DNA of 64,000 nt from NCBI RefSeq assembly GCF_014137995.1, contig NZ_JACGWV010000001.1, positions 1,116,001 to 1,180,000 of the forward strand, in the 5' to 3' direction. Under the pieces are notes generated by a model. That model saw only the letters and a program-made list of their open reading frames with translations, was not told where the DNA came from and made no database searches. The position numbers and the translations under genes were made by a program. The stretch comes from Promicromonospora sukumoe. GTDB taxonomy: Bacteria > Actinomycetota > Actinomycetes > Actinomycetales > Cellulomonadaceae. Shown piece by piece: positions 1-64,000 of the stretch. Numbering within the stretch: position 1 is the first letter of the stretch; each line of letters begins with the position of its first letter.

Positions 1-950
1 CGCTCCTGGTGGCGGTGGCGCTGCTCGTCGCGGTGATCTTCATGGGTGAGGTCACCAACGGCCAGCAGAACTGGCTCTCCTTCGGGCCGGTCCGCTTCCA
101 GCCCTCCGAGCTGGCCAAGCTCGCCCTCGCCGTCTGGCTGGGCACCGTGCTGGGCCGCAAGCAGGCGCTGCTCGGGAGCTGGTCGCACGCGATCATGCCC
201 GCGGTGCCCGGGGCGGTCGTGGTCATGGGCCTGGTGCTCGGCGGCGGCGACCTCGGCACGGCCCTGGTGATCGGCCTGCTCGTGGCCGGCGCGTTCCTCG
301 TGGCCGGCGTCCCCCTCTCGCTGATGGGGCTCGGCAGCGCCGTCGCCGCGTTCGTCGTCGGGTACGTGTTCATCCTGCAGCAGGGGTCCGGCGACCGGCT
401 GCGGCGCATCATCGCGACCTACGGCGCGGAGTGCGACGCCGCCTCGGAGTGCTACCAGTCCCTCCACGGCCTGTTCGGCCTCGGCACGGGCGGCCTCTGG
501 GGCGTGGGCCTGGGCGGCAGCCGCGAGAAGTGGAACTACCTGCCCGAGGCCCACAACGACTTCATCTTCGCCGTGATCGGCGAGGAGCTCGGCCTGTTCG
601 GCACGGTGCTGGTGCTCGCGCTGTTCGCCGTGCTGGGGCTGGCGATGAGCCGCGTGATCCGGCGGCACACGGACCCGTTCGTCAAGGTCACCACGGCCGC
701 CGTCGGCTGCTGGATCGTGGGCCAGGCGTTCGTGAACATCGGCGTGGTCATCGGCGTGCTGCCGGTGATCGGAGTGCCGCTGCCGCTGGTCTCCGCCGGC
801 GGCTCGGCCCTGATCACCACCATGGCCGCGCTCGGGATGGTGATCTCGTTCGCCCGGACCGAGCCAGGGGCTGCCAAGGCGCTCGCTGCACGCGGTAGCG
901 TCGTCCGCAAGTCACTGGCTGTGCTGGGCGGCGCGGTACGGAGACGGTAG
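1..950 (+). CDS. ftsW: FtsW, SEDS peptidoglycan glycosyltransferase (5' truncated by the window)
   Basis: This is the C-terminal part (over 313 residues) of a polytopic SEDS-family protein that polymerises lipid II at the division septum. The reading frame is open to base 1, so the true start lies upstream. Visible family signatures are FQPSELAK early in the fragment, NDFIFAVIGEELG around residue 178, and PLVSAGGSALITT near the C-terminus, separated by several hydrophobic helices. RodA is the close paralogue. Direct linkage to murG, murC, ftsQ and ftsZ makes FtsW the better call. It should act with a class B penicillin-binding protein encoded elsewhere. Confidence 0.93.
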   Translation, partial: LLVAVALLVAVIFMGEVTNGQQNWLSFGPVRFQPSELAKLALAVWLGTVLGRKQALLGSWSHAIMPAVPGAVVVMGLVLGGGDLGTALVIGLLVAGAFLVAGVPLSLMGLGSAVAAFVVGYVFILQQGSGDRLRRIIATYGAECDAASECYQSLHGLFGLGTGGLWGVGLGGSREKWNYLPEAHNDFIFAVIGEELGLFGTVLVLALFAVLGLAMSRVIRRHTDPFVKVTTAAVGCWIVGQAFVNIGVVIGVLPVIGVPLPLVSAGGSALITTMAALGMVISFARTEPGAAKALAARGSVVRKSLAVLGGAVRRR

Positions 951-1046
951 AAAAGTGCACGGCGGCCTGATCTGTGAACAGATCCTGCACGGCAGGCCGC
1001 GTCGCGATCGATTCGCCCGGGCCCGGGCGACGACGAGAAGGTGATG

Positions 1047-2198
1047 ATGAGCTCAGCAGTTGTGTCGGTGGTGCTTGCCGGAGGCGGCACCGCGGGACAC
1101 GTGAACCCCTTGCTCGCGGTGGCCGACGAGGTGCGGCGCCGCCAGCCCGGCGCGCGCGTGCTCGCGCTCGGTACCACGACCGGCCTGGAGGCCGACCTCG
1201 TGCCGGCGCGCGGCTACGAGCTGCGCCCGATCCCGCGCGTGCCGCTGCCGCGCCGCCCCAGCCCCGAGCTGCTGCGGCTGCCGGGCCGGCTGACGGCGGC
1301 GGTGCGGGCCGCGGAGGACGCGATCGACGAGATCGACGCCCAGGCCGTGATTGGCTTCGGCGGGTACGTCGCCACCCCGGCCTACCTCGCGGCCAAGCGC
1401 AAGGGCGTGCCGATCGTGATCCACGAGCAGAACGCCCGGCCCGGCCTCGCGAACCGGCTCGGCGCCCGGTGGGCGGCCCGCGTGGGCCTCACCTTCCCCG
1501 GCACGCCGCTGCGCGGCGGCACCCTGACCGGCCTGCCGCTGCGGCAGGCCATCGCGGAGCTGGTCGAGGCGCGCGAGGCCGACGCCGCCGGGCTGCGCGC
1601 CCGCGCCGCCGCCGAGCTCGGCCTCGACCCCGCCCTGCCCACCCTCGTGGTCACCGGCGGCTCGCTGGGCGCGCTGAGCCTCAACCGCGCCGTCTCGGGC
1701 GCCGCCGCCCAGATCCTCGCGGCCGGCGCCCAGGTGCTGCACCTGACGGGCAAGGGCAAGGCCGACGAGGTGCGCGAGACCGTCGCCGGCGTCGACGCCG
1801 AGCGCTACCAGGTGCGGGAGTACCTGGAGCAGATGGAGCTCGCCTACGCCGTGGCCGACCTCGTGGTCTGCCGCTCGGGCGCCGGCTCCGTCGCCGAGCT
1901 CGCCGCCCTCGGCATCCCCGCCGTCTACGTGCCGCTGCCGATCGGCAACGGCGAGCAGCGGCTCAACGCGGCCCCGCTGGTCTCGGCGGGCGGCGGCCTG
2001 CTGGTGGACGACGCCGACGTCACGCCCGCCTGGGTCGCCGCGGAAGTGCCCTCGCTGCTCGCGGACCGCGAGCGGCTCGGTGTGATGGCGAAGGCCGCAC
2101 GGGCGGCCGGCACCAGTGACGGCGCCGCACGTGTCGTCGATCTCGTCGAGCAAGCCGTACGGTCAGCAGGTACCGACACCACGGAGGTCAGGTCATGA
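1047..2198 (+). CDS. murG: MurG, UDP-GlcNAc transferase forming lipid II
   Basis: This GT28 enzyme adds GlcNAc to undecaprenyl-PP-MurNAc-pentapeptide on the inner membrane face. The N-terminal GGGTAGHVNP loop binds the lipid acceptor side. The C-terminal CRSGAGSVAEL and PLPIGNGEQRLNA segments form the UDP-GlcNAc pocket. Length is about 383 residues, normal for the family. Three starts sit in a row (GTG 1041, ATG 1044, ATG 1047). The GAGAAGG ribosome binding site at 1035-1041 is best spaced for 1047. The stop overlaps the murC start by four bases (ATGA), indicating translational coupling within the dcw operon. Confidence 0.93.
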   Translation: MSSAVVSVVLAGGGTAGHVNPLLAVADEVRRRQPGARVLALGTTTGLEADLVPARGYELRPIPRVPLPRRPSPELLRLPGRLTAAVRAAEDAIDEIDAQAVIGFGGYVATPAYLAAKRKGVPIVIHEQNARPGLANRLGARWAARVGLTFPGTPLRGGTLTGLPLRQAIAELVEAREADAAGLRARAAAELGLDPALPTLVVTGGSLGALSLNRAVSGAAAQILAAGAQVLHLTGKGKADEVRETVAGVDAERYQVREYLEQMELAYAVADLVVCRSGAGSVAELAALGIPAVYVPLPIGNGEQRLNAAPLVSAGGGLLVDDADVTPAWVAAEVPSLLADRERLGVMAKAARAAGTSDGAARVVDLVEQAVRSAGTDTTEVRS

Positions 2199-3694
2199 GC
2201 ACCACGGTCACTGAGACGACGGACCAGGTCACCAAGCTCGGCCGCGTCCACATGATCGGCATCGGCGGGGCGGGCATGTCCGTCGTCGCCCGCCTGCTCG
2301 CCGGGCGCGGGGTGCCCGTGCAGGGTTCCGACGCCGCGGAGTCGGAGGCGCTCGCCGCGCTGCGCGCCGAGGGCGTCAAGGTCTGGGTGGGCCACGACGC
2401 CGCCCACCTCACCGGCGCGGACACCGTGGTGATCTCCAGCGCGGTGCACGAGGACAACCCGGAGCTGTCCGCGGCCCGCGGCCGCCGCCTCAACGTGCTG
2501 CACCGCTCGCAGGCGCTGGCGGCGCTGATGGACGGGTCGCGGGGCGTCGCCGTCGCAGGCGCGCACGGCAAGACCACGACGTCGGCCATGGTCGCCACCA
2601 TCCTCCGCGAGGCGGGCCTGGACCCGTCGTACGCGATCGGCTCCACCGTGCGGACCGCCAACGGCTCGACGCCGGGCGGGCACCTGGGCTCGTCGGACGT
2701 GCTCGTGGCCGAGGCCGACGAGTCGGACGGCTCGTTCCTGAACTACACGCCCACCATCGCCGTGGTGACCAACGTCGAGGCCGACCACCTGGACCACTAC
2801 GGCACCGCGGAGGCGTTCAACGGCGCGTTCATCCGGTTCGCGCGCCGCCTGGTGCCCGAGGGCTGGCTGATCGCCTGCGCCGACGACGAGGGCTCGCTGT
2901 CCGTGGGCGCCACGATCTGCGCCACGGGCGGCCACGTCATCACCTACGGCACCAACGACACCGCCCGCGTGCGGGTCACGGACATCTCCACGACGCCGGA
3001 GGGCACCACGGCGGTGCTGCGGGGCGACATCCTGGGCACCAACGAGCAGGTGGCCGACGGCGCCGGCGTGTCCGGCACCGTCCCCGGCATCACGATGCGC
3101 CTGTCCGTCCCGGGCAAGCACAACGTGCTCAACGCGACCGCCGCCGTCATCGTCGCGGTGAAGCTGGGTGTGCCCGCCGAGCAGGCGGTCGCCGGCGTCC
3201 AGGCGTTCATCGGCACGGGCCGCCGCTTCGAGGAGAAGGGCGAGGCCGACGGCGTGCTCGTCGTCGACGACTACGCGCACCACCCCACGGAGATCAAGGC
3301 CGTGCTCACGGCGGCCCGCGAGGTCGCCGACGGCGGCCGGGTGCTGGTGCTGTTCCAGCCGCACCTGTACTCGCGCACCAAGACGTTCGCCGACCGGTTC
3401 GCCGCGGAGCTGTCCGCCGCGGACGAGGTGGTGGTCACGGACATCTACGGGGCGCGCGAGGAGCTCGACCCGACGGTCACGCCGAACACGATCGTGGACC
3501 TCATGGCCGACCACGGCGCCGCCTACGCGGTGCCGGACCGGCTCGACGCCGCGCACGTGATCGCCGACCTCGCCCGGCCGGGCGACGTGGTGCTCACCGT
3601 GGGCGCGGGCGACGTGACCCAGCTCGGACCGGCCGTCCTCGCGCGCCTCGCGGCCCGCGTGGCGACCGGTACGCCGGGGCTGGGCGAGGACTGA
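2195..3694 (+). CDS. murC: MurC, UDP-MurNAc--L-alanine ligase
   Basis: This cytoplasmic ATP-dependent ligase adds L-Ala to UDP-MurNAc, the first step of stem-peptide assembly. It is 499 residues long with the full Mur-ligase layout: N-terminal Rossmann motif GIGGAGMS (about residue 26), ATP loop GAHGKTTTSAM (about 124), ligase core including VVTNVEADHLDHYG, and C-terminal DDYAHHPTEI. A GGAGG-type site precedes the ATG. It is coupled to murG by an ATGA overlap and to ftsQ by a TGATG overlap. murB and ddl are not in this cluster. Confidence 0.95.
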   Translation: MSTTVTETTDQVTKLGRVHMIGIGGAGMSVVARLLAGRGVPVQGSDAAESEALAALRAEGVKVWVGHDAAHLTGADTVVISSAVHEDNPELSAARGRRLNVLHRSQALAALMDGSRGVAVAGAHGKTTTSAMVATILREAGLDPSYAIGSTVRTANGSTPGGHLGSSDVLVAEADESDGSFLNYTPTIAVVTNVEADHLDHYGTAEAFNGAFIRFARRLVPEGWLIACADDEGSLSVGATICATGGHVITYGTNDTARVRVTDISTTPEGTTAVLRGDILGTNEQVADGAGVSGTVPGITMRLSVPGKHNVLNATAAVIVAVKLGVPAEQAVAGVQAFIGTGRRFEEKGEADGVLVVDDYAHHPTEIKAVLTAAREVADGGRVLVLFQPHLYSRTKTFADRFAAELSAADEVVVTDIYGAREELDPTVTPNTIVDLMADHGAAYAVPDRLDAAHVIADLARPGDVVLTVGAGDVTQLGPAVLARLAARVATGTPGLGED

Positions 3695-4812
3695 TGCGCC
3701 CGCCCGCGCGCCCTCGCGCCGCGGGCACGGCACGGCCGCGCCCGGAGGACCAGGGCGCGGCCGCACCCGACCAGGACGAGCAGACCCTGGACCGGCGCGA
3801 CCGGACGCCGCGGGGCGCCGCGCCGCGGCGCCGGGTCCCGGCGCCGTCCGACCCGGCACGGCCGGGGACCGGCGGGGTGCGATCGGTCCAGGGCCGGCCG
3901 GCGCAGGGTTCCCAGGGCCGGCCGAGCAGCAGCGGGCCGTCGGCCCCGGGCCGGGAGCGCGCGGCCCAGCAGCGTCCGGCGGGGCAGCGCCCGGCCGAGC
4001 AGCGTCCGGCGGCCGGCCGTCCCGGTCCTGGCACCGGCACCGCGCCGTCGTCGGGCGGACGCGGCGGCGTGGTCTCGGACCAGCTCGCCGACCGTCTCGC
4101 CGAACGCATCGCGATGGCGCGCTACCGCGTGTGGCGCCGGATCGGCTGGACCGTGCTCTCGGTCGCCGTCGCGGCGGGCCTGGTGTGGGCGGCGTTCTTC
4201 TCGCCGCTGTTCTCCCTCGACCCGGAGCAGGTGCGGGTCACGGGCCAGGGCACCACGGTCGACGTCGGCGAGGTGCGCGACGCCGTGACCGACGAGGCGG
4301 GCATCCCGCTCCCGCGCCTGGACACGGTGGGCCTGCGCGAGGAGATCCTCGCGATGAACGCCGTCAAGAACGTGCGGATCACGCGCGCCTGGCCGGACGG
4401 GCTGCGGGTGGAGCTCACGTCGCGCGAGCCGGTCGTCGCCGTGCCGCAGCCGGGTGGGGTGCACGCCCTGATGGACGCCGAGGGCGTGCGCGTCGCGACG
4501 GTCGAGGAGGTGCCCGACGGCCTGCCCTCGATCGTCACCTCCCTGTCCGACCCCGGGGCCGGCCGCCGCGCCCTGGACGCGGCCCTCTCGGTGCTCGGCG
4601 CGCTGCCGCCCAGGCTCGCCGCCGACATCCGTACGGTGAGCGCGGCGACCCAGGACGACGTGCGGACCACGCTGACCGACGGGCGCGTCATCCGGTGGGG
4701 GAACGGCGCGGAGGTGCCGCTCAAGACGAAGGTCGCGCAGACGCTCCTGAAGGCGGAACCGACGGCGACGACGGTCGACGTGTCGTCGCCGGAGCTCCCG
4801 GTCACGCACTGA
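3694..4812 (+). CDS. ftsQ: FtsQ/DivIB, divisome membrane protein with POTRA domain
   Basis: This 372-residue bitopic protein links early and late divisome proteins. The first 140 residues are a low-complexity Pro/Arg/Ala/Gln cytoplasmic tail with short repeats (QRPAGQRPAEQRP), typical of actinobacterial FtsQ. One transmembrane helix spans about residues 150-170. It is followed by the POTRA domain (starting near FSLDPEQVRVTG) and the beta domain ending with ELPVTH. The start is fixed by the TGATG overlap with murC. Sequence conservation is limited, so the call rests on topology, POTRA and gene order. Confidence 0.9.
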   Translation: MRPPARPRAAGTARPRPEDQGAAAPDQDEQTLDRRDRTPRGAAPRRRVPAPSDPARPGTGGVRSVQGRPAQGSQGRPSSSGPSAPGRERAAQQRPAGQRPAEQRPAAGRPGPGTGTAPSSGGRGGVVSDQLADRLAERIAMARYRVWRRIGWTVLSVAVAAGLVWAAFFSPLFSLDPEQVRVTGQGTTVDVGEVRDAVTDEAGIPLPRLDTVGLREEILAMNAVKNVRITRAWPDGLRVELTSREPVVAVPQPGGVHALMDAEGVRVATVEEVPDGLPSIVTSLSDPGAGRRALDAALSVLGALPPRLAADIRTVSAATQDDVRTTLTDGRVIRWGNGAEVPLKTKVAQTLLKAEPTATTVDVSSPELPVTH

Positions 4813-4820
4813 ACGGCGGC

Positions 4821-4842
4821 GAAATCACATCGCTGTGATTTC
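4821..4842. promoter_or_regulatory. Perfect dyad in the ftsQ-ftsZ gap (candidate operator)
   Basis: Nine-base perfect arms GAAATCACA and TGTGATTTC are separated by TCGC, in the 199-base gap before ftsZ. No T-run follows, so an operator is more likely than a terminator. Related dyads occur at 7223-7244 and 10088-10107. The rest of the gap (about 4920-4970) is unusually AT-rich for this genome and is the likely ftsZ promoter and leader. Confidence 0.55.
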
Positions 4843-5011
4843 TCGCGTGCATCGGTGCGCGACACGCGCGACGATGTCTTCGACACACCCCGGCGGCGCA
4901 CCTACCGTCGAACTCAGCAGCAACCTGACATAACTCTAACCCTCTACCTCAACCTGAGACTTTGGGAGGGACGAGAGTCGGGACTCGGGACCCGAATCGA
5001 AAGGCGACGAC

Positions 5012-6349
5012 GTGGCAACTCCGCAGAACTACCTGGCAGTAATCAAGGTGGTCGGTATCGGCGGCGGTGGTGTGAACGCCGTCAACCGCATGATCGAGGT
5101 CGGCCTCAAGGGCGTCGAGTTCATCGCGATCAACACCGACGCACAGGCACTCCTCATGTCCGACGCCGACGTCAAGCTCGACGTCGGCCGGGAGCTCACG
5201 CGCGGCCTCGGCGCCGGCGCGGACCCCGAGGTCGGCAAGAAGGCCGCCGAGGACCACGCCGAGGAGATCGAGGACGTCCTGCGCGGCGCCGACATGGTCT
5301 TCGTCACCGCCGGCGAGGGCGGCGGCACCGGCACCGGCGGCGCTCCCGTCGTGGCGCGCATCGCGCGCTCGCTCGGCGCGCTGACCGTCGGCGTCGTGAC
5401 GCGCCCGTTCACGTTCGAGGGCCGCCGCCGCGCGGTCCAGGCCGAGAGCGGCATCGAGAACCTCCGCGACGAGGTCGACACGCTGATCGTGATCCCGAAC
5501 GACCGGCTCCTGTCGATGTCGGACCGCAACGTCTCCGCGATCGCGGCGTTCCACTCGGCCGACCAGGTGCTGCACTCCGGCGTGCAGGGCATCACCGACC
5601 TCATCACCACGCCCGGCCTGATCAACCTCGACTTCGCGGACGTGAAGTCCGTGATGCAGGGTGCGGGCTCGGCGCTCATGGGCATCGGCTCCGCGCGCGG
5701 CGAGGACCGTGCGGTCCAGGCCGCCGAGCTGGCGATCTCCTCGCCGCTGCTCGAGGCCTCGATCGACGGCGCGCACGGCGTGCTGCTCTCGATCCAGGGT
5801 GGCAGCGACCTCGGCCTCTTCGAGGTGCACGAGGCCGCGCGCCTGGTGCAGGAGGCCGCGCACCCGGAGGCGAACATCATCTTCGGTACGGTCATCGACG
5901 ACGCGCTGGGCGACGAGGTGCGGGTCACCGTCATCGCGGCCGGCTTCGACGGCGGCCTGCCCAAGGAGCGCAAGGACAACCGGGCGCTCGGCCAGGTCGC
6001 CGGCGCGGTCGGGGCCGGCTCGCGCAGCCCCGCGACGGCGCCGGTCCCGCTGCCCGACGTGTCGGACGCCGCTCGTCGTGCGCCCGAGTACACCGGGAAC
6101 GGCATGCCGCCGTCGGTTCCCCCGACGCAGCAGCCGGCCCCCGTGTCCACGCTGCCCCGCGTGATCGACGACGAGGGCTCGGACGACGTGCCGCGCACGC
6201 TGGACGAGCCGGCGGTCGTGGTGCAGGGCTCGTTCAACCGGCAGGACGTCAACCGCGAGCAGGGCGAGCGCGTCGAGGTCCCGCCGCTGTACGACGAGAA
6301 CCCGCGCCGTGCGGCCGAGGACCTGGACGTCCCCGACTTCCTGAAGTGA
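5012..6349 (+). CDS. ftsZ: FtsZ, tubulin-like division GTPase
   Basis: FtsZ polymerises into the cytokinetic Z-ring. It is 445 residues long. The N-terminal GTPase core has [15 protein letters not shown], the tubulin signature [12 protein letters not shown] (about residue 105), and the T7-loop region around [12 protein letters not shown] variable linker (about 325-430) is followed by a conserved C-terminal tail ending DVPDFLK that binds SepF and FtsW in Actinobacteria. The GTG start at 5012 follows GAAAGG at 4999-5004. The 199-base upstream gap shows ftsZ has its own promoter region in addition to any read-through. Confidence 0.97.
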
Positions 6350-6371
6350 CCGGCCGGGTAACCTCACACCC

Positions 6372-7163
6372 GTGAGCGAAACCCGGACTCTTGCAGGCGT
6401 GCACCCCGTCGACCTGGGCGACGGGGTGCGCGCCTTCTTCACGTCCAGCGCGGGCGGCGTCTCGCCCGCCCCCTGGGCGGCGGACGGCGGCGGCGGTCTC
6501 AACCTGGGCCTGAACGTGTCCGACGACGAGGACCGCGTCGCGGTCAACCGCTCCCGTGCCGCCGACCGGCTCGGCGCGCCGGTGGCGTTCGCCACCCAGG
6601 TGCACGGCGACGTGGTGCTCGAGCTCGGTCCGGCCGAGCGCGAGGCGTGGGCGGCGGACCGGCCGCCGGCGTCGGCGGGGGAGGGCGACGCGCTCGTCAC
6701 CGCCGAGCCCGGCCTCGGCCTTGGCGTGCTGGTCGCGGACTGCGTCCCGGTGCTGCTCGCCGACCCGGTGGCGCGCGTCGTCGCCGTCGCGCACGCCGGG
6801 CGCAAGGGCGTCCTGGCCGGCGTGGTGCACCGGGCGCTCGACTCGCTCGTCGCCCGGGGTGCGGACACCGTGCGCGTGCGCGCCGCCGTCGGCCCCGCGG
6901 TGTGCGGGCGGTGCTACGAGGTGCCCGCCGCGATGCGCGACGAGGTGGCCGCCGCCGTGCCCGAGACCTTCGCGACCACGAGTGAGGGAACGCCGGGCCT
7001 CGACCTGCCCGCCGGGGTGGTCGCGCAGCTCGCCTCCCGCGGGGTCGCGGTGACGCGGGTCGAGCGCTGCACGCTCGAGGACAAAGAACTGTTCTCGCAC
7101 CGGCGGGCGAGCGTGACGGGGGTCACGACGGGCCGCCAGGCCGGTGTCGTGGCGCTTTTCTGA
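6372..7163 (+). CDS. pgeF: PgeF/YfiH-family laccase-domain protein (peptidoglycan editing or purine nucleoside phosphorylase)
   Basis: 263 residues of the multicopper-oxidase-like YfiH family. Members have been shown to remove mis-incorporated residues from peptidoglycan precursors and/or to act on purine nucleosides. Metal-site signatures are TQVHGD (about residue 76), ADCVPVLLAD, HAGRKG, the CGRCYEV segment, and the C-terminal FSHRR. The GTG start lies 22 bases after ftsZ, so it is probably co-transcribed. In related genomes a YggS-type PLP protein usually follows; here 270 non-coding bases and then sepF follow. Confidence 0.85.
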   Translation: MSETRTLAGVHPVDLGDGVRAFFTSSAGGVSPAPWAADGGGGLNLGLNVSDDEDRVAVNRSRAADRLGAPVAFATQVHGDVVLELGPAEREAWAADRPPASAGEGDALVTAEPGLGLGVLVADCVPVLLADPVARVVAVAHAGRKGVLAGVVHRALDSLVARGADTVRVRAAVGPAVCGRCYEVPAAMRDEVAAAVPETFATTSEGTPGLDLPAGVVAQLASRGVAVTRVERCTLEDKELFSHRRASVTGVTTGRQAGVVALF

Positions 7164-7222
7164 CCGTCCGTGGCGGATCTGTGCCACCGTCGCGACACGC
7201 CGGTAACAGGGCCCTGACCTGC

Positions 7223-7244
7223 GAAATCACACGGATGTCGTTTT
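7223..7244. promoter_or_regulatory. Imperfect ATCACA-N4-TGT dyad upstream of sepF
   Basis: The left arm GAAATCACA is identical to the dyad before ftsZ. The spacer CGGA has the same length (4 nt). The right arm TGTCGTTTT is degenerate (6 of 9 positions pair). The matching architecture suggests the same DNA-binding protein. Confidence 0.45.
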
Positions 7245-7259
7245 TAGCGAGCAATCGCT

Positions 7260-7282
7260 GAACAACTTTGGCAAAGTTGTTC
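7260..7282. promoter_or_regulatory. 23-base perfect palindrome upstream of sepF
   Basis: Ten-base arms GAACAACTTT and AAAGTTGTTC are separated by GGC. It lies about 150 bases before sepF in the 270-base pgeF-sepF gap. It is AT-rich against a GC-rich background. No T-run follows, so it may be an operator or a short RNA hairpin rather than a canonical terminator. Confidence 0.5.
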
Positions 7283-7433
7283 GTGGCACGGCGTGTCGCA
7301 CTTCCGGGTCGGATTGCGCCGAGCTACTTTTGTCAAGGCGACCTCGACGTGAGGTCAAGGTCGGACCTGTTGTACGGGCCCGCTGGGACACAGACAGAAG
7401 GACGCACAGCAGGCGACGAACGGAGAGTGTGCG

Positions 7434-7904
7434 ATGGCCGGAGCGCTTCGCAAGACCATGCTGTATCTGGGCCTCGCCGACGATCAGGGCGAGCAGGAGT
7501 ACCTCGACGAGTATGACGAGGGCCTGGAGGAGAACGTGGAGGACCACCGACACGCGCAGGTCACGCCGCTGCACCGCGATGGCGTGCCCCACCAGGCGCT
7601 CTCCACCGGGGAGCTGCGCCGCATCACGACCGTGCACCCGCGCTCGTACAACGACGCACGGAGCATCGGCGAGGCTTTCCGCGCCGGCACTCCCGTCATC
7701 ATGAACCTCTCCGACATGGACGACGCCGACGCCAAGCGCCTGGTCGACTTCTCGGCCGGCCTCATCTTCGGTCTGCACGGCTCGATCGAGCGGGTGACCA
7801 ACAAGGTCTTCCTGCTCTCTCCCGAGCACGTGGAGATCGCCGCCGAGGAGCAGGTCGCCACCGAGAAGCCGAACGGTCGCGGCGGCTTCTACAACCAGAG
7901 CTGA
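7434..7904 (+). CDS. sepF: SepF, FtsZ membrane anchor and divisome protein
   Basis: SepF forms rings that tether FtsZ to the membrane; in Actinobacteria, which lack FtsA, it is the main anchor. The 156-residue product starts with an N-terminal amphipathic stretch ([14 protein letters not shown]). An acidic linker ([17 protein letters not shown]) follows, then the SepF core with [41 protein letters not shown] and [18 protein letters not shown] at 7422-7427 fixes the ATG. It is transcribed apart from pgeF and ends in a strong terminator. Confidence 0.95.
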
Positions 7905-7926
7905 GTCCGGCACACACATCGAGCAA

Positions 7927-7964
7927 GGGTGAGGGGCGGTCGCGGAAGCGGCCGCCCCTCACCC
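7927..7964 (+). terminator. Rho-independent-type hairpin after sepF
   Basis: A 17-bp stem with one G-T pair (GGGTGAGGGGCGG on the left) and a GGAA tetraloop begins 22 bases past the sepF stop. No long T-run is present, as is usual for high-GC actinobacteria. Confidence 0.8.
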
Positions 7965-8052
7965 CTGTCCGGGGCGGTTCTCGCGGACTCGCACGGTCCC
8001 TTTACCTGCGAGATCACCTGCAACCGGGTCCGGACAGGTTAGGTTGTCCCTT

Positions 8053-8331
8053 GTGATCTGGGACTTCATCGGCTTCCTGCTGTGGCTCTTCCTGCTGTTC
8101 CTCATCGGACGGCTCATCTTCGACTGGGTGCAGTTCTTTGCCCGGGACTGGCGGCCCCGTGGTGTGCTGCTCGTGATCGCCGAGGCGATCTACACGGTCA
8201 CGGACCCGCCCCTGCGGTTCCTGCGCCGGCTGATCCCGCCCCTGCGGCTGGGTCAGGTGCAGCTCGACCTGGCGTTCATCGTCCTGTTCTTCGGCGTGTC
8301 GCTGCTCTCGTCGATCATCGGGCGCCTCTAG
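8053..8331 (+). CDS. YggT-family membrane protein
   Basis: A protein of about 92 residues with two hydrophobic helices (WDFIGFLLWLFLLFLIGRLIF near the N-terminus, LAFIVLFFGVSLLSSII at the C-terminus). Between them is the family segment TVTDPPLRFLRRLIPP. YggT proteins accompany the division genes in many bacteria; their role is unsettled. GTG at 8053 is preferred, with AGG nine bases upstream. An in-frame TTG at 8044 would add three residues. It lies between sepF and divIVA, the standard actinobacterial order. Confidence 0.85.
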   Translation: MIWDFIGFLLWLFLLFLIGRLIFDWVQFFARDWRPRGVLLVIAEAIYTVTDPPLRFLRRLIPPLRLGQVQLDLAFIVLFFGVSLLSSIIGRL

Positions 8332-8596
8332 GGCGGCCGGGTACGTGGTGAATGTGTGCCGGTTCGCGGCAGACTCACCCGGACGCCCGGTGGCCAAGCG
8401 TGCTAAATCATTGACCGGGCCATGGAAATGGCCTGGGGTGACACGGCACACTCTGTGAGGAATTCGTGCCCGGCGGTGCTCCCGGTGTCCCGGGCCGATG
8501 TCGTCCGCTACCGTGGGCTTCGGCGAAGGGCGAGCGGCTTGCTAGCGCCGACGTCCGAGTTCAGCGTTCCTACGTTCTAACTTTCGAGGTGACACG

Positions 8597-9238
8597 ATGG
8601 CACTGCTTACTGCAGAGGACATCCTCAACAAGAAGTTCTCCGCGACGAAGTTCCGCGAGGGCTACGACGTGGAGGAGGTCGACGACTTCCTCGACGAGGT
8701 CGTGCGGACGCTGACCAACGTCCAGGAGGAGAACGAGGGGCTCCGGCAGAAGGTCGCGGCCGCCGAGCGGCGGATCGCCGAGCTGTCGCGCAGCGACGCC
8801 GCCGCCCCCGCCCGCGCGCAGGCGGCGCCGGTCGCGGCTCCCGTCATGCCGACCGGTCCAGCCGGCCCCAAGGGCAACGGCCCGGAGCCGGAGTCGGCGA
8901 CCGGCATGCTCCAGCTGGCCCAGAAGCTGCACGACGACTACGTGCGCTCCGGCCAGGAGGAGGGCGACCGCCTCATCACGGAGGCCAAGACCGAGGGTGC
9001 GCGCATCGTGCGCGACGCCGAGGAGACCTCGCACCGCACGCTCTCGCAGCTCGAGCAGGAGCGTTCGCTCCTGGAGCGCAAGATCGACGAGCTGCGCCTG
9101 TTCGAGCGGGACTACCGCACGCGCCTGAAGAGCTTCCTGCAGAACCTGCTGGGTGACCTGGACGCCCGCGGCTCGGCGCTGCCGCCGCGGAACAACCAGC
9201 AGTCCGGCCGGCCGGTCGAGATGGCCCAGGGGATCTGA
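8597..9238 (+). CDS. divIVA: DivIVA/Wag31 polar growth protein
   Basis: 213-residue coiled-coil scaffold that marks negative membrane curvature and organises polar or septal wall synthesis. The N-terminal lipid-binding domain has the signature FSATKFREGYDVEEVDDFLDEV; coiled coil begins at RTLTNVQEENEGLRQKV. An Ala/Pro-rich linker (about residues 75-105) separates this from a second coiled-coil block (ARIVRDAEETSHRTLSQLEQ). GAGGTGACACG precedes the ATG. The 265-base upstream gap probably carries its own promoter. Two hairpins follow, closing the division cluster. Confidence 0.95.
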   Translation: MALLTAEDILNKKFSATKFREGYDVEEVDDFLDEVVRTLTNVQEENEGLRQKVAAAERRIAELSRSDAAAPARAQAAPVAAPVMPTGPAGPKGNGPEPESATGMLQLAQKLHDDYVRSGQEEGDRLITEAKTEGARIVRDAEETSHRTLSQLEQERSLLERKIDELRLFERDYRTRLKSFLQNLLGDLDARGSALPPRNNQQSGRPVEMAQGI

Positions 9239-9259
9239 CAGCAGAGCACCAGACAGCAC

Positions 9260-9302
9260 GCACGGCGACAGGACGCTCCCACCTCACGTCCGGTCGCCGT
9301 GC
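9260..9302 (+). terminator. Hairpin terminator after divIVA
   Basis: Sixteen-base arms with one mismatch (GCACGGCGACAGGACG against its partner at 9287-9302) and an 11-base loop begin 21 bases after the divIVA stop. Confidence 0.7.
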
Positions 9303-9328
9303 GAGTTGTGCGCCAGGCGCACATCATG

Positions 9329-9353
9329 GGGGCACGCCACACCGGCGTGCCCC
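9329..9353 (+). terminator. Second hairpin between divIVA and the DksA-like gene
   Basis: Perfect 10-bp stem GGGGCACGCC / GGCGTGCCCC with a 5-base loop. Partially complementary outer flanks (from about 9311 to 9371) could extend it. It is either a tandem terminator or a leader structure for the next gene. Confidence 0.55.
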
Positions 9354-9424
9354 GTTGTGCGTCTGGCCGCTTGTGCTTACGCTTCGTGCACTTGACCACC
9401 GGGGGCGACCGTGAAGGGGAACCC

Positions 9425-9892
9425 ATGACCAAGATCACGACTGCGACGCGAGCGGCGATCAAGCAGGAGTTCCCGAACCTGACACGAGACGTGAAGAAGT
9501 TTCCCGTCCGTGACGGTGAAGAACCCTGGACCGTCCGCGAGGCGGAGGAGCTGGCCGCACTGCTCCTCGAGGACAAGGAGCGGCTGGAGCGCGAGCTCCT
9601 GGTCGCCGACCGTGAGCTGTCCGACCTGCTGCGGAACTCGGGCGACGGGGCCGGCGACGACCAGGCCGACTACGGCTCGAGCGCCCTGGAGCGTGAGCAG
9701 GAGCTGACGCTCGTCAACAACATGCGCGACCTCCTGGACCAGACGAACCACGCCCTCGGCCGGATCCGAAAGGGCACCTACGCCACGTGCGAGCTCACGG
9801 ACCTGCCGATCGGCAAGGCCCGGCTGCAGGCCTTCCCGAGGGCCACGCTCTCCGTCGAGGCGAAGGCGCGCGAAGAGCGCCGCGGGGCCTGA
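9425..9892 (+). CDS. TraR/DksA-family protein with degenerate zinc finger
   Basis: 155 residues. ATG 9425 is chosen because GAAGGGGAA lies just upstream; the frame is open further 5' but lacks a site. An alpha-helical N-terminus (EAEELAALLLEDKERLERELL) and the LGRIRKGTYATCELTDLPIGKARLQAFPRA-type C-terminus (given here in outline) match actinobacterial DksA/TraR relatives. These bind the RNA polymerase secondary channel or act as stress factors. Only one cysteine (TCEL) of the usual four zinc ligands remains; the other positions read Thr, Ser and Ala. The DksA tip aspartates are not obvious either, so a DksA-like transcription role is uncertain. Confidence 0.8.
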   Translation: MTKITTATRAAIKQEFPNLTRDVKKFPVRDGEEPWTVREAEELAALLLEDKERLERELLVADRELSDLLRNSGDGAGDDQADYGSSALEREQELTLVNNMRDLLDQTNHALGRIRKGTYATCELTDLPIGKARLQAFPRATLSVEAKAREERRGA

Positions 9893-9894
9893 GC

Positions 9895-9925
9895 GACCGG
9901 CGCGACGACGGTGTCGCGCCGGGTC
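9895..9925 (+). terminator. Hairpin after the DksA-like gene
   Basis: GACC-GGCGCGAC pairs with GTCGCGCC-GGGTC, with one bulge, starting 3 bases after the stop codon. Confidence 0.6.
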
Positions 9926-10087
9926 GCGTACCCGATATCAACGCTGTGATGTCTGAGTTACGTGCATACCTGATGCATTGGTATGGAGTTCGCTCCTGGA
10001 ATGTCGTATTTCACGCACCAGGGGCTCCGTGCATGGGTTCACGTTCCGATTGACAGGGTGAATTTCTCGCCGGATGCTCGTCCAGGT

Positions 10088-10107
10088 GAATCACACACGT
10101 GTGGTTC
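10088..10107. promoter_or_regulatory. TCACA-N4-TGTG dyad 40 bases before the secreted-protein start
   Basis: Arms GAATCACA and TGTGGTTC flank CACG; seven of eight positions pair, with one G-T. The spacer and core match the dyads before ftsZ and sepF. A looser relative (GATATCA...TGATGTC) is at 9934-9953 in the same 255-base gap. That gap is noticeably lower in GC than the genes around it and should contain the promoter. Confidence 0.5.
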
Positions 10108-10147
10108 ATCGTTCTTTTGACGGATGCCATTCGAGGGGGAAAACACA

Positions 10148-10696
10148 ATGATCCGAGGATTCCGTGCAACGTGTCGTGCCGGCGCTGCCGTGGCCATGTC
10201 GGCCGGGCTCATCGTCGCCGCTGCGACGGGTGCGAGCGCGCTGACCTTCGGCGACGCGCCTGAGGCGCTCGTGGTCAGCCCGTCCGAGGCCAGCGCGGTG
10301 CTCGGCGGGGTCGAGGGCGCTGTCGGCGTCGTCGGCGTGGACGGTGCGCTCGACGTGCTCGGCGCGACCCAGAACGCGGAGCTCCCCGAGGGGATCGACG
10401 GCGTGATGGTCCCCGAGGACGTCGCCACTGCTGGTGAGGTCGTCGAGATCGGTGGCGACGGCAGCTTCAACGCGCTGAACAACGTGTGCGTCGCCCCCTG
10501 GTACTGGGAGGGCCCGGGCAACCTGGACAGCACCGCGAACCTGACCGACTACCAGGCCTGCGGTGAGGGCGACGCCGTCATCGGTGGCGAGGACTCGGTC
10601 AACGTCCTGAACAACGTCTGCGTCGCGCCGTGGCACTGGGACGGCCCGCTGAACCTGTTCCAGACCGGTAACGTGACCGGCTACGCCGCTTGCTGA
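10148..10696 (+). CDS. Secreted protein with two Cys-containing tandem repeats, function unknown
   Basis: 182 residues. A Sec signal peptide (Arg-containing start, then AVAMSAGLIVAAATGASA, cleavage before LTFG) leads into an Ala/Gly/Val-rich middle. Two tandem repeats of about 37 residues follow (approximately 109-145 and 146-182). Both contain NNVCVAPWxWxGPxNL and end YxAC, giving four cysteines that could form two disulfides. I do not recognise the family. The small size, paired cysteines and Gly/Val/Asn content recall chaplin-like surface proteins, but the chaplin signature is absent. ATG 10148 follows GAGGGGAAA. A strong terminator closes the gene, so it is monocistronic. Confidence 0.8.
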   Translation: MIRGFRATCRAGAAVAMSAGLIVAAATGASALTFGDAPEALVVSPSEASAVLGGVEGAVGVVGVDGALDVLGATQNAELPEGIDGVMVPEDVATAGEVVEIGGDGSFNALNNVCVAPWYWEGPGNLDSTANLTDYQACGEGDAVIGGEDSVNVLNNVCVAPWHWDGPLNLFQTGNVTGYAAC

Positions 10697-10753
10697 CGCA
10701 CCAGCGTCAATTGACTCCCGCCGTGCGGTGACACGGCGTTGATGTCGCACCAG

Positions 10754-10791
10754 ACGAGGCCCTTTCCCGGGATTCCGGGAAAGGGCCTCGT
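10754..10791 (+). terminator. Perfect 17-bp hairpin terminator
   Basis: ACGAGGCCCTTTCCCGG pairs perfectly with its complement across a GATT loop, followed by TGTTCGTTC. It ends the secreted repeat-protein transcript. The remaining 180 bases before lspA show nothing else definite. Confidence 0.85.
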
Positions 10792-10973
10792 TGTTCGTTC
10801 CGGGGTGGTCCGACATTCCGTGGCTCTTTACCCGTAAGCGCCATTTTCCGGGGATTCGCCATGTGCGGTGGAAATCGCTCGTGGCCCGGTTGCCGGCAGT
10901 GTGTCGCCGGGCCTTCCGCGTGACGCCGGGCACCGGGCCCGGCAGGGGCTCCGGGCGTGGGAGACTTTGCCTG

Positions 10974-11612
10974 ATGTCTACTCCCGCTGAACCCTCCGCC
11001 GTGGCCGGTGACGAGACGAGTCCCGCAGCCACACCCTCGCCGTCCGGCAGCCGCGTGCTCGTGACCTGGACGCTCGTCCTCGCGGCCTTCGTCCTGGCCG
11101 TCGACCAGCTCACGAAGTGGTGGGCCGAGTCCGCGCTGGCCGTGAACGCCGAGCCGATCCCGCTCGTCGGCGACCTGCTCGGGCTGCGCCTCATCTACAA
11201 CCCCGGCGCCGCGCTGTCGATCGCCTCGGGCTACACCTGGATCCTGACCATCGTCGTGACGGTGGTCGTGGTCTTCATCGTGCGGGCGATCGGCCGCCTC
11301 GGGTCGCGCGGCTGGGCCGTCGCGCTGGGCCTGCTGCTCGGCGGCGCCGTCGGCAACCTGATCGACCGCCTGGCGCGGGAGCCCGGGTTCGCGCGCGGCC
11401 ACGTCGTGGACTTCATCGACTACGCCGGCTACTTCGTGGGCAACGTGGCCGACATCGCCGTCGTCGGGGCCGCCGTGCTGATCGCGCTGCTGTCCCTGCG
11501 GGGGATCGGCCTGGACGGCAAGCGGCACACCGACGAGGAGCCGGAGTCCAGCCCGGAGTCCGGCAAGGCCGACGGCGGCGCGTCCGACGGCGGTACGGCC
11601 GACCCCGCCTGA
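10974..11612 (+). CDS. lspA: LspA, prolipoprotein signal peptidase
   Basis: Aspartic peptidase of the inner membrane that removes lipoprotein signal peptides. 212 residues with four hydrophobic helices. Family motifs are [15 protein letters not shown], the catalytic Asp in [11 protein letters not shown], and the second catalytic Asp in NVADIAV. The N-terminal 25 residues and the acidic Ser/Gly-rich tail from about 185 are extensions common in actinobacteria. ATG 10974 is taken because upstream codons look non-coding. The lipoproteins in this window (34771, 39905 and 62079 genes) would be substrates. The stop overlaps the next start (TGATG). Confidence 0.93.
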
Positions 11613-12541
11613 TGGCGCTGCGCACCCTGCCCGTCCCGGACGGTCTCGCGGGCGACCGGGTCGACGCCGCGCTGGCGCGCATGCTCGGGTTCTCCCGGAC
11701 CCGCGCGGCGGAGCTCGCCGAGGCGGGCGCCGTCTCGCTCGACGGCCACCAGGTGGGCAAGTCGGACCGCGTCGTCGCGGGCGGCTGGCTCGAGGTGGAC
11801 ATGCCGGAGGAGCGGCCCGCCGTCGAGGTCGTCGCGGAGCCGGTGCCCGGCATGGGCATCGTGTACGACGACGACGACCTGGTCGTGATCGACAAGCCCG
11901 TCGGCGTGGCGGCGCACCCGTCGCCGGGCTGGACCGGCCCCACCGTGGTCGGGGCGCTGGTCGCCGCGGGATACCGCGTCTCCACGTCGGGCGCCGCGGA
12001 GCGCCAGGGGATCGTGCACCGGCTCGACGTCGGTACGTCGGGCCTGATGGTCGTGGCGAAGTCGGAGGTCGCGTACACGGGCCTCAAGCGCGCCTTCAAG
12101 GAGCGCACGGTCGACAAGGTCTACCACGCGCTCGCGCAGGGCCACCCGGACCCGACGTCGGGCACGATCGACGCGCCGATCGGCCGGCACCCCAGCTCGG
12201 ACTGGAAGTTCGCGGTCACCGCCGACGGCAAGGCGTCGGTGACGCACTACGAGACGCTGGAGATGCTGTCCGCGGCGTCGCTGATGGAGGTGCACCTGGA
12301 GACCGGGCGCACCCACCAGATCCGCGTGCACTTCGCGGCCCTGCGCCACCCGCTCGTGGGCGACCTGACCTACGGCGCGGACCCGGTGCTGGCCTCCAAG
12401 GTGGGGCTCACCCGGCAGTGGCTGCACGCGCACCGGCTGGGTTTCGAGCACCCGGTGACCGGCCGCTGGGTCGAGGTGGAGTCGCCGTACCCGGCCGACC
12501 TGGAGGCCGCGCTCGATGTGGTGCGGGGTGCGTACACCTGA
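11612..12541 (+). CDS. RluD-family 23S rRNA pseudouridine synthase
   Basis: 309 residues. An N-terminal S4 RNA-binding domain ([20 protein letters not shown], about 14-75) precedes the catalytic domain. The active-site Asp lies in [15 protein letters not shown] (about residue 137), and [11 protein letters not shown] is the other family signature. The family isomerises uridines in 23S rRNA helix 69 and related sites. The start is fixed by the TGATG overlap with lspA. The lspA-rluD pair is a conserved bacterial arrangement. Confidence 0.9.
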
Positions 12542-12603
12542 TGTGAGAAGTGGCTCGGCGTTGCTGGGCCGGAGTGTCGGAGAGCCGTCCTAAGATCGTG
12601 GAC

Positions 12604-15600
12604 ATGCCCTCCGCCACCGCTTCGAAGAGCGACGACTTCGTCCACCTCCACGTCCACACAGAGTTCTCGATGCTGGACGGCGCGGCCCGGATCGGCGACC
12701 TCATGGAGGAGGTCGGGCGGCAGGGGCAGCACGCCATCGCGACGACCGACCACGGGTACCTGTTCGGGGCGCACGAGTTCTGGGCGCAGGCGCAGAAGGC
12801 GGGCATCAAGCCGATCATCGGCGTCGAGGCGTACATCACGCCGGGCACCAGCCGGTTCGACCAGACCCGCGTGCGCTACGGCGAGGCGGGCCAGGAGTCG
12901 GACGACGTCTCGGCGCGCGGTGCGTACACGCACATGACGCTGCTGAGCAAGAACAACACCGGCATGCACAACCTGTTCCGGGCGTCCTCCCTGGCCTCCC
13001 TGGAGGGCCAGATGGGCAAGTGGCCCCGGATGGACCGCGACCTGCTGGAGCGGTACTCGGACGGGCTCATCGCGACGACGGGCTGCCCGTCGGGCGAGAT
13101 CCAGACGCGGCTGCGGCTGGGCCAGTGGGACGAGGCGGTGCGCCAGGCGGGCGAGCTGCAGGAGATCTTCGGCAAGGAGAACTACTACGTCGAGCTGATG
13201 GACCACGGGCTCTCCATCGAGACCCGGGTGACCAAGGAGCTCCTCGAGCTGTCCAAGACCATCGGCGCGAAGCTCGTCGCGACCAACGACCTGCACTACG
13301 TGCGCGAGGAGGACTCGACCAGCCAGGAGGCCCTGCTGGCGATCAACTCCGGCTCCACGCTGGACGACCCGAACCGCTTCAAGTTCGACGGTTCCGGCTA
13401 CTACGTGAAGTCCGCCGCCGAGATGCGGAAGGTCTTCAAGGAGCTGCCCGAGGCGTGCGACAACACGCTGCTCATCGCCGAGCAGTGCGAGGTCTCGTTC
13501 GACACCTCGGCCAACTACATGCCCCGCTTCCCCGTGCCGGACGGCGAGGACGAGATCTCCTGGTTCATCAAGGAGGTCGAGGCAGGCCTGCGCCGCCGGT
13601 ACCCGAACGGCTACTCGGACGACGTGCGCAAGCAGGCCGACTACGAGGTCGAGGTCATCATCCAGATGGGCTTCCCGGGGTACTTCCTCGTGGTCGCCGA
13701 CTTCATCAACTGGTCCAAGGACCAGGGCATCCGGGTAGGGCCGGGGCGTGGTTCGGCCGCCGGGTCGATGGTGTCCTACCTGATGGGCATCACCGAGCTG
13801 GACCCGCTGGAGCACGGCCTCATCTTCGAGCGCTTCCTCAACCCGGAGCGCGTCTCCATGCCCGACGTCGACGTCGACTTCGACGAGCGTCGGCGCGGTG
13901 AGGCCATCCGGTACGTGACGGAGAAGTACGGCGACGACCGCGTGGCCCAGATCGTCACCTACGGCACCATCAAGGCCAAGCAGGCGCTCAAGGACTCCGC
14001 CCGGCTGCTCGGCATGCCGTACGCCATGGGGGAGAAGCTCACCAAGGCGATGCCGCCCGCCGTCATGGGCAAGGACATCTCCCTCAGCGGCATCTTCGAC
14101 CCGAAGGACAAGCGGTACTCGGAGGCGGCGGAGTTCCGCCAGGTCCACGAGACCGACCCCGAGGCGCAGCGCGTCGTCGAGCTCGCGCGCGGTATCGAGG
14201 GCCTGAAGCGCCAGTGGGGCGTGCACGCGGCCGGCGTCATCATGTCGAGCGACCCGCTGATCGACATCATCCCGATCATGAAGCGCCCGCAGGACGGCGC
14301 GATCATCACGCAGTTCGACTACCCGACGTCCGAGGGCCTCGGCCTGATCAAGATGGACTTCCTGGGTCTGCGCAACCTCACGATCCTCGACGACGCGCTC
14401 GAGAACATCGTGATGAACGGCAAGGACCCGGTCGACATCGAGAACGTGGCGCTCGACGACAAGCCCACCTACGACCTGCTCGCCAGCGGCAACACGCTCG
14501 GCGTGTTCCAGCTCGACGGCGGCGCCATGCGGTCACTGCTGCGACAGATGCGGCCCGACAACTTCGAGGACGTCTCCGCCGTCATCGCCCTGTACCGGCC
14601 CGGGCCGATGGGCATGAACTCGCACATCAACTACGCGCTGCGGAAGAACAACCAGCAGCAGATCGAGGCGATCCACTCGGAGGTCGTCGAACCGTTCGCG
14701 GAGATCCTCGACGAGACCTACGGCCTGATCGTCTACCAGGAGCAGGTCCAGCGCGCCGCCCAGATCATGGCCGGCTACTCGCTCGGACAGGCCGACCTGC
14801 TCCGCCGTGCCATGGGCAAGAAGAAGCCCGAGGTGCTGGCCAAGGAGTACGTCAACTTCGAGAAGGGCGCCAAGGAGAAGGGGTACAGCGCCGCCGCGAT
14901 CAAGGCGGTCTGGGACACCCTGGTCCCGTTCGCCGGCTACGCCTTCAACAAGGCGCACTCCGCCGGCTACGGCCTCGTCGCCTACTGGACCGCGTACCTC
15001 AAGGCGAACTACCCCGCCGAGTACATGGCCGGCCTGCTGCAGTCGGTGGGTGACAACAAGGACAAGATGGCGCTCTACCTCAACGAGTGCCGTCGCATGG
15101 GCATCACGGTGCTCCCGCCGGACGTCAACGACTCCGCGGCCAAGTTCACGGCCGTCGGCGGCGACATCCGCTTCGGCCTCACCGGTGTGCGGAACGTGGG
15201 CCGCAACGTCGTCGACGCGATCGTCGAGGCCCGCGAGGAGAAGGGCACCTACACGTCCTTCCAGGACTTCCTCGACAAGGTCCCCGCCCCCGTCTGCAAC
15301 AAGCGCACCATCGAGTCCCTCATCAAGGCCGGCGCGTTCGACTCGCTCGGCCACACCCGGCGCTCGCTGCTCGTGATCCATGAGCAGGCCGTGGACTCCG
15401 TGATCGGCGTGAAGCGCAAGGAGGCCGAGGGCCAGTTCGACCTCTTCGCCGACTTCGGCGGTGGTGGCGACGACGAGGGCATGGGCTTCTCGGTCGACGT
15501 GCCGGACCTGCCGGACTGGGAGAAGAAGCAGAAGCTCCAGTTCGAGCGGGAGATGCTCGGCCTGTACGTGAGCGACCACCCGCTGTCCGGGCTGGAGCAC

Positions 15601-16152
15601 GTGCTGCAGCGGGCGGCGGACACCTCGGTCGCCTCGCTGCTCGCCGACGAGAGCCGGCCGGACGGCTCCGTGGTGACCGTGGCGGGCCTGCTCACCTCGG
15701 TGCAGCGCAAGATGAGCAAGAACGGCAACCCGTGGGCGGCCGTGACCGTCGAGGACCTCGAGGGTGCCGTCGAGGTCATGTTCTTCGGCGAGACCTATCT
15801 CGCCTACTCGACGATGCTGGCCGAGGACCAGGTCGTGGTGCTGCGCGGCAGGGTGCGACGCCGTGACGAGTCCATGCAGCTGCAGGCCATGGAGGTGGCC
15901 CTGCCGGACATCACGGTGGGCTCCGACTCGCCGCTGTCCGTGACCATGCCGCACACGCGCGCGATCGAGTCGGTCGTGGTCCGGCTGCGCGAGGTGCTCG
16001 CGACACATCCCGGATCGGCGGAGGTACACATCGCCGTGGCGGAGCCCGGGAAGCGGACCGTCGTGCGGGCCGCCGACAGCTTGCGGGTGGAGAAGTCGCC
16101 CGCGCTGTTCGGCGACCTCAAGGCGCTGCTCGGCCAGGGCTGCCTCTCGTGA
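12604..16152 (+). CDS. dnaE: DnaE1, DNA polymerase III alpha subunit
   Basis: Main replicative polymerase, 1182 residues. The N-terminal PHP domain begins FVHLHVHTEFSMLDG, with metal ligands of the proofreading exonuclease type found in actinobacterial DnaE1. GPGRGSAAGSMVSY is a C-family polymerase core motif. The catalytic acidic triplet is in MPDVDVDFDERRR (about residue 420). Tandem HhH, OB-fold (GSVVTVAGLLTSVQRK) and C-terminal regions follow. ATG 12604 is preferred to upstream codons because homology begins soon after it, though no good ribosome site is seen. It overlaps the Nudix gene by GTGA. Confidence 0.96.
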   Translation: MPSATASKSDDFVHLHVHTEFSMLDGAARIGDLMEEVGRQGQHAIATTDHGYLFGAHEFWAQAQKAGIKPIIGVEAYITPGTSRFDQTRVRYGEAGQESDDVSARGAYTHMTLLSKNNTGMHNLFRASSLASLEGQMGKWPRMDRDLLERYSDGLIATTGCPSGEIQTRLRLGQWDEAVRQAGELQEIFGKENYYVELMDHGLSIETRVTKELLELSKTIGAKLVATNDLHYVREEDSTSQEALLAINSGSTLDDPNRFKFDGSGYYVKSAAEMRKVFKELPEACDNTLLIAEQCEVSFDTSANYMPRFPVPDGEDEISWFIKEVEAGLRRRYPNGYSDDVRKQADYEVEVIIQMGFPGYFLVVADFINWSKDQGIRVGPGRGSAAGSMVSYLMGITELDPLEHGLIFERFLNPERVSMPDVDVDFDERRRGEAIRYVTEKYGDDRVAQIVTYGTIKAKQALKDSARLLGMPYAMGEKLTKAMPPAVMGKDISLSGIFDPKDKRYSEAAEFRQVHETDPEAQRVVELARGIEGLKRQWGVHAAGVIMSSDPLIDIIPIMKRPQDGAIITQFDYPTSEGLGLIKMDFLGLRNLTILDDALENIVMNGKDPVDIENVALDDKPTYDLLASGNTLGVFQLDGGAMRSLLRQMRPDNFEDVSAVIALYRPGPMGMNSHINYALRKNNQQQIEAIHSEVVEPFAEILDETYGLIVYQEQVQRAAQIMAGYSLGQADLLRRAMGKKKPEVLAKEYVNFEKGAKEKGYSAAAIKAVWDTLVPFAGYAFNKAHSAGYGLVAYWTAYLKANYPAEYMAGLLQSVGDNKDKMALYLNECRRMGITVLPPDVNDSAAKFTAVGGDIRFGLTGVRNVGRNVVDAIVEAREEKGTYTSFQDFLDKVPAPVCNKRTIESLIKAGAFDSLGHTRRSLLVIHEQAVDSVIGVKRKEAEGQFDLFADFGGGGDDEGMGFSVDVPDLPDWEKKQKLQFEREMLGLYVSDHPLSGLEHVLQRAADTSVASLLADESRPDGSVVTVAGLLTSVQRKMSKNGNPWAAVTVEDLEGAVEVMFFGETYLAYSTMLAEDQVVVLRGRVRRRDESMQLQAMEVALPDITVGSDSPLSVTMPHTRAIESVVVRLREVLATHPGSAEVHIAVAEPGKRTVVRAADSLRVEKSPALFGDLKALLGQGCLS

Positions 16153-16673
16153 CCGAGGCCCCCGGCGCGGCCCCGGACCGGACCGACCGGTACGACGAGG
16201 GCGACCACGAGCGGTTCACGCTCGTGCCCGCGGCCTACCTGTACTTCCGGCGCGAGGGGCAGGTGCTGCTCCAGCTCCGGCAGGGCACCGGTTACCGCGA
16301 CGGCTTCTGGGCCTGCGCGGCCGCGGGGCACGTCGAGGAGGGCGAGTCGGTGATCGACGCCGCCGTGCGCGAGGCCCGCGAGGAGCTCGGCGTGGAGGTG
16401 GCACCCGAGGACGTCCGGCCGCTCACCGTGCTGCACCGGGGCGAGCCGGGCGGGCCTGCGATCGAGCAGCGGGTCGACTTCATGTTCGAGGTCACCCGCT
16501 GGACGGGGACGCCGTCGATCCAGGAGCCCGACAAGGCCGCCGACCTGGCCTGGTTCCCGTTCGTCGGGCTGCCGGACCCGGTCGTGCCGCACGAGCTCGC
16601 GGTGCTCCGCGCCGTCCACGACGCGGGCCGCCACGGCACGGACATGCCGCGGGTACTCACGTTCGGCTTCTGA
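16149..16673 (+). CDS. Nudix hydrolase
   Basis: 174 residues with an intact Nudix box GHVEEGESVIDAAVREAREELGV-type (G-x5-E-x7-REAREELG; residues about 58-80), so it should hydrolyse a nucleoside diphosphate derivative. The substrate cannot be read from sequence. The GTG start overlaps the dnaE stop by four bases, implying coupling to the polymerase gene. A house-cleaning role on damaged or unusual nucleotides is possible but is inference from the neighbour. Confidence 0.85.
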   Translation: MTEAPGAAPDRTDRYDEGDHERFTLVPAAYLYFRREGQVLLQLRQGTGYRDGFWACAAAGHVEEGESVIDAAVREAREELGVEVAPEDVRPLTVLHRGEPGGPAIEQRVDFMFEVTRWTGTPSIQEPDKAADLAWFPFVGLPDPVVPHELAVLRAVHDAGRHGTDMPRVLTFGF

Positions 16674-16683
16674 CCCTGCACCC

Positions 16684-16731
16684 ACGTGTCAGACGCTCAG
16701 GTCCCTCGGGGGACCTGAGCGTCTGACACGT
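16684..16731. terminator. 48-base palindrome between convergent genes (GTGTCAGAC family, copy 1)
   Basis: Two perfect 22-base arms (ACGTGTCAGACGCTCAGG and on) surround a 4-base loop. It lies between the convergent Nudix and subtilase genes, so it can serve as a bidirectional terminator. Near-identical palindromes lie at 39721, 50264 and 53197. Confidence 0.8.
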
Positions 16732-16746
16732 CTGGGGTGGTTCAGG

Positions 16747-19700
16747 TCAGCAGGCGCCGACCTTCTGCCACGGGCCCCACGGGATGCCCGGCTCCTGGTT
16801 GCGGGTCCACCACTGGGCCCGCCAGAGCTTGCCCTCGTGCTCGACGGTCTCGCCGCCCGTGTAGATCCACGAGTCCGTCCAGGCCTGGTAGGTCTCCGCG
16901 CCGCAGACCACGTCGGCACCGACCTCGGCCCACGGGCCCCACGGCGTGGCGCCCGGCTTCTGGCCCTTGGTCCACCACTGCGCGACCCACACGGAGCCGT
17001 CGTGGAGGACCTCGTCACCGGCGGTGTAGATCGCCTTGCGGTCCCAGGCGGGGACGTCCGGCAGACCGGTCACGTCGACGTCGACCGAGGTGACGGCCGG
17101 CTCGTCGAACGGGTTGTTGGTGACGTGCTCGGCGGAGTTGGTGTACGTGCCGGTCACCGCGTCCGGGGCCACCGTGACCTCGTACGACAGCGAGACCGGG
17201 TCGACGTCCGGCCCCACGTAGTCGAGGCAGACCGACCCGCCCTCCGTCACGGCGGACGAGGGGTCGCCCGCGTTCACGACGGCGGTGCCGGCCGTGCCCG
17301 CGAGGTTCTCGATGCCGATCGTGGCCAGGTCGGGCAGGGTGCCCACCTCGCCGTACTCGAAGGTGATCTCGGGCCGGGTCTCGGACACCGAGTTGTAGAT
17401 CCAGGCCTGGAACGTGCCCACGGAGTTGGACAGGTCGGCCGGGTCACCGCCGTAGGGGAACGGGTCGTCCCACTGGACCACCGCGACCTCGCCGCCGGAC
17501 GTCGCCAGCCGCACGCCGCGGTCGTTGGCGAGCGAGAGCTGCAGGTCGGACCAGAGCGGCGCGATGACGCCGTTCGGGCCGTCCGTCGCCGGGATCTCCT
17601 GCGGCTCCCACGGCCGGCCGGTGTAGCCGCCCGCGATCGTGATCAGGCCGTCGTCGGAGACGATGAGGCCCGGCGACTGGTCGCCGTAGTGCGGGAACGG
17701 GCCGATGGGCGAGAACGCGTTCACGGCCGCGCTGTCCCCGTCGAGGGTGCTGAACCCGACGCCGACCGAGCCGAGGTCGAGGAACCCTGCCCACGCCGCG
17801 CACTGCGGGTCGTCGGCCGGCGTGGACGCCTCGTAGGAGCCCACCGCGCCCACCTGCGTGGGCACCTCGACCTCCCACGTGATCGTCTGGCCGTCGACGA
17901 CGCCGTCACCCGTCACCGACGCCTCGTCGATGCTCAGCCCGTCCGGCACCGTGTCGGTGACCGTGTAGGTGAGGTCCTCGGGCGTCACGTTCGGCTGGAC
18001 GGTGATGTCGTAGCCGATGGTGTCGCCGATCCCGGCGGCCTCGACCGAGGCGGTCTTGGTCACGTCGTCGGCCACGCGGTTCAGGCGGACCGGGATCTCA
18101 CCGATGTCGCCCGGGCTGTCCGGCGAGGTGCCGAGCACCGCGGTGCCGAAGAACAGGTCGCCCGCGGCGGCCGTGGGCAGGTTCCAGTGCAGCCGCACGT
18201 CGTACGGCTCGCCCACCGGCACCTCGCCGTCGGGCCCGGCCACCCCGGCGTTGCCGAGGTCCTCGGACGGGACGACGGCGGTCGCCAGCGTGTGGGCGTC
18301 GGGCTGGTCGTCGCTGCCGGCCCAGTTCTGGACCACCACCCACCAGGTCCCGGCCTCGGGGTCGGCGATGTCGCAGGCCTCGGCGGAGCCGGACGACGTG
18401 GACGCGCAGACCTGGGTCGCGGCGCTCGGCGTGCTGCCGGTGCCGACGAACAGGTCGAGGTCCGCCGCCTCGGCCGCGGTGATCTCCGTGACGAGCCGCG
18501 ACGCGCCGTCGGGCACCTCCAGCGTGGTGACCTCGACCTGGCTCAGGTCGTCGAACGCGTCGGCGTTCGTCGGGTCCTGGCTGAGCGAGCCCTCGTGCAG
18601 GTCGGCCTCGACCAGACCCTTCACCGAACCGGTGAAGTCGCTGACCGCGATGGACTTCAGGCCGGTCACGGCCTGGGAGCCGGTGTCGCGGCGCGTGGTC
18701 ACGTCGATCTCGTTCGGCAGGATCGCGCCGGACGGGACGACGGCGACCGGCAGGGTCACCGCGGGGACGTCGTCGTTGCTCGGGGTGAGCGTGACGCGCC
18801 CGAACAGCGTCTCGCCGTCGGGGGCGCCGTCGACGTCGGCCGTGACCGTGATGCCGAGCGAGTCGCCGGGCGAGACGGTGTCCGTGGACAGGTCCACCGA
18901 CAGGGCCAGGGCGTCGTCGGACTCGACCGACGCCGTCCAGGTGACGTCCGCGGGGGCCGACGGCGGGGCGACCGCCGTCCGCTCCCAGGAGCAGTTCGCG
19001 AGGCACTGGGTGTCGGCGAAGGACGGCAGGTTGAGCGTGCTCGGCTCGCCGCCCTGCTCCGGGTCGGCGGCCAGGTAGTTCGCGGCCGTCTCGTCGAACA
19101 GCAGGCCCGCCTGGGCGGCGGCCCCGATGTCCATGTGCCCGCTGCCCTGCTCGTACGGGGTGGCCGGCGAGCCGTCGAAGTCCTTGACGCTCGTGCGCGC
19201 CGTCGTCATGAGCGCCGACTGCTGCTGCGCCGGGGTCCACTCCGGCCGGGCCTGCGTGAGCAGAGCGCCCGCGCCGGCCACGTGCGGGCTCGACATCGAG
19301 GTGCCCGAGATGATGCCGTACTCGACGTGGTCGTACGCGCCGTCGGCCACGCCGTACGCGGCGAGGATGTCGACGCCGGGTGCGGTGATGGACGGCACGA
19401 TCGTGTCGACGGCCCGGTTGGGGCCGCGCGAGGAGAAGCTGGACATCGTGTCGCCCAGCGCGTCGTCCGTGACGAACGTGGTGCCGGCGATCGACCCGGT
19501 GTGGTCCGAGCCCTCCGCGAGCCAGTCGCGCAGGGTCTCGCCGTCGGCGAAGCTGAGCGCGACGCCCGGGACGGTGAACGCGTCACCGAGCAGCGAGCCG
19601 CCGTTGACCTCGTCGTTCGTCAGCACGAAGCCGGTGGCGCCCTGCGCCGCGACGTTCGAGGACTTCTCGACGCGGCCGTTGCCGCCACGGGCGCAGACCA

Positions 19701-21153
19701 CGATCTTGTCGGCGTAGTCCGCCTCGTGGCCCGTGGTCGTGGTGCACTGCGGGTCGCCCACGGAGCCGGCGTCGATGATGCCGGTCGCGGGCAGCGGGCC
19801 GGTCAGGGACTTGCCGGTGAGGTCGGGCAGGTCGCTCGTGCCGCCGGTGAGGTTCTCCAGGGCGTTGAGCATGTGCCGGTTGTGCGTCGAGGCGCCCACC
19901 GACGTCAGCCAGGGCGCGTCGGCGGGGGAGCCCGTCGTCGCGAACCCGGGGCCGTCGTTGCCGTTGGACGTGGCGACGAAGATGCCCGCGGCGCGCGCGT
20001 TGAGGAAGCCGAGCGCGTCGAAGTCGTTCCACAGGTCCGACGGCGACGAGGAGCCGATGGAGTAGTTGATGACGTCGACGCCGTCGGCGATGGCCTGGTC
20101 GATCGACGCCGTCAGGCCCGCGCTGGTGCAGCAGCCGCGGTAGCTGATGACGTTGGCGTGCGGGGCGACGCCGGAGACGTCGAACGTCGGCGGGTTCGTG
20201 CCCTCCGGCGCCGTCGGCGTCACGTCGTCGACCACGTTGCCGCCCGAGGTGGAGGCCGTGTGCGAGCCGTGCCCGTCCTCGTCCAGCGCGCTGCGGTCGG
20301 CGGCGCTCAGGAACCCGTAGGCGCCGATGAGCTTGCCGTTGCAGGGGAAGTCGGGGTCGTACTGGTCGGTGTTCGCCGGGTCGCAGACGCCCAGGTAGTT
20401 GCCCGCGCCGAGCGGGTTGGTGTGCGTGTAGCCGTCGTCGCCGGTCTCGGCGAACGAGGGGCTGGAGGGGTGGATGCCGGTGTCGATGGTGCCGATCACG
20501 ACACCCTCGCCCTTGTAGTCCTCCGGCAGGTCGAGCTCCTCGACGGCGTTCCACAGCGCGTCGGCGTTGCTCCACGCCGGACCGGCGTCCGTGTGCAGCT
20601 CGTGCTCCTTGTCGAGCGCGATGTGCGCGACGGCCGGGTCCTTGGCGACCTCCGCTGCCTCCTGCGGCGTCAGGACGGCGGACAGGCCGTTGACGGCGTA
20701 CTGGTAGGTGAACGGCACCTCGACGTCGTGGCCCACGGTGCGCTCGATGCGGGTGACGAAGTCGTCCTGCTCCGCCTCGAGGAACTCCGTGTACGCGCGC
20801 ACGCGGGCGGTCGACGGGTCGAGCGTCCGGCCCGCGCGGGGCGTCGTGGCCGCCAGGCCCTCGACGCCACCGGTGTAGGTGGGCACGGCGGCGTCGGCCA
20901 GGCGGATCAGGTAGGTGCGCTCCGCCTTGCCGCGGCCGAGGGCGAGCTTCTGGATACCGGCGTCGCGCTCCACCCCGGCCTGCGGGGTGGTCTCGGCCGG
21001 AACCAGGTTCTCGGCCAGGGCGTCCCGGGGGTCGACCTTGTCGGTCGACGGTGGAGCGGCGGGGATCACGGCAGCGGCCGCTGGCGTGAACGCCGCCGCT
21101 AGTGCCGTGACCGCGGCCACGGCGAGCAGGGGCGTTCTGGACCGGTATGACAT
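16747..21153 (-). CDS. Large secreted subtilisin-like protease with chitin-binding-type modules
   Basis: 1468-residue S8 peptidase. Order: Sec signal peptide (to about AAA-VIPA, residue 30); inhibitor-I9-like propeptide (YLIRLADAAVP ... NGLSAVLTPQEAAEV); catalytic domain with Asp in GTIDTGIHP (about 223), His in DGHGSHTAST (about 294) and Ser in GTSMSSPHVAG (about 617). A protease-associated insert lies between His and Ser (about 420-560). Fn3-like and DUF11-like beta domains run through 700-1350, and two CBM5/12-type modules close the protein (last 100 residues, each with WWTxxQxPG and WGPW). It degrades extracellular protein, probably embedded in chitin. GAGGGAG precedes the ATG. Confidence 0.92.
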   Translation of the reverse strand: MSYRSRTPLLAVAAVTALAAAFTPAAAAVIPAAPPSTDKVDPRDALAENLVPAETTPQAGVERDAGIQKLALGRGKAERTYLIRLADAAVPTYTGGVEGLAATTPRAGRTLDPSTARVRAYTEFLEAEQDDFVTRIERTVGHDVEVPFTYQYAVNGLSAVLTPQEAAEVAKDPAVAHIALDKEHELHTDAGPAWSNADALWNAVEELDLPEDYKGEGVVIGTIDTGIHPSSPSFAETGDDGYTHTNPLGAGNYLGVCDPANTDQYDPDFPCNGKLIGAYGFLSAADRSALDEDGHGSHTASTSGGNVVDDVTPTAPEGTNPPTFDVSGVAPHANVISYRGCCTSAGLTASIDQAIADGVDVINYSIGSSSPSDLWNDFDALGFLNARAAGIFVATSNGNDGPGFATTGSPADAPWLTSVGASTHNRHMLNALENLTGGTSDLPDLTGKSLTGPLPATGIIDAGSVGDPQCTTTTGHEADYADKIVVCARGGNGRVEKSSNVAAQGATGFVLTNDEVNGGSLLGDAFTVPGVALSFADGETLRDWLAEGSDHTGSIAGTTFVTDDALGDTMSSFSSRGPNRAVDTIVPSITAPGVDILAAYGVADGAYDHVEYGIISGTSMSSPHVAGAGALLTQARPEWTPAQQQSALMTTARTSVKDFDGSPATPYEQGSGHMDIGAAAQAGLLFDETAANYLAADPEQGGEPSTLNLPSFADTQCLANCSWERTAVAPPSAPADVTWTASVESDDALALSVDLSTDTVSPGDSLGITVTADVDGAPDGETLFGRVTLTPSNDDVPAVTLPVAVVPSGAILPNEIDVTTRRDTGSQAVTGLKSIAVSDFTGSVKGLVEADLHEGSLSQDPTNADAFDDLSQVEVTTLEVPDGASRLVTEITAAEAADLDLFVGTGSTPSAATQVCASTSSGSAEACDIADPEAGTWWVVVQNWAGSDDQPDAHTLATAVVPSEDLGNAGVAGPDGEVPVGEPYDVRLHWNLPTAAAGDLFFGTAVLGTSPDSPGDIGEIPVRLNRVADDVTKTASVEAAGIGDTIGYDITVQPNVTPEDLTYTVTDTVPDGLSIDEASVTGDGVVDGQTITWEVEVPTQVGAVGSYEASTPADDPQCAAWAGFLDLGSVGVGFSTLDGDSAAVNAFSPIGPFPHYGDQSPGLIVSDDGLITIAGGYTGRPWEPQEIPATDGPNGVIAPLWSDLQLSLANDRGVRLATSGGEVAVVQWDDPFPYGGDPADLSNSVGTFQAWIYNSVSETRPEITFEYGEVGTLPDLATIGIENLAGTAGTAVVNAGDPSSAVTEGGSVCLDYVGPDVDPVSLSYEVTVAPDAVTGTYTNSAEHVTNNPFDEPAVTSVDVDVTGLPDVPAWDRKAIYTAGDEVLHDGSVWVAQWWTKGQKPGATPWGPWAEVGADVVCGAETYQAWTDSWIYTGGETVEHEGKLWRAQWWTRNQEPGIPWGPWQKVGAC

Positions 21154-21336
21154 TACGGCTCCCTCGGTTTCGGCAGCGATGGAACGTGCAACGTGCAGGT
21201 GTGCGACATTCCTCGCTTACCGCCCGGTGCCATGTCAATGCTTCTGTACAGGTTTCACCCAGTCACAGATCAGCGGGCTGTCCGGTCGACACGTCGGAAC
21301 GACCATGACGAACTGGCCACGACGAAGGGCAGCACC

Positions 21337-21798
21337 ATGACGGAGAACCACGCCGAGCACACGCACGGGGCCGGCGAGCACGACGGGCCGGCGGCGAGCT
21401 GGATGACGGCGGCCACGATGCTGCAGGACGCATCGCCGATCACCGTGCCCGACGGCGCCTCGGCGATGACGATCCACGTCCAGTGGGAGCCGGGCGACCC
21501 GGGCACGCCGCCGCACCGGCACTCCGGGCCGGCGTTCGGGTACGTGATCCAGGGCGCGGTCCGGTTCGAGCTGGAGGGCGAGCCGGAGCGGGTCGTCGAG
21601 GCCGGCGGCACGTTCTGGGAGCCGGGCGGCGACGTCATCCACTACCAGGACGGGAACGCGCTGGACGATGCCCGGACCGAGTTCGTGGCGACGATGATGT
21701 GCGCGCCGGGCAAGCCGATGCTGGAGCTGGTGGCCGAGTCGGAGCTGGCGGAGCGGGCGCACCTGCGGGCGTCGCGGCCGTCGGGCTCGGGAGTCTGA
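21337..21798 (+). CDS. Cupin-domain protein
   Basis: 153 residues with a single cupin fold: first motif GTPPHRHSGPAFGYVIQG (about 50-67), second motif GGTFWEPGGDVIHYQ. The histidines suggest a metal site. The His-rich N-terminus (HAEHTHGAGEH) may also bind metal. ATG 21337 follows GAAGGG; the frame is open upstream but that part looks non-coding. The role is unknown. It is divergent from the subtilase, with 183 bases between that must hold both promoters. Confidence 0.75.
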   Translation: MTENHAEHTHGAGEHDGPAASWMTAATMLQDASPITVPDGASAMTIHVQWEPGDPGTPPHRHSGPAFGYVIQGAVRFELEGEPERVVEAGGTFWEPGGDVIHYQDGNALDDARTEFVATMMCAPGKPMLELVAESELAERAHLRASRPSGSGV

Positions 21799-21815
21799 GC
21801 CCGACTCGCTCATCT

Positions 21816-21879
21816 CCTTTGAGACCTAAGTTTCTTCGCTTTGGGGCGCCCCAGAGCGAAGAAACTTAGGTCTCAAAGG
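21816..21879. terminator. 64-base near-perfect palindrome between convergent cupin and hisD
   Basis: Thirty-two-base arms meet at GGGGC/GCCCC with a single T-G non-pair, starting CCTTTGAGACCTAAG. It is AT-richer than its surroundings. It lies between two convergent genes and is likely a bidirectional terminator or a dispersed repeat. Confidence 0.8.
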
Positions 21880-21920
21880 TGAAGGGAAGGGCGGACGACG
21901 ACGGCCCGACGGCGGCGGGG

Positions 21921-23246
21921 CTAGTGGAAGCGGCCCCGGACCGCCTCGCCGTGCGCGGGCAGGTCCTCGTCGTTGGCGACGGCGACGATGCGGTCGGTCA
22001 GCTCCTCGAGCGCGTCGCGCGTGTACTCGATCTGCTGCACCGACTTGAGGAAGGCGTGCACGCCCAGGCCGCTCGCGAAGTGCGCGGTGCCGCCGGTGGG
22101 CAGCACGTGGTTGGACCCGGCCATGTAGTCGCCGAGCGACACCGGCGACCAGGGGCCCACGAAGATGGCGCCCGCGCTGTGCACGCGCGCGGCCACGGCG
22201 CCGGCGTCGACGGTCTGGATCTCCAGGTGCTCCGCGCCGTAGGCGTTCACGACGGCGAGACCGGCCTCGATGTCGTCCACCAGCACGACGGCGGACTGCG
22301 GGCCCTCCAGCGCACGCGCCACCCGGGTGGAGTGCTTGGTGGCCGACGCGAGGTCCTGAACCCGGGCCTCGACCGCGGAGGCGAGCTCGACCGAGTCGGT
22401 GACCAGCACGGAGGCGGCCATCGGGTCGTGCTCGGCCTGGCTGATCAGGTCGAGGGCCACGTGCCCGGCGTCGGCCGTGGCGTCGGCGAGGACGGCGATC
22501 TCCGTGGGCCCGGCCTCGGAGTCGATGCCCACGATGCCGCGCACCAGGCGCTTGGCGGCCGCGACGTACACGTTGCCGGGGCCGGTGATGACGTCGACGG
22601 GCTCGCACAGCGTCTCGCCGTCCTGCTCCGCGCTGCCCGCCGCGCCGTACGCGAACATCGCCACGGCCTGGGCGCCGCCCACGGCGTAGACCTCGTCGAC
22701 CCCCAGCAGCGCGCACGCCGCGAGGATGGTCGGGTGCGGCAGACCGCCGTTGTCCTTCTGCGGCGGGGAGGCCACGGCCAGGCCGGGCACGCCCGCCTCC
22801 TGCGCGGCGACGACGTTCATCACCACCGACGACGGGTACACGGCCAGACCGCCCGGCGCGTACAGGCCGACGCGCTGGACCGGGATCCAGCGCTGCCGGA
22901 CGACGGCGCCCGGCGCGAGCTCGGTCACGTGGTCGGCGGGCAGCTGGGCGCCGTGCACCCGGCGCACGCGGCGGATCGCCTCCTCCAGGCCGGAGCGGAC
23001 CAGCGGCGTCAGGCCGTCGAGCGCCTCGGTCAGCGCGGACGCGGGGACCCGCAGGTGCTCGGGAGCGATCCCGTCGAACCGCAGCGCGATCTCGCGCAGG
23101 GCGGCCGCGCCGCCCTCGCGGACCTGGCGCAGCAGCGGCTCGACCACATGGACGGCCTCGTCGACTCCGACCTCGGCACGGGGAAGGACGTCGAGAAGGG
23201 CGCGGCGGCCCAGGGACCGGCCGCGGAGGTCGATGCGTTGGATCAC
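21921..23246 (-). CDS. hisD: Histidinol dehydrogenase
   Basis: Last two steps of histidine synthesis (L-histidinol to L-histidine, NAD- and Zn-dependent). 441 residues. Signatures are [29 protein letters not shown], the Zn-site region with DLISQAEHD, and [20 protein letters not shown]. It is separated from hisCB-x-HA by about 7 kb of unrelated genes and lies on the opposite strand. Many actinobacteria keep hisD next to hisC, so this is a split locus. It is divergent from the S4 gene with only 39 bases between starts. Confidence 0.95.
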
Positions 23247-23285
23247 CCGGCCAGTCTAGGGCGGCGGACGCGAGACAATGCTGTG

Positions 23286-23525
23286 GTGTCCAACTCTGAG
23301 CCGAACGTTCCCGAGGTGCCCATCCGTGACGACGTCATCCGCCTGGGCCAGTTCCTGAAGCTCGCCGACCTCGCGGAGGACGGCGCGCAGGCCCGCGACC
23401 TGATCGCCGACGGCGAGGTGCGGGTCAACGGCGAGGTCGAGACGCGCCGCGGCCGCCAGCTCGTGCGCGGCGACCGTGTCAGCGTGCTGATGCCGGCCGG
23501 CGAGGAGTCCGCCAAGGTCGGCTGA
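23286..23525 (+). CDS. Small S4-domain RNA-binding protein (YbcJ/RqcP-like)
   Basis: 79 residues, essentially one S4 domain: IRLGQFLKLADLAEDG, then ARDLIADGEVRVNGEVETRRGRQL. Such stand-alone S4 proteins bind rRNA or stalled ribosomes. GTG 23286 is chosen; GTG 23283 is equally possible. The start lies 39 bases from hisD on the other strand. Confidence 0.8.
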   Translation: MSNSEPNVPEVPIRDDVIRLGQFLKLADLAEDGAQARDLIADGEVRVNGEVETRRGRQLVRGDRVSVLMPAGEESAKVG

Positions 23526-23528
23526 GCG

Positions 23529-23933
23529 TCAGGACGCCATGTACGTCGACGCCATCACCTTGTCGACCGTCACGCGCAGCACGATGCGGTCCGGGTTGGG
23601 GCCCAGCTCGCGGTAGCGGCGCGCGTAGCGGGCGACGGCGTCGGCGATCTCGGCCTCGTCCTCGCTGACGGCGATGGTGCCCTCCAGCGTGATCCACCGG
23701 CCGCCGGAGACCTGGCACAGCGCGGCGCGCGGCTGGCCGCCGTCGGGCCCCGGGGCGGAGTGGCGGGCCTTGAACGAGCTGCGGTTGGTGGTGATGCGCG
23801 CGACCCCGGCGTCGGCGTCCCAGGTGAAGGCGACCGGGACGACGTGCGGCGTGCCGTCGGGGCGCAGGGTGGTGAGGGTCGCGAGGTGGCGCTCGGTGAC
23901 GAAGACGAGCTGCTCGGGGTTGAGTCGGATCAC
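23529..23933 (-). CDS. PPOX-class (F420- or flavin-dependent) oxidoreductase
   Basis: 134 residues of the split beta-barrel pyridoxamine-phosphate-oxidase-like fold: LATLTTLRPDGTPHVVPVAFTWD near the N-terminus and RWITLEGTIAVSEDEAEI in the middle. Actinobacterial members of this size often bind F420; cofactor and substrate are not decidable here. GTG start. It converges with the S4 gene, with only 3 bases between the stop codons. Confidence 0.75.
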   Translation of the reverse strand: MIRLNPEQLVFVTERHLATLTTLRPDGTPHVVPVAFTWDADAGVARITTNRSSFKARHSAPGPDGGQPRAALCQVSGGRWITLEGTIAVSEDEAEIADAVARYARRYRELGPNPDRIVLRVTVDKVMASTYMAS

Positions 23934-24015
23934 GCCGCGAGTCTAGGTCGGGGCGGGTGAGTGCCCGGCGTCGGCGTGTGGTCGGGTTGTGGGTTCCCCG
24001 TATTCCCGGGGGTCC

Positions 24016-24045
24016 GGTATTTGGCTAGCGTTCCTGACAAATACC
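24016..24045. promoter_or_regulatory. Inverted repeat before the chitinase gene (candidate operator)
   Basis: Perfect 8-base arms GGTATTTG and CAAATACC, 14 bases apart, end 18 bases before the chitinase ATG. The position over the expected promoter suggests a repressor site. It is AT-rich relative to its surroundings. Confidence 0.4.
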
Positions 24046-24063
24046 ACGGCCCTAGGGAGTGCC

Positions 24064-25389
24064 ATGAGACGGCGTACATCGTTCCTGGCGGCGGGGATCA
24101 CCGCCCTGCTGGTGACCGGACTGGCGGTACCGGTCGTCGTCGCGCAGGCCGGGCCGGTGGCCCAGGCCGCCGCTGCCGACTGCGCGGCCTCCGCCTGGGC
24201 GGAGGGCAGCTCCTACACCGCAGGCGCGCACGTGACGCACCGCGGCCGGGCCTACACGGCGCTGGTGGGGCACACCGCGCACGTCGGCGCGGGCTGGACC
24301 CCCGACACCACCCCCAGCCTCTGGGCCGACGACGGCGCGTGCGCGACGCAGCCCGACCCTGACCCGACCGACCCGACACCCGACCCGGACCCGGACCCCA
24401 CGGACCCGACCCCCGACCCCGAGCCGACGCCGACGGACTGCAGCCAGCGCCCGCGCCCGTCGGGCAAGGTGCTGCAGGGCTACTGGGAGAACTGGGACGG
24501 CGCGAGCAACGGCGTGCACCCCGGCATGGGCTGGATCCCGATCACCGACTCGCGGATCACCCAGCACGGCTACAACGTCGCCACCCTCGCGTTCCCGGTG
24601 ATCCGCTCCGACGGCACGGTGCTGTGGGAGGACGGCATGGACTCCGGCGTCCAGGTGCCCAGCCCGGAGGAGATGTGCGCCGCCAAGGAGGCGGGCCTGA
24701 CGATCCTGATGTCGATCGGCGGCGCCACCGCGGGCATCGACCTGTCCTCGCAGGCCGTGGCCGACCGGTTCGTCGCGACCATCGTGCCGATCCTGCGGGA
24801 GTACAACTTCGACGGCATCGACATCGACATCGAGACGGGCCTGACGGGCAGCGGCAGCATCAGCCAGCTCTCGACGTCGCAGGCCAACCTGATCCGGATC
24901 ATCGACGGCGTGCTCGCCGGGATGCCGGCCGGGTTCGGCCTCACGATGGCGCCCGAGACTGCCTACGTCACCGGCGGCAGCGTCGTCTACGGCTCGATCT
25001 GGGGCTCCTACCTGCCGATCATCAAGAAGTACGCCGACAACGGGCGCCTGTGGTGGCTCAACATGCAGTACTACAACGGGTCGATGTACGACTGCTCCGG
25101 CAACTCGTACGCCGCCGGGACCGTGGCCGGCTTCCAGGCCCAGACCGACTGCCTCGACGACGGCCTCGTCATCCAGGGCACCACGATCCGTGTGCCGTAC
25201 GAGAAGCAGGTGCCCGGGCTGCCCGCGCAGCAGGGCGCGGGCGGCGGGTACATGGCGCCGTCGCTGGTCTCGCAGGCGTACGGCTCGTACAACGGGGCGC
25301 TCAAGGGCCTCATGACCTGGTCGATCAACTGGGACGGGTCGCGCGGCTGGACCTTCGGCGACAACGTGAAGGCGCTGCAGGGGCGGTAG
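24064..25389 (+). CDS. Secreted GH18 chitinase with N-terminal CBM5/12
   Basis: 441 residues. Signal peptide (MRRRTSFLAAGITALLVTGLA ... AQAAA), a CBM5/12-type chitin-binding module (about 39-82, ASAWAEGSSYTAGAHV), a Pro/Asp/Thr-rich linker (PDPDPTDPT repeats, about 87-122), then the GH18 catalytic barrel. The active-site motif is DGIDIDIE (about residue 250; DxxDxDxE, final Glu the acid/base), with SIGG upstream and the C-terminal MTWSINWD strand. It releases chitooligosaccharides outside the cell. AGGGAG precedes ATG 24064. A strong hairpin ends the transcript. Confidence 0.93.
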   Translation: MRRRTSFLAAGITALLVTGLAVPVVVAQAGPVAQAAAADCAASAWAEGSSYTAGAHVTHRGRAYTALVGHTAHVGAGWTPDTTPSLWADDGACATQPDPDPTDPTPDPDPDPTDPTPDPEPTPTDCSQRPRPSGKVLQGYWENWDGASNGVHPGMGWIPITDSRITQHGYNVATLAFPVIRSDGTVLWEDGMDSGVQVPSPEEMCAAKEAGLTILMSIGGATAGIDLSSQAVADRFVATIVPILREYNFDGIDIDIETGLTGSGSISQLSTSQANLIRIIDGVLAGMPAGFGLTMAPETAYVTGGSVVYGSIWGSYLPIIKKYADNGRLWWLNMQYYNGSMYDCSGNSYAAGTVAGFQAQTDCLDDGLVIQGTTIRVPYEKQVPGLPAQQGAGGGYMAPSLVSQAYGSYNGALKGLMTWSINWDGSRGWTFGDNVKALQGR

Positions 25390-25402
25390 GGCCCCGGGCG
25401 CG

Positions 25403-25448
25403 ACGGCGCCGGGCGGTCGGACCTGGGGGTCCGGCCGCCCGGCGCCGT
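25403..25448. terminator. 21-bp hairpin between convergent chitinase and aldo/keto reductase
   Basis: ACGGCGCCGGGCGGTCGGACC-type arms (25403-25423 and 25428-25448) with one mismatch around a TGGG loop. Symmetric placement suits both transcripts. Confidence 0.8.
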
Positions 25449-25479
25449 TCGCCTGCCGACCGTGCGTCGTCCGGAGAGG

Positions 25480-26349
25480 TCAGCCGCCGATCGCGTCCAG
25501 CACCGCGACCTGGTCGTCGGGCAGGGTGAGCCCTGCGACCGCGACGTTCTCGCGGAGGTGGGCCACCGACGACGTCCCCGGGATCAGCAGGATGTTCGGC
25601 GAACGCTGGAGCAGCCACGCCTGCGCGACGGCGGCCGGGGTGCTGCCCAGCCGGGCCGCGACGGCGTCCAGCTCCGCTGACTGCACCGGCGAGAAGCCGC
25701 CGAGCGGGAAGTACGGCACGTAGGCGATGCCCTGCGCGGCCAGGGAGTCGATCAGCGCGTCGTCGCCGCGGTTGGCGATGTTGTACATGTTCTGCACGCA
25801 GACGACCGGCGCGATCGTCTGCGCCTCGGCGACCTGCTCCGCCGTGACGGTGCTGACGCCGAGGTGCCGGATCAGGCCCTCGTCCCGAAGCGCGGCCAGG
25901 GCGGCGAACTGCGGTGCCAGCGACCCGGGCTCCGGGGCGTCGAACCCGCCGACGCGCAGGTTCACGACGTCGAGCGTGTCCAGGCCGAGGTGCTCCAGGT
26001 TCTGCTCGACCTGCTTGCGCAGCTCGTCCGGCTCGCGGCGGAACACCCAGTGCCCCTCGGCGTCGCGCACCGCGCCCACCTTGGTGACGAGGTGCAGGTC
26101 CGCGGCGTAGGGGTGCAGGGCCTCGCGGATGATCTCGTTGGTCACGTACGGGCCGTAGAAGTCGGCCGTGTCGATGTGGTTGACGCCGAGCGCGACGGCC
26201 TCGCGCAGGACGGCGACGGCGGCCGCGCGGTCGGCGGGCGGGCCGAAGACGCCGGGCCCGGCGAGCTGCATGGCGCCGTAGCCGACGCGGGAGAGGGTCA
26301 GGTCGTCGGCGAGCGTGAAGGTGCCGCCGGGGAGGGTCTGTGTGGTCAT
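25480..26349 (-). CDS. Aldo/keto reductase
   Basis: 289 residues, NADPH-dependent (beta/alpha)8 oxidoreductase. Features are GYGAMQLAGPGVFGPP, NHIDTADFYGPYVTNE (catalytic Asp and Tyr), LVTKVG (catalytic Lys), and IPGTSSVAHLRENV near the C-terminus for NADP binding. The usual catalytic His position falls near VVNLRVGG and is not clearly His. Substrate unknown. ATG 26349 is chosen; the longer frame overlaps the divergent regulator. It is probably regulated by that neighbour. Confidence 0.85.
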   Translation of the reverse strand: MTTQTLPGGTFTLADDLTLSRVGYGAMQLAGPGVFGPPADRAAAVAVLREAVALGVNHIDTADFYGPYVTNEIIREALHPYAADLHLVTKVGAVRDAEGHWVFRREPDELRKQVEQNLEHLGLDTLDVVNLRVGGFDAPEPGSLAPQFAALAALRDEGLIRHLGVSTVTAEQVAEAQTIAPVVCVQNMYNIANRGDDALIDSLAAQGIAYVPYFPLGGFSPVQSAELDAVAARLGSTPAAVAQAWLLQRSPNILLIPGTSSVAHLRENVAVAGLTLPDDQVAVLDAIGG

Positions 26350-26451
26350 GGCTCCACCGTCCGGCGGCCCGGCGCGGACAGGCAGTACCCGCGCGATCCT
26401 GGGTGTACGGGGACCAGGCAGCCGCGAGCCGCTCGGCCTACCGTGGAGGGC

Positions 26452-27351
26452 ATGACCCGGGAGACCCAGCTGAGCGAGTACCTGCGGGCGCGCCGCGAGC
26501 TGGTGCGCCCCGCCGACGTCGGCCTGCCGGAGGGCGGCGTGCGCCGGGTGGCCGGCCTGCGGCGCGAGGAGGTGGCGCTGCTCGCGGGCATCAGCGCCGA
26601 CTACTACCTGCGGCTGGAGCAGGGCCGGGACCGCAACCCGTCCGCCCAGGTCCTGGAGTCGATCGCCCGGGTGCTGCTCCTGGACGAGGCGGCGACGAGG
26701 CACCTGCTCGGCCTGGCGGCCCCGGCGCCCCGCCGGCGTCGTCGTCCGCGCCGCGAGGTGGTGCCCGAGGGGACGCTGCGGCTGCTGGAGCGGGTGGGCA
26801 TCCCGGGCTACATCGAGGGCCGGTACTTCGACGTGCTCGCGGTGAACCCGCTGGCGGAGGCCCTGTCGCCCACCCTCCGGGTGGGCCGCAACCGGCTCCG
26901 CGACCTGTTCCTGGACCCCGCCGAGCAGGCCCTGCACCCGGACTGGCCCGGCGTGGCGCCCCAGATCGTGGCCCGGTTCCGCGAGGCGGTCGGCACGGAC
27001 ACGGACGACGAGCGCCCCGCACGGCTCGTCGGGGAGCTCTCGCTCGCCTCGGAGCGCTTCCGCACCCTCTGGGCGCGGCACGACGTCAACCTCGGCAGGC
27101 CGCACGTCACGCACATGCTGCACCCGCAGGTCGGGGAGCTGGAGCTCGACATGGAGAAGCTGTCGATCGCCGGGACCGACCGGCAGATGGTCGTGCTGCT
27201 GCACGCCGCCCCGGGCTCGCCGAGCGGGGAGCGGCTCGCGCTGCTCGCCTCGCTGGCGGCGTCGGTGGGTCCGGTGGGTGCGCCGGGTCTGCCCGACGGC
27301 GCCGCTTCGGCGGCGCGTGCTGAGACGGCGCGAGGAACCGTCCGCGAATAG
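26452..27351 (+). CDS. XRE-family regulator with MmyB-like ligand-binding domain
   Basis: 299 residues. The N-terminal helix-turn-helix is VRRVAGLRREEVALLAGISADYYLRLEQGRDRNPS (two segments, about 25-60). The rest is an MmyB-type domain (GYIEGRYFDVLAVNPLAEAL, FRTLWARHDV). Such regulators typically sit divergent from an oxidoreductase and repress it; here the aldo/keto reductase starts 102 bases away. TGGAGGG fixes the ATG. The C-terminal Ala-rich tail is not conserved. Confidence 0.88.
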   Translation: MTRETQLSEYLRARRELVRPADVGLPEGGVRRVAGLRREEVALLAGISADYYLRLEQGRDRNPSAQVLESIARVLLLDEAATRHLLGLAAPAPRRRRRPRREVVPEGTLRLLERVGIPGYIEGRYFDVLAVNPLAEALSPTLRVGRNRLRDLFLDPAEQALHPDWPGVAPQIVARFREAVGTDTDDERPARLVGELSLASERFRTLWARHDVNLGRPHVTHMLHPQVGELELDMEKLSIAGTDRQMVVLLHAAPGSPSGERLALLASLAASVGPVGAPGLPDGAASAARAETARGTVRE

Positions 27352-27419
27352 TGTGCCAAGCGTACCCGGCTGTGGATAACCGGCTCGCGGTGTCGGTGGC
27401 TGCTCCTAGGATCGAACAC

Positions 27420-29975
27420 GTGACCAAGGACCCCTTCGCAGACCTGCCCTTCACCATGGAGGAGCCGCCCGACGACGCCCACCTGACCGACGTCGGTGAC
27501 CCCGGGCTGCCGCCGTCGGCGCGCAACACCCCCGAGGCCCAGGCGGCGAAGCTCCAGATGCTGCGCGGCCTGCTGCCCGACGGCGGTGTGGCGGCCGCGG
27601 CACCGGTCCGCCGGTGGCCGCCGGCCGAGGTGGACGAACCGGCGGCGGAGGGCGCCGAGGCACCGGACGCGCCCGGGGGCGACGAGGAGGCAGAGGCCGA
27701 GGACGCCGCCCCGGAGGCCCGCGCGGTCCCGGCCGCGACGCCGGGGGCCTCCCTGCGCGAGGAGGCCGAGGCCGCGCTGCGCGACCTGGTCGGCCGCGAC
27801 GACGCGCGGCTGCGCGACGACCAGTGGACGGCCATCGAGGCGCTCGCGGCGTTCCACCGCCGCGCGCTCGTCGTGCAGCGCACTGGCTGGGGCAAGTCGG
27901 CCGTGTACTTCGTGGCGACCCGGCTGCTGCGGGCCCGGGGCGCCGGTCCCACGGTCATCGTCTCGCCGCTGCTGGCGCTCATGCGCGACCAGATCGCGGC
28001 GGCCTCGCGCGCCGGCATCCGGGCGGTCACGATCAACTCGGCCAACATGACCGAGTGGGACGAGGTGCACGCCTCGATCGCGCGCGGCGAGGTCGACGTG
28101 CTGCTGTGCTCGCCGGAGCGCCTGAACAACCCCGGCTTCCGCGACGAGGTGCTGCCGCGCCTGGCCGCCGACGCCGGCCTCGTGGTCATCGACGAGGCGC
28201 ACTGCATCTCCGACTGGGGCCACGACTTCCGCCCCGACTACCGGCGCATCCGCACCCTCCTGGCCGACCTCCCGTCGGGCATCCCCGTGCTCGCCACGAC
28301 CGCGACCGCGAACGAGCGCGTGACGGCCGACGTGGCCGAGCAGCTCGCCGTGCACGGCGACGAGGCGAGCGGCGAGGACGTGCTGGTGCTCCGCGGCGGG
28401 CTCGACCGGGAGTCGCTGCACCTGGCGGTGCTGGAGCTCGGCGACCAGCCCACCCGGGTGGCCTGGCTGGCCGAGGCGCTGCAGGACATCGAGGGGTCCG
28501 GCATCGTCTACTGCCTCACCGTCTCGGCGGCGGAGCAGGTGGCCGAGCAGCTGCGCGGCTACGGCCTCGCGGTGGCCGCGTACACGGGCCGCACCGAGCC
28601 GGCGCAGCGCGAGCAGCTCGAGGCCGACCTGAAGAACGACGACGTCAAGGCGCTGGTCGCGACGTCGGCCCTCGGCATGGGCTTCGACAAGCCGGACCTG
28701 GCGTTCGTGGTGCACCTCGGTGCGCCGTCGTCGCCCATCGCGTACTACCAGCAGGTGGGCCGCGCGGGCCGTGGCGTGGACCAGGCGCTGGTGGTGCTGC
28801 TGCCCGGCACCGAGGACAAGGCGATCTGGGAGTGGTTCGGCGAGCAGGCGTTCCCGGCGGAGGGGCAGGTGCGGGCCACGCTCGACGCCCTGAGCGGCGG
28901 CGGCACCATGTCCACGGCCGTGCTGGAGACGCAGGTGGACCTGCGCCGCTCGCGCCTGGAGACCATGCTCAAGGTGCTCGACGTCGACGGCGCCGTCCGG
29001 CGCGTGAAGGGCGGCTGGGAGGCGACCGGGCAGTCCTGGTCGTACGACGCCGAGCGGTACGCGCGCGTCGCCGCGACCCGCGCGGCCGAGCAGCAGGCGA
29101 TGGTCGACTACGTCAACACCCCGGGCTGCCGCATGGCGTACCTGCGCGCCCAGCTCGACGACCCGGACCTCGCCCCGGGCTGGGAGTGCGGCCGCTGCGA
29201 CCGGTGCGGCTCCATGGCCCTGCCCGAGCCGCCCGACGCCGAGGCGGTCGCCGCCGCGCGTGCCGAGATGGACCGGCCCGGCATCGAGGTCGAGCCCCGC
29301 AAGATGTGGCCCACCGGCCTGGCCTCGATCGGCCTGGACCTCAAGGGCAAGATCCCGCCCGCCGAGCTGGCCGAGCCCGGCCGCGCCGTCGCCCGGCTGG
29401 ACGGCCTCGGCTGGTCCGGCCCGCTGCGCGAGCTGCTCGCCCCGAACGCGAAGGACGGCGAGCTGCCGGTCCCGCTGCGCCGGGCCGCCGCCCGGGTGCT
29501 GGACGAGTGGCCGGCGCTGCGCCCGCTCGTGGCGACGGACGAGACGGCGGAGTCCGGCGCGCCCGACGGCGAGACCGGCGAGACCGCGGGGTCGGAGGCA
29601 GCCGGGGCCGAGCCCGGCCCGCTCGTGATCGAGGCCGTCGTGGCGGTCCGCTCGGTCCGGCGGCCCCAGCTCTCCTTCCACCTGGCCACCGGTCTGGCGA
29701 AGTACCTGGGCGTGCCGATGATCGGTGCGGTGGGCCCGGTCGCCGGTCAGGAGGAGCCCGGCCGGCACGACGTGAACTCGGCGATGCGGCTCGCGGGCGT
29801 GGCCCGGCGCCTCCAGCTCCAGCTCCCCGACGGCGCGCTGCGCGGGCTGCCCGGCCGGTCGGTCCTGCTGGTGGACGACTACACGGACTCGGGCTGGACC
29901 CTCACGGTCGCGTCCCGCCTGCTGCGCGAGGCGGGCGCGGCAGCGGTGTACCCGTTCGTGCTGGGCGTGCGGTGA
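27420..29975 (+). CDS. RecQ-family DNA helicase with C-terminal phosphoribosyltransferase domain
   Basis: 851 residues. An acidic, disordered N-terminus (1-115) precedes the SF2 helicase core: motif I RTGWGKSAVYF (about 155), motif II VVIDEAHCISDWGHDFRPDYRR, motif III LATTATAN, motif VI YYQQVGRAGRG. A RecQ-type Zn-binding cluster follows (CRMAYLRAQ ... CGRCDRCG). The last 120 residues resemble a type I PRTase with the PRPP loop VLLVDDYTDSGWTLTVA. GTG 27420 is chosen; the upstream codons contain a non-coding-looking stretch. The PRTase role is unknown. Confidence 0.88.
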   Translation: MTKDPFADLPFTMEEPPDDAHLTDVGDPGLPPSARNTPEAQAAKLQMLRGLLPDGGVAAAAPVRRWPPAEVDEPAAEGAEAPDAPGGDEEAEAEDAAPEARAVPAATPGASLREEAEAALRDLVGRDDARLRDDQWTAIEALAAFHRRALVVQRTGWGKSAVYFVATRLLRARGAGPTVIVSPLLALMRDQIAAASRAGIRAVTINSANMTEWDEVHASIARGEVDVLLCSPERLNNPGFRDEVLPRLAADAGLVVIDEAHCISDWGHDFRPDYRRIRTLLADLPSGIPVLATTATANERVTADVAEQLAVHGDEASGEDVLVLRGGLDRESLHLAVLELGDQPTRVAWLAEALQDIEGSGIVYCLTVSAAEQVAEQLRGYGLAVAAYTGRTEPAQREQLEADLKNDDVKALVATSALGMGFDKPDLAFVVHLGAPSSPIAYYQQVGRAGRGVDQALVVLLPGTEDKAIWEWFGEQAFPAEGQVRATLDALSGGGTMSTAVLETQVDLRRSRLETMLKVLDVDGAVRRVKGGWEATGQSWSYDAERYARVAATRAAEQQAMVDYVNTPGCRMAYLRAQLDDPDLAPGWECGRCDRCGSMALPEPPDAEAVAAARAEMDRPGIEVEPRKMWPTGLASIGLDLKGKIPPAELAEPGRAVARLDGLGWSGPLRELLAPNAKDGELPVPLRRAAARVLDEWPALRPLVATDETAESGAPDGETGETAGSEAAGAEPGPLVIEAVVAVRSVRRPQLSFHLATGLAKYLGVPMIGAVGPVAGQEEPGRHDVNSAMRLAGVARRLQLQLPDGALRGLPGRSVLLVDDYTDSGWTLTVASRLLREAGAAAVYPFVLGVR

Positions 29976-29995
29976 CGGGTGCCTCCCGGGCGGTC

Positions 29996-30057
29996 GGCAC
30001 CGGCCTGCCCACCGGTCTCGTGACCAGGGCCACCCGCCCGGTGGGCGGACTGGTGCC
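29996..30057 (+). terminator. Imperfect hairpin between recQ-like gene and hisC
   Basis: Twenty-base arms with 16 pairs (GGCACCGGCCTGCCCACCGG at 29996-30015 against 30038-30057), in the 118-base gap. Confidence 0.45.
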
Positions 30058-30093
30058 GGGCCGGTGCCGCGCGCTTCGTAGACTGGTGCGGTG

Positions 30094-31287
30094 ATGACCA
30101 ACGCCGTCGACCAGCAGAGCGCCCAGGGTGGCGCCCCGGCGTCCTCGGTGCGCCTGCCGCTGCGCCCCGAGCTGGCGGACGAGGAGCCGTACGGCGCGCC
30201 GCAGCTCGACGTCCCGGTGCTGCTGAACGTCAACGAGAACCCGTACCCGCCCGGCGAGGACGTGGTCGCGACCATCGCGGAGGAGGTGGCGCGCGCCGCA
30301 CGCGGCATGAACCGCTACCCGGACCGCGACGCCACCGTGCTGCGCCAGGACCTCGCCGACTACCTGGAGATGGAGACGGGCGTCCATCTGGCGCCGTTCG
30401 ACGTCTGGGCGGCCAACGGGTCCAACGAGGTCATGCTGCACGTGCTGCAGGCGTTCGGCGGCCCGGGTCGCACCGCGCTGTCGTTCGCGCCCACGTACTC
30501 GATGTACCCGGAGTACGCGCGCGACACCCACACGACGTGGGTGGTCGGCCGCCGCGAGGACGACTTCACGCTCGATCCGGCGCACGCCGCCGCGACGATC
30601 CGTGAGGTCCGTCCGTCGGTGATCCTGCTGGCCAGCCCCAACAACCCGACCGGCACGGCGCTGCCCACGGCCACGATCGAGGCGGTCTGCGAGGCCGCCC
30701 TCACGGTCGACATCGACGGTGCCCGCCCGGTCGTCGTGGTCGACGAGGCATACGCTGAGTTCCGCCGCCCGGGCACGCCGTCGGCGGTCGCGCTGCTGGA
30801 GCGGTACCCGAACCTGGCCGTCTCGCGCACGATGTCCAAGGCGTTCGCCGCGGCCGGCGCGCGGCTCGGCTACCTGGTCGCGTCGACCGCCTTCGTGGAC
30901 GCGCTGCGCATCGTGCGCCTGCCGTACCACCTGAGCGCCATCACCCAGGCCGCCGCCGGCGCCGCGCTGCGCCACCGCGAGTCGCTGATGGCGCAGGTCG
31001 CCACGCTGCGCGCCGAGCGCGACGCGACGGTCACGTGGCTGCGCAAGCAGCACCTGCCGGACGGGAGCCCGTTCGAGGTCGCGGAGACCGACGCCAACTT
31101 CGTGCTGTTCGGCAGGTTCGGCGACCGGCACGCGGTATGGCAGGGTCTGCTCGACCGCGGTGTGCTGATCCGCGAGACCGGGCCCGAGGGCTGGCTGCGG
31201 GTCTCCATCGGCACGTCCGCCGAGATGGCCGCGTTCCGCGCGGCGCTCACCGAGGTACTGCACGAGCAGGGGGAGGAAAGCGCATGA
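30094..31287 (+). CDS. hisC: Histidinol-phosphate aminotransferase
   Basis: PLP enzyme making L-histidinol phosphate from imidazole-acetol phosphate. About 397 residues. Features are [31 protein letters not shown] (phosphate-binding), [25 protein letters not shown], and the Schiff-base Lys in [20 protein letters not shown] 30091 and ATG 30094 are adjacent possible starts; neither has a clear ribosome site. It overlaps hisB by ATGA and opens the his operon, which lacks hisD. Confidence 0.94.
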
Positions 31288-31883
31288 GCAGGACAGCACG
31301 CGTGGAGCGCGCCACGTCCGAGTCGAAGGTGCTGGTCGAGCTCGACCTCGACGGCACCGGCCGCACCGAGATCAGCACGAGCGTGCCGTTCTACGACCAC
31401 ATGCTCACGGCGCTCGGCAAGCACTCCCTGATCGACCTCACCGTGCAGGCGACCGGCGACACCCACATCGACGCCCACCACACGGTGGAGGACGTCGCCA
31501 TCAGCATCGGTGAGGCGCTGCGCCAGGCGCTCGGTGACAAGGCCGGCATCTCCCGGTTCGGCGACGCGCTCGTGCCGCTCGACGAGGCGCTCGCGCAGGC
31601 CGTCGTCGACGTGTCGGGCCGGCCGTACCTGGTGCACGAGGGCGAGCCGCCCGGCCAGGAGTACCACCTCATCGGCGGGCACTTCACGGGCTCGCTGACG
31701 CGGCACGTGCTGGAGTCCATCGCGCACCACGCTGGCATCTGCCTGCACGTCCGCGTGCTCTCGGGCCGCGACCCGCACCACATCGTCGAAGCTCAGTTCA
31801 AGGCGCTGGCGCGTGCGCTACGCGCCGCCGTGGCCGTCGACCCGAGGGTCGACGGCATCCCGTCCACGAAGGGTGCGCTCTAG
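31284..31883 (+). CDS. hisB: Imidazoleglycerol-phosphate dehydratase
   Basis: 199-residue Mn-dependent dehydratase (monofunctional form, no phosphatase domain). Metal-binding signatures are [34 protein letters not shown] and [14 protein letters not shown] ... [19 protein letters not shown]. The start is fixed by the ATGA overlap with hisC and by GGAGGAAAG upstream. Confidence 0.96.
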
Positions 31884-31888
31884 CAGCC

Positions 31889-32491
31889 ATGTCCGACAGC
31901 CCCAGGCCCGACAACAACGGGTCCGACAGCAGCACGCCCACCGGCGACGACCTGCCCGAGTTCGACCTCGACAACCTCGAGATCCCGGACGACCTGTCCT
32001 CGCTGACCGGCAGCGGGGAGCCCGAGTTCGCCGCGATCATCACCCAGATCGCCGGCGCCGAGCCCCTCGCGGCCGCCAGCTCCCTGGCCCAGCTCGACCT
32101 GGACGCCGTGCCGACCTCGGTCGGCGCCGTCGGCGTGCTGCGGGACCGCTCGGGCGACGCGCCCGAGCAGGCCGCCGCGGCGATCTCCCAGCTCGTGCGC
32201 GGCGTCCCGCTGGTCCTGGTGACCCGCACGGGCGAGCAGATGACGGCGGTCCGGTTCGCCGACGGCGTCCGCGGCGACGAGCTCGCCCCGGGTCTCGTCC
32301 TGGGCGGCGCGCCCGAGAACGTCGTCGACCTGCTGACCGGTGCCACGTCCGTCGCGGACATCGAGGGCGTCGTCGGCTCGGACTCGATCAGCAAGTTCAA
32401 GGCGATGCGGATGCTGACCTCCGCCGCCCGCAAGGCCCGCAAGAGCATGGGCAAGGGCGAGACGGGCCCGGACAGCAAGGACGGGATCTGA
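31889..32491 (+). CDS. Conserved hypothetical protein in the his operon
   Basis: 200 residues with no recognised catalytic motif. The N-terminus (about 1-45) is Asp/Ser-rich and disordered. The middle is an alpha/beta-looking segment ([30 protein letters not shown]). The C-terminus is basic ([11 protein letters not shown]). It begins 5 bases after hisB and ends 2 bases before hisH, so it is part of the operon. I recall similar genes at this place in other Micrococcales but know no function. Confidence 0.8.
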
Positions 32492-32493
32492 CC

Positions 32494-33138
32494 GTGGGCG
32501 CGCGCGTCGTCGTCCTCGACTACGGCTTCGGCAACGTCCGGTCCGCCGTCCGCTCGCTGGAGCGGGTGGGCGCCGACGTGACGCTGACCGCCGACCGTAC
32601 CCTCGCGCAGGACGCGGACGGCCTGGTCGTGCCCGGCGTCGGCGCGTTCGCCGCCTGCATGGCGGGCCTCACGGCCGTGCGCGGCCACGAGGTCGTGGGC
32701 CGCCGGCTGGCCGGCAACCGCCCCGTGCTGGGCATCTGCGTGGGCATGCAGGTCATGTTCGACGCCGGGGTGGAGCACGGCGAGCGCACCGACGGCATCG
32801 GCGAGTGGCCCGGCGTCGTCGAGCGGCTGCACGCCGACGTCGTGCCGCACATGGGCTGGTCGCCGGTCGAGGCCCCGGAGGGCTCGACGCTGTTCTCCGG
32901 GATCGAGGACGAGCGCTTCTACTTCGTGCACTCGTACGCCGCCCAGACGTTCACCAAGGGCTACGACGAGAACGCGGTGGGCCGGTTCACGCCGCCGAAG
33001 GTCACGTGGGCCGACCACGGAGGCCGCTTCGTGGCGGCCGTCGAGGACGGACCGCTCGCGGCCACGCAGTTCCACCCCGAGAAGTCGGGCGACGCGGGCG
33101 CCCAGCTCCTAGAGAACTGGCTCAGGACCCTGGCCTAG
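32494..33138 (+). CDS. hisH: HisH, glutaminase subunit of imidazole glycerol phosphate synthase
   Basis: 214-residue class I glutamine amidotransferase that feeds ammonia to HisF (not in this window). Nucleophile Cys in [11 protein letters not shown] (about residue 84), catalytic His and Glu in [14 protein letters not shown] 32494 follows AAGGACGGGA. A long palindrome lies between its stop and hisA. Confidence 0.95.
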
Positions 33139-33146
33139 CCCCACCC

Positions 33147-33207
33147 GTTGAGTGCTGGACATTCGCCCTTCCGGGCCCCGGAAAGGGGCGAATACCCAGC
33201 ACTCAAC
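33147..33207. terminator. 61-base palindrome inside the his operon (hisH-hisA gap)
   Basis: Outer 12-base arms GTTGAGTGCTGG / CCAGCACTCAAC are perfect. A 2-base mismatch follows, then ATTCGCCC pairs with GGGCGAAT (inner stem). It may attenuate read-through or stabilise the upstream message; hisA has its own strong ribosome site 20 bases beyond. Confidence 0.65.
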
Positions 33208-33235
33208 ACATCGAACTGAACGAACTTGGAGAGAC

Positions 33236-33997
33236 ATGACCGACCGACTCGTGCTCCTGCCCGCCGTCGACGTGGCCGACGGCCAGGCCGTCCGCCTCGT
33301 CCAGGGGGAGGCCGGCTCGGAGACCTCGTACGGGGACCCGCTGACCGCCGCCCTGGACTGGCAGTCCGGCGGTGCGGAGTGGGTGCACCTCGTGGACCTC
33401 GACGCCGCCTTCGGCCGCGGTTCCAACGCGGACCTGCTCGCGCGTGTGGTCGGTGAGCTGGACGTACAGGTCGAGCTGTCGGGCGGCATCCGCGACGACG
33501 AGTCGCTGGAGCGGGCCCTGGCGACCGGCGCGCGCCGCGTCAACCTCGGCACCGCCGCGCTGGAGGACCCGGCCTGGACGGCCAAGGTCATCGCCGAGCA
33601 CGGCGACCGCGTCGCCGTCGGCCTCGACGTGCGCGGCACCACCCTCGCCGCCCGCGGCTGGACCAAGGAGGGCGGCGACCTCTGGGAGGTCCTCGGCCGC
33701 CTCGACGAGGCGGGCTGCTCCCGCTACGTCGTCACCGACGTGACCAAGGACGGCACGCTGCGCGGCCCCAACGTCGACCTCCTGTCCGACGTCGCCGCGC
33801 GCACCTCCGCGCACGTCGTCGCCTCGGGCGGCATCTCGTCCCTCGACGACCTGCGGGCGCTGCGCGCCCTGGGCACCATCGAGGGCGCCGTGGTCGGCAA
33901 GGCCCTGTACGCGGGGGCCTTCACGCTCCCCGAGGCGCTCGACGTCGCGGGGCGCCCGGGCGACGCCGACGCCGCTACCGCCGAGGCCGCCGAGTGA
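33236..33997 (+). CDS. priA: PriA/HisA, phosphoribosyl isomerase
   Basis: 253-residue (beta/alpha)8 isomerase. In Actinobacteria this enzyme (PriA) usually serves both histidine (ProFAR isomerase) and tryptophan (TrpF) synthesis; dual activity here is inferred from lineage. Signatures are [23 protein letters not shown] (catalytic Asp), [13 protein letters not shown], and [16 protein letters not shown] (second catalytic Asp). ATG 33236 follows TTGGAGAG. The C-terminal Ala/Asp-rich tail overlaps the sseB start. Confidence 0.94.
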
Positions 33998-34722
33998 AGT
34001 CCATCCAGCCCTCCAGCCAGTTCGCCGGCGACGACGGCTCGGCCGACGCCGAGCTGACCCGGCTGCTGGCGGGCCACACGACTGGGGCCGTCCCGCTGCG
34101 CGACGTCGTCGCCCGGCTGGCCGAGACCCGCGTGCTGGTGCCCGTGCTGGCCGAGGCCGGCGTCGTCGAGCAGAACCCGGACGGGCTGGCCGTGGACAAG
34201 GAGGCGTCGTCCGGCGTCGTGGCGCTGGAGGCCCCGGACGGCCGGCGTGCCCTGCCCGTGTTCACCTCCGTGGCCGCGATGCAGGCCTGGCGGCCCGACG
34301 CGCGGCCGGTCCCGGTCGAGGCGACCCGCGCGGCGCTGTCGGCCGTGAGCGAGAACTGGGCGCTGATCGTCGTGGACCCGGCCGGTCCGTCGACGGCGCT
34401 GGTCCCGCGCCCCGCCGTGTGGGCGCTGGCGCAGGGTCAGCCCTGGCGGCCCGCCCTGGTGCCGCACGAGGACGGGCTCGCCGTCGACCCCGAGGTCGCG
34501 TCCGAGGTCACCGTCGCCGCGGCGCCCGTGCAGCATGTCGTGCGCGCGCACGCCGAGCCGGGCCGCAAGGCCGAGGTCGCGGTCGTGCTCGCGCTGGACC
34601 CGGGCCTCGACCGGGCCGGGCTCGACGCGGTGCTGAAGCAGGTCAACGCCCGCCTGGCGGCGTCCGAGGTCATCTCGGCCCGCGTGGACTCGCTGGAGCT
34701 CCGCATCGGGGCGGCGCGCTGA
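33994..34722 (+). CDS. SseB-family protein
   Basis: 242 residues with two SseB-type segments ([11 protein letters not shown] ... [18 protein letters not shown], residues about 50-110; and [18 protein letters not shown] near the C-terminus). GTG start overlaps priA, so it is translationally coupled. Genes of this family follow priA in many actinobacteria. Biochemical role unknown. It converges on the serine protease gene 48 bases further on. Confidence 0.8.
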
Positions 34723-34770
34723 GCGTCCCGGCCCGCTGAGCGGAGCGTCGGGACCTGTTGAGCGCCCCGC

Positions 34771-35514
34771 TCAGCAGCCCGACGCCGGCGTGAACGCCGT
34801 GTCGTCGGCCAGCACATCCTGGAGCGTCGACAGCGGCACCAGCAGGCTGTTGTCGTCCGCCGTCTTGGCGTAGACGACGCCGATCACGCGGCCCTTGTCG
34901 TCCAGCGCTGCCGACCCGGACGACCCGGGCTCGACGGGCGCGTCCGTGAGCAGCACCTCGCCGAGGTTGGCGTTCAGCGGGTCGCGCGTGCGGCCCTTCA
35001 CCTCGCCCTCGGTGACGGTGAGCTCGCCGCCCGCGGGGTAGCCCACGACGGTGACGTGGTCGCCGGGCTCCGGGTCGGCCTTCGCCAGCTCCGGGTGCGA
35101 CGGCAGCGGGTCGGTCGTACGCACCACGGCGAGGTCCGCCAGGCCCGCGGTCGAGGTGGCGCCCACGGTGATGTCGTGCCCGTCGTAGGTGCTGACCTCC
35201 AGGTCCTTCGAGTCCGAGACCACGTGCTTGTTCGTGATCAGGGTGTGCTCGTCGATCGCGAACCCGGAACCGGTCGACAGCTCCTCGCAGCCCACGTTGC
35301 GGATGCGGACCGCCATGCGCTCCACGGCGTCGAACCCGTCCGGGCTCAGGGCGTCGCCGCCGGCCGCGGGGGACAGGTCCACGGGCGAGGTGGGCACGAT
35401 GTCGCTCGGCACCGGGTCCGGCAGGGGCGGCAGCACGCCGCAGCCGGCCAGCGACCCGGTCAGCGCGAGTCCGACCAGGAGCCGGCCGGCACGCGGACGA
35501 GCCGTCCGCCTCAC
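34771..35514 (-). CDS. Lipoprotein trypsin-like serine protease
   Basis: 247 residues. A lipoprotein signal (RRTARPRAGRLLVGLALTGS, lipobox LAGC) places it on the outer membrane face. The chymotrypsin-fold triad is visible: His in TLITNKHVV, Asp in GLADLAVVRT, Ser in PGSSGSAAL. There is no PDZ domain, unlike HtrA. The GTG start overlaps the upstream gene stop by 4 bases. Target unknown; the coupled membrane coiled-coil protein may be a partner. Confidence 0.85.
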   Translation of the reverse strand: MRRTARPRAGRLLVGLALTGSLAGCGVLPPLPDPVPSDIVPTSPVDLSPAAGGDALSPDGFDAVERMAVRIRNVGCEELSTGSGFAIDEHTLITNKHVVSDSKDLEVSTYDGHDITVGATSTAGLADLAVVRTTDPLPSHPELAKADPEPGDHVTVVGYPAGGELTVTEGEVKGRTRDPLNANLGEVLLTDAPVEPGSSGSAALDDKGRVIGVVYAKTADDNSLLVPLSTLQDVLADDTAFTPASGC

Positions 35515-36077
35515 CGGCGCAGCTCCTGCTGCAGGGCCTGGTTGGCGTCCTCGGCGTCCGCGCACAGCGCGTTGACCTCCCGCTCGTAGCGGCTCAGGTC
35601 GGCCGGCTCGTACTGGTCGGCCTCCTTGAGGTAGCCGACGAGCTGCTCCTGGCCCGACACGCACTGGCCGAGCGCCGACGCCACCGTGGCTGCGGCCCCG
35701 CTGACCTGCGTCTGGTAGTCGAGGACCTGCTGCGAGGCGACGTTCTCGTCACCGAGCTGCGCCTTCTCGTTCGCGAGGTCGGTGATGCGCGACGTCGCCG
35801 CCGAGAGCTGGTCGCGGGCGGCCTGCAGCTCCGTGTTGGCGCCGTCGAGCTGCAGCCGCAGCGACCCGACCTCGTCGGCGTACCCCTGCGCCTTGTCCTG
35901 CCACTCGGTGGCCGTGCGCTGCCAGCGGACGGTCGTGACCCACAGGTACGCGCCGACGGCGATCGTCGCGACCAGCACGATCGCGAGCACGCGTGAGCCA
36001 CGCCCGCCCCCACGACGCGGGGCCGGCCCCGGCTCGGGCGCCGGACCGGGCACCACGGCGACGGGATGCTCCGACAT
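35511..36077 (-). CDS. Single-pass membrane protein with extracytoplasmic coiled coil
   Basis: 188 residues, family not recognised. A Pro/Gly/Arg-rich N-terminus (1-33) precedes one transmembrane helix (VLAIVLVATIAVGAYLWV, about 34-52). A long coiled coil follows (DEVGSLRLQLDGANTELQAARDQL..., about 70-120), then a C-terminal region with two Cys. It is coupled at both ends: TGATG with DUF1844 upstream and a 4-base overlap with the protease downstream. It may scaffold or present substrate to the protease; that is inference. Confidence 0.75.
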   Translation of the reverse strand: MSEHPVAVVPGPAPEPGPAPRRGGGRGSRVLAIVLVATIAVGAYLWVTTVRWQRTATEWQDKAQGYADEVGSLRLQLDGANTELQAARDQLSAATSRITDLANEKAQLGDENVASQQVLDYQTQVSGAAATVASALGQCVSGQEQLVGYLKEADQYEPADLSRYEREVNALCADAEDANQALQQELRR

Positions 36078-36454
36078 CAGACGACGGAACCCGTGTACTT
36101 CTCGCCCGGGCCCTCGCCCGGCGCGTCGGGGATGACGGAGGCCTCGCGGAACGCGAGCTGGAGGCTGCGCAGGCCGTCGCGCAGGGAGCGCGCGTGCTGG
36201 TTGCCGATGTCGGGGGCGCTCGCGACCACCAGGGCGGCCAGCGCCGTGATCAGCTTGCGTGCCTCGTCGAGGTCCTTGAGCTCCTCGGCGTCCTCGCCCT
36301 CGGCCAGGCCGCACTTCACCGCCGCCGCGCTCATCAGGTGGACGGCCGCGGTCGTGATGACCTCGACCGCGGCGACCTCCGCGATGTCCCGCGTGGCCTG
36401 GTCGGTGCCCACCGGAGCCTCGAAGCCGGTGGGTGTCTCGTCACTCGTGCTCAT
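36077..36454 (-). CDS. DUF1844-family protein
   Basis: 125 residues, helical (VAAVEVITTAAVHLMSAAAVKCGL, LDEARKLITALAALVVASAPDIG, LRDGLRSLQLAFREASV). DUF1844 proteins are short, conserved in Actinobacteria, of unknown role, and usually lie between sseB-type genes and infC. Here it is on the opposite strand to sseB, with two genes intervening and no infC in the window. ATG 36454 is preferred, with AAAGGA eight bases upstream; another ATG nine bases earlier is possible. Confidence 0.8.
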   Translation of the reverse strand: MSTSDETPTGFEAPVGTDQATRDIAEVAAVEVITTAAVHLMSAAAVKCGLAEGEDAEELKDLDEARKLITALAALVVASAPDIGNQHARSLRDGLRSLQLAFREASVIPDAPGEGPGEKYTGSVV

Positions 36455-36595
36455 GGGCACCATCCTTTCATCCCCCCGGGGGTGTGGACGCCCACCGGAC
36501 GCCACACCGCACGCCCACCGAACGCCCGCCGGACGAGGACGACGGTCTGGGTTAGCCTGCGTGCGTTCAACGGTGAAACAGGGGAGGCCCTTTCG

Positions 36596-39500
36596 ATGCA
36601 CGACGACATCACACTGACCACCGGGCGCGCGCACCGGGTGCTGACGGAGCGGATCTGGCCGGCGGTCTATTCGACGTCGGTACCGCTCGACGTCGAGTGG
36701 CACGCCCTGCCGGGCGAGCCGATCCCGCCGGCCGAGGGCCTCGCCCTCACGATGGAGCCGTACGAGGTGGGCACCCCGTGGGGCCCGGCGTGGGCCACCA
36801 CCTGGTTCCGGCTGACGGGCACGGTGCCCGCGGAGTGGGCCGGACGCACGGTCGAGGCCGTGGTCGACCTGGGCTTCGACGTCGACCGGACCGGCTTCCA
36901 GGCCGAGGCCCTGGTCTACCGCCCCGACGGCACCCCGGTGAAGTCCATCAACCCGCGCAACCAGCACGTCGTCGTCGCCGACGCCGCGGCCGGCGGCGAG
37001 CAGGTCGAGCTGTACCTGGAGGCGGCGTCCAACCCGGTGCTGCTGGGGCACAACGTGTTCGAGCGGACCACGGAGGGCGACACCACCACCTCGTCCCCGC
37101 ACCCGCTGTACACGACCCGCCGCATCGACCTCGCGGTCTTCGAGTCCGAGGTGCACGACCTCGCGCTCGACGTCGAGGTGCTGCTGGGTCTCCAGGCCGA
37201 GCTGCCCACCGGACCGCGCCGGATGCGGATCCTCCAGGCGCTCGACGACGCCCTCGACGTGCTCGACCTCCAGCGCATCCCCGAGACCGCCGCCGCGGCC
37301 CGGGCCGCGCTCGCGGACGTGCTGGCCAGCCCGGCCGAGCACAGCGCCCACGAGGTCTCCGCCGTCGGGCACGCGCACATCGACTCCGCCTGGCTGTGGC
37401 CCGTGCGCGAGACGATCCGCAAGGTCGCCCGCACGACGTCGTCCATGGCGGACCTCATCGAGCGCACCGACGACTTCGTCTACGGCATGTCGTCCGCGCA
37501 GCAGTACGCGTGGGTCAAGGAGCACCGGCCCGAGGTGTGGGCCCGCGTCAAGGAGGCCGTCGCCTCCGGCCGGTTCCTGCCGCTGGGCGGCATGTGGGTC
37601 GAGTCCGACACCGTGATGCCGTCGGGCGAGGCGCTGGTGCGCCAGTTCTCCCAGGGGCAGCGGTTCTTCGAGCGCGAGTTCGGCCTGCGCTCCCACGGGG
37701 TGTGGCTGCCCGACTCGTTCGGCTACTCGCCGGCCCTGCCGCAGCTCGTGCGCCGCGCCGGGTTCGACTGGTTCTTCACGCAGAAGATCTCCTGGAACCA
37801 GGTCAACGTCTTCCCGCACCACACGTTCTGGTGGGAGGGCATCGACGGGTCGCGCGTGCTGACGCACTTCCCGCCGATGGACACCTACAACTCGGAGCTC
37901 TCGGGCGAGGAGCTCGCCAAGGCGACCCGCCAGTTCCGCGAGTCGCGCCGCGCCACGGGCTCGATCGCTCCCGTCGGATACGGCGACGGCGGCGGCGGCA
38001 CCACCCGCGAGATGACGGGCCGGGCCAAGCGGCTCGCGAGCCTGGAGGGCAGCGCCAAGGTGCGCTGGGAGCACCCGGACGCGTTCTTCGAGCGCGCTCG
38101 CGGGGAGCTGGTCGCGTCCGGGACGGATGACAGCGCTGTCTGGGTGGGCGAGCTCTACCTGGAGCTGCACCGCGCCACGCTGACGTCGCAGCACCGGACC
38201 AAGCAGGGCAACCGCCGCAACGAGCAGCTCCTGGTCGAGGCCGAGGCCTGGGCGGCCACGGCGTCGGCCCGGACCGGGGCGGACTACCCCTACGAGGAGC
38301 TCGACGCCCTGTGGCAGCAGGTCCTGCTGCTCCAGTTCCACGACATCCTGCCGGGCACGTCCATCGCCTGGGTGCACCGCGAGGCCGTGGCGCAGCACGC
38401 CGCGATCACCGAGGGTGCGCAGGCGATCATCGACCGCGCGCTGCGGGCCCTGGTCGGCGAGGGCGAGGTGGCCCTGCGGGCCAACCCCGCCGTCTTCGCG
38501 CAGGCGGGCGTGCCGGCCCTCGGCGTGGCCCCGGCGTCCGCCCCGGCCGCGGCGTCGAGCACGCTGGAGGAGCTGCCCGACGGCGGGTACGTCCTGGCGA
38601 ACGAGCTGGTGCGGATCACGCTGGACGCCGCCGGGCACGTCACCGCCGCCGTCGACCTGGCCACCGGCCGGGACGCGGTGGCGCCCGGCCGGGACGCCAA
38701 CGTGCTGCAGCTCCACCAGGACTTCCCGAACAAGTGGGACGCCTGGGACGTCGACCGGTTCTACCGCAACTCGGTGACCGACCTGCGCGAGGCGGAGAAG
38801 GTCACCGCCGCGGTGGAGGACGGCGTGGCCGTGGTGACGGTGCGCCGGCAGTTCTCGGCCTCCAGCCTGGAACAGGTGATCACGCTCGCGCCGGGCAGCC
38901 GCACCCTGGAGGTCGACCTGCGCACCGACTGGCACGAGACCGAGAAGTTCCTCAAGGTCGCCTTCCCGCTCGACGTGCGCGCCGAGCACGTGGCCGCCGA
39001 GACACAGTTCGGGTTCCACAAGCGGGTCACGCACACCAACACGAGCTGGGAGGCCGCCAAGTTCGAGACGTCGATGCACAAGTGGCTGCTCGCGGAGGAG
39101 CCGGGCTTCGGCGTCGGGCTCGTCAACGACTCGTCGTACGCCTACGACGTGACGCGCGAGGTGTCCGAGCACGGTGTCGCCCCGTCGCCGGGCGCGCCGG
39201 AGGTGACGACGACCGTGCGGCTGTCGCTGCTGCGGGCGCCCCGGTTCCCCGACCCGGAGACCGACCAGGGCCTCCAGACGCACCGGTACGGCCTGGTCGT
39301 CGGCGCGGACACCGCGGTGGCGACCGAGGCCGGGGCGACGTTCGGCGCGCGTCCGCGCGAGCTGCGCGGCGCGTCCGGCGTCGAGCCGCTGGTGGGCGTG
39401 ACCGGCGGCGTCACGCTGTCGGCGGTCAAGCTCGCCGACGACCGGTCGGGTGACCTCGTGGTGCGCGTCTACGAGGCGCACGGCCGCCGCGCGTCGGGCA

Positions 39501-39706
39501 CCGTGACGGTGGCCGCGCCCGTGAGCGGCGCCCGGACCGTCAGCCTCATCGAGGACGGCATCGTGGGCGACGTGGAGGGCGGCGTCGAGGGCGGCGTCGA
39601 GGGCGGCGCCGACGGTGGCGCGGTCGCGGGGCTGACGGCGGACGGCACGGTGCCACTCGACCTGGGCCCGTTCGAGGTGCGCACGCTGCGGTTCACGCGC
39701 GCCTGA
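36596..39706 (+). CDS. GH38 alpha-mannosidase
   Basis: 1036 residues, no signal peptide, so cytoplasmic. The N-terminal beta domain is followed by the GH38 catalytic domain: Zn-binding GHAHIDSAWLWPV (about 258), nucleophile Asp in WLPDSFGYSPALPQL (about 371), and further conserved FHDILPGTS (about 580). C-terminal beta-sandwich domains follow. A low-complexity GGVEGGVEGGADGG insert lies near the end. It probably trims alpha-mannosides imported from mannan or N-glycans, alongside the GH92 downstream. Start ATG 36596 follows GGGGAGG. Its 141-base divergent gap with DUF1844 holds the promoters. Confidence 0.93.
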   Translation: MHDDITLTTGRAHRVLTERIWPAVYSTSVPLDVEWHALPGEPIPPAEGLALTMEPYEVGTPWGPAWATTWFRLTGTVPAEWAGRTVEAVVDLGFDVDRTGFQAEALVYRPDGTPVKSINPRNQHVVVADAAAGGEQVELYLEAASNPVLLGHNVFERTTEGDTTTSSPHPLYTTRRIDLAVFESEVHDLALDVEVLLGLQAELPTGPRRMRILQALDDALDVLDLQRIPETAAAARAALADVLASPAEHSAHEVSAVGHAHIDSAWLWPVRETIRKVARTTSSMADLIERTDDFVYGMSSAQQYAWVKEHRPEVWARVKEAVASGRFLPLGGMWVESDTVMPSGEALVRQFSQGQRFFEREFGLRSHGVWLPDSFGYSPALPQLVRRAGFDWFFTQKISWNQVNVFPHHTFWWEGIDGSRVLTHFPPMDTYNSELSGEELAKATRQFRESRRATGSIAPVGYGDGGGGTTREMTGRAKRLASLEGSAKVRWEHPDAFFERARGELVASGTDDSAVWVGELYLELHRATLTSQHRTKQGNRRNEQLLVEAEAWAATASARTGADYPYEELDALWQQVLLLQFHDILPGTSIAWVHREAVAQHAAITEGAQAIIDRALRALVGEGEVALRANPAVFAQAGVPALGVAPASAPAAASSTLEELPDGGYVLANELVRITLDAAGHVTAAVDLATGRDAVAPGRDANVLQLHQDFPNKWDAWDVDRFYRNSVTDLREAEKVTAAVEDGVAVVTVRRQFSASSLEQVITLAPGSRTLEVDLRTDWHETEKFLKVAFPLDVRAEHVAAETQFGFHKRVTHTNTSWEAAKFETSMHKWLLAEEPGFGVGLVNDSSYAYDVTREVSEHGVAPSPGAPEVTTTVRLSLLRAPRFPDPETDQGLQTHRYGLVVGADTAVATEAGATFGARPRELRGASGVEPLVGVTGGVTLSAVKLADDRSGDLVVRVYEAHGRRASGTVTVAAPVSGARTVSLIEDGIVGDVEGGVEGGVEGGADGGAVAGLTADGTVPLDLGPFEVRTLRFTRA

Positions 39707-39720
39707 CCCGCTCCTCGCGC

Positions 39721-39764
39721 GTGTCAGACCTACAGGTCACCCGGGTGACCTGTAGGTCTGACAC
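39721..39764. terminator. 44-base perfect palindrome after GH38 (GTGTCAGAC family, copy 2)
   Basis: Two 22-base arms meet without a loop, starting GTGTCAGACCTACAGGTC. It separates the GH38 gene from the SBP promoter and is the cleanest member of the family. Confidence 0.8.
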
Positions 39765-39780
39765 GAGGTTCGTGCCAGCC

Positions 39781-39833
39781 TTGACACCGGCGGGCACCGG
39801 CGAAGACTCTTTGGTCCTCGCTGAAGCGCTTTC
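39781..39833 (+). promoter_or_regulatory. Promoter with LacI-like operator before the sugar-binding protein
   Basis: TTGACA (39781-39786), 16 bases, AAGACT (39803-39808) form a promoter. Just downstream, TGAAGCGCTTTCG (core AAGCGCTT, CG centre, 39824-39831) matches the LacI-family operator pattern. Repression relieved by a mannoside is inferred. No LacI gene is in the window. Confidence 0.6.
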
Positions 39834-39904
39834 GTCGTGCGGTGGCGACCACACGCCCACCGGAGATCCCCAGACGCGACGAGGCCTCTGCCGGAAGGAC
39901 TGTC

Positions 39905-41191
39905 ATGAGCATCACCAGGATCGGGGCCGCGGGAGCCGCCCTGACCATGCTGGCCGCGCTCGGCGGCTGCGGCCTCAACGGCTCCGGCACCACCGACCCG
40001 GACGGCGGGGCGGACCCGACGACCGACGTGACCGGCGCGGTCACCCTCCAGACGTGGGCGCTCCAGCCCCGCTACACGGAGTACGTCGAGGGCGTCATCG
40101 CCGCCTTCGAGGAGCAGTACCCGGGCACCCAGGTCACCTGGCTCGACCAGCCCGGCGACAACTACTCGGAGAAGGTGCTGGAGCAGGCCGCGGGGGGCGA
40201 GCTGCCCGACGTCACGAACCTGCCCCCGGACTTCGCGCTCTCCCTCGCGCGCGAGGGCCTGCTCACCGACATCACCACCGTCGACGACACCCTCGCGCAG
40301 ACCTATGTGCCCGGGGCGCTCGCGGCCTACCGGTACGCGGGCCTCGAGGGCACGTACGGCTTCCCCTGGTACCTGACCACGGACGTGAACTACTGGAACA
40401 CCGAGATGCTCGTGGGCGCCGGGCTCGACCCGGCCAACCCGCCGACCACCCTCGACGAGCTCGTCGCGCAGGCCCGGACCATGCACGACGCGACCGGCGG
40501 GTACCTCATGAGCCGCAAGCCCGGCCTGGGCGACCTCGCGGCGGCCGGCATCCCCCTGCTGTCCGACGACGGCGCCGAGTTCACGTTCAACACGCCGGAG
40601 GCGGCCGCGCTCCTGGACGTCTACCGGGACGCCTACGCCGAGGGGCTCATGCCGGACGACGTGCTCACCGACGCCTACCTCGGCAACGGCCAGCTCTTCA
40701 CCGACGGCAAGGTGGCCTGGTCGACCGGCGGCGGCAACTTCATCAACAGCGCGGTGGCGAACAACCCGGCGCTGGAGGGCAAGATCGCGTCCTCGCCGTA
40801 CATGGGCGACACCCCGCTGTACGTGCAGGGCCTGTCCGTCTCGAACCAGTCGGAGCACCTGCCCACGGCGGTGGCGCTGGCCCGGTTCGTCACGAACGCG
40901 GCCAACCAGGAGGCGTTCTCCGCGGAGGTGCCCGGCGTCTTCCCGTCCACGGCGTCCTCGCAGGAGAACCCGGACCTGTCCGAGAGCGACGGCTCGCCCC
41001 AGGGCGACGCCAAGGCCATCGCGTTCAGCAACCTCACCACGGCACGGGTGCTCCAGCCGGTCGAGGTCAGCGAGGAGATGACCACCATCATCAACCAGCA
41101 GTTCGCGGCGGCCATCGCGGGGGACCGGACCTCGCAGGACGCCCTCGACGCGGCGGTCGACGAGTGCAACAAGCTGCTCGCCGACCTGTGA
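39905..41191 (+). CDS. Family 1 extracellular sugar-binding lipoprotein of an ABC importer
   Basis: 428 residues with a lipobox (LAALGGC-G), then a family 1 solute-binding fold: FEEQYPGTQVTWLDQPGDNY, FPWYLTTDVNYWNTEML, FTDGKVAWSTGGGNF, and VALARFVTNAANQEAFSAEVPG. Location between GH38 and GH92 points to mannose-containing oligosaccharides, which is inference. GGAAGGAC precedes the ATG. The two permease genes normally following such a gene are absent; a 58-codon frame and then GH92 follow instead. Confidence 0.9.
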   Translation: MSITRIGAAGAALTMLAALGGCGLNGSGTTDPDGGADPTTDVTGAVTLQTWALQPRYTEYVEGVIAAFEEQYPGTQVTWLDQPGDNYSEKVLEQAAGGELPDVTNLPPDFALSLAREGLLTDITTVDDTLAQTYVPGALAAYRYAGLEGTYGFPWYLTTDVNYWNTEMLVGAGLDPANPPTTLDELVAQARTMHDATGGYLMSRKPGLGDLAAAGIPLLSDDGAEFTFNTPEAAALLDVYRDAYAEGLMPDDVLTDAYLGNGQLFTDGKVAWSTGGGNFINSAVANNPALEGKIASSPYMGDTPLYVQGLSVSNQSEHLPTAVALARFVTNAANQEAFSAEVPGVFPSTASSQENPDLSESDGSPQGDAKAIAFSNLTTARVLQPVEVSEEMTTIINQQFAAAIAGDRTSQDALDAAVDECNKLLADL

Positions 41192-41364
41192 GCGCACCCC
41201 CGCCGCCGCACGACACCGGGCACCGGCCCGGCCCGAACACCAGGGCGGTCCCCGCCCTCGACGAAAGGCCCACTGCAATCTGCTACGACACCGACGTCGC
41301 CGCGCCCGCGGCCGTCACCGCACTGTCCTTCCCTGGCCCGACGACGGCGGAGGTCGCGGCATGA
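41188..41364 (+). CDS. Possible 58-residue frame bridging the SBP and GH92 genes
   Basis: GTG 41188 overlaps the SBP stop by 4 bases, and its own stop overlaps the GH92 ATG by 4 bases. The frame fills the gap exactly. The product is Pro/Ala-rich with no domain. Its start resembles the disordered N-terminus of a permease and its end looks unrelated, so it may be the fused remnant of a deletion rather than a functional gene. No ribosome site beyond coupling is seen. Confidence 0.35.
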   Translation: MSAPPPPHDTGHRPGPNTRAVPALDERPTAICYDTDVAAPAAVTALSFPGPTTAEVAA

Positions 41365-44300
41365 CCGGCCCCGCCCACGTCCCCGCCGGCCGCCCCTGCG
41401 CAGGCCTGACCAGCGAGAACGCGACCCTGGTGCGGCACCACGGCGAGGGCCGGACCGTGCTGCTCGACGGCCTGGACCTGCCCGTCGAGGCCGGCACCGA
41501 GCTGCGCTACGCCGTCCTGCCGGTGCTCGACGAGAAGCTGACCTACGCCTCCACGTACGTGGGGCTCGACCTGCTGCTCGACGACGGCACCTGGGTCGCG
41601 GGGACCGAGACCGGCCGCGCGCTGGGGGACCAGCACGGGATGCCGGCCACCGCCGTCGGGCAGGGGGACGCGCGCATCCTGGTGCCCGACCACTGGAACC
41701 TGGTCCGCGTGGACCTGACCCCGGTGGCGCAGGCCCTGCCCGGCCGTCGCGTGCGCGCCGTCGCCGTCGTCACCGCCGCGCCGGACGGCGGGGTCAGCGA
41801 GGTGTGGCTCGACACCGTGTCCGTGGGGCCCCGCGCCGTGCGCACCGGCACCGGCCGCACCGACCTCGTGGACACCCGCCGCGGCACCCACTCCACGGGC
41901 GCCTACTCGCGCGGCAACAACGTGCCCGCCGCCGCCGTGCCGAACGGCTTCACGATGTGGGTCCCGCTGACCGACGCCGCCTCCGAGCGCTGGCTCTACT
42001 CCTGGGCCGCGCACAACGGCCCGGACAACCGGCCGCGCCTGCAGGGCGTGGGCATCTCGCACGAGCCGAGCCCCTGGATGGGGGACCGCGACCAGCTCGC
42101 GTTCCACCTGGTGCCCGCCTCCGCCTCGGGCGACGGCGAGGTCCCGGACGCGGGTCTGGCGGCCCGGTCCGTCGGCTTCTCGCACGACGACGAGACCGCC
42201 CGGCCGCACCGCTACGACGTCGGGCTGGACGGCGGCGCCCGCGTCGCCGTCGCGGCGTCCGACCACGGCGGCGTGCTCCGGTTCACCTTCCCGCCCGGCG
42301 CCACGAAGGGCCACCTGCTGATCGACGCCGTGGGTGACACCGGCGCGGACGGTGCGCCCGTCTCCGTGACCGTGCACGACGACGGCACGTTCACCGGCTG
42401 GAGCGACCACGGCAGCCCGCTGTCGGTGGGGCGCAGCCGCATGTACGTCGTCGGGCGGATCTCTCGGCCGGTGCTGGGCACGGGCCGGGCGCGGGGGCGG
42501 GAGCACGCGACGTACGCGACGGTGGCGCTGGACGCTGCTTCCGCGAGCGGTGCCGATGCTGCGGCGAACCGGGCTGTCGAGGTGCGCGTGGCGACGTCGT
42601 ACATCAGCGAGGAGCTCGCCCGGCTCGCCCTGGAACGCGAGGTGTCCGGCACCTTCGAGGAGGTCGCCGACGCCGCCCGCACGCTGTGGGAGGACCGCCT
42701 CGGCGTGCTCGACGTCGACGGCGCGTCCGAGGAGCAGCAGGTCACGCTCTACTCGAACCTGTACCGGCTGAACCTGTACCCGTCGTCGTACACCGAGGTG
42801 GGGGCCGACGGCGAGGCCGTGCACGCCTCGCCCGTGCTCGACGGCGCCCCCGCGGTGCCCGGGGAGATGTTCGTCAACCACGGGTTCTGGGACACCTACC
42901 GCACCTGCTGGCCGGCCTACGCGCTGCTCTACCCGGAGGTCGCCGGACGGCTCGCCGACGGGTTCGTGCAGCAGTACCGCGAGGGCGGCTGGGTCGCCCG
43001 CTGGTCGTCGCCGGGCTACGCCGACCTGATGACGGGCACGTCGTCCGACGTCGCCTTCGCCGACCTGTACCTGCGCGGCGTCGACCTGCCCGACCCGCTC
43101 GCCACGTACGACGCCGGGCTGCGGAACGCGACGGCGCTGCCCACACGCTCCGGCGTCGGCCGCAAGGGCCAGGACTTCGCGCTCACGAACGGCTGGGTGC
43201 CGCGCGACGTCGAGGAGTCCGTGTCGTGGAGCCTGGAGGGCTACATCAACGATGCCGGGCTGGCCAAGATGGCGCAGGCGCTCGCGGACGCGCCCGGCAC
43301 GCCCGACGAGCGGCGTCGGGCTCTGCGCGACGAGGCCGCCTACCTGCGGCAGAGCGCGTTCGGGTACGTGCACCTCTTCGACGCCGCAACCGGGTTCTTC
43401 CGGGGACGCGGGCGGGACGGGGCGTTCGACCCGGCACCGTTCGACCCGGACGCGTGGGGCGGCGACTACACCGAGTCGGACGCCTGGAACTTCCTGTTCC
43501 ACCCCGTGCACGACGGCGCGGGCCTCGCCGCGCTGCACGGCGGGCGCGCCGGGCTGGAGCGGCTGCTGGAGCGGTTCTTCGCCGAGCCCGAGCAGGCCGA
43601 CAAGCCCGGCAGCTACGGCACAGCGATCCACGAGATGTTCGAGGCGCGCGACGTGCGCCTGGGCCAGCTCGGCCAGTCGAACCAGGTGTCGCACCACATC
43701 GCGTGGACGTGGTCGGTCGCCGGGCGGCCCGACCGCACCCAGGAGGTCGTGCGCGAGATCCTGACCCGGCTGTGGACCGGCAACGACATCGGCCAGGGTT
43801 ACCACGGCGACGAGGACAACGGCGAGATGTCGGCCTGGTACATCCTCGCCGCGCTCGGCCTGTACCCCCTGGAGATCGGGTCGCCGCGGTGGGCGGTCAC
43901 GTCGCCGCTCTTCGAGCGCGCCGTGGTGCACCGGCCCGACGGCGACCTTGTGATCGAGGCCCCGGGCGCGGCCGAGCGGCTGTACGTGGCGGGACTCGAG
44001 GTGTCGGCTGGTGCTGGTGCTGGTGCTGGTGCTGGTGCTGGCCGCGTCGTGGTCGAGCCGTCGGTCGACAACGCCGACCTGGTCGGGGGAGCGACCCTCC
44101 GCTTCGCCCTGTCGGACGTGCCGACCCGCTGGGGTGTGCTTGAGGACGACGTTGTAGGTGAGGGTGCTGATGCCGTGGTCGGTGTTGCCGCACCTGGTGC
44201 CGTCGTCGTCGGTGCCGGTGCTGCCTTTGCTGGTGCTGCCGGTGCCGGGGCCGATGGCGCCGGTGCTCTCCGGCCGGCGTCCGACCGACCGTGGCGGCGA

Positions 44301-44672
44301 GCCGACGGCGGCTGGCGCAGTGCCGAGGGCAGCGCGCTGCCGCACCTGACCGACGGCGACCTCACGGCGTCGGCGGAGGTGAACGGCACTCTCGAGTGGG
44401 CGCCCGCAGCAGACACCCCGGCAGACGTCCCGGCAGACGCGGTGCTGCGCGCCTACACGCTGACCTCGGGTGCGTTTCCTGACAGGGCGCCGTCGGCGTG
44501 GCGACTGGTCGCGGCCGACGGCCGGGTGCTCGACGAGCGGTCGGGCGAGGAGTGGCGCTGGCCCAGCCAGCTGCGCCCGTTCGTGCTCGACGAGCCCGTC
44601 CCGCTGACCGCCGTCCGGCTGGAACTCACCGACTCGGGCGCCCTGACCCAGATCGAGCTCCTCCTGGCCTGA
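41361..44672 (+). CDS. GH92 alpha-mannosidase
   Basis: 1103 residues, no signal peptide. The N-terminal region (1-170) resembles a carbohydrate-binding or beta domain. The GH92 beta-sandwich and (alpha/alpha)6 domain follow, with THSTGAYSRGNNVPAAAVPNGF, FVNHGFWDTYRTCWPAYALLYPE, and the catalytic signature GDEDNGEMSAWY (about residue 815). The C-terminal 230 residues are low-complexity Ala/Gly plus a further beta domain. GH92 enzymes are Ca-dependent exo-alpha-mannosidases, mostly alpha-1,2. Cytoplasmic location matches the GH38 partner. A (GGTGCT)n tract near 44011-44040 encodes AGAGAGAG. Confidence 0.92.
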   Translation: MTGPAHVPAGRPCAGLTSENATLVRHHGEGRTVLLDGLDLPVEAGTELRYAVLPVLDEKLTYASTYVGLDLLLDDGTWVAGTETGRALGDQHGMPATAVGQGDARILVPDHWNLVRVDLTPVAQALPGRRVRAVAVVTAAPDGGVSEVWLDTVSVGPRAVRTGTGRTDLVDTRRGTHSTGAYSRGNNVPAAAVPNGFTMWVPLTDAASERWLYSWAAHNGPDNRPRLQGVGISHEPSPWMGDRDQLAFHLVPASASGDGEVPDAGLAARSVGFSHDDETARPHRYDVGLDGGARVAVAASDHGGVLRFTFPPGATKGHLLIDAVGDTGADGAPVSVTVHDDGTFTGWSDHGSPLSVGRSRMYVVGRISRPVLGTGRARGREHATYATVALDAASASGADAAANRAVEVRVATSYISEELARLALEREVSGTFEEVADAARTLWEDRLGVLDVDGASEEQQVTLYSNLYRLNLYPSSYTEVGADGEAVHASPVLDGAPAVPGEMFVNHGFWDTYRTCWPAYALLYPEVAGRLADGFVQQYREGGWVARWSSPGYADLMTGTSSDVAFADLYLRGVDLPDPLATYDAGLRNATALPTRSGVGRKGQDFALTNGWVPRDVEESVSWSLEGYINDAGLAKMAQALADAPGTPDERRRALRDEAAYLRQSAFGYVHLFDAATGFFRGRGRDGAFDPAPFDPDAWGGDYTESDAWNFLFHPVHDGAGLAALHGGRAGLERLLERFFAEPEQADKPGSYGTAIHEMFEARDVRLGQLGQSNQVSHHIAWTWSVAGRPDRTQEVVREILTRLWTGNDIGQGYHGDEDNGEMSAWYILAALGLYPLEIGSPRWAVTSPLFERAVVHRPDGDLVIEAPGAAERLYVAGLEVSAGAGAGAGAGAGRVVVEPSVDNADLVGGATLRFALSDVPTRWGVLEDDVVGEGADAVVGVAAPGAVVVGAGAAFAGAAGAGADGAGALRPASDRPWRRADGGWRSAEGSALPHLTDGDLTASAEVNGTLEWAPAADTPADVPADAVLRAYTLTSGAFPDRAPSAWRLVAADGRVLDERSGEEWRWPSQLRPFVLDEPVPLTAVRLELTDSGALTQIELLLA

Positions 44673-44732
44673 CCCTTCGCAGCTCCGACGGCGGCACCCA
44701 CTCACGCCGTCCCCGGTGTCGGGCCCGAACCC

Positions 44733-44809
44733 GAAGTGCGCTTCTACCCAGTCATTACGCCCGAAAGCAGCCTGGTTCCGGGCCGAATGACTGGGTAGAA
44801 GCGCACTTC
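44733..44809. repeat. Palindromic repeat, TCTACCCAGTCATT family, copy a
   Basis: 24-base perfect outer arms (GAAGTGCGCTTCTACCCAGT and on) with an imperfect inner stem, 61 bases after the GH92 stop. It may terminate GH92. It belongs to a dispersed family with members at 44952 and 57419-57653. Confidence 0.75.
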
Positions 44810-44867
44810 CGTGTACCTGTGCGGCGGAGCCGGACGGGAGGCGCGGGGAGAACATGCGCGATCGGGA

Positions 44868-44908
44868 TGCGTTGCTCTCGGTAGACATTGTCGACCGAGC
44901 GCAATGCA
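44868..44908. repeat. Unrelated inverted repeat
   Basis: Fifteen-base arms (TGCGTTGCTCTCGGT) with one mismatch and one G-T pair around an 11-base loop, located between copies a and b of the larger repeat family. Confidence 0.55.
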
Positions 44909-44951
44909 CCTCTGAGCGATGGGGGCTCCGCAGACCGCGGCCCGCGGGAAG

Positions 44952-45022
44952 GTGCGCTTCTACCCAGTCATTACGCCCGAAAACAGCCCGGTTCCGGGCC
45001 CAATGACTGGGTAGAAGCGCAC
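44952..45022. repeat. Palindromic repeat, TCTACCCAGTCATT family, copy b
   Basis: Perfect 21-base arms GTGCGCTTCTACCCAGTCAT+T (44952-44972) and its complement (45002-45022), same orientation and layout as copy a. Between 45023 and 45163 I see no gene or clear signal. Confidence 0.75.
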
Positions 45023-45163
45023 ATCCGTGTGCCCCGGCGGCGATGCCCATGGGGGGACGGCGACGCCAACCAGGGGAGGGCTCGCCCGGGCTGCGCCGGC
45101 CCCAGGTGTGTGCTCCGGGCCACCACGCCCTCCATGTGCTCGGGTCTTGCATGTCTGTCCGCC

Positions 45164-45241
45164 TTCAATGAGCTCGGTCGGTTGGTTTGAGATCGGTCAA
45201 TCAGCCGACCGATCTCAAAGCAACCGACCGAGCTCATTGAA
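45164..45241. repeat. 78-base palindrome with 35-base arms
   Basis: Arms starting TTCAATGAGCTCGGTCGG pair with one mismatch around an 8-base loop. It belongs to no other family in the window. The following stretch 45242-45394 is GC-rich, Ala/Gly-Pro-like low-complexity DNA with no supportable gene. Confidence 0.75.
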
Positions 45242-45394
45242 CGGCCGGTGCAACCGGCCGATCTCGCGGACCGGGTGCCGGACCAAGCGCCGGGCCGAGT
45301 GCCGGCCCGGGCGCCGCGCCAAGCACCGCGCCGGGCGCCGCGCAGCCGTTGCACCAGCCCCCGCCCACCCCACCAACCACCCCCAGGTCCCGGG

Positions 45395-45447
45395 ATGTGA
45401 GATCTGGCGGACAGATCGTTGACTTCTATGGGTTCCATTCGTATCTT
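45395..45447 (+). promoter_or_regulatory. Operon A promoter with upstream GAGA-type activator motif
   Basis: TTGACT (45419-45424), 17 bases, TATCTT (45442-45447) is a strong sigma-70-type promoter. ATGTGAGATC (GAGA at 45399) lies just upstream, 43 bases before the -10, the same spacing as at six other promoters in the island. Confidence 0.75.
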
Positions 45448-45499
45448 CTGTGACATCGAGACCAACCACACCAATCCGATCGGAGAGATGTAGAAGGTC

Positions 45500-45628
45500 T
45501 CGGCAGGTCATGAGCTCCGACACGAAGCCCCGGCTGGTCGGACGGCAACCCCCCGCGCGGGTGGGTGCCCCGGGTGAGGACCAGGTCCACCGCCGGCCGG
45601 CGGATGACAACACGCGTCGCTCGCCGAT
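45500..45628 (+). promoter_or_regulatory. SAM-IV riboswitch
   Basis: The conserved SAM-IV core is readable: GGTCATGAG, AAGCCCCGGCT, CGGCAACCCCCC, GTGCCCCGGGTGAGGACC, followed by the 3' hairpin CCGCCGGCCGGCGG. This class binds S-adenosylmethionine and is mostly found upstream of actinobacterial sulfur genes, including O-acetylhomoserine sulfhydrylases, which fits the MetY-like gene in this operon. It lies between the promoter and the leader peptide. Confidence 0.85.
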
Positions 45629-45653
45629 GGGCGAGCAGGTGAGGAGAACGACG

Positions 45654-45776
45654 ATGACCCGGAGCGCCGCCCCCGCTGCCCCCGCCGTCCACGTGTCCCT
45701 GCCGTCCCGGATCGTCCCCCTGCGGGCTGGTGCTGCCCCGCGCGAGGACATGTGTTGTCACTGTTCCTGTCGCTGA
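45654..45776 (+). CDS. Poly-cysteine leader peptide (attenuator ORF)
   Basis: 40 codons with a strong GAGGAGA site before the ATG. The product ends MCCHCSCR, four Cys in the last eight residues, immediately before the stop. Short ORFs ending in Cys clusters act as cysteine-responsive attenuators in mycobacteria: scarce charged tRNA-Cys stalls the ribosome and changes downstream expression. HVSLPSRIV in the middle resembles the conserved part of annotated actinobacterial sulfur-gene leader peptides. It is placed after the riboswitch and 205 bases before the first structural gene. Confidence 0.75.
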   Translation: MTRSAAPAAPAVHVSLPSRIVPLRAGAAPREDMCCHCSCR

Positions 45777-45981
45777 CGGCGACAGCCCGGCACTGACCTT
45801 CCCTCGGCGTCGTACGCCGAGCCCCGGCCGTATCCGGCCCTCACGTTCCTGACCGGACGTCTCTTTCCTGCCTCTCGGCAGCCACGCTCCCGGGTGACCC
45901 CCAGGCGCCGTCGTGCATCCCGCGCGTCGGCCGGGTCCTCCGGGCGCCGTCGTGCCGCCGCAGCCCGAACGGAGCCCCGCC
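45777..45981 (+). promoter_or_regulatory. Untranslated attenuator region between leader ORF and operon A
   Basis: Contains hairpins CTCGGCG-TCGTA-CGCCGAG (45803-45821) and GGCCG-TATC-CGGCC (45826-45839), the latter followed by a pyrimidine-rich tract (about 45855-45872). A 12-base direct repeat GCGCCGTCGTGC lies around 45907 and 45948. A Rho- or hairpin-based decision downstream of leader translation is inferred. Confidence 0.45.
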
Positions 45982-47148
45982 GTGCCGTACCCGTCGCAGC
46001 CCACGTCCCTCTCGTCCACCGGCCCGTCCGCCCGTCCCGTCGTGCTCGGCGTGGACCTCACCTCCGCCGGCGCCCGCCCGGGCGCCCACCGGGCACGTGG
46101 CCCCATCGCGCCGCGCCCGTTCGACGGCGAGCGCTTCCTGCACCTCATGCGGACCGCAGACCGTGGCCTGCTGGACTTCGTCAGCCTCGACGAGGGCTTC
46201 CTGCTCCACCCCGGCCGCAGCCAGGTCACCGGGCGGCTGGACACGGCCGTCGCCGCGGCCCGCGCCGCGCGCGTCACGACGGGCATCGGCCTGGTCGCCG
46301 CCGTCGACACCGTGCACGTCGAGGCGGGCCACGCCGCCGTCGCGCTGAGCAGCATCGACCGCGCGAGCAGCGGCCGGGCCGGCTGGCAGGCCGTGCGGCA
46401 GAGCAGGCTCCCCGAGGCCGACGACGCCTGGGCCGCCCGGGTCGAGCTCGGCATCCGGTCCGTCACCCAGGTGTGGACGGGGCGTCCCGGCAGCGGGTCG
46501 GGCGCGGTCGAGCTCGACGCCGAGGGCCGGTTCCGCGTGGACCACGACGGCATCCGGTTCGCCGTCCGCGGCCGCCCGGCCGCCGGCACGGAGGACGCCC
46601 TGCCGCAGGTGCCGCCGCCGCTCGTCGTGTCGGCGCGCTCCGAGGCAAGCGCCGCGCTGGCCGGCCGCACCGCCGACGTCGCGCGGATCACCGTGACCGA
46701 CGCCGCGCAGGCGGTGCGCCTGCGCCGGCTCGTGCGGGACTCGGCGCTGTCGGCCGGGCGGGACCCCGAGGACGTGCGCGTGCTCGCCGAGGTCTACGTG
46801 GTGCTCGCGGCCGAGCGGGCCAGCGCCCGCGCCCGGCTGGAGCTCGTCGAGGCCCTGGAGGGCACCGCGGCCATGGGCGACGGACTCGTGATCGCCGACA
46901 CCCCGGACGAGCTGGCCACCCTGATCGCCGACTTGACCACGGTCGGCGCCGTCGACGGGTTCCTGCTGCGGCCGTCCTCGCTCAGCTCGGACCTCGACAC
47001 GATCACCGACCACCTGGTGCCCGCCCTCCAGCACGCCGGCCTGTTCCGCACCGAGCGCACGGAGACGACGCTGCGCGGCTCGCTCGGACTGTCCGACGCC
47101 GAGCGGGAGCGCGAGGCACTGCCCACGGGCCGGCTGCTCAGCGCCTGA
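45982..47148 (+). CDS. Divergent short LLM-class flavin-dependent monooxygenase (operon A)
   Basis: 388 residues. GTG 45982 is taken because GGAG lies 7 bases upstream; the longer frame is Pro/Arg-rich and non-coding in style. It has the luciferase-like (beta/alpha)8 layout but differs from the NtaA/DmoA type. Features are LMRTADRGLLDFVSLDEGF, IDRASSGRAGWQAV (canonical proteins have LSGGRxAWN), and the C-terminal RTERTETTLRGSLGL. The closest relatives here are the 50422 and 54670 genes. It should use FMNH2, but may be a non-catalytic partner of a canonical LLM. First gene after the SAM-IV/Cys leader. Confidence 0.8.
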   Translation: MPYPSQPTSLSSTGPSARPVVLGVDLTSAGARPGAHRARGPIAPRPFDGERFLHLMRTADRGLLDFVSLDEGFLLHPGRSQVTGRLDTAVAAARAARVTTGIGLVAAVDTVHVEAGHAAVALSSIDRASSGRAGWQAVRQSRLPEADDAWAARVELGIRSVTQVWTGRPGSGSGAVELDAEGRFRVDHDGIRFAVRGRPAAGTEDALPQVPPPLVVSARSEASAALAGRTADVARITVTDAAQAVRLRRLVRDSALSAGRDPEDVRVLAEVYVVLAAERASARARLELVEALEGTAAMGDGLVIADTPDELATLIADLTTVGAVDGFLLRPSSLSSDLDTITDHLVPALQHAGLFRTERTETTLRGSLGLSDAEREREALPTGRLLSA

Positions 47149-47198
47149 CGAGCACCAGCGCCTGGCCCCCGTACCCCCCCACACCAAGGAGACCCACC

Positions 47199-47555
47199 AT
47201 GACCACCCCTGAGCTGCAGACCCCCGACGCCGCGGGCGCCAAGGTCGCCGGCGGCGCCCTGCTGATCGACGTCCGCTCGGCCGCCGGCCGCGCGTCGGCG
47301 GGCGAGATCCCGGGCGCCACCCTCGCGGACCGGAACGACCTCGACGCGCTGTTCGGGCCGTCCGACAACCCCGCGATCACCCTCGACACGCCCGTCGTGA
47401 TCGTCTGCGGCTCGATCAACGGCTCCGGACCCGTCGCCGAGGCGCTCGCCGCCCGCGGCTACACCGACGTCTCGCACGTCGACGGCGGGTTCCCGGCCTG
47501 GAAGGAGGCGGGCCTGCCCGCGACGGAGGCGGCCGAGCCGAGCGCGGCCCCATGA
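47199..47555 (+). CDS. Rhodanese-like sulfurtransferase
   Basis: 118-residue single rhodanese domain: ALLIDVRSAAGRASAGEIPGA near the N-terminus, active-site Cys in VIVCGSINGSG (about residue 70), and VDGGFPAWKEAGLPA at the C-terminus. The loop after Cys (GSINGSG) lacks the Arg of the classical CRxGxR/T. It may carry a persulfide from substrate-derived sulfur to the next enzyme. AAGGAGA site before the ATG. Coupled to the MetY-like gene by an ATGA overlap. Confidence 0.82.
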   Translation: MTTPELQTPDAAGAKVAGGALLIDVRSAAGRASAGEIPGATLADRNDLDALFGPSDNPAITLDTPVVIVCGSINGSGPVAEALAARGYTDVSHVDGGFPAWKEAGLPATEAAEPSAAP

Positions 47556-48892
47556 CCGGCTTCGCCACCCGGCAGGTGCACGCGCGCAGCGCGGGGCGGG
47601 ACGACGCCGGGCGCGCCACCGGTGCGCCCGACCCCGCGGCGTCGGGCCACGTGGTCCCGCGCGCCACGCCCGTCTACCTGACCGCCGGGTTCGAGTTCGA
47701 GGAGTGGGAGCAGGCCGCCGGGCACTTCGGCGCCGGCGAGGGCTTCGCCTACACGCGCACCGGCAACCCGACCACGGCCGCCGTCGAGCAGCGGATCGCG
47801 GCCCTGGAGGGCGGCGCCGACGCGCTCTTCCTGGCCAGCGGGCAGGCGGCCGTCACCGTCGCCCTGCTCGGCCTGGTCGAGGCGGGGCAGCGCGTGCTCG
47901 CGGCGTCCAGCATCTACGAGGGCACCCGCGGGCTGCTCCTGGAGAACCTGCCGCGCCTCGGCATCGAGGCCGACTTCGTGGACGACGCCGCCGACCCGGC
48001 CGCCTGGGAGCGAGCGATCCGCCCCGAGACTCGGGTGCTGTTCCTGGAGTCGATCCCGAACGCCCGCAACGACCTGCCCGACCTCGCGGCCGTGGCCGAC
48101 GTCGCGCACGCGCACGGGCTGGTGCTCGTCGTCGACAACACCCTCGCGACGCCCTACCTGCTGCGCCCGATCGAGCACGGGGCCGACGTCGTCGTGCACT
48201 CCGCCAGCAAGTTCCTCGCGGGGCACGGCTCGGTGCTGGGCGGCGTCGTCGTCGACGCCGGGACGTTCGACGCGCGCGCCTCGGGCGCGCTGTACCCGCA
48301 CCTGGTGGCGCCGTCGCGCACGGGCGGGCCGAGCGTGGCCGAGCGGCACGGCGGGCGGGCGCGCCTGGCGTACCTGCGCGAGACGGTCGCGCCGCGGTTC
48401 GGCCCGACGCCGTCGCCGCTGAACGCGTTCCTCGTGGGCCAGGGCATCGAGACCCTGTCGCTGCGGGTGGCCCGGCAGAGCGCGTCAGCCCTGGAGGTCG
48501 CGCGCTGGCTGGCGTTCCGGCCCGAGGTCGCGTCCGTGGACTACTCGGGGCTCGACTCCAGCCCGTCGTACGCGCTGGCCAAGCGGTACCTGCCGGACGG
48601 CCAGGGCTCCGTGTTCACCTTCACGCTGCACGGTGGTGCCCCCGCGGCGCGGGCGCTCGTCGAGGCCGTGCAGGTCTTCACCCACATGACCCACATCGGC
48701 GACGTCCGCTCGCTCGTGCTGCACCCCGAGAGCACCAGCCACGTGCTGCGCACTCCGGCCGAACGCGCCGCCTCGGGCATCCACCCGGGCACCCTGCGCC
48801 TCTCGGTCGGCATCGAGGACCTGCCCGACCTGATCGGCGACCTCGACCGGGGGCTCGCGGCCGCCCGAACCACACGCAAGGAGACACCATGA
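47552..48892 (+). CDS. MetY-like O-acetylhomoserine/O-acetylserine sulfhydrylase
   Basis: 446-residue PLP enzyme of the Cys/Met metabolism (gamma) family. Markers are ATRQVHA, YTRTGNPTTAAVEQRIAALEGG, ALFLASGQAAVTVAL, PLP-Lys in VVHSASKFLAGHGSVLGG, and C-terminal GDVRSLVLHPESTSH with LRLSVGIEDL. It would combine sulfide or methanethiol with an O-acylated homoserine to give homocysteine or methionine. Which acceptor is used is not decidable. It sits between the rhodanese and an LLM gene with 4-base overlaps on both sides. Confidence 0.9.
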   Translation: MTGFATRQVHARSAGRDDAGRATGAPDPAASGHVVPRATPVYLTAGFEFEEWEQAAGHFGAGEGFAYTRTGNPTTAAVEQRIAALEGGADALFLASGQAAVTVALLGLVEAGQRVLAASSIYEGTRGLLLENLPRLGIEADFVDDAADPAAWERAIRPETRVLFLESIPNARNDLPDLAAVADVAHAHGLVLVVDNTLATPYLLRPIEHGADVVVHSASKFLAGHGSVLGGVVVDAGTFDARASGALYPHLVAPSRTGGPSVAERHGGRARLAYLRETVAPRFGPTPSPLNAFLVGQGIETLSLRVARQSASALEVARWLAFRPEVASVDYSGLDSSPSYALAKRYLPDGQGSVFTFTLHGGAPAARALVEAVQVFTHMTHIGDVRSLVLHPESTSHVLRTPAERAASGIHPGTLRLSVGIEDLPDLIGDLDRGLAAARTTRKETP

Positions 48893-50241
48893 CCCGCCAG
48901 CAGCACCTCGGCTGGTTCCTGGCCCGCGGCTTCGGGCCGCACGGCTGGGGCCACGACTACCTGGACTGGAACTACGACTGGACCCGGCCCGACCTCTACG
49001 TCGAGTCGGCCCGCGCCCTGGAGCAGGCGGGCGTCGACCTGCTGATCATCGAGGACGCCCCGTCGCTCGGCAGCCCCGAGACCATCGACCTGCGCGTGCG
49101 GCAGGCGTTCGGCGGCCCCAAGCACGACCCGCTGCTGCTGGCCCCGTACCTGTTCGCCGCGACCCAGCACCTCGGCATCGTGCCGACGGTCAACCCGGCC
49201 GCCGTGCTGCCCTACACCGGGGCGCGCCAGCTCGCGACGCTCCAGCACCTCTCGGGCGGCCGGTTCGGCCTCAACCTCGTGACCGACACCGGCAGTGCGC
49301 GGCACTTCTCGGACGCGCCGCCGCTCGGGCACGACGCCGCGTACGACCGCGCCGAGGAGTGGCTCGACGGCGTCCGCTCGCTGTGGCGCTCCTGGGACGA
49401 CGGCGCGCTGATCGCCGACCCGGGCGCCGTCGGGCCCGGCGGCACGCGGACCGGGGGCCGGTACGCCGACGGCGGCCTGCTGCGCCCGGTGCGGCACCGC
49501 GGCGAGCACTTCGCGTTCGACGGCCCGCTCAACGCGCTCCCGTTCGCCGACGGCGCGGACGGCGAGCCCGTGATCGTCTCGCCGGGCGGCTCGGGCCGCG
49601 GGCTGGCGTTCGCGGGCGCGAACAGCGACGTGCAGCTCGCGCTCACGCCCCTGACGGAGCGCAGCGTGCGCGACTACCGGGCCAAGGTGCACGCCGCCGC
49701 CCGCGCGTCGGGCCGGGCGCTGGAGCACGTCAAGGTCCTGTTCGCGATCAAGCCCGTGCTCGTGTCCAGCCCGCAGGAGGCCGACCGCCTGGTCGCGGCG
49801 TCCGCCAACCCCGACGACGGCACGCTGTGGCGCATCGCCGAGCAGCAGTCGAGCGACCTGGAGACCGACCTGACGGCGCTCGACCTGGACAAGCCGCTGC
49901 CCACGGGCCTGTTCGGTGACCATGTCTCCCACGGGTCCATCAAGCGGCTGGTCGGCGAGCACGACCTGGCGACCACGCCGCTGCGCGTGCTGCTCGGCGG
50001 GCTCGCCCGGCTGGGCCGCATCGCCGACCGCACGGGCTGGGTGGGCACGGCGGGCGAGTTCGCCGACCTCATCGAGGAGCTGGGGGAGTGGGGCAACGAC
50101 GGCGTGCTGCTGTGGGGCGACCTGCACCCCGTCACCGTGCACCGCACTCTCGACGAGCTGGTCCCGATCCTGCGGCGCCGCGGCATCCTGCGCACCGAGT
50201 GGGCCGACGGCGGGCTGCGGGCCAACCTGCGCGCGTTCTGA
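48889..50241 (+). CDS. Canonical NtaA/DmoA-type LLM flavin monooxygenase (operon A)
   Basis: 450 residues. Group signature features are GWGHDYLDWNYDW near the N-terminus, ARALEQAGVDLLIIEDAPSLGS, LQHLSGGRFGLNLVTD (flavin/phosphate region), and a C-terminal WADGGLRANLRAF. Relatives oxidise sulfides, sulfones, aminopolycarboxylates or S-substituted cysteines using FMNH2. The 48889 ATG overlaps the MetY stop. The short LLM of the operon (45982) is its presumed partner. A GTGTCAGAC palindrome ends the operon 22 bases later. Confidence 0.87.
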   Translation: MTRQQHLGWFLARGFGPHGWGHDYLDWNYDWTRPDLYVESARALEQAGVDLLIIEDAPSLGSPETIDLRVRQAFGGPKHDPLLLAPYLFAATQHLGIVPTVNPAAVLPYTGARQLATLQHLSGGRFGLNLVTDTGSARHFSDAPPLGHDAAYDRAEEWLDGVRSLWRSWDDGALIADPGAVGPGGTRTGGRYADGGLLRPVRHRGEHFAFDGPLNALPFADGADGEPVIVSPGGSGRGLAFAGANSDVQLALTPLTERSVRDYRAKVHAAARASGRALEHVKVLFAIKPVLVSSPQEADRLVAASANPDDGTLWRIAEQQSSDLETDLTALDLDKPLPTGLFGDHVSHGSIKRLVGEHDLATTPLRVLLGGLARLGRIADRTGWVGTAGEFADLIEELGEWGNDGVLLWGDLHPVTVHRTLDELVPILRRRGILRTEWADGGLRANLRAF

Positions 50242-50263
50242 GCCGTTCCGGTGACCCCCGGAC

Positions 50264-50307
50264 GTGTCAGACCTACAGGTCCCTCGGGTGACCTGTAGGT
50301 CTGACAC
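50264..50307. terminator. Palindrome after operon A (GTGTCAGAC family, copy 3)
   Basis: Perfect 18-base arms GTGTCAGACCTACAGGTC around an 8-base loop; the arm is the same as copy 2. It lies directly before the next promoter. Confidence 0.8.
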
Positions 50308-50318
50308 ATTCCTCCAGC

Positions 50319-50370
50319 ATGTGAGATGTTCCGGCGGACCCCTTGGCAGGGTGCCGGGCGCACCTATCGT
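50319..50370 (+). promoter_or_regulatory. Operon B promoter with GAGA-type activator motif
   Basis: ATGTGAGATGTTCCGGC (GAGA at 50323), then TTGGCA (50343-50348), 16 bases, TATCGT (50365-50370). GAGA to -10 is 42 bases. Confidence 0.7.
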
Positions 50371-50421
50371 CGGCGCCACCGCGGCCCCCGCCCGGGCCGC
50401 CCGACGCCGCGAGGAGCAGCC

Positions 50422-51732
50422 ATGACGACCGACGGTTCTCTCACCGCACCACAGGATCCGGCGCACGATCCGGCCGACGACCCCGCCCGCGAACCGGCCG
50501 CAGGACACGACCAAGCCCCGGCATCCACACCGATCGTCGCCGTCGCGCTCGACGGCGCCGGCTGGCACCCCGCCGCGTGGCGCGAGCCCGGCGCCCGCCC
50601 CGAGGCCCTGACCGACGCCGCCTACTGGGTCGGCCTGACCCAGCTCGCCGAGGCCGGGCTCGTCGACCTCGTGACGTTCGAGGACAGCTTCGGCATCCCC
50701 GTCGGGCCCTGGGACGACCCGGCCGCCGACCGGACCGACCGCGTGCGGGTGCGGCTGGACGCCGAGCTCGTCGCGGCGCGCGTGGCCCCCACGACGCGCC
50801 ACGTCGGGCTCGTGCCCGTCGTGACGGTCACCCACACCGAGCCGTTCCACGTCGCCAAGGCCCTGGCCACCCTGGACCACACCAGCCGGGGCCGGGCGGG
50901 CTGGCAGGTGCGCGCCTCGCCGTCGGGCACGGAGGCGCGGCTGACGGGCCGCCGCGACCTGCCGGAGATCACGCAGGAGGACTACACCTCCGGCAGGGCG
51001 GACGAGCAGGTCGCGGAGCGGTTCGCCGAGGCGGCCGCCGTCGTCGACGCGGTCCGCGCGCTCTGGGACTCCTGGGAGGACGACGCCGAGATCCGCGACG
51101 TCGCCACGCGCCGGTTCATCGACCGCGACAAGGTGCACCGCGTCGACGTCGAGACGCCGTGGTTCTCGGTGCGCGGCCCGTCCATCACGCCGCGTCCGCC
51201 GCAGGGCCAGCCCGTCGTCACCGCGCTCGCGCACGCCACCGTGCCGTACGAGCTGGCCGCCCGTTCCGCCGACGTCGTCTTCGTGACGCCGCAGGACGAC
51301 GCGACGGCGGCCTCGATCCTGGCCGAGGTGCGCGCCGCCGAGGAGCGGGTGGGCCGCACGGGGGAGCCGCTGCGCGTCGTCGCCGACCTGGCCGTGGTGC
51401 TCGACACCAACGGGCGGGCCGGTGCCGAGCGGCTGGCGCGCCTGGACGCGCGGGCGGGCTCGGCCGCCGGTTCCGGCTGGGTCACCGATGCCCGGGTGCT
51501 CGCCGGGTCCGCGGCCGACGTCGCCGACGTGGTCGAGGCCTGGACCGCCCTCGGGTACGACGGCGTGCGCCTGCGCCCGGCCGTGCTGCCCGACGACCTG
51601 GAGGCGCTGGTCACCGACGTGCTGCCGGAGCTGCGGCGCCGCGGCCTGGCCCGCACCGCGTACGACGCCGGCTCGCTGCGCGGGCTGCTGCGCCTGCCGA
51701 CCGACGTACCCAGCCGGTTCGCCGTCGTCTGA
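50422..51732 (+). CDS. Divergent short LLM-class protein (operon B)
   Basis: 436 residues including an Asp/Pro-rich N-terminus of about 45. Same subgroup as the 45982 gene: ALATLDHTSRGRAGWQV, DSWEDDAEIRDVATRRFIDRD, and C-terminal RTAYDAGSLRGLLRL. It also has ITPRPPQGQPVV, the substrate/flavin-loop position that reads PQGxPVI in canonical members. GAGGAGC precedes ATG 50422. First gene of a two-gene operon with a canonical LLM 61 bases downstream. Confidence 0.8.
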   Translation: MTTDGSLTAPQDPAHDPADDPAREPAAGHDQAPASTPIVAVALDGAGWHPAAWREPGARPEALTDAAYWVGLTQLAEAGLVDLVTFEDSFGIPVGPWDDPAADRTDRVRVRLDAELVAARVAPTTRHVGLVPVVTVTHTEPFHVAKALATLDHTSRGRAGWQVRASPSGTEARLTGRRDLPEITQEDYTSGRADEQVAERFAEAAAVVDAVRALWDSWEDDAEIRDVATRRFIDRDKVHRVDVETPWFSVRGPSITPRPPQGQPVVTALAHATVPYELAARSADVVFVTPQDDATAASILAEVRAAEERVGRTGEPLRVVADLAVVLDTNGRAGAERLARLDARAGSAAGSGWVTDARVLAGSAADVADVVEAWTALGYDGVRLRPAVLPDDLEALVTDVLPELRRRGLARTAYDAGSLRGLLRLPTDVPSRFAVV

Positions 51733-51793
51733 CCGGTGCGCGCCACCGGCACCGCACCGACAACCCCGCCCGAGACGTGAGAGCGAGCAGACC

Positions 51794-53176
51794 ATGAGCA
51801 CACCCACCGGCACGCCCCGCAAGCAGATCATCCTCGGCGCCTACCTGGGCGGCGTGAACCACCACACGCTGTGGCACCTCCCGGAGTCGGGCAGCCAGAT
51901 CGACTTCTCGACCTTCGAGCACACGGCCCGCACCGCCGAGCGCGGCCGGTTCGACTTCTTCTTCCTCGCGGAGGGCCTGGCGCTGCGTGAGCGCGACGGG
52001 CAGGTCTTCGACCAGGACATCGTCGGGCGGCCCGACACGTTCACGGTGCTGGCCTCGCTCGCCGCCGTGACCGAGCACCTGGGCCTGGCCGCGACCATCA
52101 ACGCGACCTTCAACGAGCCCTACGAGCTGGCCCGGCAGATCGTCTCCCTCGACCACCTCTCCGGCGGGCGGGCGGCCTGGAACGTCGTGACGAGCTTCGA
52201 CGCGTTCACCGGCGCCAACTTCCGCCGGGGCGGGTTCCTGGACCGCTCCCAGCGGTACGAGCGCGCCGCGGAGACCATCGAGGTCGTGCGCTCCCTGTGG
52301 GACTCGTGGGCCGCCGAGGACCTGGTCATCGACAAGGAAGCGGGCGTCTTCTCCCGGTCCGGCGCGGGCTCGTTCGCGCACGCCGGACCGCAGTTCGACG
52401 TCGGCGGCTGGTTCGGCGTCCCGCGCGCGCCGCAGGGCCACCCCGTGATCCTGCAGGCAGGGGTCTCGCCGCAGGGCCGGGACTTCGCGGCGGCCAACTC
52501 GGACGCGATCTTCTCGCCGTACGGCCGGTTCGACGAGGCGCGCGCCTACTACCAGGACGTCAAGGCGCGCGCCGCCGGCTTCGGCCGCGACCCCGACCAC
52601 CTGAAGATCCTGCCGAGCGCGTCGTTCGTGCTCGGCGCGACCGAGAAAGAGGCGCAGGACAAGGCCCGGTGGGTGCGCGAGGAGCAGGTCACGGGCCGCA
52701 CCGCGCAGATCCTGCTGGAGCAGATCTGGAACCGAGACCTGTCGGCCTACGACCCCGACGGCCCGCTGCCCGACGTCGAGCCCGCGCTCGACGCGCCGTC
52801 GTTCATCGCGGGACGCGCCCTGACGCACGCCGACCGGCCCGCGACCGTGGCGCGGCTGCGCGCCCAGGCCGAGGCCAACGGCTGGTCCCTGCGGCAGACG
52901 GCGGTCGAGGAGTTCACGCGCGGCTCGTTCGTCGGCACGCCCACGCGGGTGGCCGACGCCCTCGACGACTTCGTGCAGGACGACGGCTCGGACGGGTTCG
53001 TCATCGGCTCGTATCTCGTGCCGACCGGCCTGGACGAGTTCGTCGACGACGTCGTGCCGCTGCTGCAGGAGCGCGGCTCGCTGCGCACGGAGTACACGGG
53101 CACCACGCTGCGCGACAACCTGGGGCTTCCGACGCCGGCCCGGGCCGGCGACGCGGCGGTGGCGCGGGCCGTCTAG
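51794..53176 (+). CDS. Canonical NtaA/DmoA-type LLM flavin monooxygenase (operon B)
   Basis: 460 residues. Signatures are GAYLGGVNHHTLWHLPESGS, ERGRFDFFFLAEGLALRER, LDHLSGGRAAWNVVTSFDAF, RAPQGHPVILQAGVSPQGRDFAA, and the C-terminal TEYTGTTLRDNLGL. This is the group containing nitrilotriacetate, dimethylsulfide and dibenzothiophene-sulfone monooxygenases. Substrate not readable; context says sulfur. It needs FMNH2 from a reductase such as those at 57.7-58.9 kb. Confidence 0.88.
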   Translation: MSTPTGTPRKQIILGAYLGGVNHHTLWHLPESGSQIDFSTFEHTARTAERGRFDFFFLAEGLALRERDGQVFDQDIVGRPDTFTVLASLAAVTEHLGLAATINATFNEPYELARQIVSLDHLSGGRAAWNVVTSFDAFTGANFRRGGFLDRSQRYERAAETIEVVRSLWDSWAAEDLVIDKEAGVFSRSGAGSFAHAGPQFDVGGWFGVPRAPQGHPVILQAGVSPQGRDFAAANSDAIFSPYGRFDEARAYYQDVKARAAGFGRDPDHLKILPSASFVLGATEKEAQDKARWVREEQVTGRTAQILLEQIWNRDLSAYDPDGPLPDVEPALDAPSFIAGRALTHADRPATVARLRAQAEANGWSLRQTAVEEFTRGSFVGTPTRVADALDDFVQDDGSDGFVIGSYLVPTGLDEFVDDVVPLLQERGSLRTEYTGTTLRDNLGLPTPARAGDAAVARAV

Positions 53177-53196
53177 CCCGGGCCTGAGTGTCAGAC

Positions 53197-53260
53197 ACCC
53201 CCGTACGTGTCAGACGTACAGGTCACCCGAGGGACCTGTACGTCTGACACGTACGGGGGT
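53197..53260. terminator. 64-base palindrome between convergent operons B and C (GTGTCAGAC family, copy 4)
   Basis: Perfect 28-base arms (ACCCCCGTACGTGTCAGACG and on) around an 8-base loop. It lies between convergent LLM genes and should terminate both. Confidence 0.85.
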
Positions 53261-53267
53261 GGTGGGG

Positions 53268-54659
53268 CTACGCCGCGCCGACGGCGGTCGCGGCCGCCCG
53301 GCGGGTGAGCGGGGCGCGCAGGCCCAGGTGCTCGCGCAGCGTGGTTCCCGTGTACGACGTCGGGTACGCGCCCCGCTCCTGGAGCTCCGGGACCACCCGG
53401 TCGACGATGTCGTCCAGGCCCGACGGCACGATCCACGGGCTGATGTTGAACCCGTCGACGGCGCCGGTGCGCACCCACCGGATCAGGTCCTCGGCGACCG
53501 AGGCGGGCATGCCCTGGAAGCCGCGCTCGCCGCTGTCGCGGACCACGAGCTCGCGGATCGACAGGTGCTCGGCCTCGGCCAGCGCCCGCCAGCGCGCGGC
53601 GACCTCGCGGGTGCGCGCCCCGGTGGTGGCCGAGCCGCGCTCGCCGCCCAGCTCCTCCACGACCGGGTCGTGGGCGGGCAGGGGACCGTCGGGGTCGTAG
53701 CCGGACAGGTCCTCGCCCCAGATGTTGCCCACGATCGACAGCGCCGTGGCCGGGCTGACCTGGTTCCAGCGGACCCAGCGCGCCCGCTCCTCGGCGTCGG
53801 CGGGCGTGTCGCCCACGATGATGCCGGTGCCGGGGAAGATCTTCACGTCGTCCTCGGGGCGGCCCGCGGCCACGGTCCGACGGCGGACGTCGGCGGCGAA
53901 CTCCAGCGCGTCGGCCAGCACGGCGCCGTGGCGGGAGAAGATCACGTCCGCGTTGGCCGCCGCGAAGTCGCGGCCCTGCGGGGAGTCGCCCGCCTGGAAG
54001 ATGATCGGATGCCCCTGCGGGCTGCGCGGCGTGGTGGGGTCGAGCTCGACGTCGAACATCGCGCTGTGCTCGGAGACGTGCGCGACGGTCCCGCTGAACG
54101 CGTCGCTGCCGCCGGCGTCGGGGAAGGCGTCCCAGATCTGGCGGGCGACGTCGAGCTGGCCCTGCGCCCGGTCGTACCGCAGGGCGTGGTCGAGGTACCC
54201 GCCGCGGCGGAAGTTGGCGCCGGTCCAGGCGTTGTCCGTGGTCACGACGTTCCACGCGGCGCGGCCGCCGGACAGCACGTCCAGGCTCTGCAGCCGCCGG
54301 GCCAGGTCGGCCGGGTCGTTGTACGTGGTGTTCTGGGTGGCGACGAGGCCGATGTGCGTCGTGATCGCGGCCAGCGCGGCGAGCTGCGTGATCGCGTCGG
54401 GCCGGCCCACCACGTCGAGGTCGTGCAGGGCGCCGCGCGACTCGCGCAGCCGCAGTCCCTCGCCGAGGAAGAACGCGTCGAACAGCCCGCGCTCGGCCGT
54501 GCGGATCACGCGCTCGAACGTGGCGAAGTCGGTCTGCGACCCGGACTCCGGGTCGGACCAGATGGTGGTGTGGTTGACGCCCTGGAAGAAGACGCCGAAG
54601 TGCACCTGGGCGTCGGGTCGGGTCACGGGGACGTCGGGGTGGCGGTCGGGCACGGTCAT
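53268..54659 (-). CDS. Canonical NtaA/DmoA-type LLM flavin monooxygenase (operon C)
   Basis: 463 residues. GVFFQGVNHTTIWSDPESGS, ERGLFDAFFLGEGLRLRES, LDVLSGGRAAWNVVTTDNAW, RSPQGHPIIFQAGDSPQGRDFAA and TSYTGTTLREHLGL parallel the operon B protein closely, so these two are paralogues. ATG 54659 is set by GGAGG just upstream. It is the second gene of a minus-strand pair, 10 bases after the short LLM. Confidence 0.88.
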   Translation of the reverse strand: MTVPDRHPDVPVTRPDAQVHFGVFFQGVNHTTIWSDPESGSQTDFATFERVIRTAERGLFDAFFLGEGLRLRESRGALHDLDVVGRPDAITQLAALAAITTHIGLVATQNTTYNDPADLARRLQSLDVLSGGRAAWNVVTTDNAWTGANFRRGGYLDHALRYDRAQGQLDVARQIWDAFPDAGGSDAFSGTVAHVSEHSAMFDVELDPTTPRSPQGHPIIFQAGDSPQGRDFAAANADVIFSRHGAVLADALEFAADVRRRTVAAGRPEDDVKIFPGTGIIVGDTPADAEERARWVRWNQVSPATALSIVGNIWGEDLSGYDPDGPLPAHDPVVEELGGERGSATTGARTREVAARWRALAEAEHLSIRELVVRDSGERGFQGMPASVAEDLIRWVRTGAVDGFNISPWIVPSGLDDIVDRVVPELQERGAYPTSYTGTTLREHLGLRAPLTRRAAATAVGAA

Positions 54660-54669
54660 GGCGGCCTCC

Positions 54670-55896
54670 TCAGGCGCTCGGCGCGTCGGCCAGGACGCGC
54701 GTCTCGTAGCGGTTGGCGGGGCGCGGCAGCCCGAGGGACTCGCGCAGCGTGGCCCCCGCACGCGGCGCCGCGACGAGCCGGGCGGCCCGCAGTGCGGGCA
54801 GCACGTCGCGCGCCAGCACCGGCAGGTCGACGTCGAGCACCGCGGGCAGGAGCCGCACGCCGTCGACCGGGCGGCGGCCGTCCGGACCGGGCGTGGCGAG
54901 CTCGGTGAGCAGGGCGACCAGCCCGGCGGCGTCGCCCACGTAGCGCAGGGCGCGCGTGTCCCACGGCGAGCGCACGCCCGCGGGCGTGCTGGCGTCCAGC
55001 ACCGCGAGGCGGTCCGCGCCGGTGCGACCCCCGGCGTCGAGCACCACCTCGAGGTCGACGCCGGCCAGCGGCGAGTGCTCGCGCGCCGCGGTCGCGTTGC
55101 CGCGCGCCGTGCCGACGCCGGAGCCGCCGACCAGCGTGACGTCGACGAGGCGTTCGGCGCCGCCTGCCTCCGGGGCGCCCGGGCGGCCGAGGGCGGGCCG
55201 CACGTCGCCGTCGGACGCCAGCACCACGAGCTGCCCCTGGGGCGGCCGGGGCGTGATGAGCGGGCCCTTCACGGAGAAGGTCTCGCCCACGAAGTCCACG
55301 TGGTGCACGCGGTCGCGGTCGATGTAGCGGCCGGTGGGGACGTCGCGGATCACCGCGTCGTCCTCCCACGAGTCCCACAGGTCGCGGACCACCTGCACGA
55401 CGTCGCGCGCTTCGCGCGACACGTCGCCGACGACGGTGCGGCCGTAGGCGTCGGCGGTCGCGGCGTCGCGGGTGACCGCGGCGAGCCAGCCGGCGCGCCC
55501 CGACGCCGCGATGTCCAGCGACGCGAGCTGGGCCGCGACGTGAAAGGGCTCCGGGTACGTGGTCGGCACCTGCGGCACCAGGCCGATCGCCGTCGTCGTG
55601 CGGGAGACGAACGCCGCGCGCGTGACGGACTCCAGCCGGGCCGACGCCGGCGAGCCCGCGACCGCCGGGAGCAGGGCGTCCGTGAAGGAGACGAAGGTGA
55701 GGCCGGCGTGCTCGGCCTGCCGGACCGTGCGCGCCAGCCGGGTGCCGGACACGAGGTCGGCGCCGGCGAGGCGCGCGACGGCGGCGGCCGCCGGGTGCGC
55801 GCCCGCGCCGTCGGCGTCAAGGCCCACGAAGAAGGGGGCCGGGTGTGCTGACGGTGGCGGTGCAGAGGGCTGTGCTGGGGGCGGTGAAGAGGGCAA
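54670..55896 (-). CDS. Divergent short LLM-class protein (operon C), TTG start
   Basis: 408 residues from a TTG at 55896, which has CGGAGG six bases upstream; the open frame continues 5' but crosses the predicted promoter, so the TTG is preferred. Same subgroup as 45982 and 50422: LASLDIAASGRAGWLAAV, DSWEDDAVIRDVPTGRYIDRD, ITPRPPQGQLVVLAS, and C-terminal PRAGATLRESLGL. The N-terminal 20 residues are Pro/Ser/Ala-rich. It leads the operon ahead of the canonical partner. Confidence 0.78.
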   Translation of the reverse strand: MPSSPPPAQPSAPPPSAHPAPFFVGLDADGAGAHPAAAAVARLAGADLVSGTRLARTVRQAEHAGLTFVSFTDALLPAVAGSPASARLESVTRAAFVSRTTTAIGLVPQVPTTYPEPFHVAAQLASLDIAASGRAGWLAAVTRDAATADAYGRTVVGDVSREARDVVQVVRDLWDSWEDDAVIRDVPTGRYIDRDRVHHVDFVGETFSVKGPLITPRPPQGQLVVLASDGDVRPALGRPGAPEAGGAERLVDVTLVGGSGVGTARGNATAAREHSPLAGVDLEVVLDAGGRTGADRLAVLDASTPAGVRSPWDTRALRYVGDAAGLVALLTELATPGPDGRRPVDGVRLLPAVLDVDLPVLARDVLPALRAARLVAAPRAGATLRESLGLPRPANRYETRVLADAPSA

Positions 55897-55959
55897 GGGG
55901 ATCCTCCGGATGTCGTCGCGGCGCGCCCCGCGGACCTGTCGCGGACGCCGACCGCGCGC

Positions 55960-56012
55960 AACATAGCCCCGCCCCCGCCGAGCGCAATGGCCCTGCCGGA
56001 TCGTCTCGCCAT
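55960..56012 (-). promoter_or_regulatory. Operon C promoter with GAGA-type activator motif
   Basis: Read on the minus strand: ATGGCGAGACGATCCGGC (GAGA starting at 56007), TTGCGC (55987-55982), 16 bases, TATGTT (55965-55960). GAGA to -10 is 42 bases. It supports the TTG start at 55896. Confidence 0.65.
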
Positions 56013-56072
56013 CCGGTCGCCCCGCCACCCGCGCGTCGTCCCCGCCGACCGTGCCGCCGCCTCCGACGGCGC

Positions 56073-56135
56073 CGTTGACCACAGCAATTCCTGCCAGGGG
56101 GCGCGCGACTCTGGCAGCAACCGCTGTGGTCAACG
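56073..56135. repeat. Imperfect 63-base palindrome in the divergent operon C-nitroreductase gap
   Basis: Arms starting CGTTGACCACAGC pair over 25 positions with three mismatches around a 13-base loop. The gap 55897-56348 (452 bases) holds no gene; it contains this repeat and the two divergent control regions, plus a TATAGT at 56200-56205 that may be another -10. Confidence 0.6.
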
Positions 56136-56266
56136 ACTACGGCGAATGGTCTCTGACGGGAAAAAATCCGACGAGTCAACCAATCCGGCAAAGAGTCCAT
56201 ATAGTGGGCGATCGTCGACGGGAACCCTGGCAGCGGGCGTGGCGGCGCCGCTCGGGCCATGTCCGG

Positions 56267-56296
56267 ATCGTGAGACGACAAAGAGGGGCATTGACG
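56267..56296 (+). promoter_or_regulatory. Weak GAGA-type motif before the nitroreductase
   Basis: TCGTGAGACGACAAAG (GAGA at 56272) followed by TTGACG at 56291-56296. No good -10 is seen at the expected place near 56314 (AGTGCG), so this copy is doubtful. Confidence 0.35.
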
Positions 56297-56348
56297 AACC
56301 GGCCCCGGGCGTGAGTGCGTAGTGGTCCGTCCACCCCACGGAGCACTC

Positions 56349-57407
56349 ATGACAGCCATCGACGCCTTTCCGGTCACTACCCCGACCGAGACCGCTCCCG
56401 CACCCCCGGCCCGCGCGGCGGCCCGGTCCGTCCGCGCACCGCGGGCGCACCAGCACGACCCCCTGCACGACGCCGTGCGCGACGAAGCGCACGGCTCCAC
56501 GCACGACCCCTCCCTCGACCACGGCTCACCCGAGCACGCCGGCCGGCTCGCCGCCGCGCGCGCCCAGGTGGCCGCCCGCTACGGCGTGAGCCCGCGACGA
56601 GCCGACACCGCAGCGCCGCAGGTGTCCGCCACCGTCGCCGCCGCGGCCGACCTCCCGCGGTCCGTGCTGGACGTCCAGCTCGGGCACCGCTCGGTCCGGC
56701 GCTTCCTGCCCGGGCCGCTCGCGCCGTCCGTGCTGCCCACCCTCGTGGCGGCCGCCCAGTCCGCGCCGACGACGTCGAACCTCCAGCTCTGGAGCGTCGT
56801 CGCGATCACCGACACGGCGCGCCTGGCGCGCGTCGCCGAGCTGTCGGGTCAGCAGGAGCACGTGCGCGACGCGCCCCTGCTGCTTGTCTGGGTCGCCGAC
56901 GTCGCCCGCGTGCGCACCCTCGCCGAGCGGCGGAACACGGCCGTCCACGCGACCGGGTACCTGGAGACCACGGTCACCGCGTACCTCGACGCGGCGCTCG
57001 CGGCGCAGAACGCCATGGTCGCCGCCGAGTCGCTCGGGCTCGGCACGGTCTACCTCGGCGGGGTCCGCGACCGGCCCGAGGCGCTCGCGGCCGAGCTGCG
57101 GCTGCCGCGCGGCACGGCGCCCGTCGTGGGCCTCGTCGTCGGCCGCCCCGACCCGGCGGCGCGTCCCGGGCGGGTCAAGCCGCGGCTGCCGCAGGCCGTG
57201 GTGCTGCACCACGAGACCTACGACACGGCGCGGCAGCTCCGGCCGCTGGCCGCCTACGAGCGGCGGATGACCGACTTCTACCGCGAGGAGGGCATGGACG
57301 GCGGCTGGATCGGTCGCACGCTGACCCGGCTGCGCGGGCCGGGGTCGCTGCGCGGCCGGGAGCGACTGCGGTCGGCACTGGCCACGCTGGGGCTGCCGTC
57401 CTGGTAA
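56349..57407 (+). CDS. Nitroreductase-family flavoprotein with His/Asp-rich N-terminal extension
   Basis: 352 residues. The N-terminal 100 are low complexity, with a His/Asp-rich stretch (HQHDPLHDAVRDEAHG). The NfsA/FRP-type domain follows: LGHRSVRRFLPGPLAP, AAQSAPTTSNLQLWSVV, LAAQNAMVAAESLGLGTVYLGG, and the C-terminal YDTARQLRPLAAYERRMTDFYRE-type tail. It is an NADPH:FMN oxidoreductase or nitro/quinone reductase and could supply reduced flavin to the LLM enzymes. ACGGAG lies just before the ATG. It is divergent from operon C. Confidence 0.82.
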   Translation: MTAIDAFPVTTPTETAPAPPARAAARSVRAPRAHQHDPLHDAVRDEAHGSTHDPSLDHGSPEHAGRLAAARAQVAARYGVSPRRADTAAPQVSATVAAAADLPRSVLDVQLGHRSVRRFLPGPLAPSVLPTLVAAAQSAPTTSNLQLWSVVAITDTARLARVAELSGQQEHVRDAPLLLVWVADVARVRTLAERRNTAVHATGYLETTVTAYLDAALAAQNAMVAAESLGLGTVYLGGVRDRPEALAAELRLPRGTAPVVGLVVGRPDPAARPGRVKPRLPQAVVLHHETYDTARQLRPLAAYERRMTDFYREEGMDGGWIGRTLTRLRGPGSLRGRERLRSALATLGLPSW

Positions 57408-57418
57408 GGCTGCTGCGC

Positions 57419-57653
57419 TTCCGGGCGTAATGACTGGGTAGACGGCACACAGCTGCGTGCCCAGCGATTGTGCCGGGATCTGGCCCCGTTCCGGGCCCAA
57501 TGACTGGGTAGATGCCACACCACCGTCTACCCAGTCATTACGCCCGGATGTCGTCTCGTTTCGGGCGTCATCGCCGGGTGCGGCCGGGGGTTGGTCTACC
57601 TCGTCATTGGGCCCGGAAACCAGGTGGTTCCGGGCCCAATGACTGGGTAGAAC
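57419..57653. repeat. Cluster of TCTACCCAGTCATT-family palindromic repeats
   Basis: In the 315-base gap after the nitroreductase: half-element c (57419-57442), half-element d (57489-57512), an oppositely oriented half-element e (57526-57545, followed by a degenerate partner), and a complete hairpin f (57593-57653) whose 26-base arms differ at three positions. Consensus half-site TCTACCCAGTCATTRSGCCC. No spacer regularity of a CRISPR. The remainder of the gap shows no gene. Confidence 0.75.
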
Positions 57654-57722
57654 GTCCGCGCCAACGCTGTCCCGGGGCGGCGTCAACACCGTCCCGCGAC
57701 GGCGCTAGCCCCGCGCCGTCGC

Positions 57723-58286
57723 TCAGATCGCCGTGTCGTCGCCGATGCGGTGGTACGCGCGGTTCTTGTAGACCAGCGGCGAGGCGTCCGGCTGCCCGCC
57801 GCGCTCGGTGAGGCTGGAGGCCAGCGCCCGCAGCGAGACGAGGTAGCTGTCGCCGATCGGGGTGCGCTGCACGACGCGCGCCCGGAACCACGAGACGGCG
57901 CCGTCGATCACGGGCTCCCCGGTGGGCAGGGGTGACCAGCCGCCGTCGGCGAAGCGGTCGATGCCGCTGGTGGCGAAGCGCGCCGAGACGTGGTCCTGGT
58001 GGTCGGCGAGGAAGCTGACCGCCAGCGTGCTGGCCTCGGAGATCGCGGGCCACGACGAGGACGTCGAGGCGAGCGAGAACGCCAGCAGCGGGGGCGCCGC
58101 GGAGACCGAGATGACCGACGTCGCCGTGAAGCCGACGGGTCGGCCCTCGTGCAGCAGGGCGACGACGGCGACCCCGGCGGGGTGGTTGCGGAAGACGGTC
58201 TTGAACTCGTCGGGGCTGAGCTGGGGCTCGTCCTGCTGGGCCAAGAGCTCCTCCAGGGCGGACAGATCGATGTTCTCGGCGGTCAT
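57723..58286 (-). CDS. Flavin reductase-like protein
   Basis: 187 residues with the flavin reductase-like split barrel: FKTVFRNHPAGVAVVALLHEGRPVGFTATSV-type N-terminal half (two strands around VAVV and GFTATS), PLLAFSLASTSSSWP, and LAVSFLADHQDHVSARFA. It likely reduces FMN with NAD(P)H for two-component monooxygenases. Its start overlaps the FMN reductase stop by ATGA, so the two are coupled. Confidence 0.85.
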   Translation of the reverse strand: MTAENIDLSALEELLAQQDEPQLSPDEFKTVFRNHPAGVAVVALLHEGRPVGFTATSVISVSAAPPLLAFSLASTSSSWPAISEASTLAVSFLADHQDHVSARFATSGIDRFADGGWSPLPTGEPVIDGAVSWFRARVVQRTPIGDSYLVSLRALASSLTERGGQPDASPLVYKNRAYHRIGDDTAI

Positions 58287-58861
58287 CGCACGACCTCCCC
58301 GACACCGGCAGCAACAAGCGCCGGCACCACGGCCCGCCGCAGCGCCTCACCACCCCGGTCCAGCCAGGCCTCGATCACGCCGTCCAGGTCGGCGAGCTGC
58401 CCCTCGGTGACGGTCAGCGAGCGGGCCGGCACCACGGCGCCGAGCTCGACGAGCACGGGCCGCAGGTGCACCTCGCCCGCGAGTGCGTGCCCCGGGTTGC
58501 CGGAGACCACGAGCGGCACGGCGACGACGCCGGCGAGGCCGTCGTTGCCGTACAGGTCCAGGAAGGACTTGAGCAGCCCGGTGTAGGCCGCCTTGTAGAC
58601 GGGGGTGGCGATCACGGCGACGGTGGCGCCGGCGAGGCGCTCCTTCGCGGCGTCGGCCGCCGGGTGCTCGGGCGCGAGGATCTCCGCGGCGAACGTGGCC
58701 AGGTCGATCGTCGCGACGTCGTCGATGCCCAGGTGCGCGGCGATCCGCTGCGCGGCCGCCTCGGCGGCGCCCAGGGTGCGCGACCCGGGCCGCGGGTTGC
58801 CGGAGACGACCACGACGGTGGGTGCGGACTCGGTGGTGGTCGGTGCGTTCGGTGAGGTCAT
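58283..58861 (-). CDS. NADPH-dependent FMN reductase (SsuE/MsuE type)
   Basis: 192-residue flavodoxin-like reductase: VVVVSGNPRPGSRTLGAA phosphate loop, IATPVYKAAYTGLLKSFLDLYG, and GLAGVVAVPLVVSGNPGHAL. The family supplies FMNH2 to alkanesulfonate and related monooxygenases and is typically induced by sulfur starvation. First gene of its operon, preceded by a GAGA-type promoter. Confidence 0.88.
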   Translation of the reverse strand: MTSPNAPTTTESAPTVVVVSGNPRPGSRTLGAAEAAAQRIAAHLGIDDVATIDLATFAAEILAPEHPAADAAKERLAGATVAVIATPVYKAAYTGLLKSFLDLYGNDGLAGVVAVPLVVSGNPGHALAGEVHLRPVLVELGAVVPARSLTVTEGQLADLDGVIEAWLDRGGEALRRAVVPALVAAGVGEVVR

Positions 58862-58925
58862 GTGAGGGCTCCTCGCAACAGGTTGAGCTTTGGTGGTCGC
58901 GCGGTGGGCGGTTGACCGTGAGGGA

Positions 58926-58979
58926 GGTATAGGCGGCGAATCGGAGGATGACCAGGGCCAGACCCGGACTTCTCACTAT
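58926..58979 (-). promoter_or_regulatory. FMN reductase promoter with GAGA-type activator motif
   Basis: On the minus strand: ATAGTGAGAAGTCCGGG (GAGA from 58974), CTGGTC (58955-58950), 18 bases, TATACC (58931-58926). GAGA to -10 is 43 bases; the start codon is 65 bases further. Confidence 0.7.
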
Positions 58980-59004
58980 CCGGACCCGTTCGTGGGCACC
59001 GGCG

Positions 59005-60225
59005 TCAGCCGAAGGCGCGCGCCAGCCGCTCGACGGCGGTGCGCAGCTCGTCGTCCGTGCGGTCGCCGTACGCCAGGCGCAGGCGGCGCGCGGAGTCCGT
59101 GCCGGGTCCCGTCACGAAGAACTCGCCCTGCTGGTAGTCGATTCCCTCGGCGCTCGCCCGGGCGTGCAGCGCGGCGGCGTCCACGGCGTCGTCGGCGAGG
59201 CACGGCCAGAGGAAGAACCCGCCCTCCGGCACGGTGGCCTCCAGCTGGCCGGGGAGCTGGGCCTCCAGCTCCGCGACCAGCAGCTCCGCGCGGTGCCGGT
59301 ACAGCTCGCGGGCCGCGGCGAGCGTCGTGTCGAACCAGCCGGGGCGGCTGACCAGCAGGTGCTCCACGAGGGTCTGCACGAACGTCGAGGAGTGTGAGTC
59401 CTGGCGGTTGCGCAGCCGCAGGAACGGGTCGACGAGGTGGTCGGGCAGCACGAGCCAGCCCAGGCGCAGGCCCGGGCCGAGCGTCTTGGTGAACGTGTTG
59501 ACGTGCACCACGTGGTCGGAGTCGAAGAACACGCGCCGGCCCTGGTCGGTGCCCGCGAACCGCAGCTCGCGGTACGGGTCGTCGGCGATCACCACGAACC
59601 CGTACCGCTCCGCCAGCTCGACGAGCGCGGCGCGCTTGGCCGCCGACAGCGTGCCCTGCGACGGGTTGTGGAAGTCGGGCACGGTGTAGACGGCGGCGAT
59701 CCGCTCGCCCTCGGCCAGACGCCGGGCCAGGTGCTCGACGTCGAGCCCGTCCGCCTCGACCGGCACCGGCAGCGTCTCGGCGCCGACGAGCTCCAGAGTG
59801 CGCAGGAACAGCGGGTACGCGGGATTGTCGACGGCGACCCGGCCGCCGCGCTCGACCAGCGCCTGCACCGTCAGCGACAGGCCGTGCATGCCGCCGTTCG
59901 TGATCAGGATCCGGCGCGGGTTTACGCCCTCCCGCTCGGCGATCCAGCCGCGCAGGCCCTCGAAGCCGTGCGAGCCGGAGTACTGCAGCGCGGCGGCGGC
60001 CCCGCCGGCGTCCCAGACCTCGCCGAGCGACTCGCGCAGCTCGGCCAGGGGCAGCGCCGACGGGTCGGGGATGCCGCCGAGCAGGCGGATCGCGTCGGGG
60101 CGCGGCGACAGCAGGCTCTGGTCGCCGAAGCCCTTCGGCACCGTCAGGCCCCGGGCCAGGGCGGACGGGACCAGCGGCGCGGTGGCGGCCGGCGCGTCCG
60201 GGGCGGTCGGGTCGGTGAGCGTCAT
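59005..60225 (-). CDS. PLP-dependent class I/II aminotransferase (MocR-like core, no HTH)
   Basis: 406 residues. RLLGGIPDPSALP, ALQYSGSHGFEGLRGWIAER, ITNGGMHGLSLTVQAL, VYTVPDFHNPSQGTLS, ADDPYRELRF and the Schiff-base Lys in NTFTKTLGPGLRLGW define an alpha-aminoadipate-type aminotransferase. There is no DNA-binding domain. In a sulfur context it might act on cysteine- or methionine-derived amino or keto acids; that is inference. It has its own GAGA-type promoter, divergent from the GlcD-like gene. Confidence 0.85.
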   Translation of the reverse strand: MTLTDPTAPDAPAATAPLVPSALARGLTVPKGFGDQSLLSPRPDAIRLLGGIPDPSALPLAELRESLGEVWDAGGAAAALQYSGSHGFEGLRGWIAEREGVNPRRILITNGGMHGLSLTVQALVERGGRVAVDNPAYPLFLRTLELVGAETLPVPVEADGLDVEHLARRLAEGERIAAVYTVPDFHNPSQGTLSAAKRAALVELAERYGFVVIADDPYRELRFAGTDQGRRVFFDSDHVVHVNTFTKTLGPGLRLGWLVLPDHLVDPFLRLRNRQDSHSSTFVQTLVEHLLVSRPGWFDTTLAAARELYRHRAELLVAELEAQLPGQLEATVPEGGFFLWPCLADDAVDAAALHARASAEGIDYQQGEFFVTGPGTDSARRLRLAYGDRTDDELRTAVERLARAFG

Positions 60226-60298
60226 GTCGTCTCCTCGGGAAGCGGTGGGGTGCGGCCGGCCCGACGGCGGTCGGCGGCCGGGGCGGGTACGGCCCGCA

Positions 60299-60351
60299 GG
60301 TATAAGGCATGCCCGGCCCGACGCCGCCCGGTTTCGCCGAACTTCTCAGTC
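60299..60351 (-). promoter_or_regulatory. Aminotransferase promoter with GAGA-type activator motif
   Basis: On the minus strand: GACTGAGAAGTTCGGCG (GAGA from 60347) and TATACC (60304-60299), 43 bases apart. The -35 is weak (near GGCGTC), which suits an activator-dependent promoter. Confidence 0.65.
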
Positions 60352-60387
60352 CCTGGACGCGATACGGGCGCGAGCCGCTCAAGATCC

Positions 60388-60435
60388 GAGACGTCGCCGA
60401 AGATCGTTGACTCGCGGGGGAGCGGCTCGTAGAAC
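60388..60435 (+). promoter_or_regulatory. GlcD-like gene promoter with GAGA-type motif; leaderless start
   Basis: ATCCGAGACGTCGCCGAA (GAGA at 60388), TTGACT (60407-60412), 17 bases, TAGAAC (60430-60435). GAGA to -10 is 42 bases. The ATG at 60442 is only 6 bases after the -10, at or next to the expected transcription start, so the mRNA is probably leaderless. Confidence 0.65.
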
Positions 60436-60441
60436 CGCGAC

Positions 60442-61935
60442 ATGTCGACCACCACGCCGCCCGCCGCCGCGCCCGAAGCACCCGGAACCCCCGAGGCCCC
60501 CGGAGCACAAGAGACAACCCCGTCCCCGCTCCTCACCGCCCTGCGCACCCACCTCGCCCCGGCCGACGTGCTCACCGCCCCCGACGCCGTCGAGCCCTAC
60601 CGGTCCGACGTCACGGGCCTGCGCGACACCCGCCCACCGGCCGTCGTCGTCGTGCCGCGCACCGTGGAGCAGGTGCAGGAGGTGGCGCGGGCGGCGTCCG
60701 CGCACGGCGTGCCGCTCGTGGTGCGCGGCGCGGGCACGGGGCTGGCGGGCGGGGCGGCGGCGCCGGCCGACGGCATCGTGCTGTCCACCGAGGGGCTGGC
60801 CGGCATCCGGATCGACGCCGACGACCACGTCGCCGTCGTCGGCCCGGGCGCGATCACCGACCACGTCGACCTCGCCGCGCGCGAGCACGGGCTGATGTAC
60901 GCCCCGGACCCCGCGTCATCCCAGATCTCGACGATCGGCGGCAACATCGCGACCAACGCGGGCGGGCTGCGCTGCGTCAAGTACGGCGTGACCCGCGAGT
61001 CCGTGCTGGCGCTGGACGTGGTGCTCGCGGACGGCACGCTGCTGCGCACGGGGCACCGCAGCGTCAAGGGCGTGGTCGGCTACGACCTGGTGAGCCTGAT
61101 CGTGGGCAGCGAGGGCACGCTCGGCATCGTCGTCGGCGCCACGCTGCGCCTCCTGCCGGCCCCCACCGCGGTGCGCACCCTGGTCGCCTCCGTGCCCACC
61201 CTGCCCGACGCCGGGCGCGCCGTCGGCGTCGTGACCGGCTCCGGCGTGCGGCCCTCGACGGTCGAGCTGCTCAACGCCGCGACCCTGGAGAACATCGACG
61301 CCCACAGCGGCACCGACCTCGTGGCGCGGCACGGCGGCGGGCTCGTGCTCGTCCGGACGGACGGTCCGGGCGCCGACGCCGAGATCGCGCTGCTCGCCGA
61401 CGCGCTGTCGGCCGCGGGCCTGGACGCCCAGGTGCTCGACGACGCCGAGGGCGAGCGGTACTACGAGCTGCGCCGCACGGGCCGCGGCCACCGCGCCGAC
61501 CTGTGGTCGGTCGGCGAGGACGTGGCGGTGCCGCGGTCCGCGCTGGTGCCCGTGCTGGAGGCGATCGAGGAGATCGGCCGGCGGTTCGACGTCGACGTGA
61601 CCGCCGTCGCGCACGCCGGCGACGGCAACCTGCACCCGGGCCTGAGCGTGCCCAAGCAGCCGGGCGAGACCGCCCCGCCCGCCCGGCTGCACGAGGCCGC
61701 GGACGCACTGGTCCGCGCCGCGCTCGCGCACGGTGGCACGCTCAGCGGGGAGCACGGCGTCGGCATCGCCAAACGGCACTGGCTCGCCGACGAGCTCGGC
61801 GCCGAGCAGATCGCCCTGCAGCGCGCGATCAAGGCCGTCCTCGATCCGGCGGGCATCCTCGCGCCGGGCGGCTTCCTCGCGGACGTGCCGGTCGACGACG
61901 TGCCGTTCGCCGCCGACGGCACCGCCGTGCCCTGA
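60442..61935 (+). CDS. FAD-linked oxidase, GlcD/D-lactate dehydrogenase type
   Basis: 497 residues. An Ala/Pro-rich N-terminus (1-28) precedes the FAD-binding PCMH domain (VVVPRTVEQVQEVARAA, VVRGAGTGLAGGA, STIGGNIATNAGGLRCVKYG). The C-terminal FAD-oxidase domain has the metal-site HAGDGNLHPG and GEHGVGIAKRHWL. It oxidises a 2-hydroxy acid such as glycolate or D-lactate. A hydroxy acid left after C-S cleavage is a candidate substrate, by inference from location and shared promoter motif. Confidence 0.9.
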   Translation: MSTTTPPAAAPEAPGTPEAPGAQETTPSPLLTALRTHLAPADVLTAPDAVEPYRSDVTGLRDTRPPAVVVVPRTVEQVQEVARAASAHGVPLVVRGAGTGLAGGAAAPADGIVLSTEGLAGIRIDADDHVAVVGPGAITDHVDLAAREHGLMYAPDPASSQISTIGGNIATNAGGLRCVKYGVTRESVLALDVVLADGTLLRTGHRSVKGVVGYDLVSLIVGSEGTLGIVVGATLRLLPAPTAVRTLVASVPTLPDAGRAVGVVTGSGVRPSTVELLNAATLENIDAHSGTDLVARHGGGLVLVRTDGPGADAEIALLADALSAAGLDAQVLDDAEGERYYELRRTGRGHRADLWSVGEDVAVPRSALVPVLEAIEEIGRRFDVDVTAVAHAGDGNLHPGLSVPKQPGETAPPARLHEAADALVRAALAHGGTLSGEHGVGIAKRHWLADELGAEQIALQRAIKAVLDPAGILAPGGFLADVPVDDVPFAADGTAVP

Positions 61936-61985
61936 TCGGCCGGGACGTTTCCCAGGGCAAGGGTGTCTCATTTTTGTGTCTCATG

Positions 61986-62037
61986 ATGTGAGAAGTCGGG
62001 CACAGGCCATGGACGTGCGGCCCCCGGTCGCTACCGT
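61986..62037 (+). promoter_or_regulatory. ABC importer promoter with GAGA-type activator motif
   Basis: ATGTGAGAAGTCGGGC (GAGA at 61990), ATGGAC (62009-62014), 17 bases, TACCGT (62032-62037). GAGA to -10 is 42 bases; the SBP ATG is 42 bases past the -10. Confidence 0.7.
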
Positions 62038-62078
62038 CCGCGCCAGTCGCCAGACCCCCGCACCTGAAGGAGACCCCG

Positions 62079-63809
62079 ATGAGCACCACGTCTTCCGGCC
62101 GCCCGGCAGGCCGCCCCGGGCGTTCGCCCCGGGCCGCCTCGGCAGCCCGGGCCGCCTCGGCAGCCCGGGCCGCCCGCGCCACCACACCGGCCCGCGCCGC
62201 CCTCGGCGCCCTCGCCACCGTCACGCTCGCGGCGGGCTGCGCCGCCGGCAGCCCGGCCGCGGCGGGCGGGGGCACCGGCGAGCCGCAGGACGGCGGCGAC
62301 ATCGTCTTCCTCATCGACTCGCTCGGCGACACCTGGATCCCCAACAACAGCTCGATCTCCAGCTTCCAGGGGCACATCTGGGGCCACGTCACCGACAAGC
62401 TCGTCTATGTCGACGCCGAGGGCGAGGTCAGCCCCTGGGTCGCCGAGAGCTGGGAGCAGAACGACGACGCCACCCAGTTCACGCTGCATCTCAAGGACGG
62501 CGTGACCTTCTCGGACGGCGCCCCCGTCGACGCAGAGGCCGTCGTCGAGAACCTGGACACCTGGGCGTTCGGCGCCCCGGACGCGGGCATCAACCCCGTC
62601 GGCCTGTTCCCCAAGACGTACGACCACGCGGAGGCCGTCGACGAGACCACCGTCGAGGTGCACTTCGACGCCCCGACCCTCGGGTTCGTGCCCACGCTCG
62701 GCTACCACGGCTCGATCCTGATCTCCCCGGAGACGCTCGCCCTGCCCGCCGAGGACCAGGCCGACCTGTCCAACGACGTCGGCTCCGGCCCGTTCGTCGT
62801 CGAGTCCTGGAAGGAGGGCGACAGCGTGGTCCTGACCAAGCGCGAGGACTACGACTGGGGCCCCGAGGCCGTGGGCCACACCGGCCCCGCCTACCTCGAC
62901 ACGATCACGTACAAGCTGGTCGCCGAGTCCTCGACCCGTACGGGAGCGGTCCAGTCCGGCCAGGCCGACGTCGCCTACAACGCCACGCCGCAGGAGCTCG
63001 ACTCCTTCAAGGACCAGGGCTTCACGGTCGACGTGCCGCGCTACCTCGGCTTCGTCAACGGCTACCGGCTCAACACGCAGGTCGCGCCGTTCGACGACCC
63101 GGCGGTGCGCCAGGCGTTCCAGCACGGCATCGACCGCGACGAGATCCTCTCGACCGTCTACACCGAGGACTGGTCCGCGGCCGAGACGCTCATCCAGAGC
63201 AACGTCCCCGAGGCCACCGACCACTCCGACGCGTTCGCCTACGACCCCGAGCTCGCCGCGTCCGCGCTCGACGACGCCGGCTGGAAGGAGGGCGCCGACG
63301 GCGTCCGCACCAAGGACGGCGAGCCGCTCGAGCTCACGCTCTACCCCAACCCGTACCTCGCCACGTCCAAGGCCATCGACGAGCTCGTGGCCCAGCAGCT
63401 CGGCGAGCTCGGCTTCTCCGTCGACATCCAGGCGTACGACGTCGTCACCTTCGGCGAGCGGGTCTCCGGCAACGCGTCGCTGTCCAACTACGAGGTCACG
63501 CGCAGCTTCATCGACGTCGGCACGGTCGCCAGCATCCTGACCGACGCCGAGAACGGCGAGGACTGGTTCGGCCTGGGCCAGAGCGACCCGCGGACCAACG
63601 AGCTGCGCGACGCCGTGGCGCAGGCCACCGACCTGGACGAGCGCGCGAAGGTCGTCGACGAGCTGCAGGAGCACCTCCTGGAGGAGGCCTACTTCGCGCC
63701 CGTCACCCAGATCGTCCAGCGCATCTACGTGAGCAACCCGAAGCTCCACGACATCACGTACAACGGCGTCGCCTACGCCAGCTACTACACGGCCTGGCTC
63801 GAGAGCTGA
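62079..63809 (+). CDS. Family 5 solute-binding lipoprotein of a peptide/nickel-type ABC importer
   Basis: 576 residues. The long Arg/Ala-rich leader includes a tandem AASAARAASAARAA stretch (an 18-base DNA repeat), then a hydrophobic segment and lipobox (LAAGC). The SBP_bac_5 fold follows: LVYVDAEGEVSPWVAESWE, FTLHLKDGVTFSDGAPVDAEAVV, VRQAFQHGIDRDEIL, and C-terminal EEAYFAPVTQIVQRIYVSN. Family members import peptides, glutathione, opines or metals. Placement in the sulfur island suggests a sulfur-containing peptide or conjugate. AAGGAGA precedes the ATG. The permease gene starts 16 bases downstream. Confidence 0.9.
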   Translation: MSTTSSGRPAGRPGRSPRAASAARAASAARAARATTPARAALGALATVTLAAGCAAGSPAAAGGGTGEPQDGGDIVFLIDSLGDTWIPNNSSISSFQGHIWGHVTDKLVYVDAEGEVSPWVAESWEQNDDATQFTLHLKDGVTFSDGAPVDAEAVVENLDTWAFGAPDAGINPVGLFPKTYDHAEAVDETTVEVHFDAPTLGFVPTLGYHGSILISPETLALPAEDQADLSNDVGSGPFVVESWKEGDSVVLTKREDYDWGPEAVGHTGPAYLDTITYKLVAESSTRTGAVQSGQADVAYNATPQELDSFKDQGFTVDVPRYLGFVNGYRLNTQVAPFDDPAVRQAFQHGIDRDEILSTVYTEDWSAAETLIQSNVPEATDHSDAFAYDPELAASALDDAGWKEGADGVRTKDGEPLELTLYPNPYLATSKAIDELVAQQLGELGFSVDIQAYDVVTFGERVSGNASLSNYEVTRSFIDVGTVASILTDAENGEDWFGLGQSDPRTNELRDAVAQATDLDERAKVVDELQEHLLEEAYFAPVTQIVQRIYVSNPKLHDITYNGVAYASYYTAWLES

Positions 63810-63825
63810 CGGCGGGAGCCACACC

Positions 63826-64000
63826 ATGAACGCGAGCTACCTGCGGTTCGCCGGCCGGCGCCTGCTCCAGGCGGTCGTCGTGGTGCTGCTGGCGTACGTG
63901 TTCACCTTCGTGGTGATCAGCGTGCTGCCGGGCGACCCGGTGACCAACACGCTGCGCAACCCGGAGAACGGGTTCACCGAGGAGGAGATCGCCCGGATCG
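63826..64000 (+). CDS. DppB-type ABC permease (3' truncated by the window)
   Basis: First 58 residues only: an N-terminal basic patch (FAGRRLLQ), a transmembrane helix (VVVVLLAYVFTFVVISVL), and the family marker LPGDPVTN. The sequence runs off the end without a stop. GGGAGCC lies before the ATG. It is the first permease of the importer begun by the 62079 gene; a DppC partner and ATPases are expected beyond the window. Confidence 0.9.
   Translation, partial: MNASYLRFAGRRLLQAVVVVLLAYVFTFVVISVLPGDPVTNTLRNPENGFTEEEIARI

Follow-up and report, generated by a model that had tools for sequence, protein, structure and literature searches.

An island of approximately 17 kb (positions 45395..62037) in the Promicromonospora sukumoe genome holds a gene cluster for organic sulfur use, in which sites resembling operators of the IclR-family regulator NdgR (also LtbR or AreB) lie ahead of the genes. 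We put at nearly four in five (0.78) the probability that the motif shared by these promoters is the NdgR operator and that NdgR, bound upstream of the -35 element, activates the organosulfur genes. In the mechanism that we propose, NdgR would be encoded elsewhere in the genome and would bind each of these operators; its occupancy, activation, self-repression, ligand and the role of a third box at these promoters are what we infer. NdgR is a known regulator, while the organosulfur targets are apparently new. The island lies in a stretch of 64,000 nucleotides (GCF_014137995.1, NZ_JACGWV010000001.1, positions 1,116,001-1,180,000, forward), hereafter the window; genes were named by Pfam and NCBIfam, except those read by eye, and the GC-frame gene calls are rough.

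The first-pass annotation had located GAGA at seven promoters (45399, 50323, 60388 and 61990 on the plus strand; 56007, 58974 and 60347 on the minus strand), at 43, 42, 42, 42, 42, 43 and 43 nt, respectively, from its first G to a -10-like hexamer. All of these coordinates, strands and distances are correct, and the underlying proposals, a shared motif at a fixed activator-like distance and sulfur genes as its targets, were borne out. The consensus then offered, GTGAGA-N-GTYCGGC, captures a real shared motif but only approximates its letters, since it has no literal match in the window, and it spans only the right two thirds (boxes 2 and 3), the left arm (box 1) having been missed. With this arm added, each site reads box 1-N5-box 2, and all seven fit, in register, the 15-bp two-box NdgR/LtbR consensus KTYCRSMWYSYGRRM, as given in Table 1 of PMC8222616, at 12-14 of 15 positions; the motif, not recognised in the first pass as a site of CysB, CysR, SsuR or McbR, is thus not an unknown one. 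At this level, 12-14 of 15, the seven agree with the imperfect palindrome KTYCR-N5-YGRRM, the outer K-T of box 1 being complete in two. The consensus is loose, being matched at 12/15 or better by 1354 of 127,970 window positions and, among the 350 window GAGAs, by 16. A 12-bp motif CA(T/C)ATAGTGAGA was reportedly described for Corynebacterium glutamicum LtbR by Brune et al. in 2007, and its ATAGTGAGA part also occurs at 58974; we know of no organosulfur island in connection with LtbR.

The first box, TCCCG-GGATG-TGAGA (45388..45402, plus strand, 13/15), with TTGACT 20 nt and TATCTT 43 nt past the G of GAGA, stands ahead of a transcript carrying a SAM-IV riboswitch and an LLM-class flavin monooxygenase gene (45913..47148, plus strand, PF00296; TIGR03860 below cut-off). 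CTCCA-GCATG-TGAGA (50312..50326, plus strand, 14/15), with box 3 GTTCC and the -10 element TATCGT at 42 nt, also precedes an LLM monooxygenase gene, and the weakest of the seven, GACCG-GATGG-CGAGA (56004..56018, minus strand, 13/15), an LLM-like gene with TIGR03860 below cut-off. The box at 58971..58985 (minus strand, 14/15), GTCCG-GATAG-TGAGA with a perfect box 3 GTCCG and TATACC at 43 nt, precedes an operon of flavin reductase and FMN reductase genes (57723..58861, minus strand, PF01613 and PF03358), and is one of just two three-box positions among 127,958 to score 15/15. GTCCA-GGGAC-TGAGA (60344..60358, minus strand, 12/15), likewise with a perfect box 3 (GTTCG) and TATACC at 43 nt, lies ahead of a class I/II aminotransferase gene (59005..60225, minus strand, PF00155), and GCTCA-AGATC-CGAGA (60377..60391, plus strand, 12/15), with TTGACT 19 nt past the G of GAGA, ahead of a GlcD-like FAD oxidase gene (60442..61935, plus strand, PF02913 and PF01565). 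Finally, the palindromic TCTCA-TGATG-TGAGA (61979..61993, plus strand, 12/15) has a partial box 3, TACCGT at 42 nt and, some 13 bp upstream of it, another TCTCA; it precedes the gene for an ABC importer solute-binding protein (62079..63809, plus strand, PF00496; TIGR04028 below cut-off). Several of the -35 boxes had been described as poor, but those at 45399 and 60388 read TTGACT. An eighth site, absent from the earlier list, has GAGA at 56272 on the plus strand: GTCCG-GATCG-TGAGA (56261..56275), with TTGACG 19 nt past the G of GAGA, ahead of a nitroreductase-family gene (PF00881); similar boxes are present in L047, L048 and G011.

As GAGA is common in the window, the sites might be residues of duplicated promoters or chance occurrences with no common regulator. 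YCR stands exactly 9 nt ahead of GAGA at 7/7 sites and at 47 of the 350 window GAGAs (hypergeometric, 5e-7), a statistic to be read with the caution that these letters may have influenced the original choice of the seven. The pattern YCR-N5-TGAGA matches eight times in the window, always within 45.3-62.1 kb, while the same pattern with spacers of 1-4 and 6-12 matches 21 times, only four of them within those limits. Because 61990 reads on both strands, the eight matches represent seven places, one of which, 51779 (plus strand), coincides with the ribosome-binding site of a gene just downstream and was taken as chance. This match and the poor conservation of two of the seven sites (56007 and 50323) speak for coincidence; against it stand the confinement of all eight matches to the island, the fixed -10 spacing and the base-for-base conservation, within diverged intergenic DNA, described below, and we regard it as very improbable. 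A search of the P. sukumoe genome with GTGAGANGTCSGGC at up to two mismatches was discarded as too degenerate (701 matches, 525 in the control); at one mismatch there were 17 matches, four on the wrong strand.

Comparison of orthologous islands showed that other Promicromonospora keep four of the sites almost letter for letter: 58974, 60347 and 60388 are kept in 4/4 aligned islands and 61990 in 3/3, all with unchanged -10 distances. The 45399 site is kept in all eight genomes that have that promoter, of which two were read in reverse complement, 56007 is kept in one of three relatives, and 50323 could not be aligned in the two relatives compared and is present in G008 and L173. Furthermore, the exact string KTYCR-N5-TGAGA-N-GTYC occurs nine times in six of the 13 genomes of the genus, always at island coordinates, versus no occurrence of the reversed control, which again argues against chance; it is absent from G001 and G011, though both carry the 45399-type promoter. 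Random spacing and lack of conservation had been named as signs of coincidence, and the idea of a shared motif survived this comparison, which was run in part. In a Cellulosimicrobium locus (L050), GTCCA-CCCAC-TGAGA lies upstream of a region matching flavin/FMN reductases, with TATACC 43 nt on. At 72 aminotransferase loci outside the genus, YCR-N5-TGAGA was not in excess (72 matches, versus 58-119 for other spacers), while the strict GTCTCR-N5-YGAGAC was found four times, versus none.

The proposed operator would consist of box 1 KTYCR, N5 and box 2 YGAGA; several promoters add, after one more base, a third box GTYCR. Over all sites box 3 is weak: it matches at least 3/5 positions in six of the seven, but also at 145 of the 350 window GAGAs; it is perfect in two sites and scores 1/5 at 45399. 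Its mean score is 3.57 versus 2.29, and a similar excess is seen one base further (3.29 versus 2.04). From its letters, the GTYCGGC tail at some sites fits the third box of some IclR operators, and a three-box operator is probable. Operators of the PcaU type likewise have a third box beside an inverted pair, and the two boxes of the group 2 consensus are linked just as boxes 2 and 3 are here, although the NdgR/LtbR consensus is published as a two-box, 15-bp one (PMC8222616, in part).

The ndgR gene lies away from the island (G000:C2:276129-276845; HTH_IclR and IclR_C, Pfam), is divergent from leuC (itself identified by eye), and was found in all 13 genomes of the genus. In each of them its promoter carries TCTCA-CGTTC-CGAGA within an identical stretch. 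Since this box is placed between -35-like and -10-like elements, NdgR bound there should repress its own gene. Among 30 Micrococcales ndgR loci, 20 have a strict TCTC-N7-GAGA with variable middle bases, 17 of these exactly 30 nt ahead of the start codon. A matrix built from 29 ndgR promoters, all outside the genus, ranked 61990 first, 45399 fourth and 60388 fifth among 127,966 window positions, with 50323, 58974, 60347 and 56007 at ranks 70, 479, 850 and 1182. Strict palindromes number 35 in the P. sukumoe genome, versus nine in the control, with 29 of the 34 viewed lying inside called genes; across the order, GTCTC-N2-ATG-N2-GAGA occurs 70 times, versus seven, many of the 30 loci viewed again lying within genes. 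Of these order-wide matches we therefore relied mainly on the one at ndgR-leuC.

Other established targets point the same way. In Streptomyces coelicolor, NdgR is an IclR regulator encoded beside leuC that recognizes a 15-bp imperfect palindrome of 5-bp arms and a 5-bp spacer, and its targets, branched-chain amino acid and sulfur genes, include ndgR, leuCD, ilvB, cysI and cysM, with ndgR, leuC, ilvB and cysI among the ChIP-seq targets (PMC4340878). In all 13 genomes of the genus, ilvB is preceded by TCTCR-N5-TGGGACC, which agrees with the NdgR/LtbR consensus at 13-14/15. The cysI gene has ATCCA-CTATR-TGGAC in all seven genomes fetched, of the 13 in the genus; this box was missed by the YGAGA scan and seen on reading the alignment, in 7/7 agrees with the S. 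coelicolor ChIP-seq motif better than any other part of the 360 bp, and scores 12-13, values reached by 271 (12) and 36 (13) of 127,972 window positions. A second PAPS-reductase-family (CysD-like) operon gives a mixed picture: YCR-N5-YGAGA was found upstream of it at one of 12 loci, and TTCCR-SCATG-CGATC, which matches the consensus at 14/15, occupies the same position at seven of the 12. The arms differ from those of S. coelicolor (GTYCA/TGGAC) in that the right arm is here mostly TGAGA, with a third box at some sites, and the putative targets here also comprise SAM-IV-controlled genes and those for LLM monooxygenases, flavin reductases and an ABC importer. PMC8222616 puts C. glutamicum LtbR, the IclR-family protein that governs leucine genes, in one group with NdgR; LtbR is known to repress genes for leucine and tryptophan.

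The transcript behind the 45399 box has a SAM-IV riboswitch in its leader (45506..45618, plus strand; Rfam RF00634, 86 bits, gathering 38), followed by a short ORF ending CCHCSCR-stop (45654..45776, plus strand) that, judging by its sequence and by similar endings in several relatives, is probably a cysteine leader peptide. Box, riboswitch and probable leader peptide would act in series, and through this stacking one transcript would answer three signals. All three SAM-IV promoters in the P. sukumoe genome have a box, and across the order, 9 of 30 SAM-IV loci have YCR-N5-YGAGA versus 14 of 1248 control windows, the other 21 being without it. Genomes that yielded no island promoter (e.g., G002 and G003) likewise have boxes ahead of the SAM-IV/class V aminotransferase gene.

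This last observation speaks against a different IclR-family regulator, a paralogue of NdgR with a similar site, being dedicated to the organosulfur genes. In favour of such a paralogue, nine IclR-like matches are present in the P. sukumoe genome, perfect three-box sites were seen only in the island, and the left arms of several island sites are of the GTCCR type, unlike the TCTCA of the ndgR operator. However, S. coelicolor NdgR prefers GTCCA-N5-TGGAC (PMC4340878, in part), so that GTCCR arms are NdgR-like; the next-best NdgR match in the genome shares 38% identity over about 207 residues and lies away from the island; and no IclR regulator was recognised by Pfam among the scanned window ORFs. 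We consider such a paralogue unlikely.

Nor was any regulator gene recognised in the island among the 47 window ORFs searched with Pfam, so that the earlier remark on a missing activator gene holds for the island itself; these ORFs do include a single HTH regulator gene, MmyB-like (25864-27351), which is some 18 kb away from it. This gene and 16 ROK matches in the genome leave some room for a regulator of another family (a ROK-type CysR or SsuR, a LysR-type CysB analogue or the MmyB-like protein), the likeness to IclR boxes then being coincidental. The CysR/SsuR operator, a 10-bp inverted repeat with the 3' half TGAAtnnAAt, was not found on inspection of the seven sites, in agreement with the first-pass annotation, which had not recognised the motif as a CysR or SsuR site; the McbR operator is TAGAC-N6-GTCTA. 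CysR and SsuR are actinobacterial sulfur activators, and CysR sites likewise lie just upstream of the -35 element with a better-conserved 3' half, but these are ROK-family proteins with different operator letters (PMC2580772, in part). As chance hardly accounts for the box register and for boxes at ndgR, ilvB and cysI, we judge another family to be quite improbable, and NdgR remains the preferred regulator.

A broader reading, to which we give somewhat less than even odds, is that NdgR of Micrococcales is a global sulfur activator, as CysB is in enterics: bound to a three-box operator that occupies either of two positions roughly one helical turn apart, it would switch on sulfate assimilation, organosulfur islands and the genes under SAM-IV control, repress itself from a box within its own promoter and so couple leucine and sulfur status, while at the island its control would be layered over that of a SAM riboswitch and a cysteine leader peptide. 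The box centre is predicted near -58 at the island promoters and roughly a turn nearer to the start at the class V aminotransferase gene. Among the matches listed from the open-licence literature (titles and abstract openings), none connects SAM-IV genes or organosulfur islands with NdgR; because the scope was limited to open licences, this absence is weak evidence. What was an anonymous motif can now be tested as a regulon, to learn whether in Micrococcales a widespread IclR regulator, known from leucine and cysteine genes, has organosulfur scavenging and SAM-IV riboswitch genes under its control as well. The promoters form a series along which position is predicted to decide whether one and the same operator activates or represses, and one transcript would, if this reading is true and the probable leader peptide is one, carry three successive sulfur-related controls.

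The seven GAGA sites proposed by the first-pass annotation (45399 (+), 50323 (+), 56007 (-), 58974 (-), 60347 (-), 60388 (+) and 61990 (+)), together with their distances to the -10 hexamer, agreed exactly with our reading of the sequence, which belongs to a contig of a 6.5 Mb genome. A shared motif was likewise present, but the letters proposed for it, GTGAGA-N-GTYCGGC, were too loose, with no exact match in the window. Instead of the random spacing and absence from relatives that would mark coincidence, the aligned islands of three other Promicromonospora displayed conservation and a constant -10 distance: the sites at 58974, 60347 and 60388 are kept in 4/4 sequences and that at 61990 in 3/3, at unchanged distance, while the surrounding intergenic DNA is variable. 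The 45399 site is kept in all eight genomes having that promoter (with an opposite-strand reading in two relatives, loci L129 and L131), 56007 in one of three relatives, and 50323 in locus L173, but not in L047 or L049. In a different genus, at Cellulosimicrobium locus L050, GTCCACCCACTGAGA precedes a region matching flavin/FMN reductase genes, and TATACC follows the G of GAGA at 43 nt, a spacing shared with the island.

In some other Micrococcales, the motif upstream of SAM-IV riboswitches is a clean inverted repeat, GTCTC-N7-GAGAC, and one match of this palindrome falls between an IclR regulator gene and leuC, which is the ndgR/ltbR arrangement. NdgR (also LtbR) is already known as an IclR-family regulator linked to sulfur. 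We found ndgR in all genomes of our genus comparison set (13 genomes judged to be Promicromonospora), where the last 48 aligned bases up to and into its start are identical (13/13) and include ATCTCA-CGTTC-CGAGAC. The strict form occurs in 20 of 30 Micrococcales ndgR loci, its arms fixed and its middle variable, and lies exactly at -30 from the start codon in 17 of those 20. This is the pattern that an autoregulatory operator would show.

The NdgR/LtbR consensus has been published as KTYCRSMWYSYGRRM (PMC8222616). Read with a left arm added (left arm, five bases, then YGAGA), the window sites match it at 14/15 positions for 50323 (arm CTCCA) and 58974 (GTCCG), 13/15 for 45399 (TCCCG) and 56007 (GACCG), and 12/15 for 60347 (GTCCA), 60388 (GCTCA) and 61990 (TCTCA). 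YCR stands at the predicted offset in 7/7 sites, and at the adjoining offsets in 0/7, against a background of 47 of 350 GAGAs. At least 12/15 is reached at 1354 of 127,970 window positions, and in register behind GAGA by 16 of 350; the consensus alone is thus loose, and the weight rests on the register. With a matrix trained solely on 29 ndgR promoters, all from outside the genus, 61990, 45399 and 60388 ranked 1, 4 and 5 of 127,966 window positions, while the remaining four sites were weak (ranks 70, 479, 850 and 1182). It is possible that a paralogous IclR regulator, instead of NdgR, acts here; the GTCCR-type sites among the low-ranking four, however, resemble the S. coelicolor NdgR arm, GTCCA (PMC4340878). 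The sole classical transcription regulator detected by Pfam among 47 window ORFs is an MmyB-like HTH protein (25864-27351 (+)), 18 kb from the island.

Read as an IclR-type operator, the originally proposed motif would correspond to box 2, one base and a third box, and lacks the left arm; a third box can occur in IclR operators (PMC8222616). Only 58974 and 60347, of 127,958 window positions, score 15/15 on the three-box consensus letters, and the exact three-box string has nine matches in 6 of the 13 genus genomes, all at island coordinates, versus none in the control. Box 3 is not universal (45399 has 1/5), and at least 3/5 is found at six of the seven sites but also at 145 of 350 GAGAs. At the importer promoter (about 61966-61993), two consecutive TCTCA half-sites, kept in two relatives, precede TGAGA and may give room for more than one dimer.

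YCR-N5-TGAGA has eight matches (seven places) in the window, all within the island. An eighth box, GTCCG-GATCG-TGAGA (56261-56275 (+)), lies ahead of a nitroreductase-family gene, with TTGACG 19 nt past the G of GAGA and similar boxes in loci L047 and L048 and genome G011. Another of these matches, GCCCG-AGACG-TGAGA (51768-51782 (+), GAGA 51779), coincides with the ribosome-binding site of the LLM gene that follows and was put down to chance.

NdgR ChIP-seq targets in S. coelicolor include ndgR, leuC, ilvB and cysI (PMC4340878). Across the genus, ilvB is preceded by TCTCR-N5-TGGGACC (13/13), and cysI by ATCCA-CTATR-TGGAC in 7/7 genomes fetched (of 13); the latter box, missed by the YGAGA scan and spotted by reading the alignment, is the top match to the S. 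coelicolor motif within 360 bp in all seven. A conserved ilvB leader of about 370 bp with a T-run, starting near the NdgR-type box, is probably an attenuator. A second PAPS-reductase-family operon (loci L371-L382) is a possible further target: it has a YGAGA box in 1/12 loci, which is not consistent, and TTCCR-SCATG-CGATC (14/15 to the NdgR consensus) at a constant place, about position 410 of the loci, in 7/12. Over the 13 genomes, CCNGNATNTGAGA gave 31 matches versus 4 in the control, 22 of them, by reading, ahead of island, SAM-IV or nitroreductase genes.

Order-wide, YCR-N5-YGAGA lies within 120 bp upstream in 9/30 SAM-IV loci versus 14/1248 control windows, and strict TCTCR-N5-YGAGA in 6/30 versus 0/1248. 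In 72 loci outside the genus chosen by aminotransferase, degenerate boxes were not enriched, and strict GTCTCR-N5-YGAGAC occurred four times versus none at other spacers. Locus L207 (genome G100) carries GTGAGACGCA twice in direct orientation before a SAM-IV riboswitch promoter, the copies lying about 21 bp, or two helical turns, apart. Three Agreia loci (L056, L066, L068) share a different element around GAAGGGTTACGC ahead of the aminotransferase orthologue, perhaps belonging to another regulator in Microbacteriaceae.

The 45399 promoter is followed, ahead of the first LLM monooxygenase gene, by a SAM-IV riboswitch (45506-45618 (+), 86 bits), just past which a 40-codon ORF (45654-45776 (+)) ends in MCCHCSCR-stop. 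Several relatives show similar cysteine-rich ends at its counterpart, and it probably encodes a leader peptide for cysteine attenuation. A similar short cysteine-rich ORF (MTKAARISLVTRRHEMPMCAMPTCACDRCRSCQP in this genome), largely conserved in the seven genomes fetched, separates cysI from its NdgR-type box. The genome has two further SAM-IV riboswitches, and an NdgR-type box stands at all three promoters. In the genus, such boxes precede a class V aminotransferase gene (PF00266) and an LLM gene that is alkanesulfonate monooxygenase-like by eye, each with a SAM-IV leader.

In the island, the box centre lies 46-47 nt from the -10, which would place it near -58, taking -12 as the first base of the -10. 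Where clear, TTGAC starts 19-20 nt past the G of GAGA (45399, 60388, 56272 and the LLM SAM-IV promoter), but the interval is 10 nt at the SAM-IV promoter of the class V aminotransferase gene. The two positions differ by roughly one helical turn, the step that an activator which has to face the polymerase would require. NdgR, responding to a putative ligand, would activate from the island boxes; at its own promoter, where the box lies between a TTGC and a TAT element and fits a repressor, it would repress. As far as our literature search shows, three points are new within the open-licence literature: organosulfur and SAM-IV genes as putative NdgR targets, the arm TGAGA in Micrococcales, probably joined by a third box at some sites, and three putative controls stacked on one transcript.
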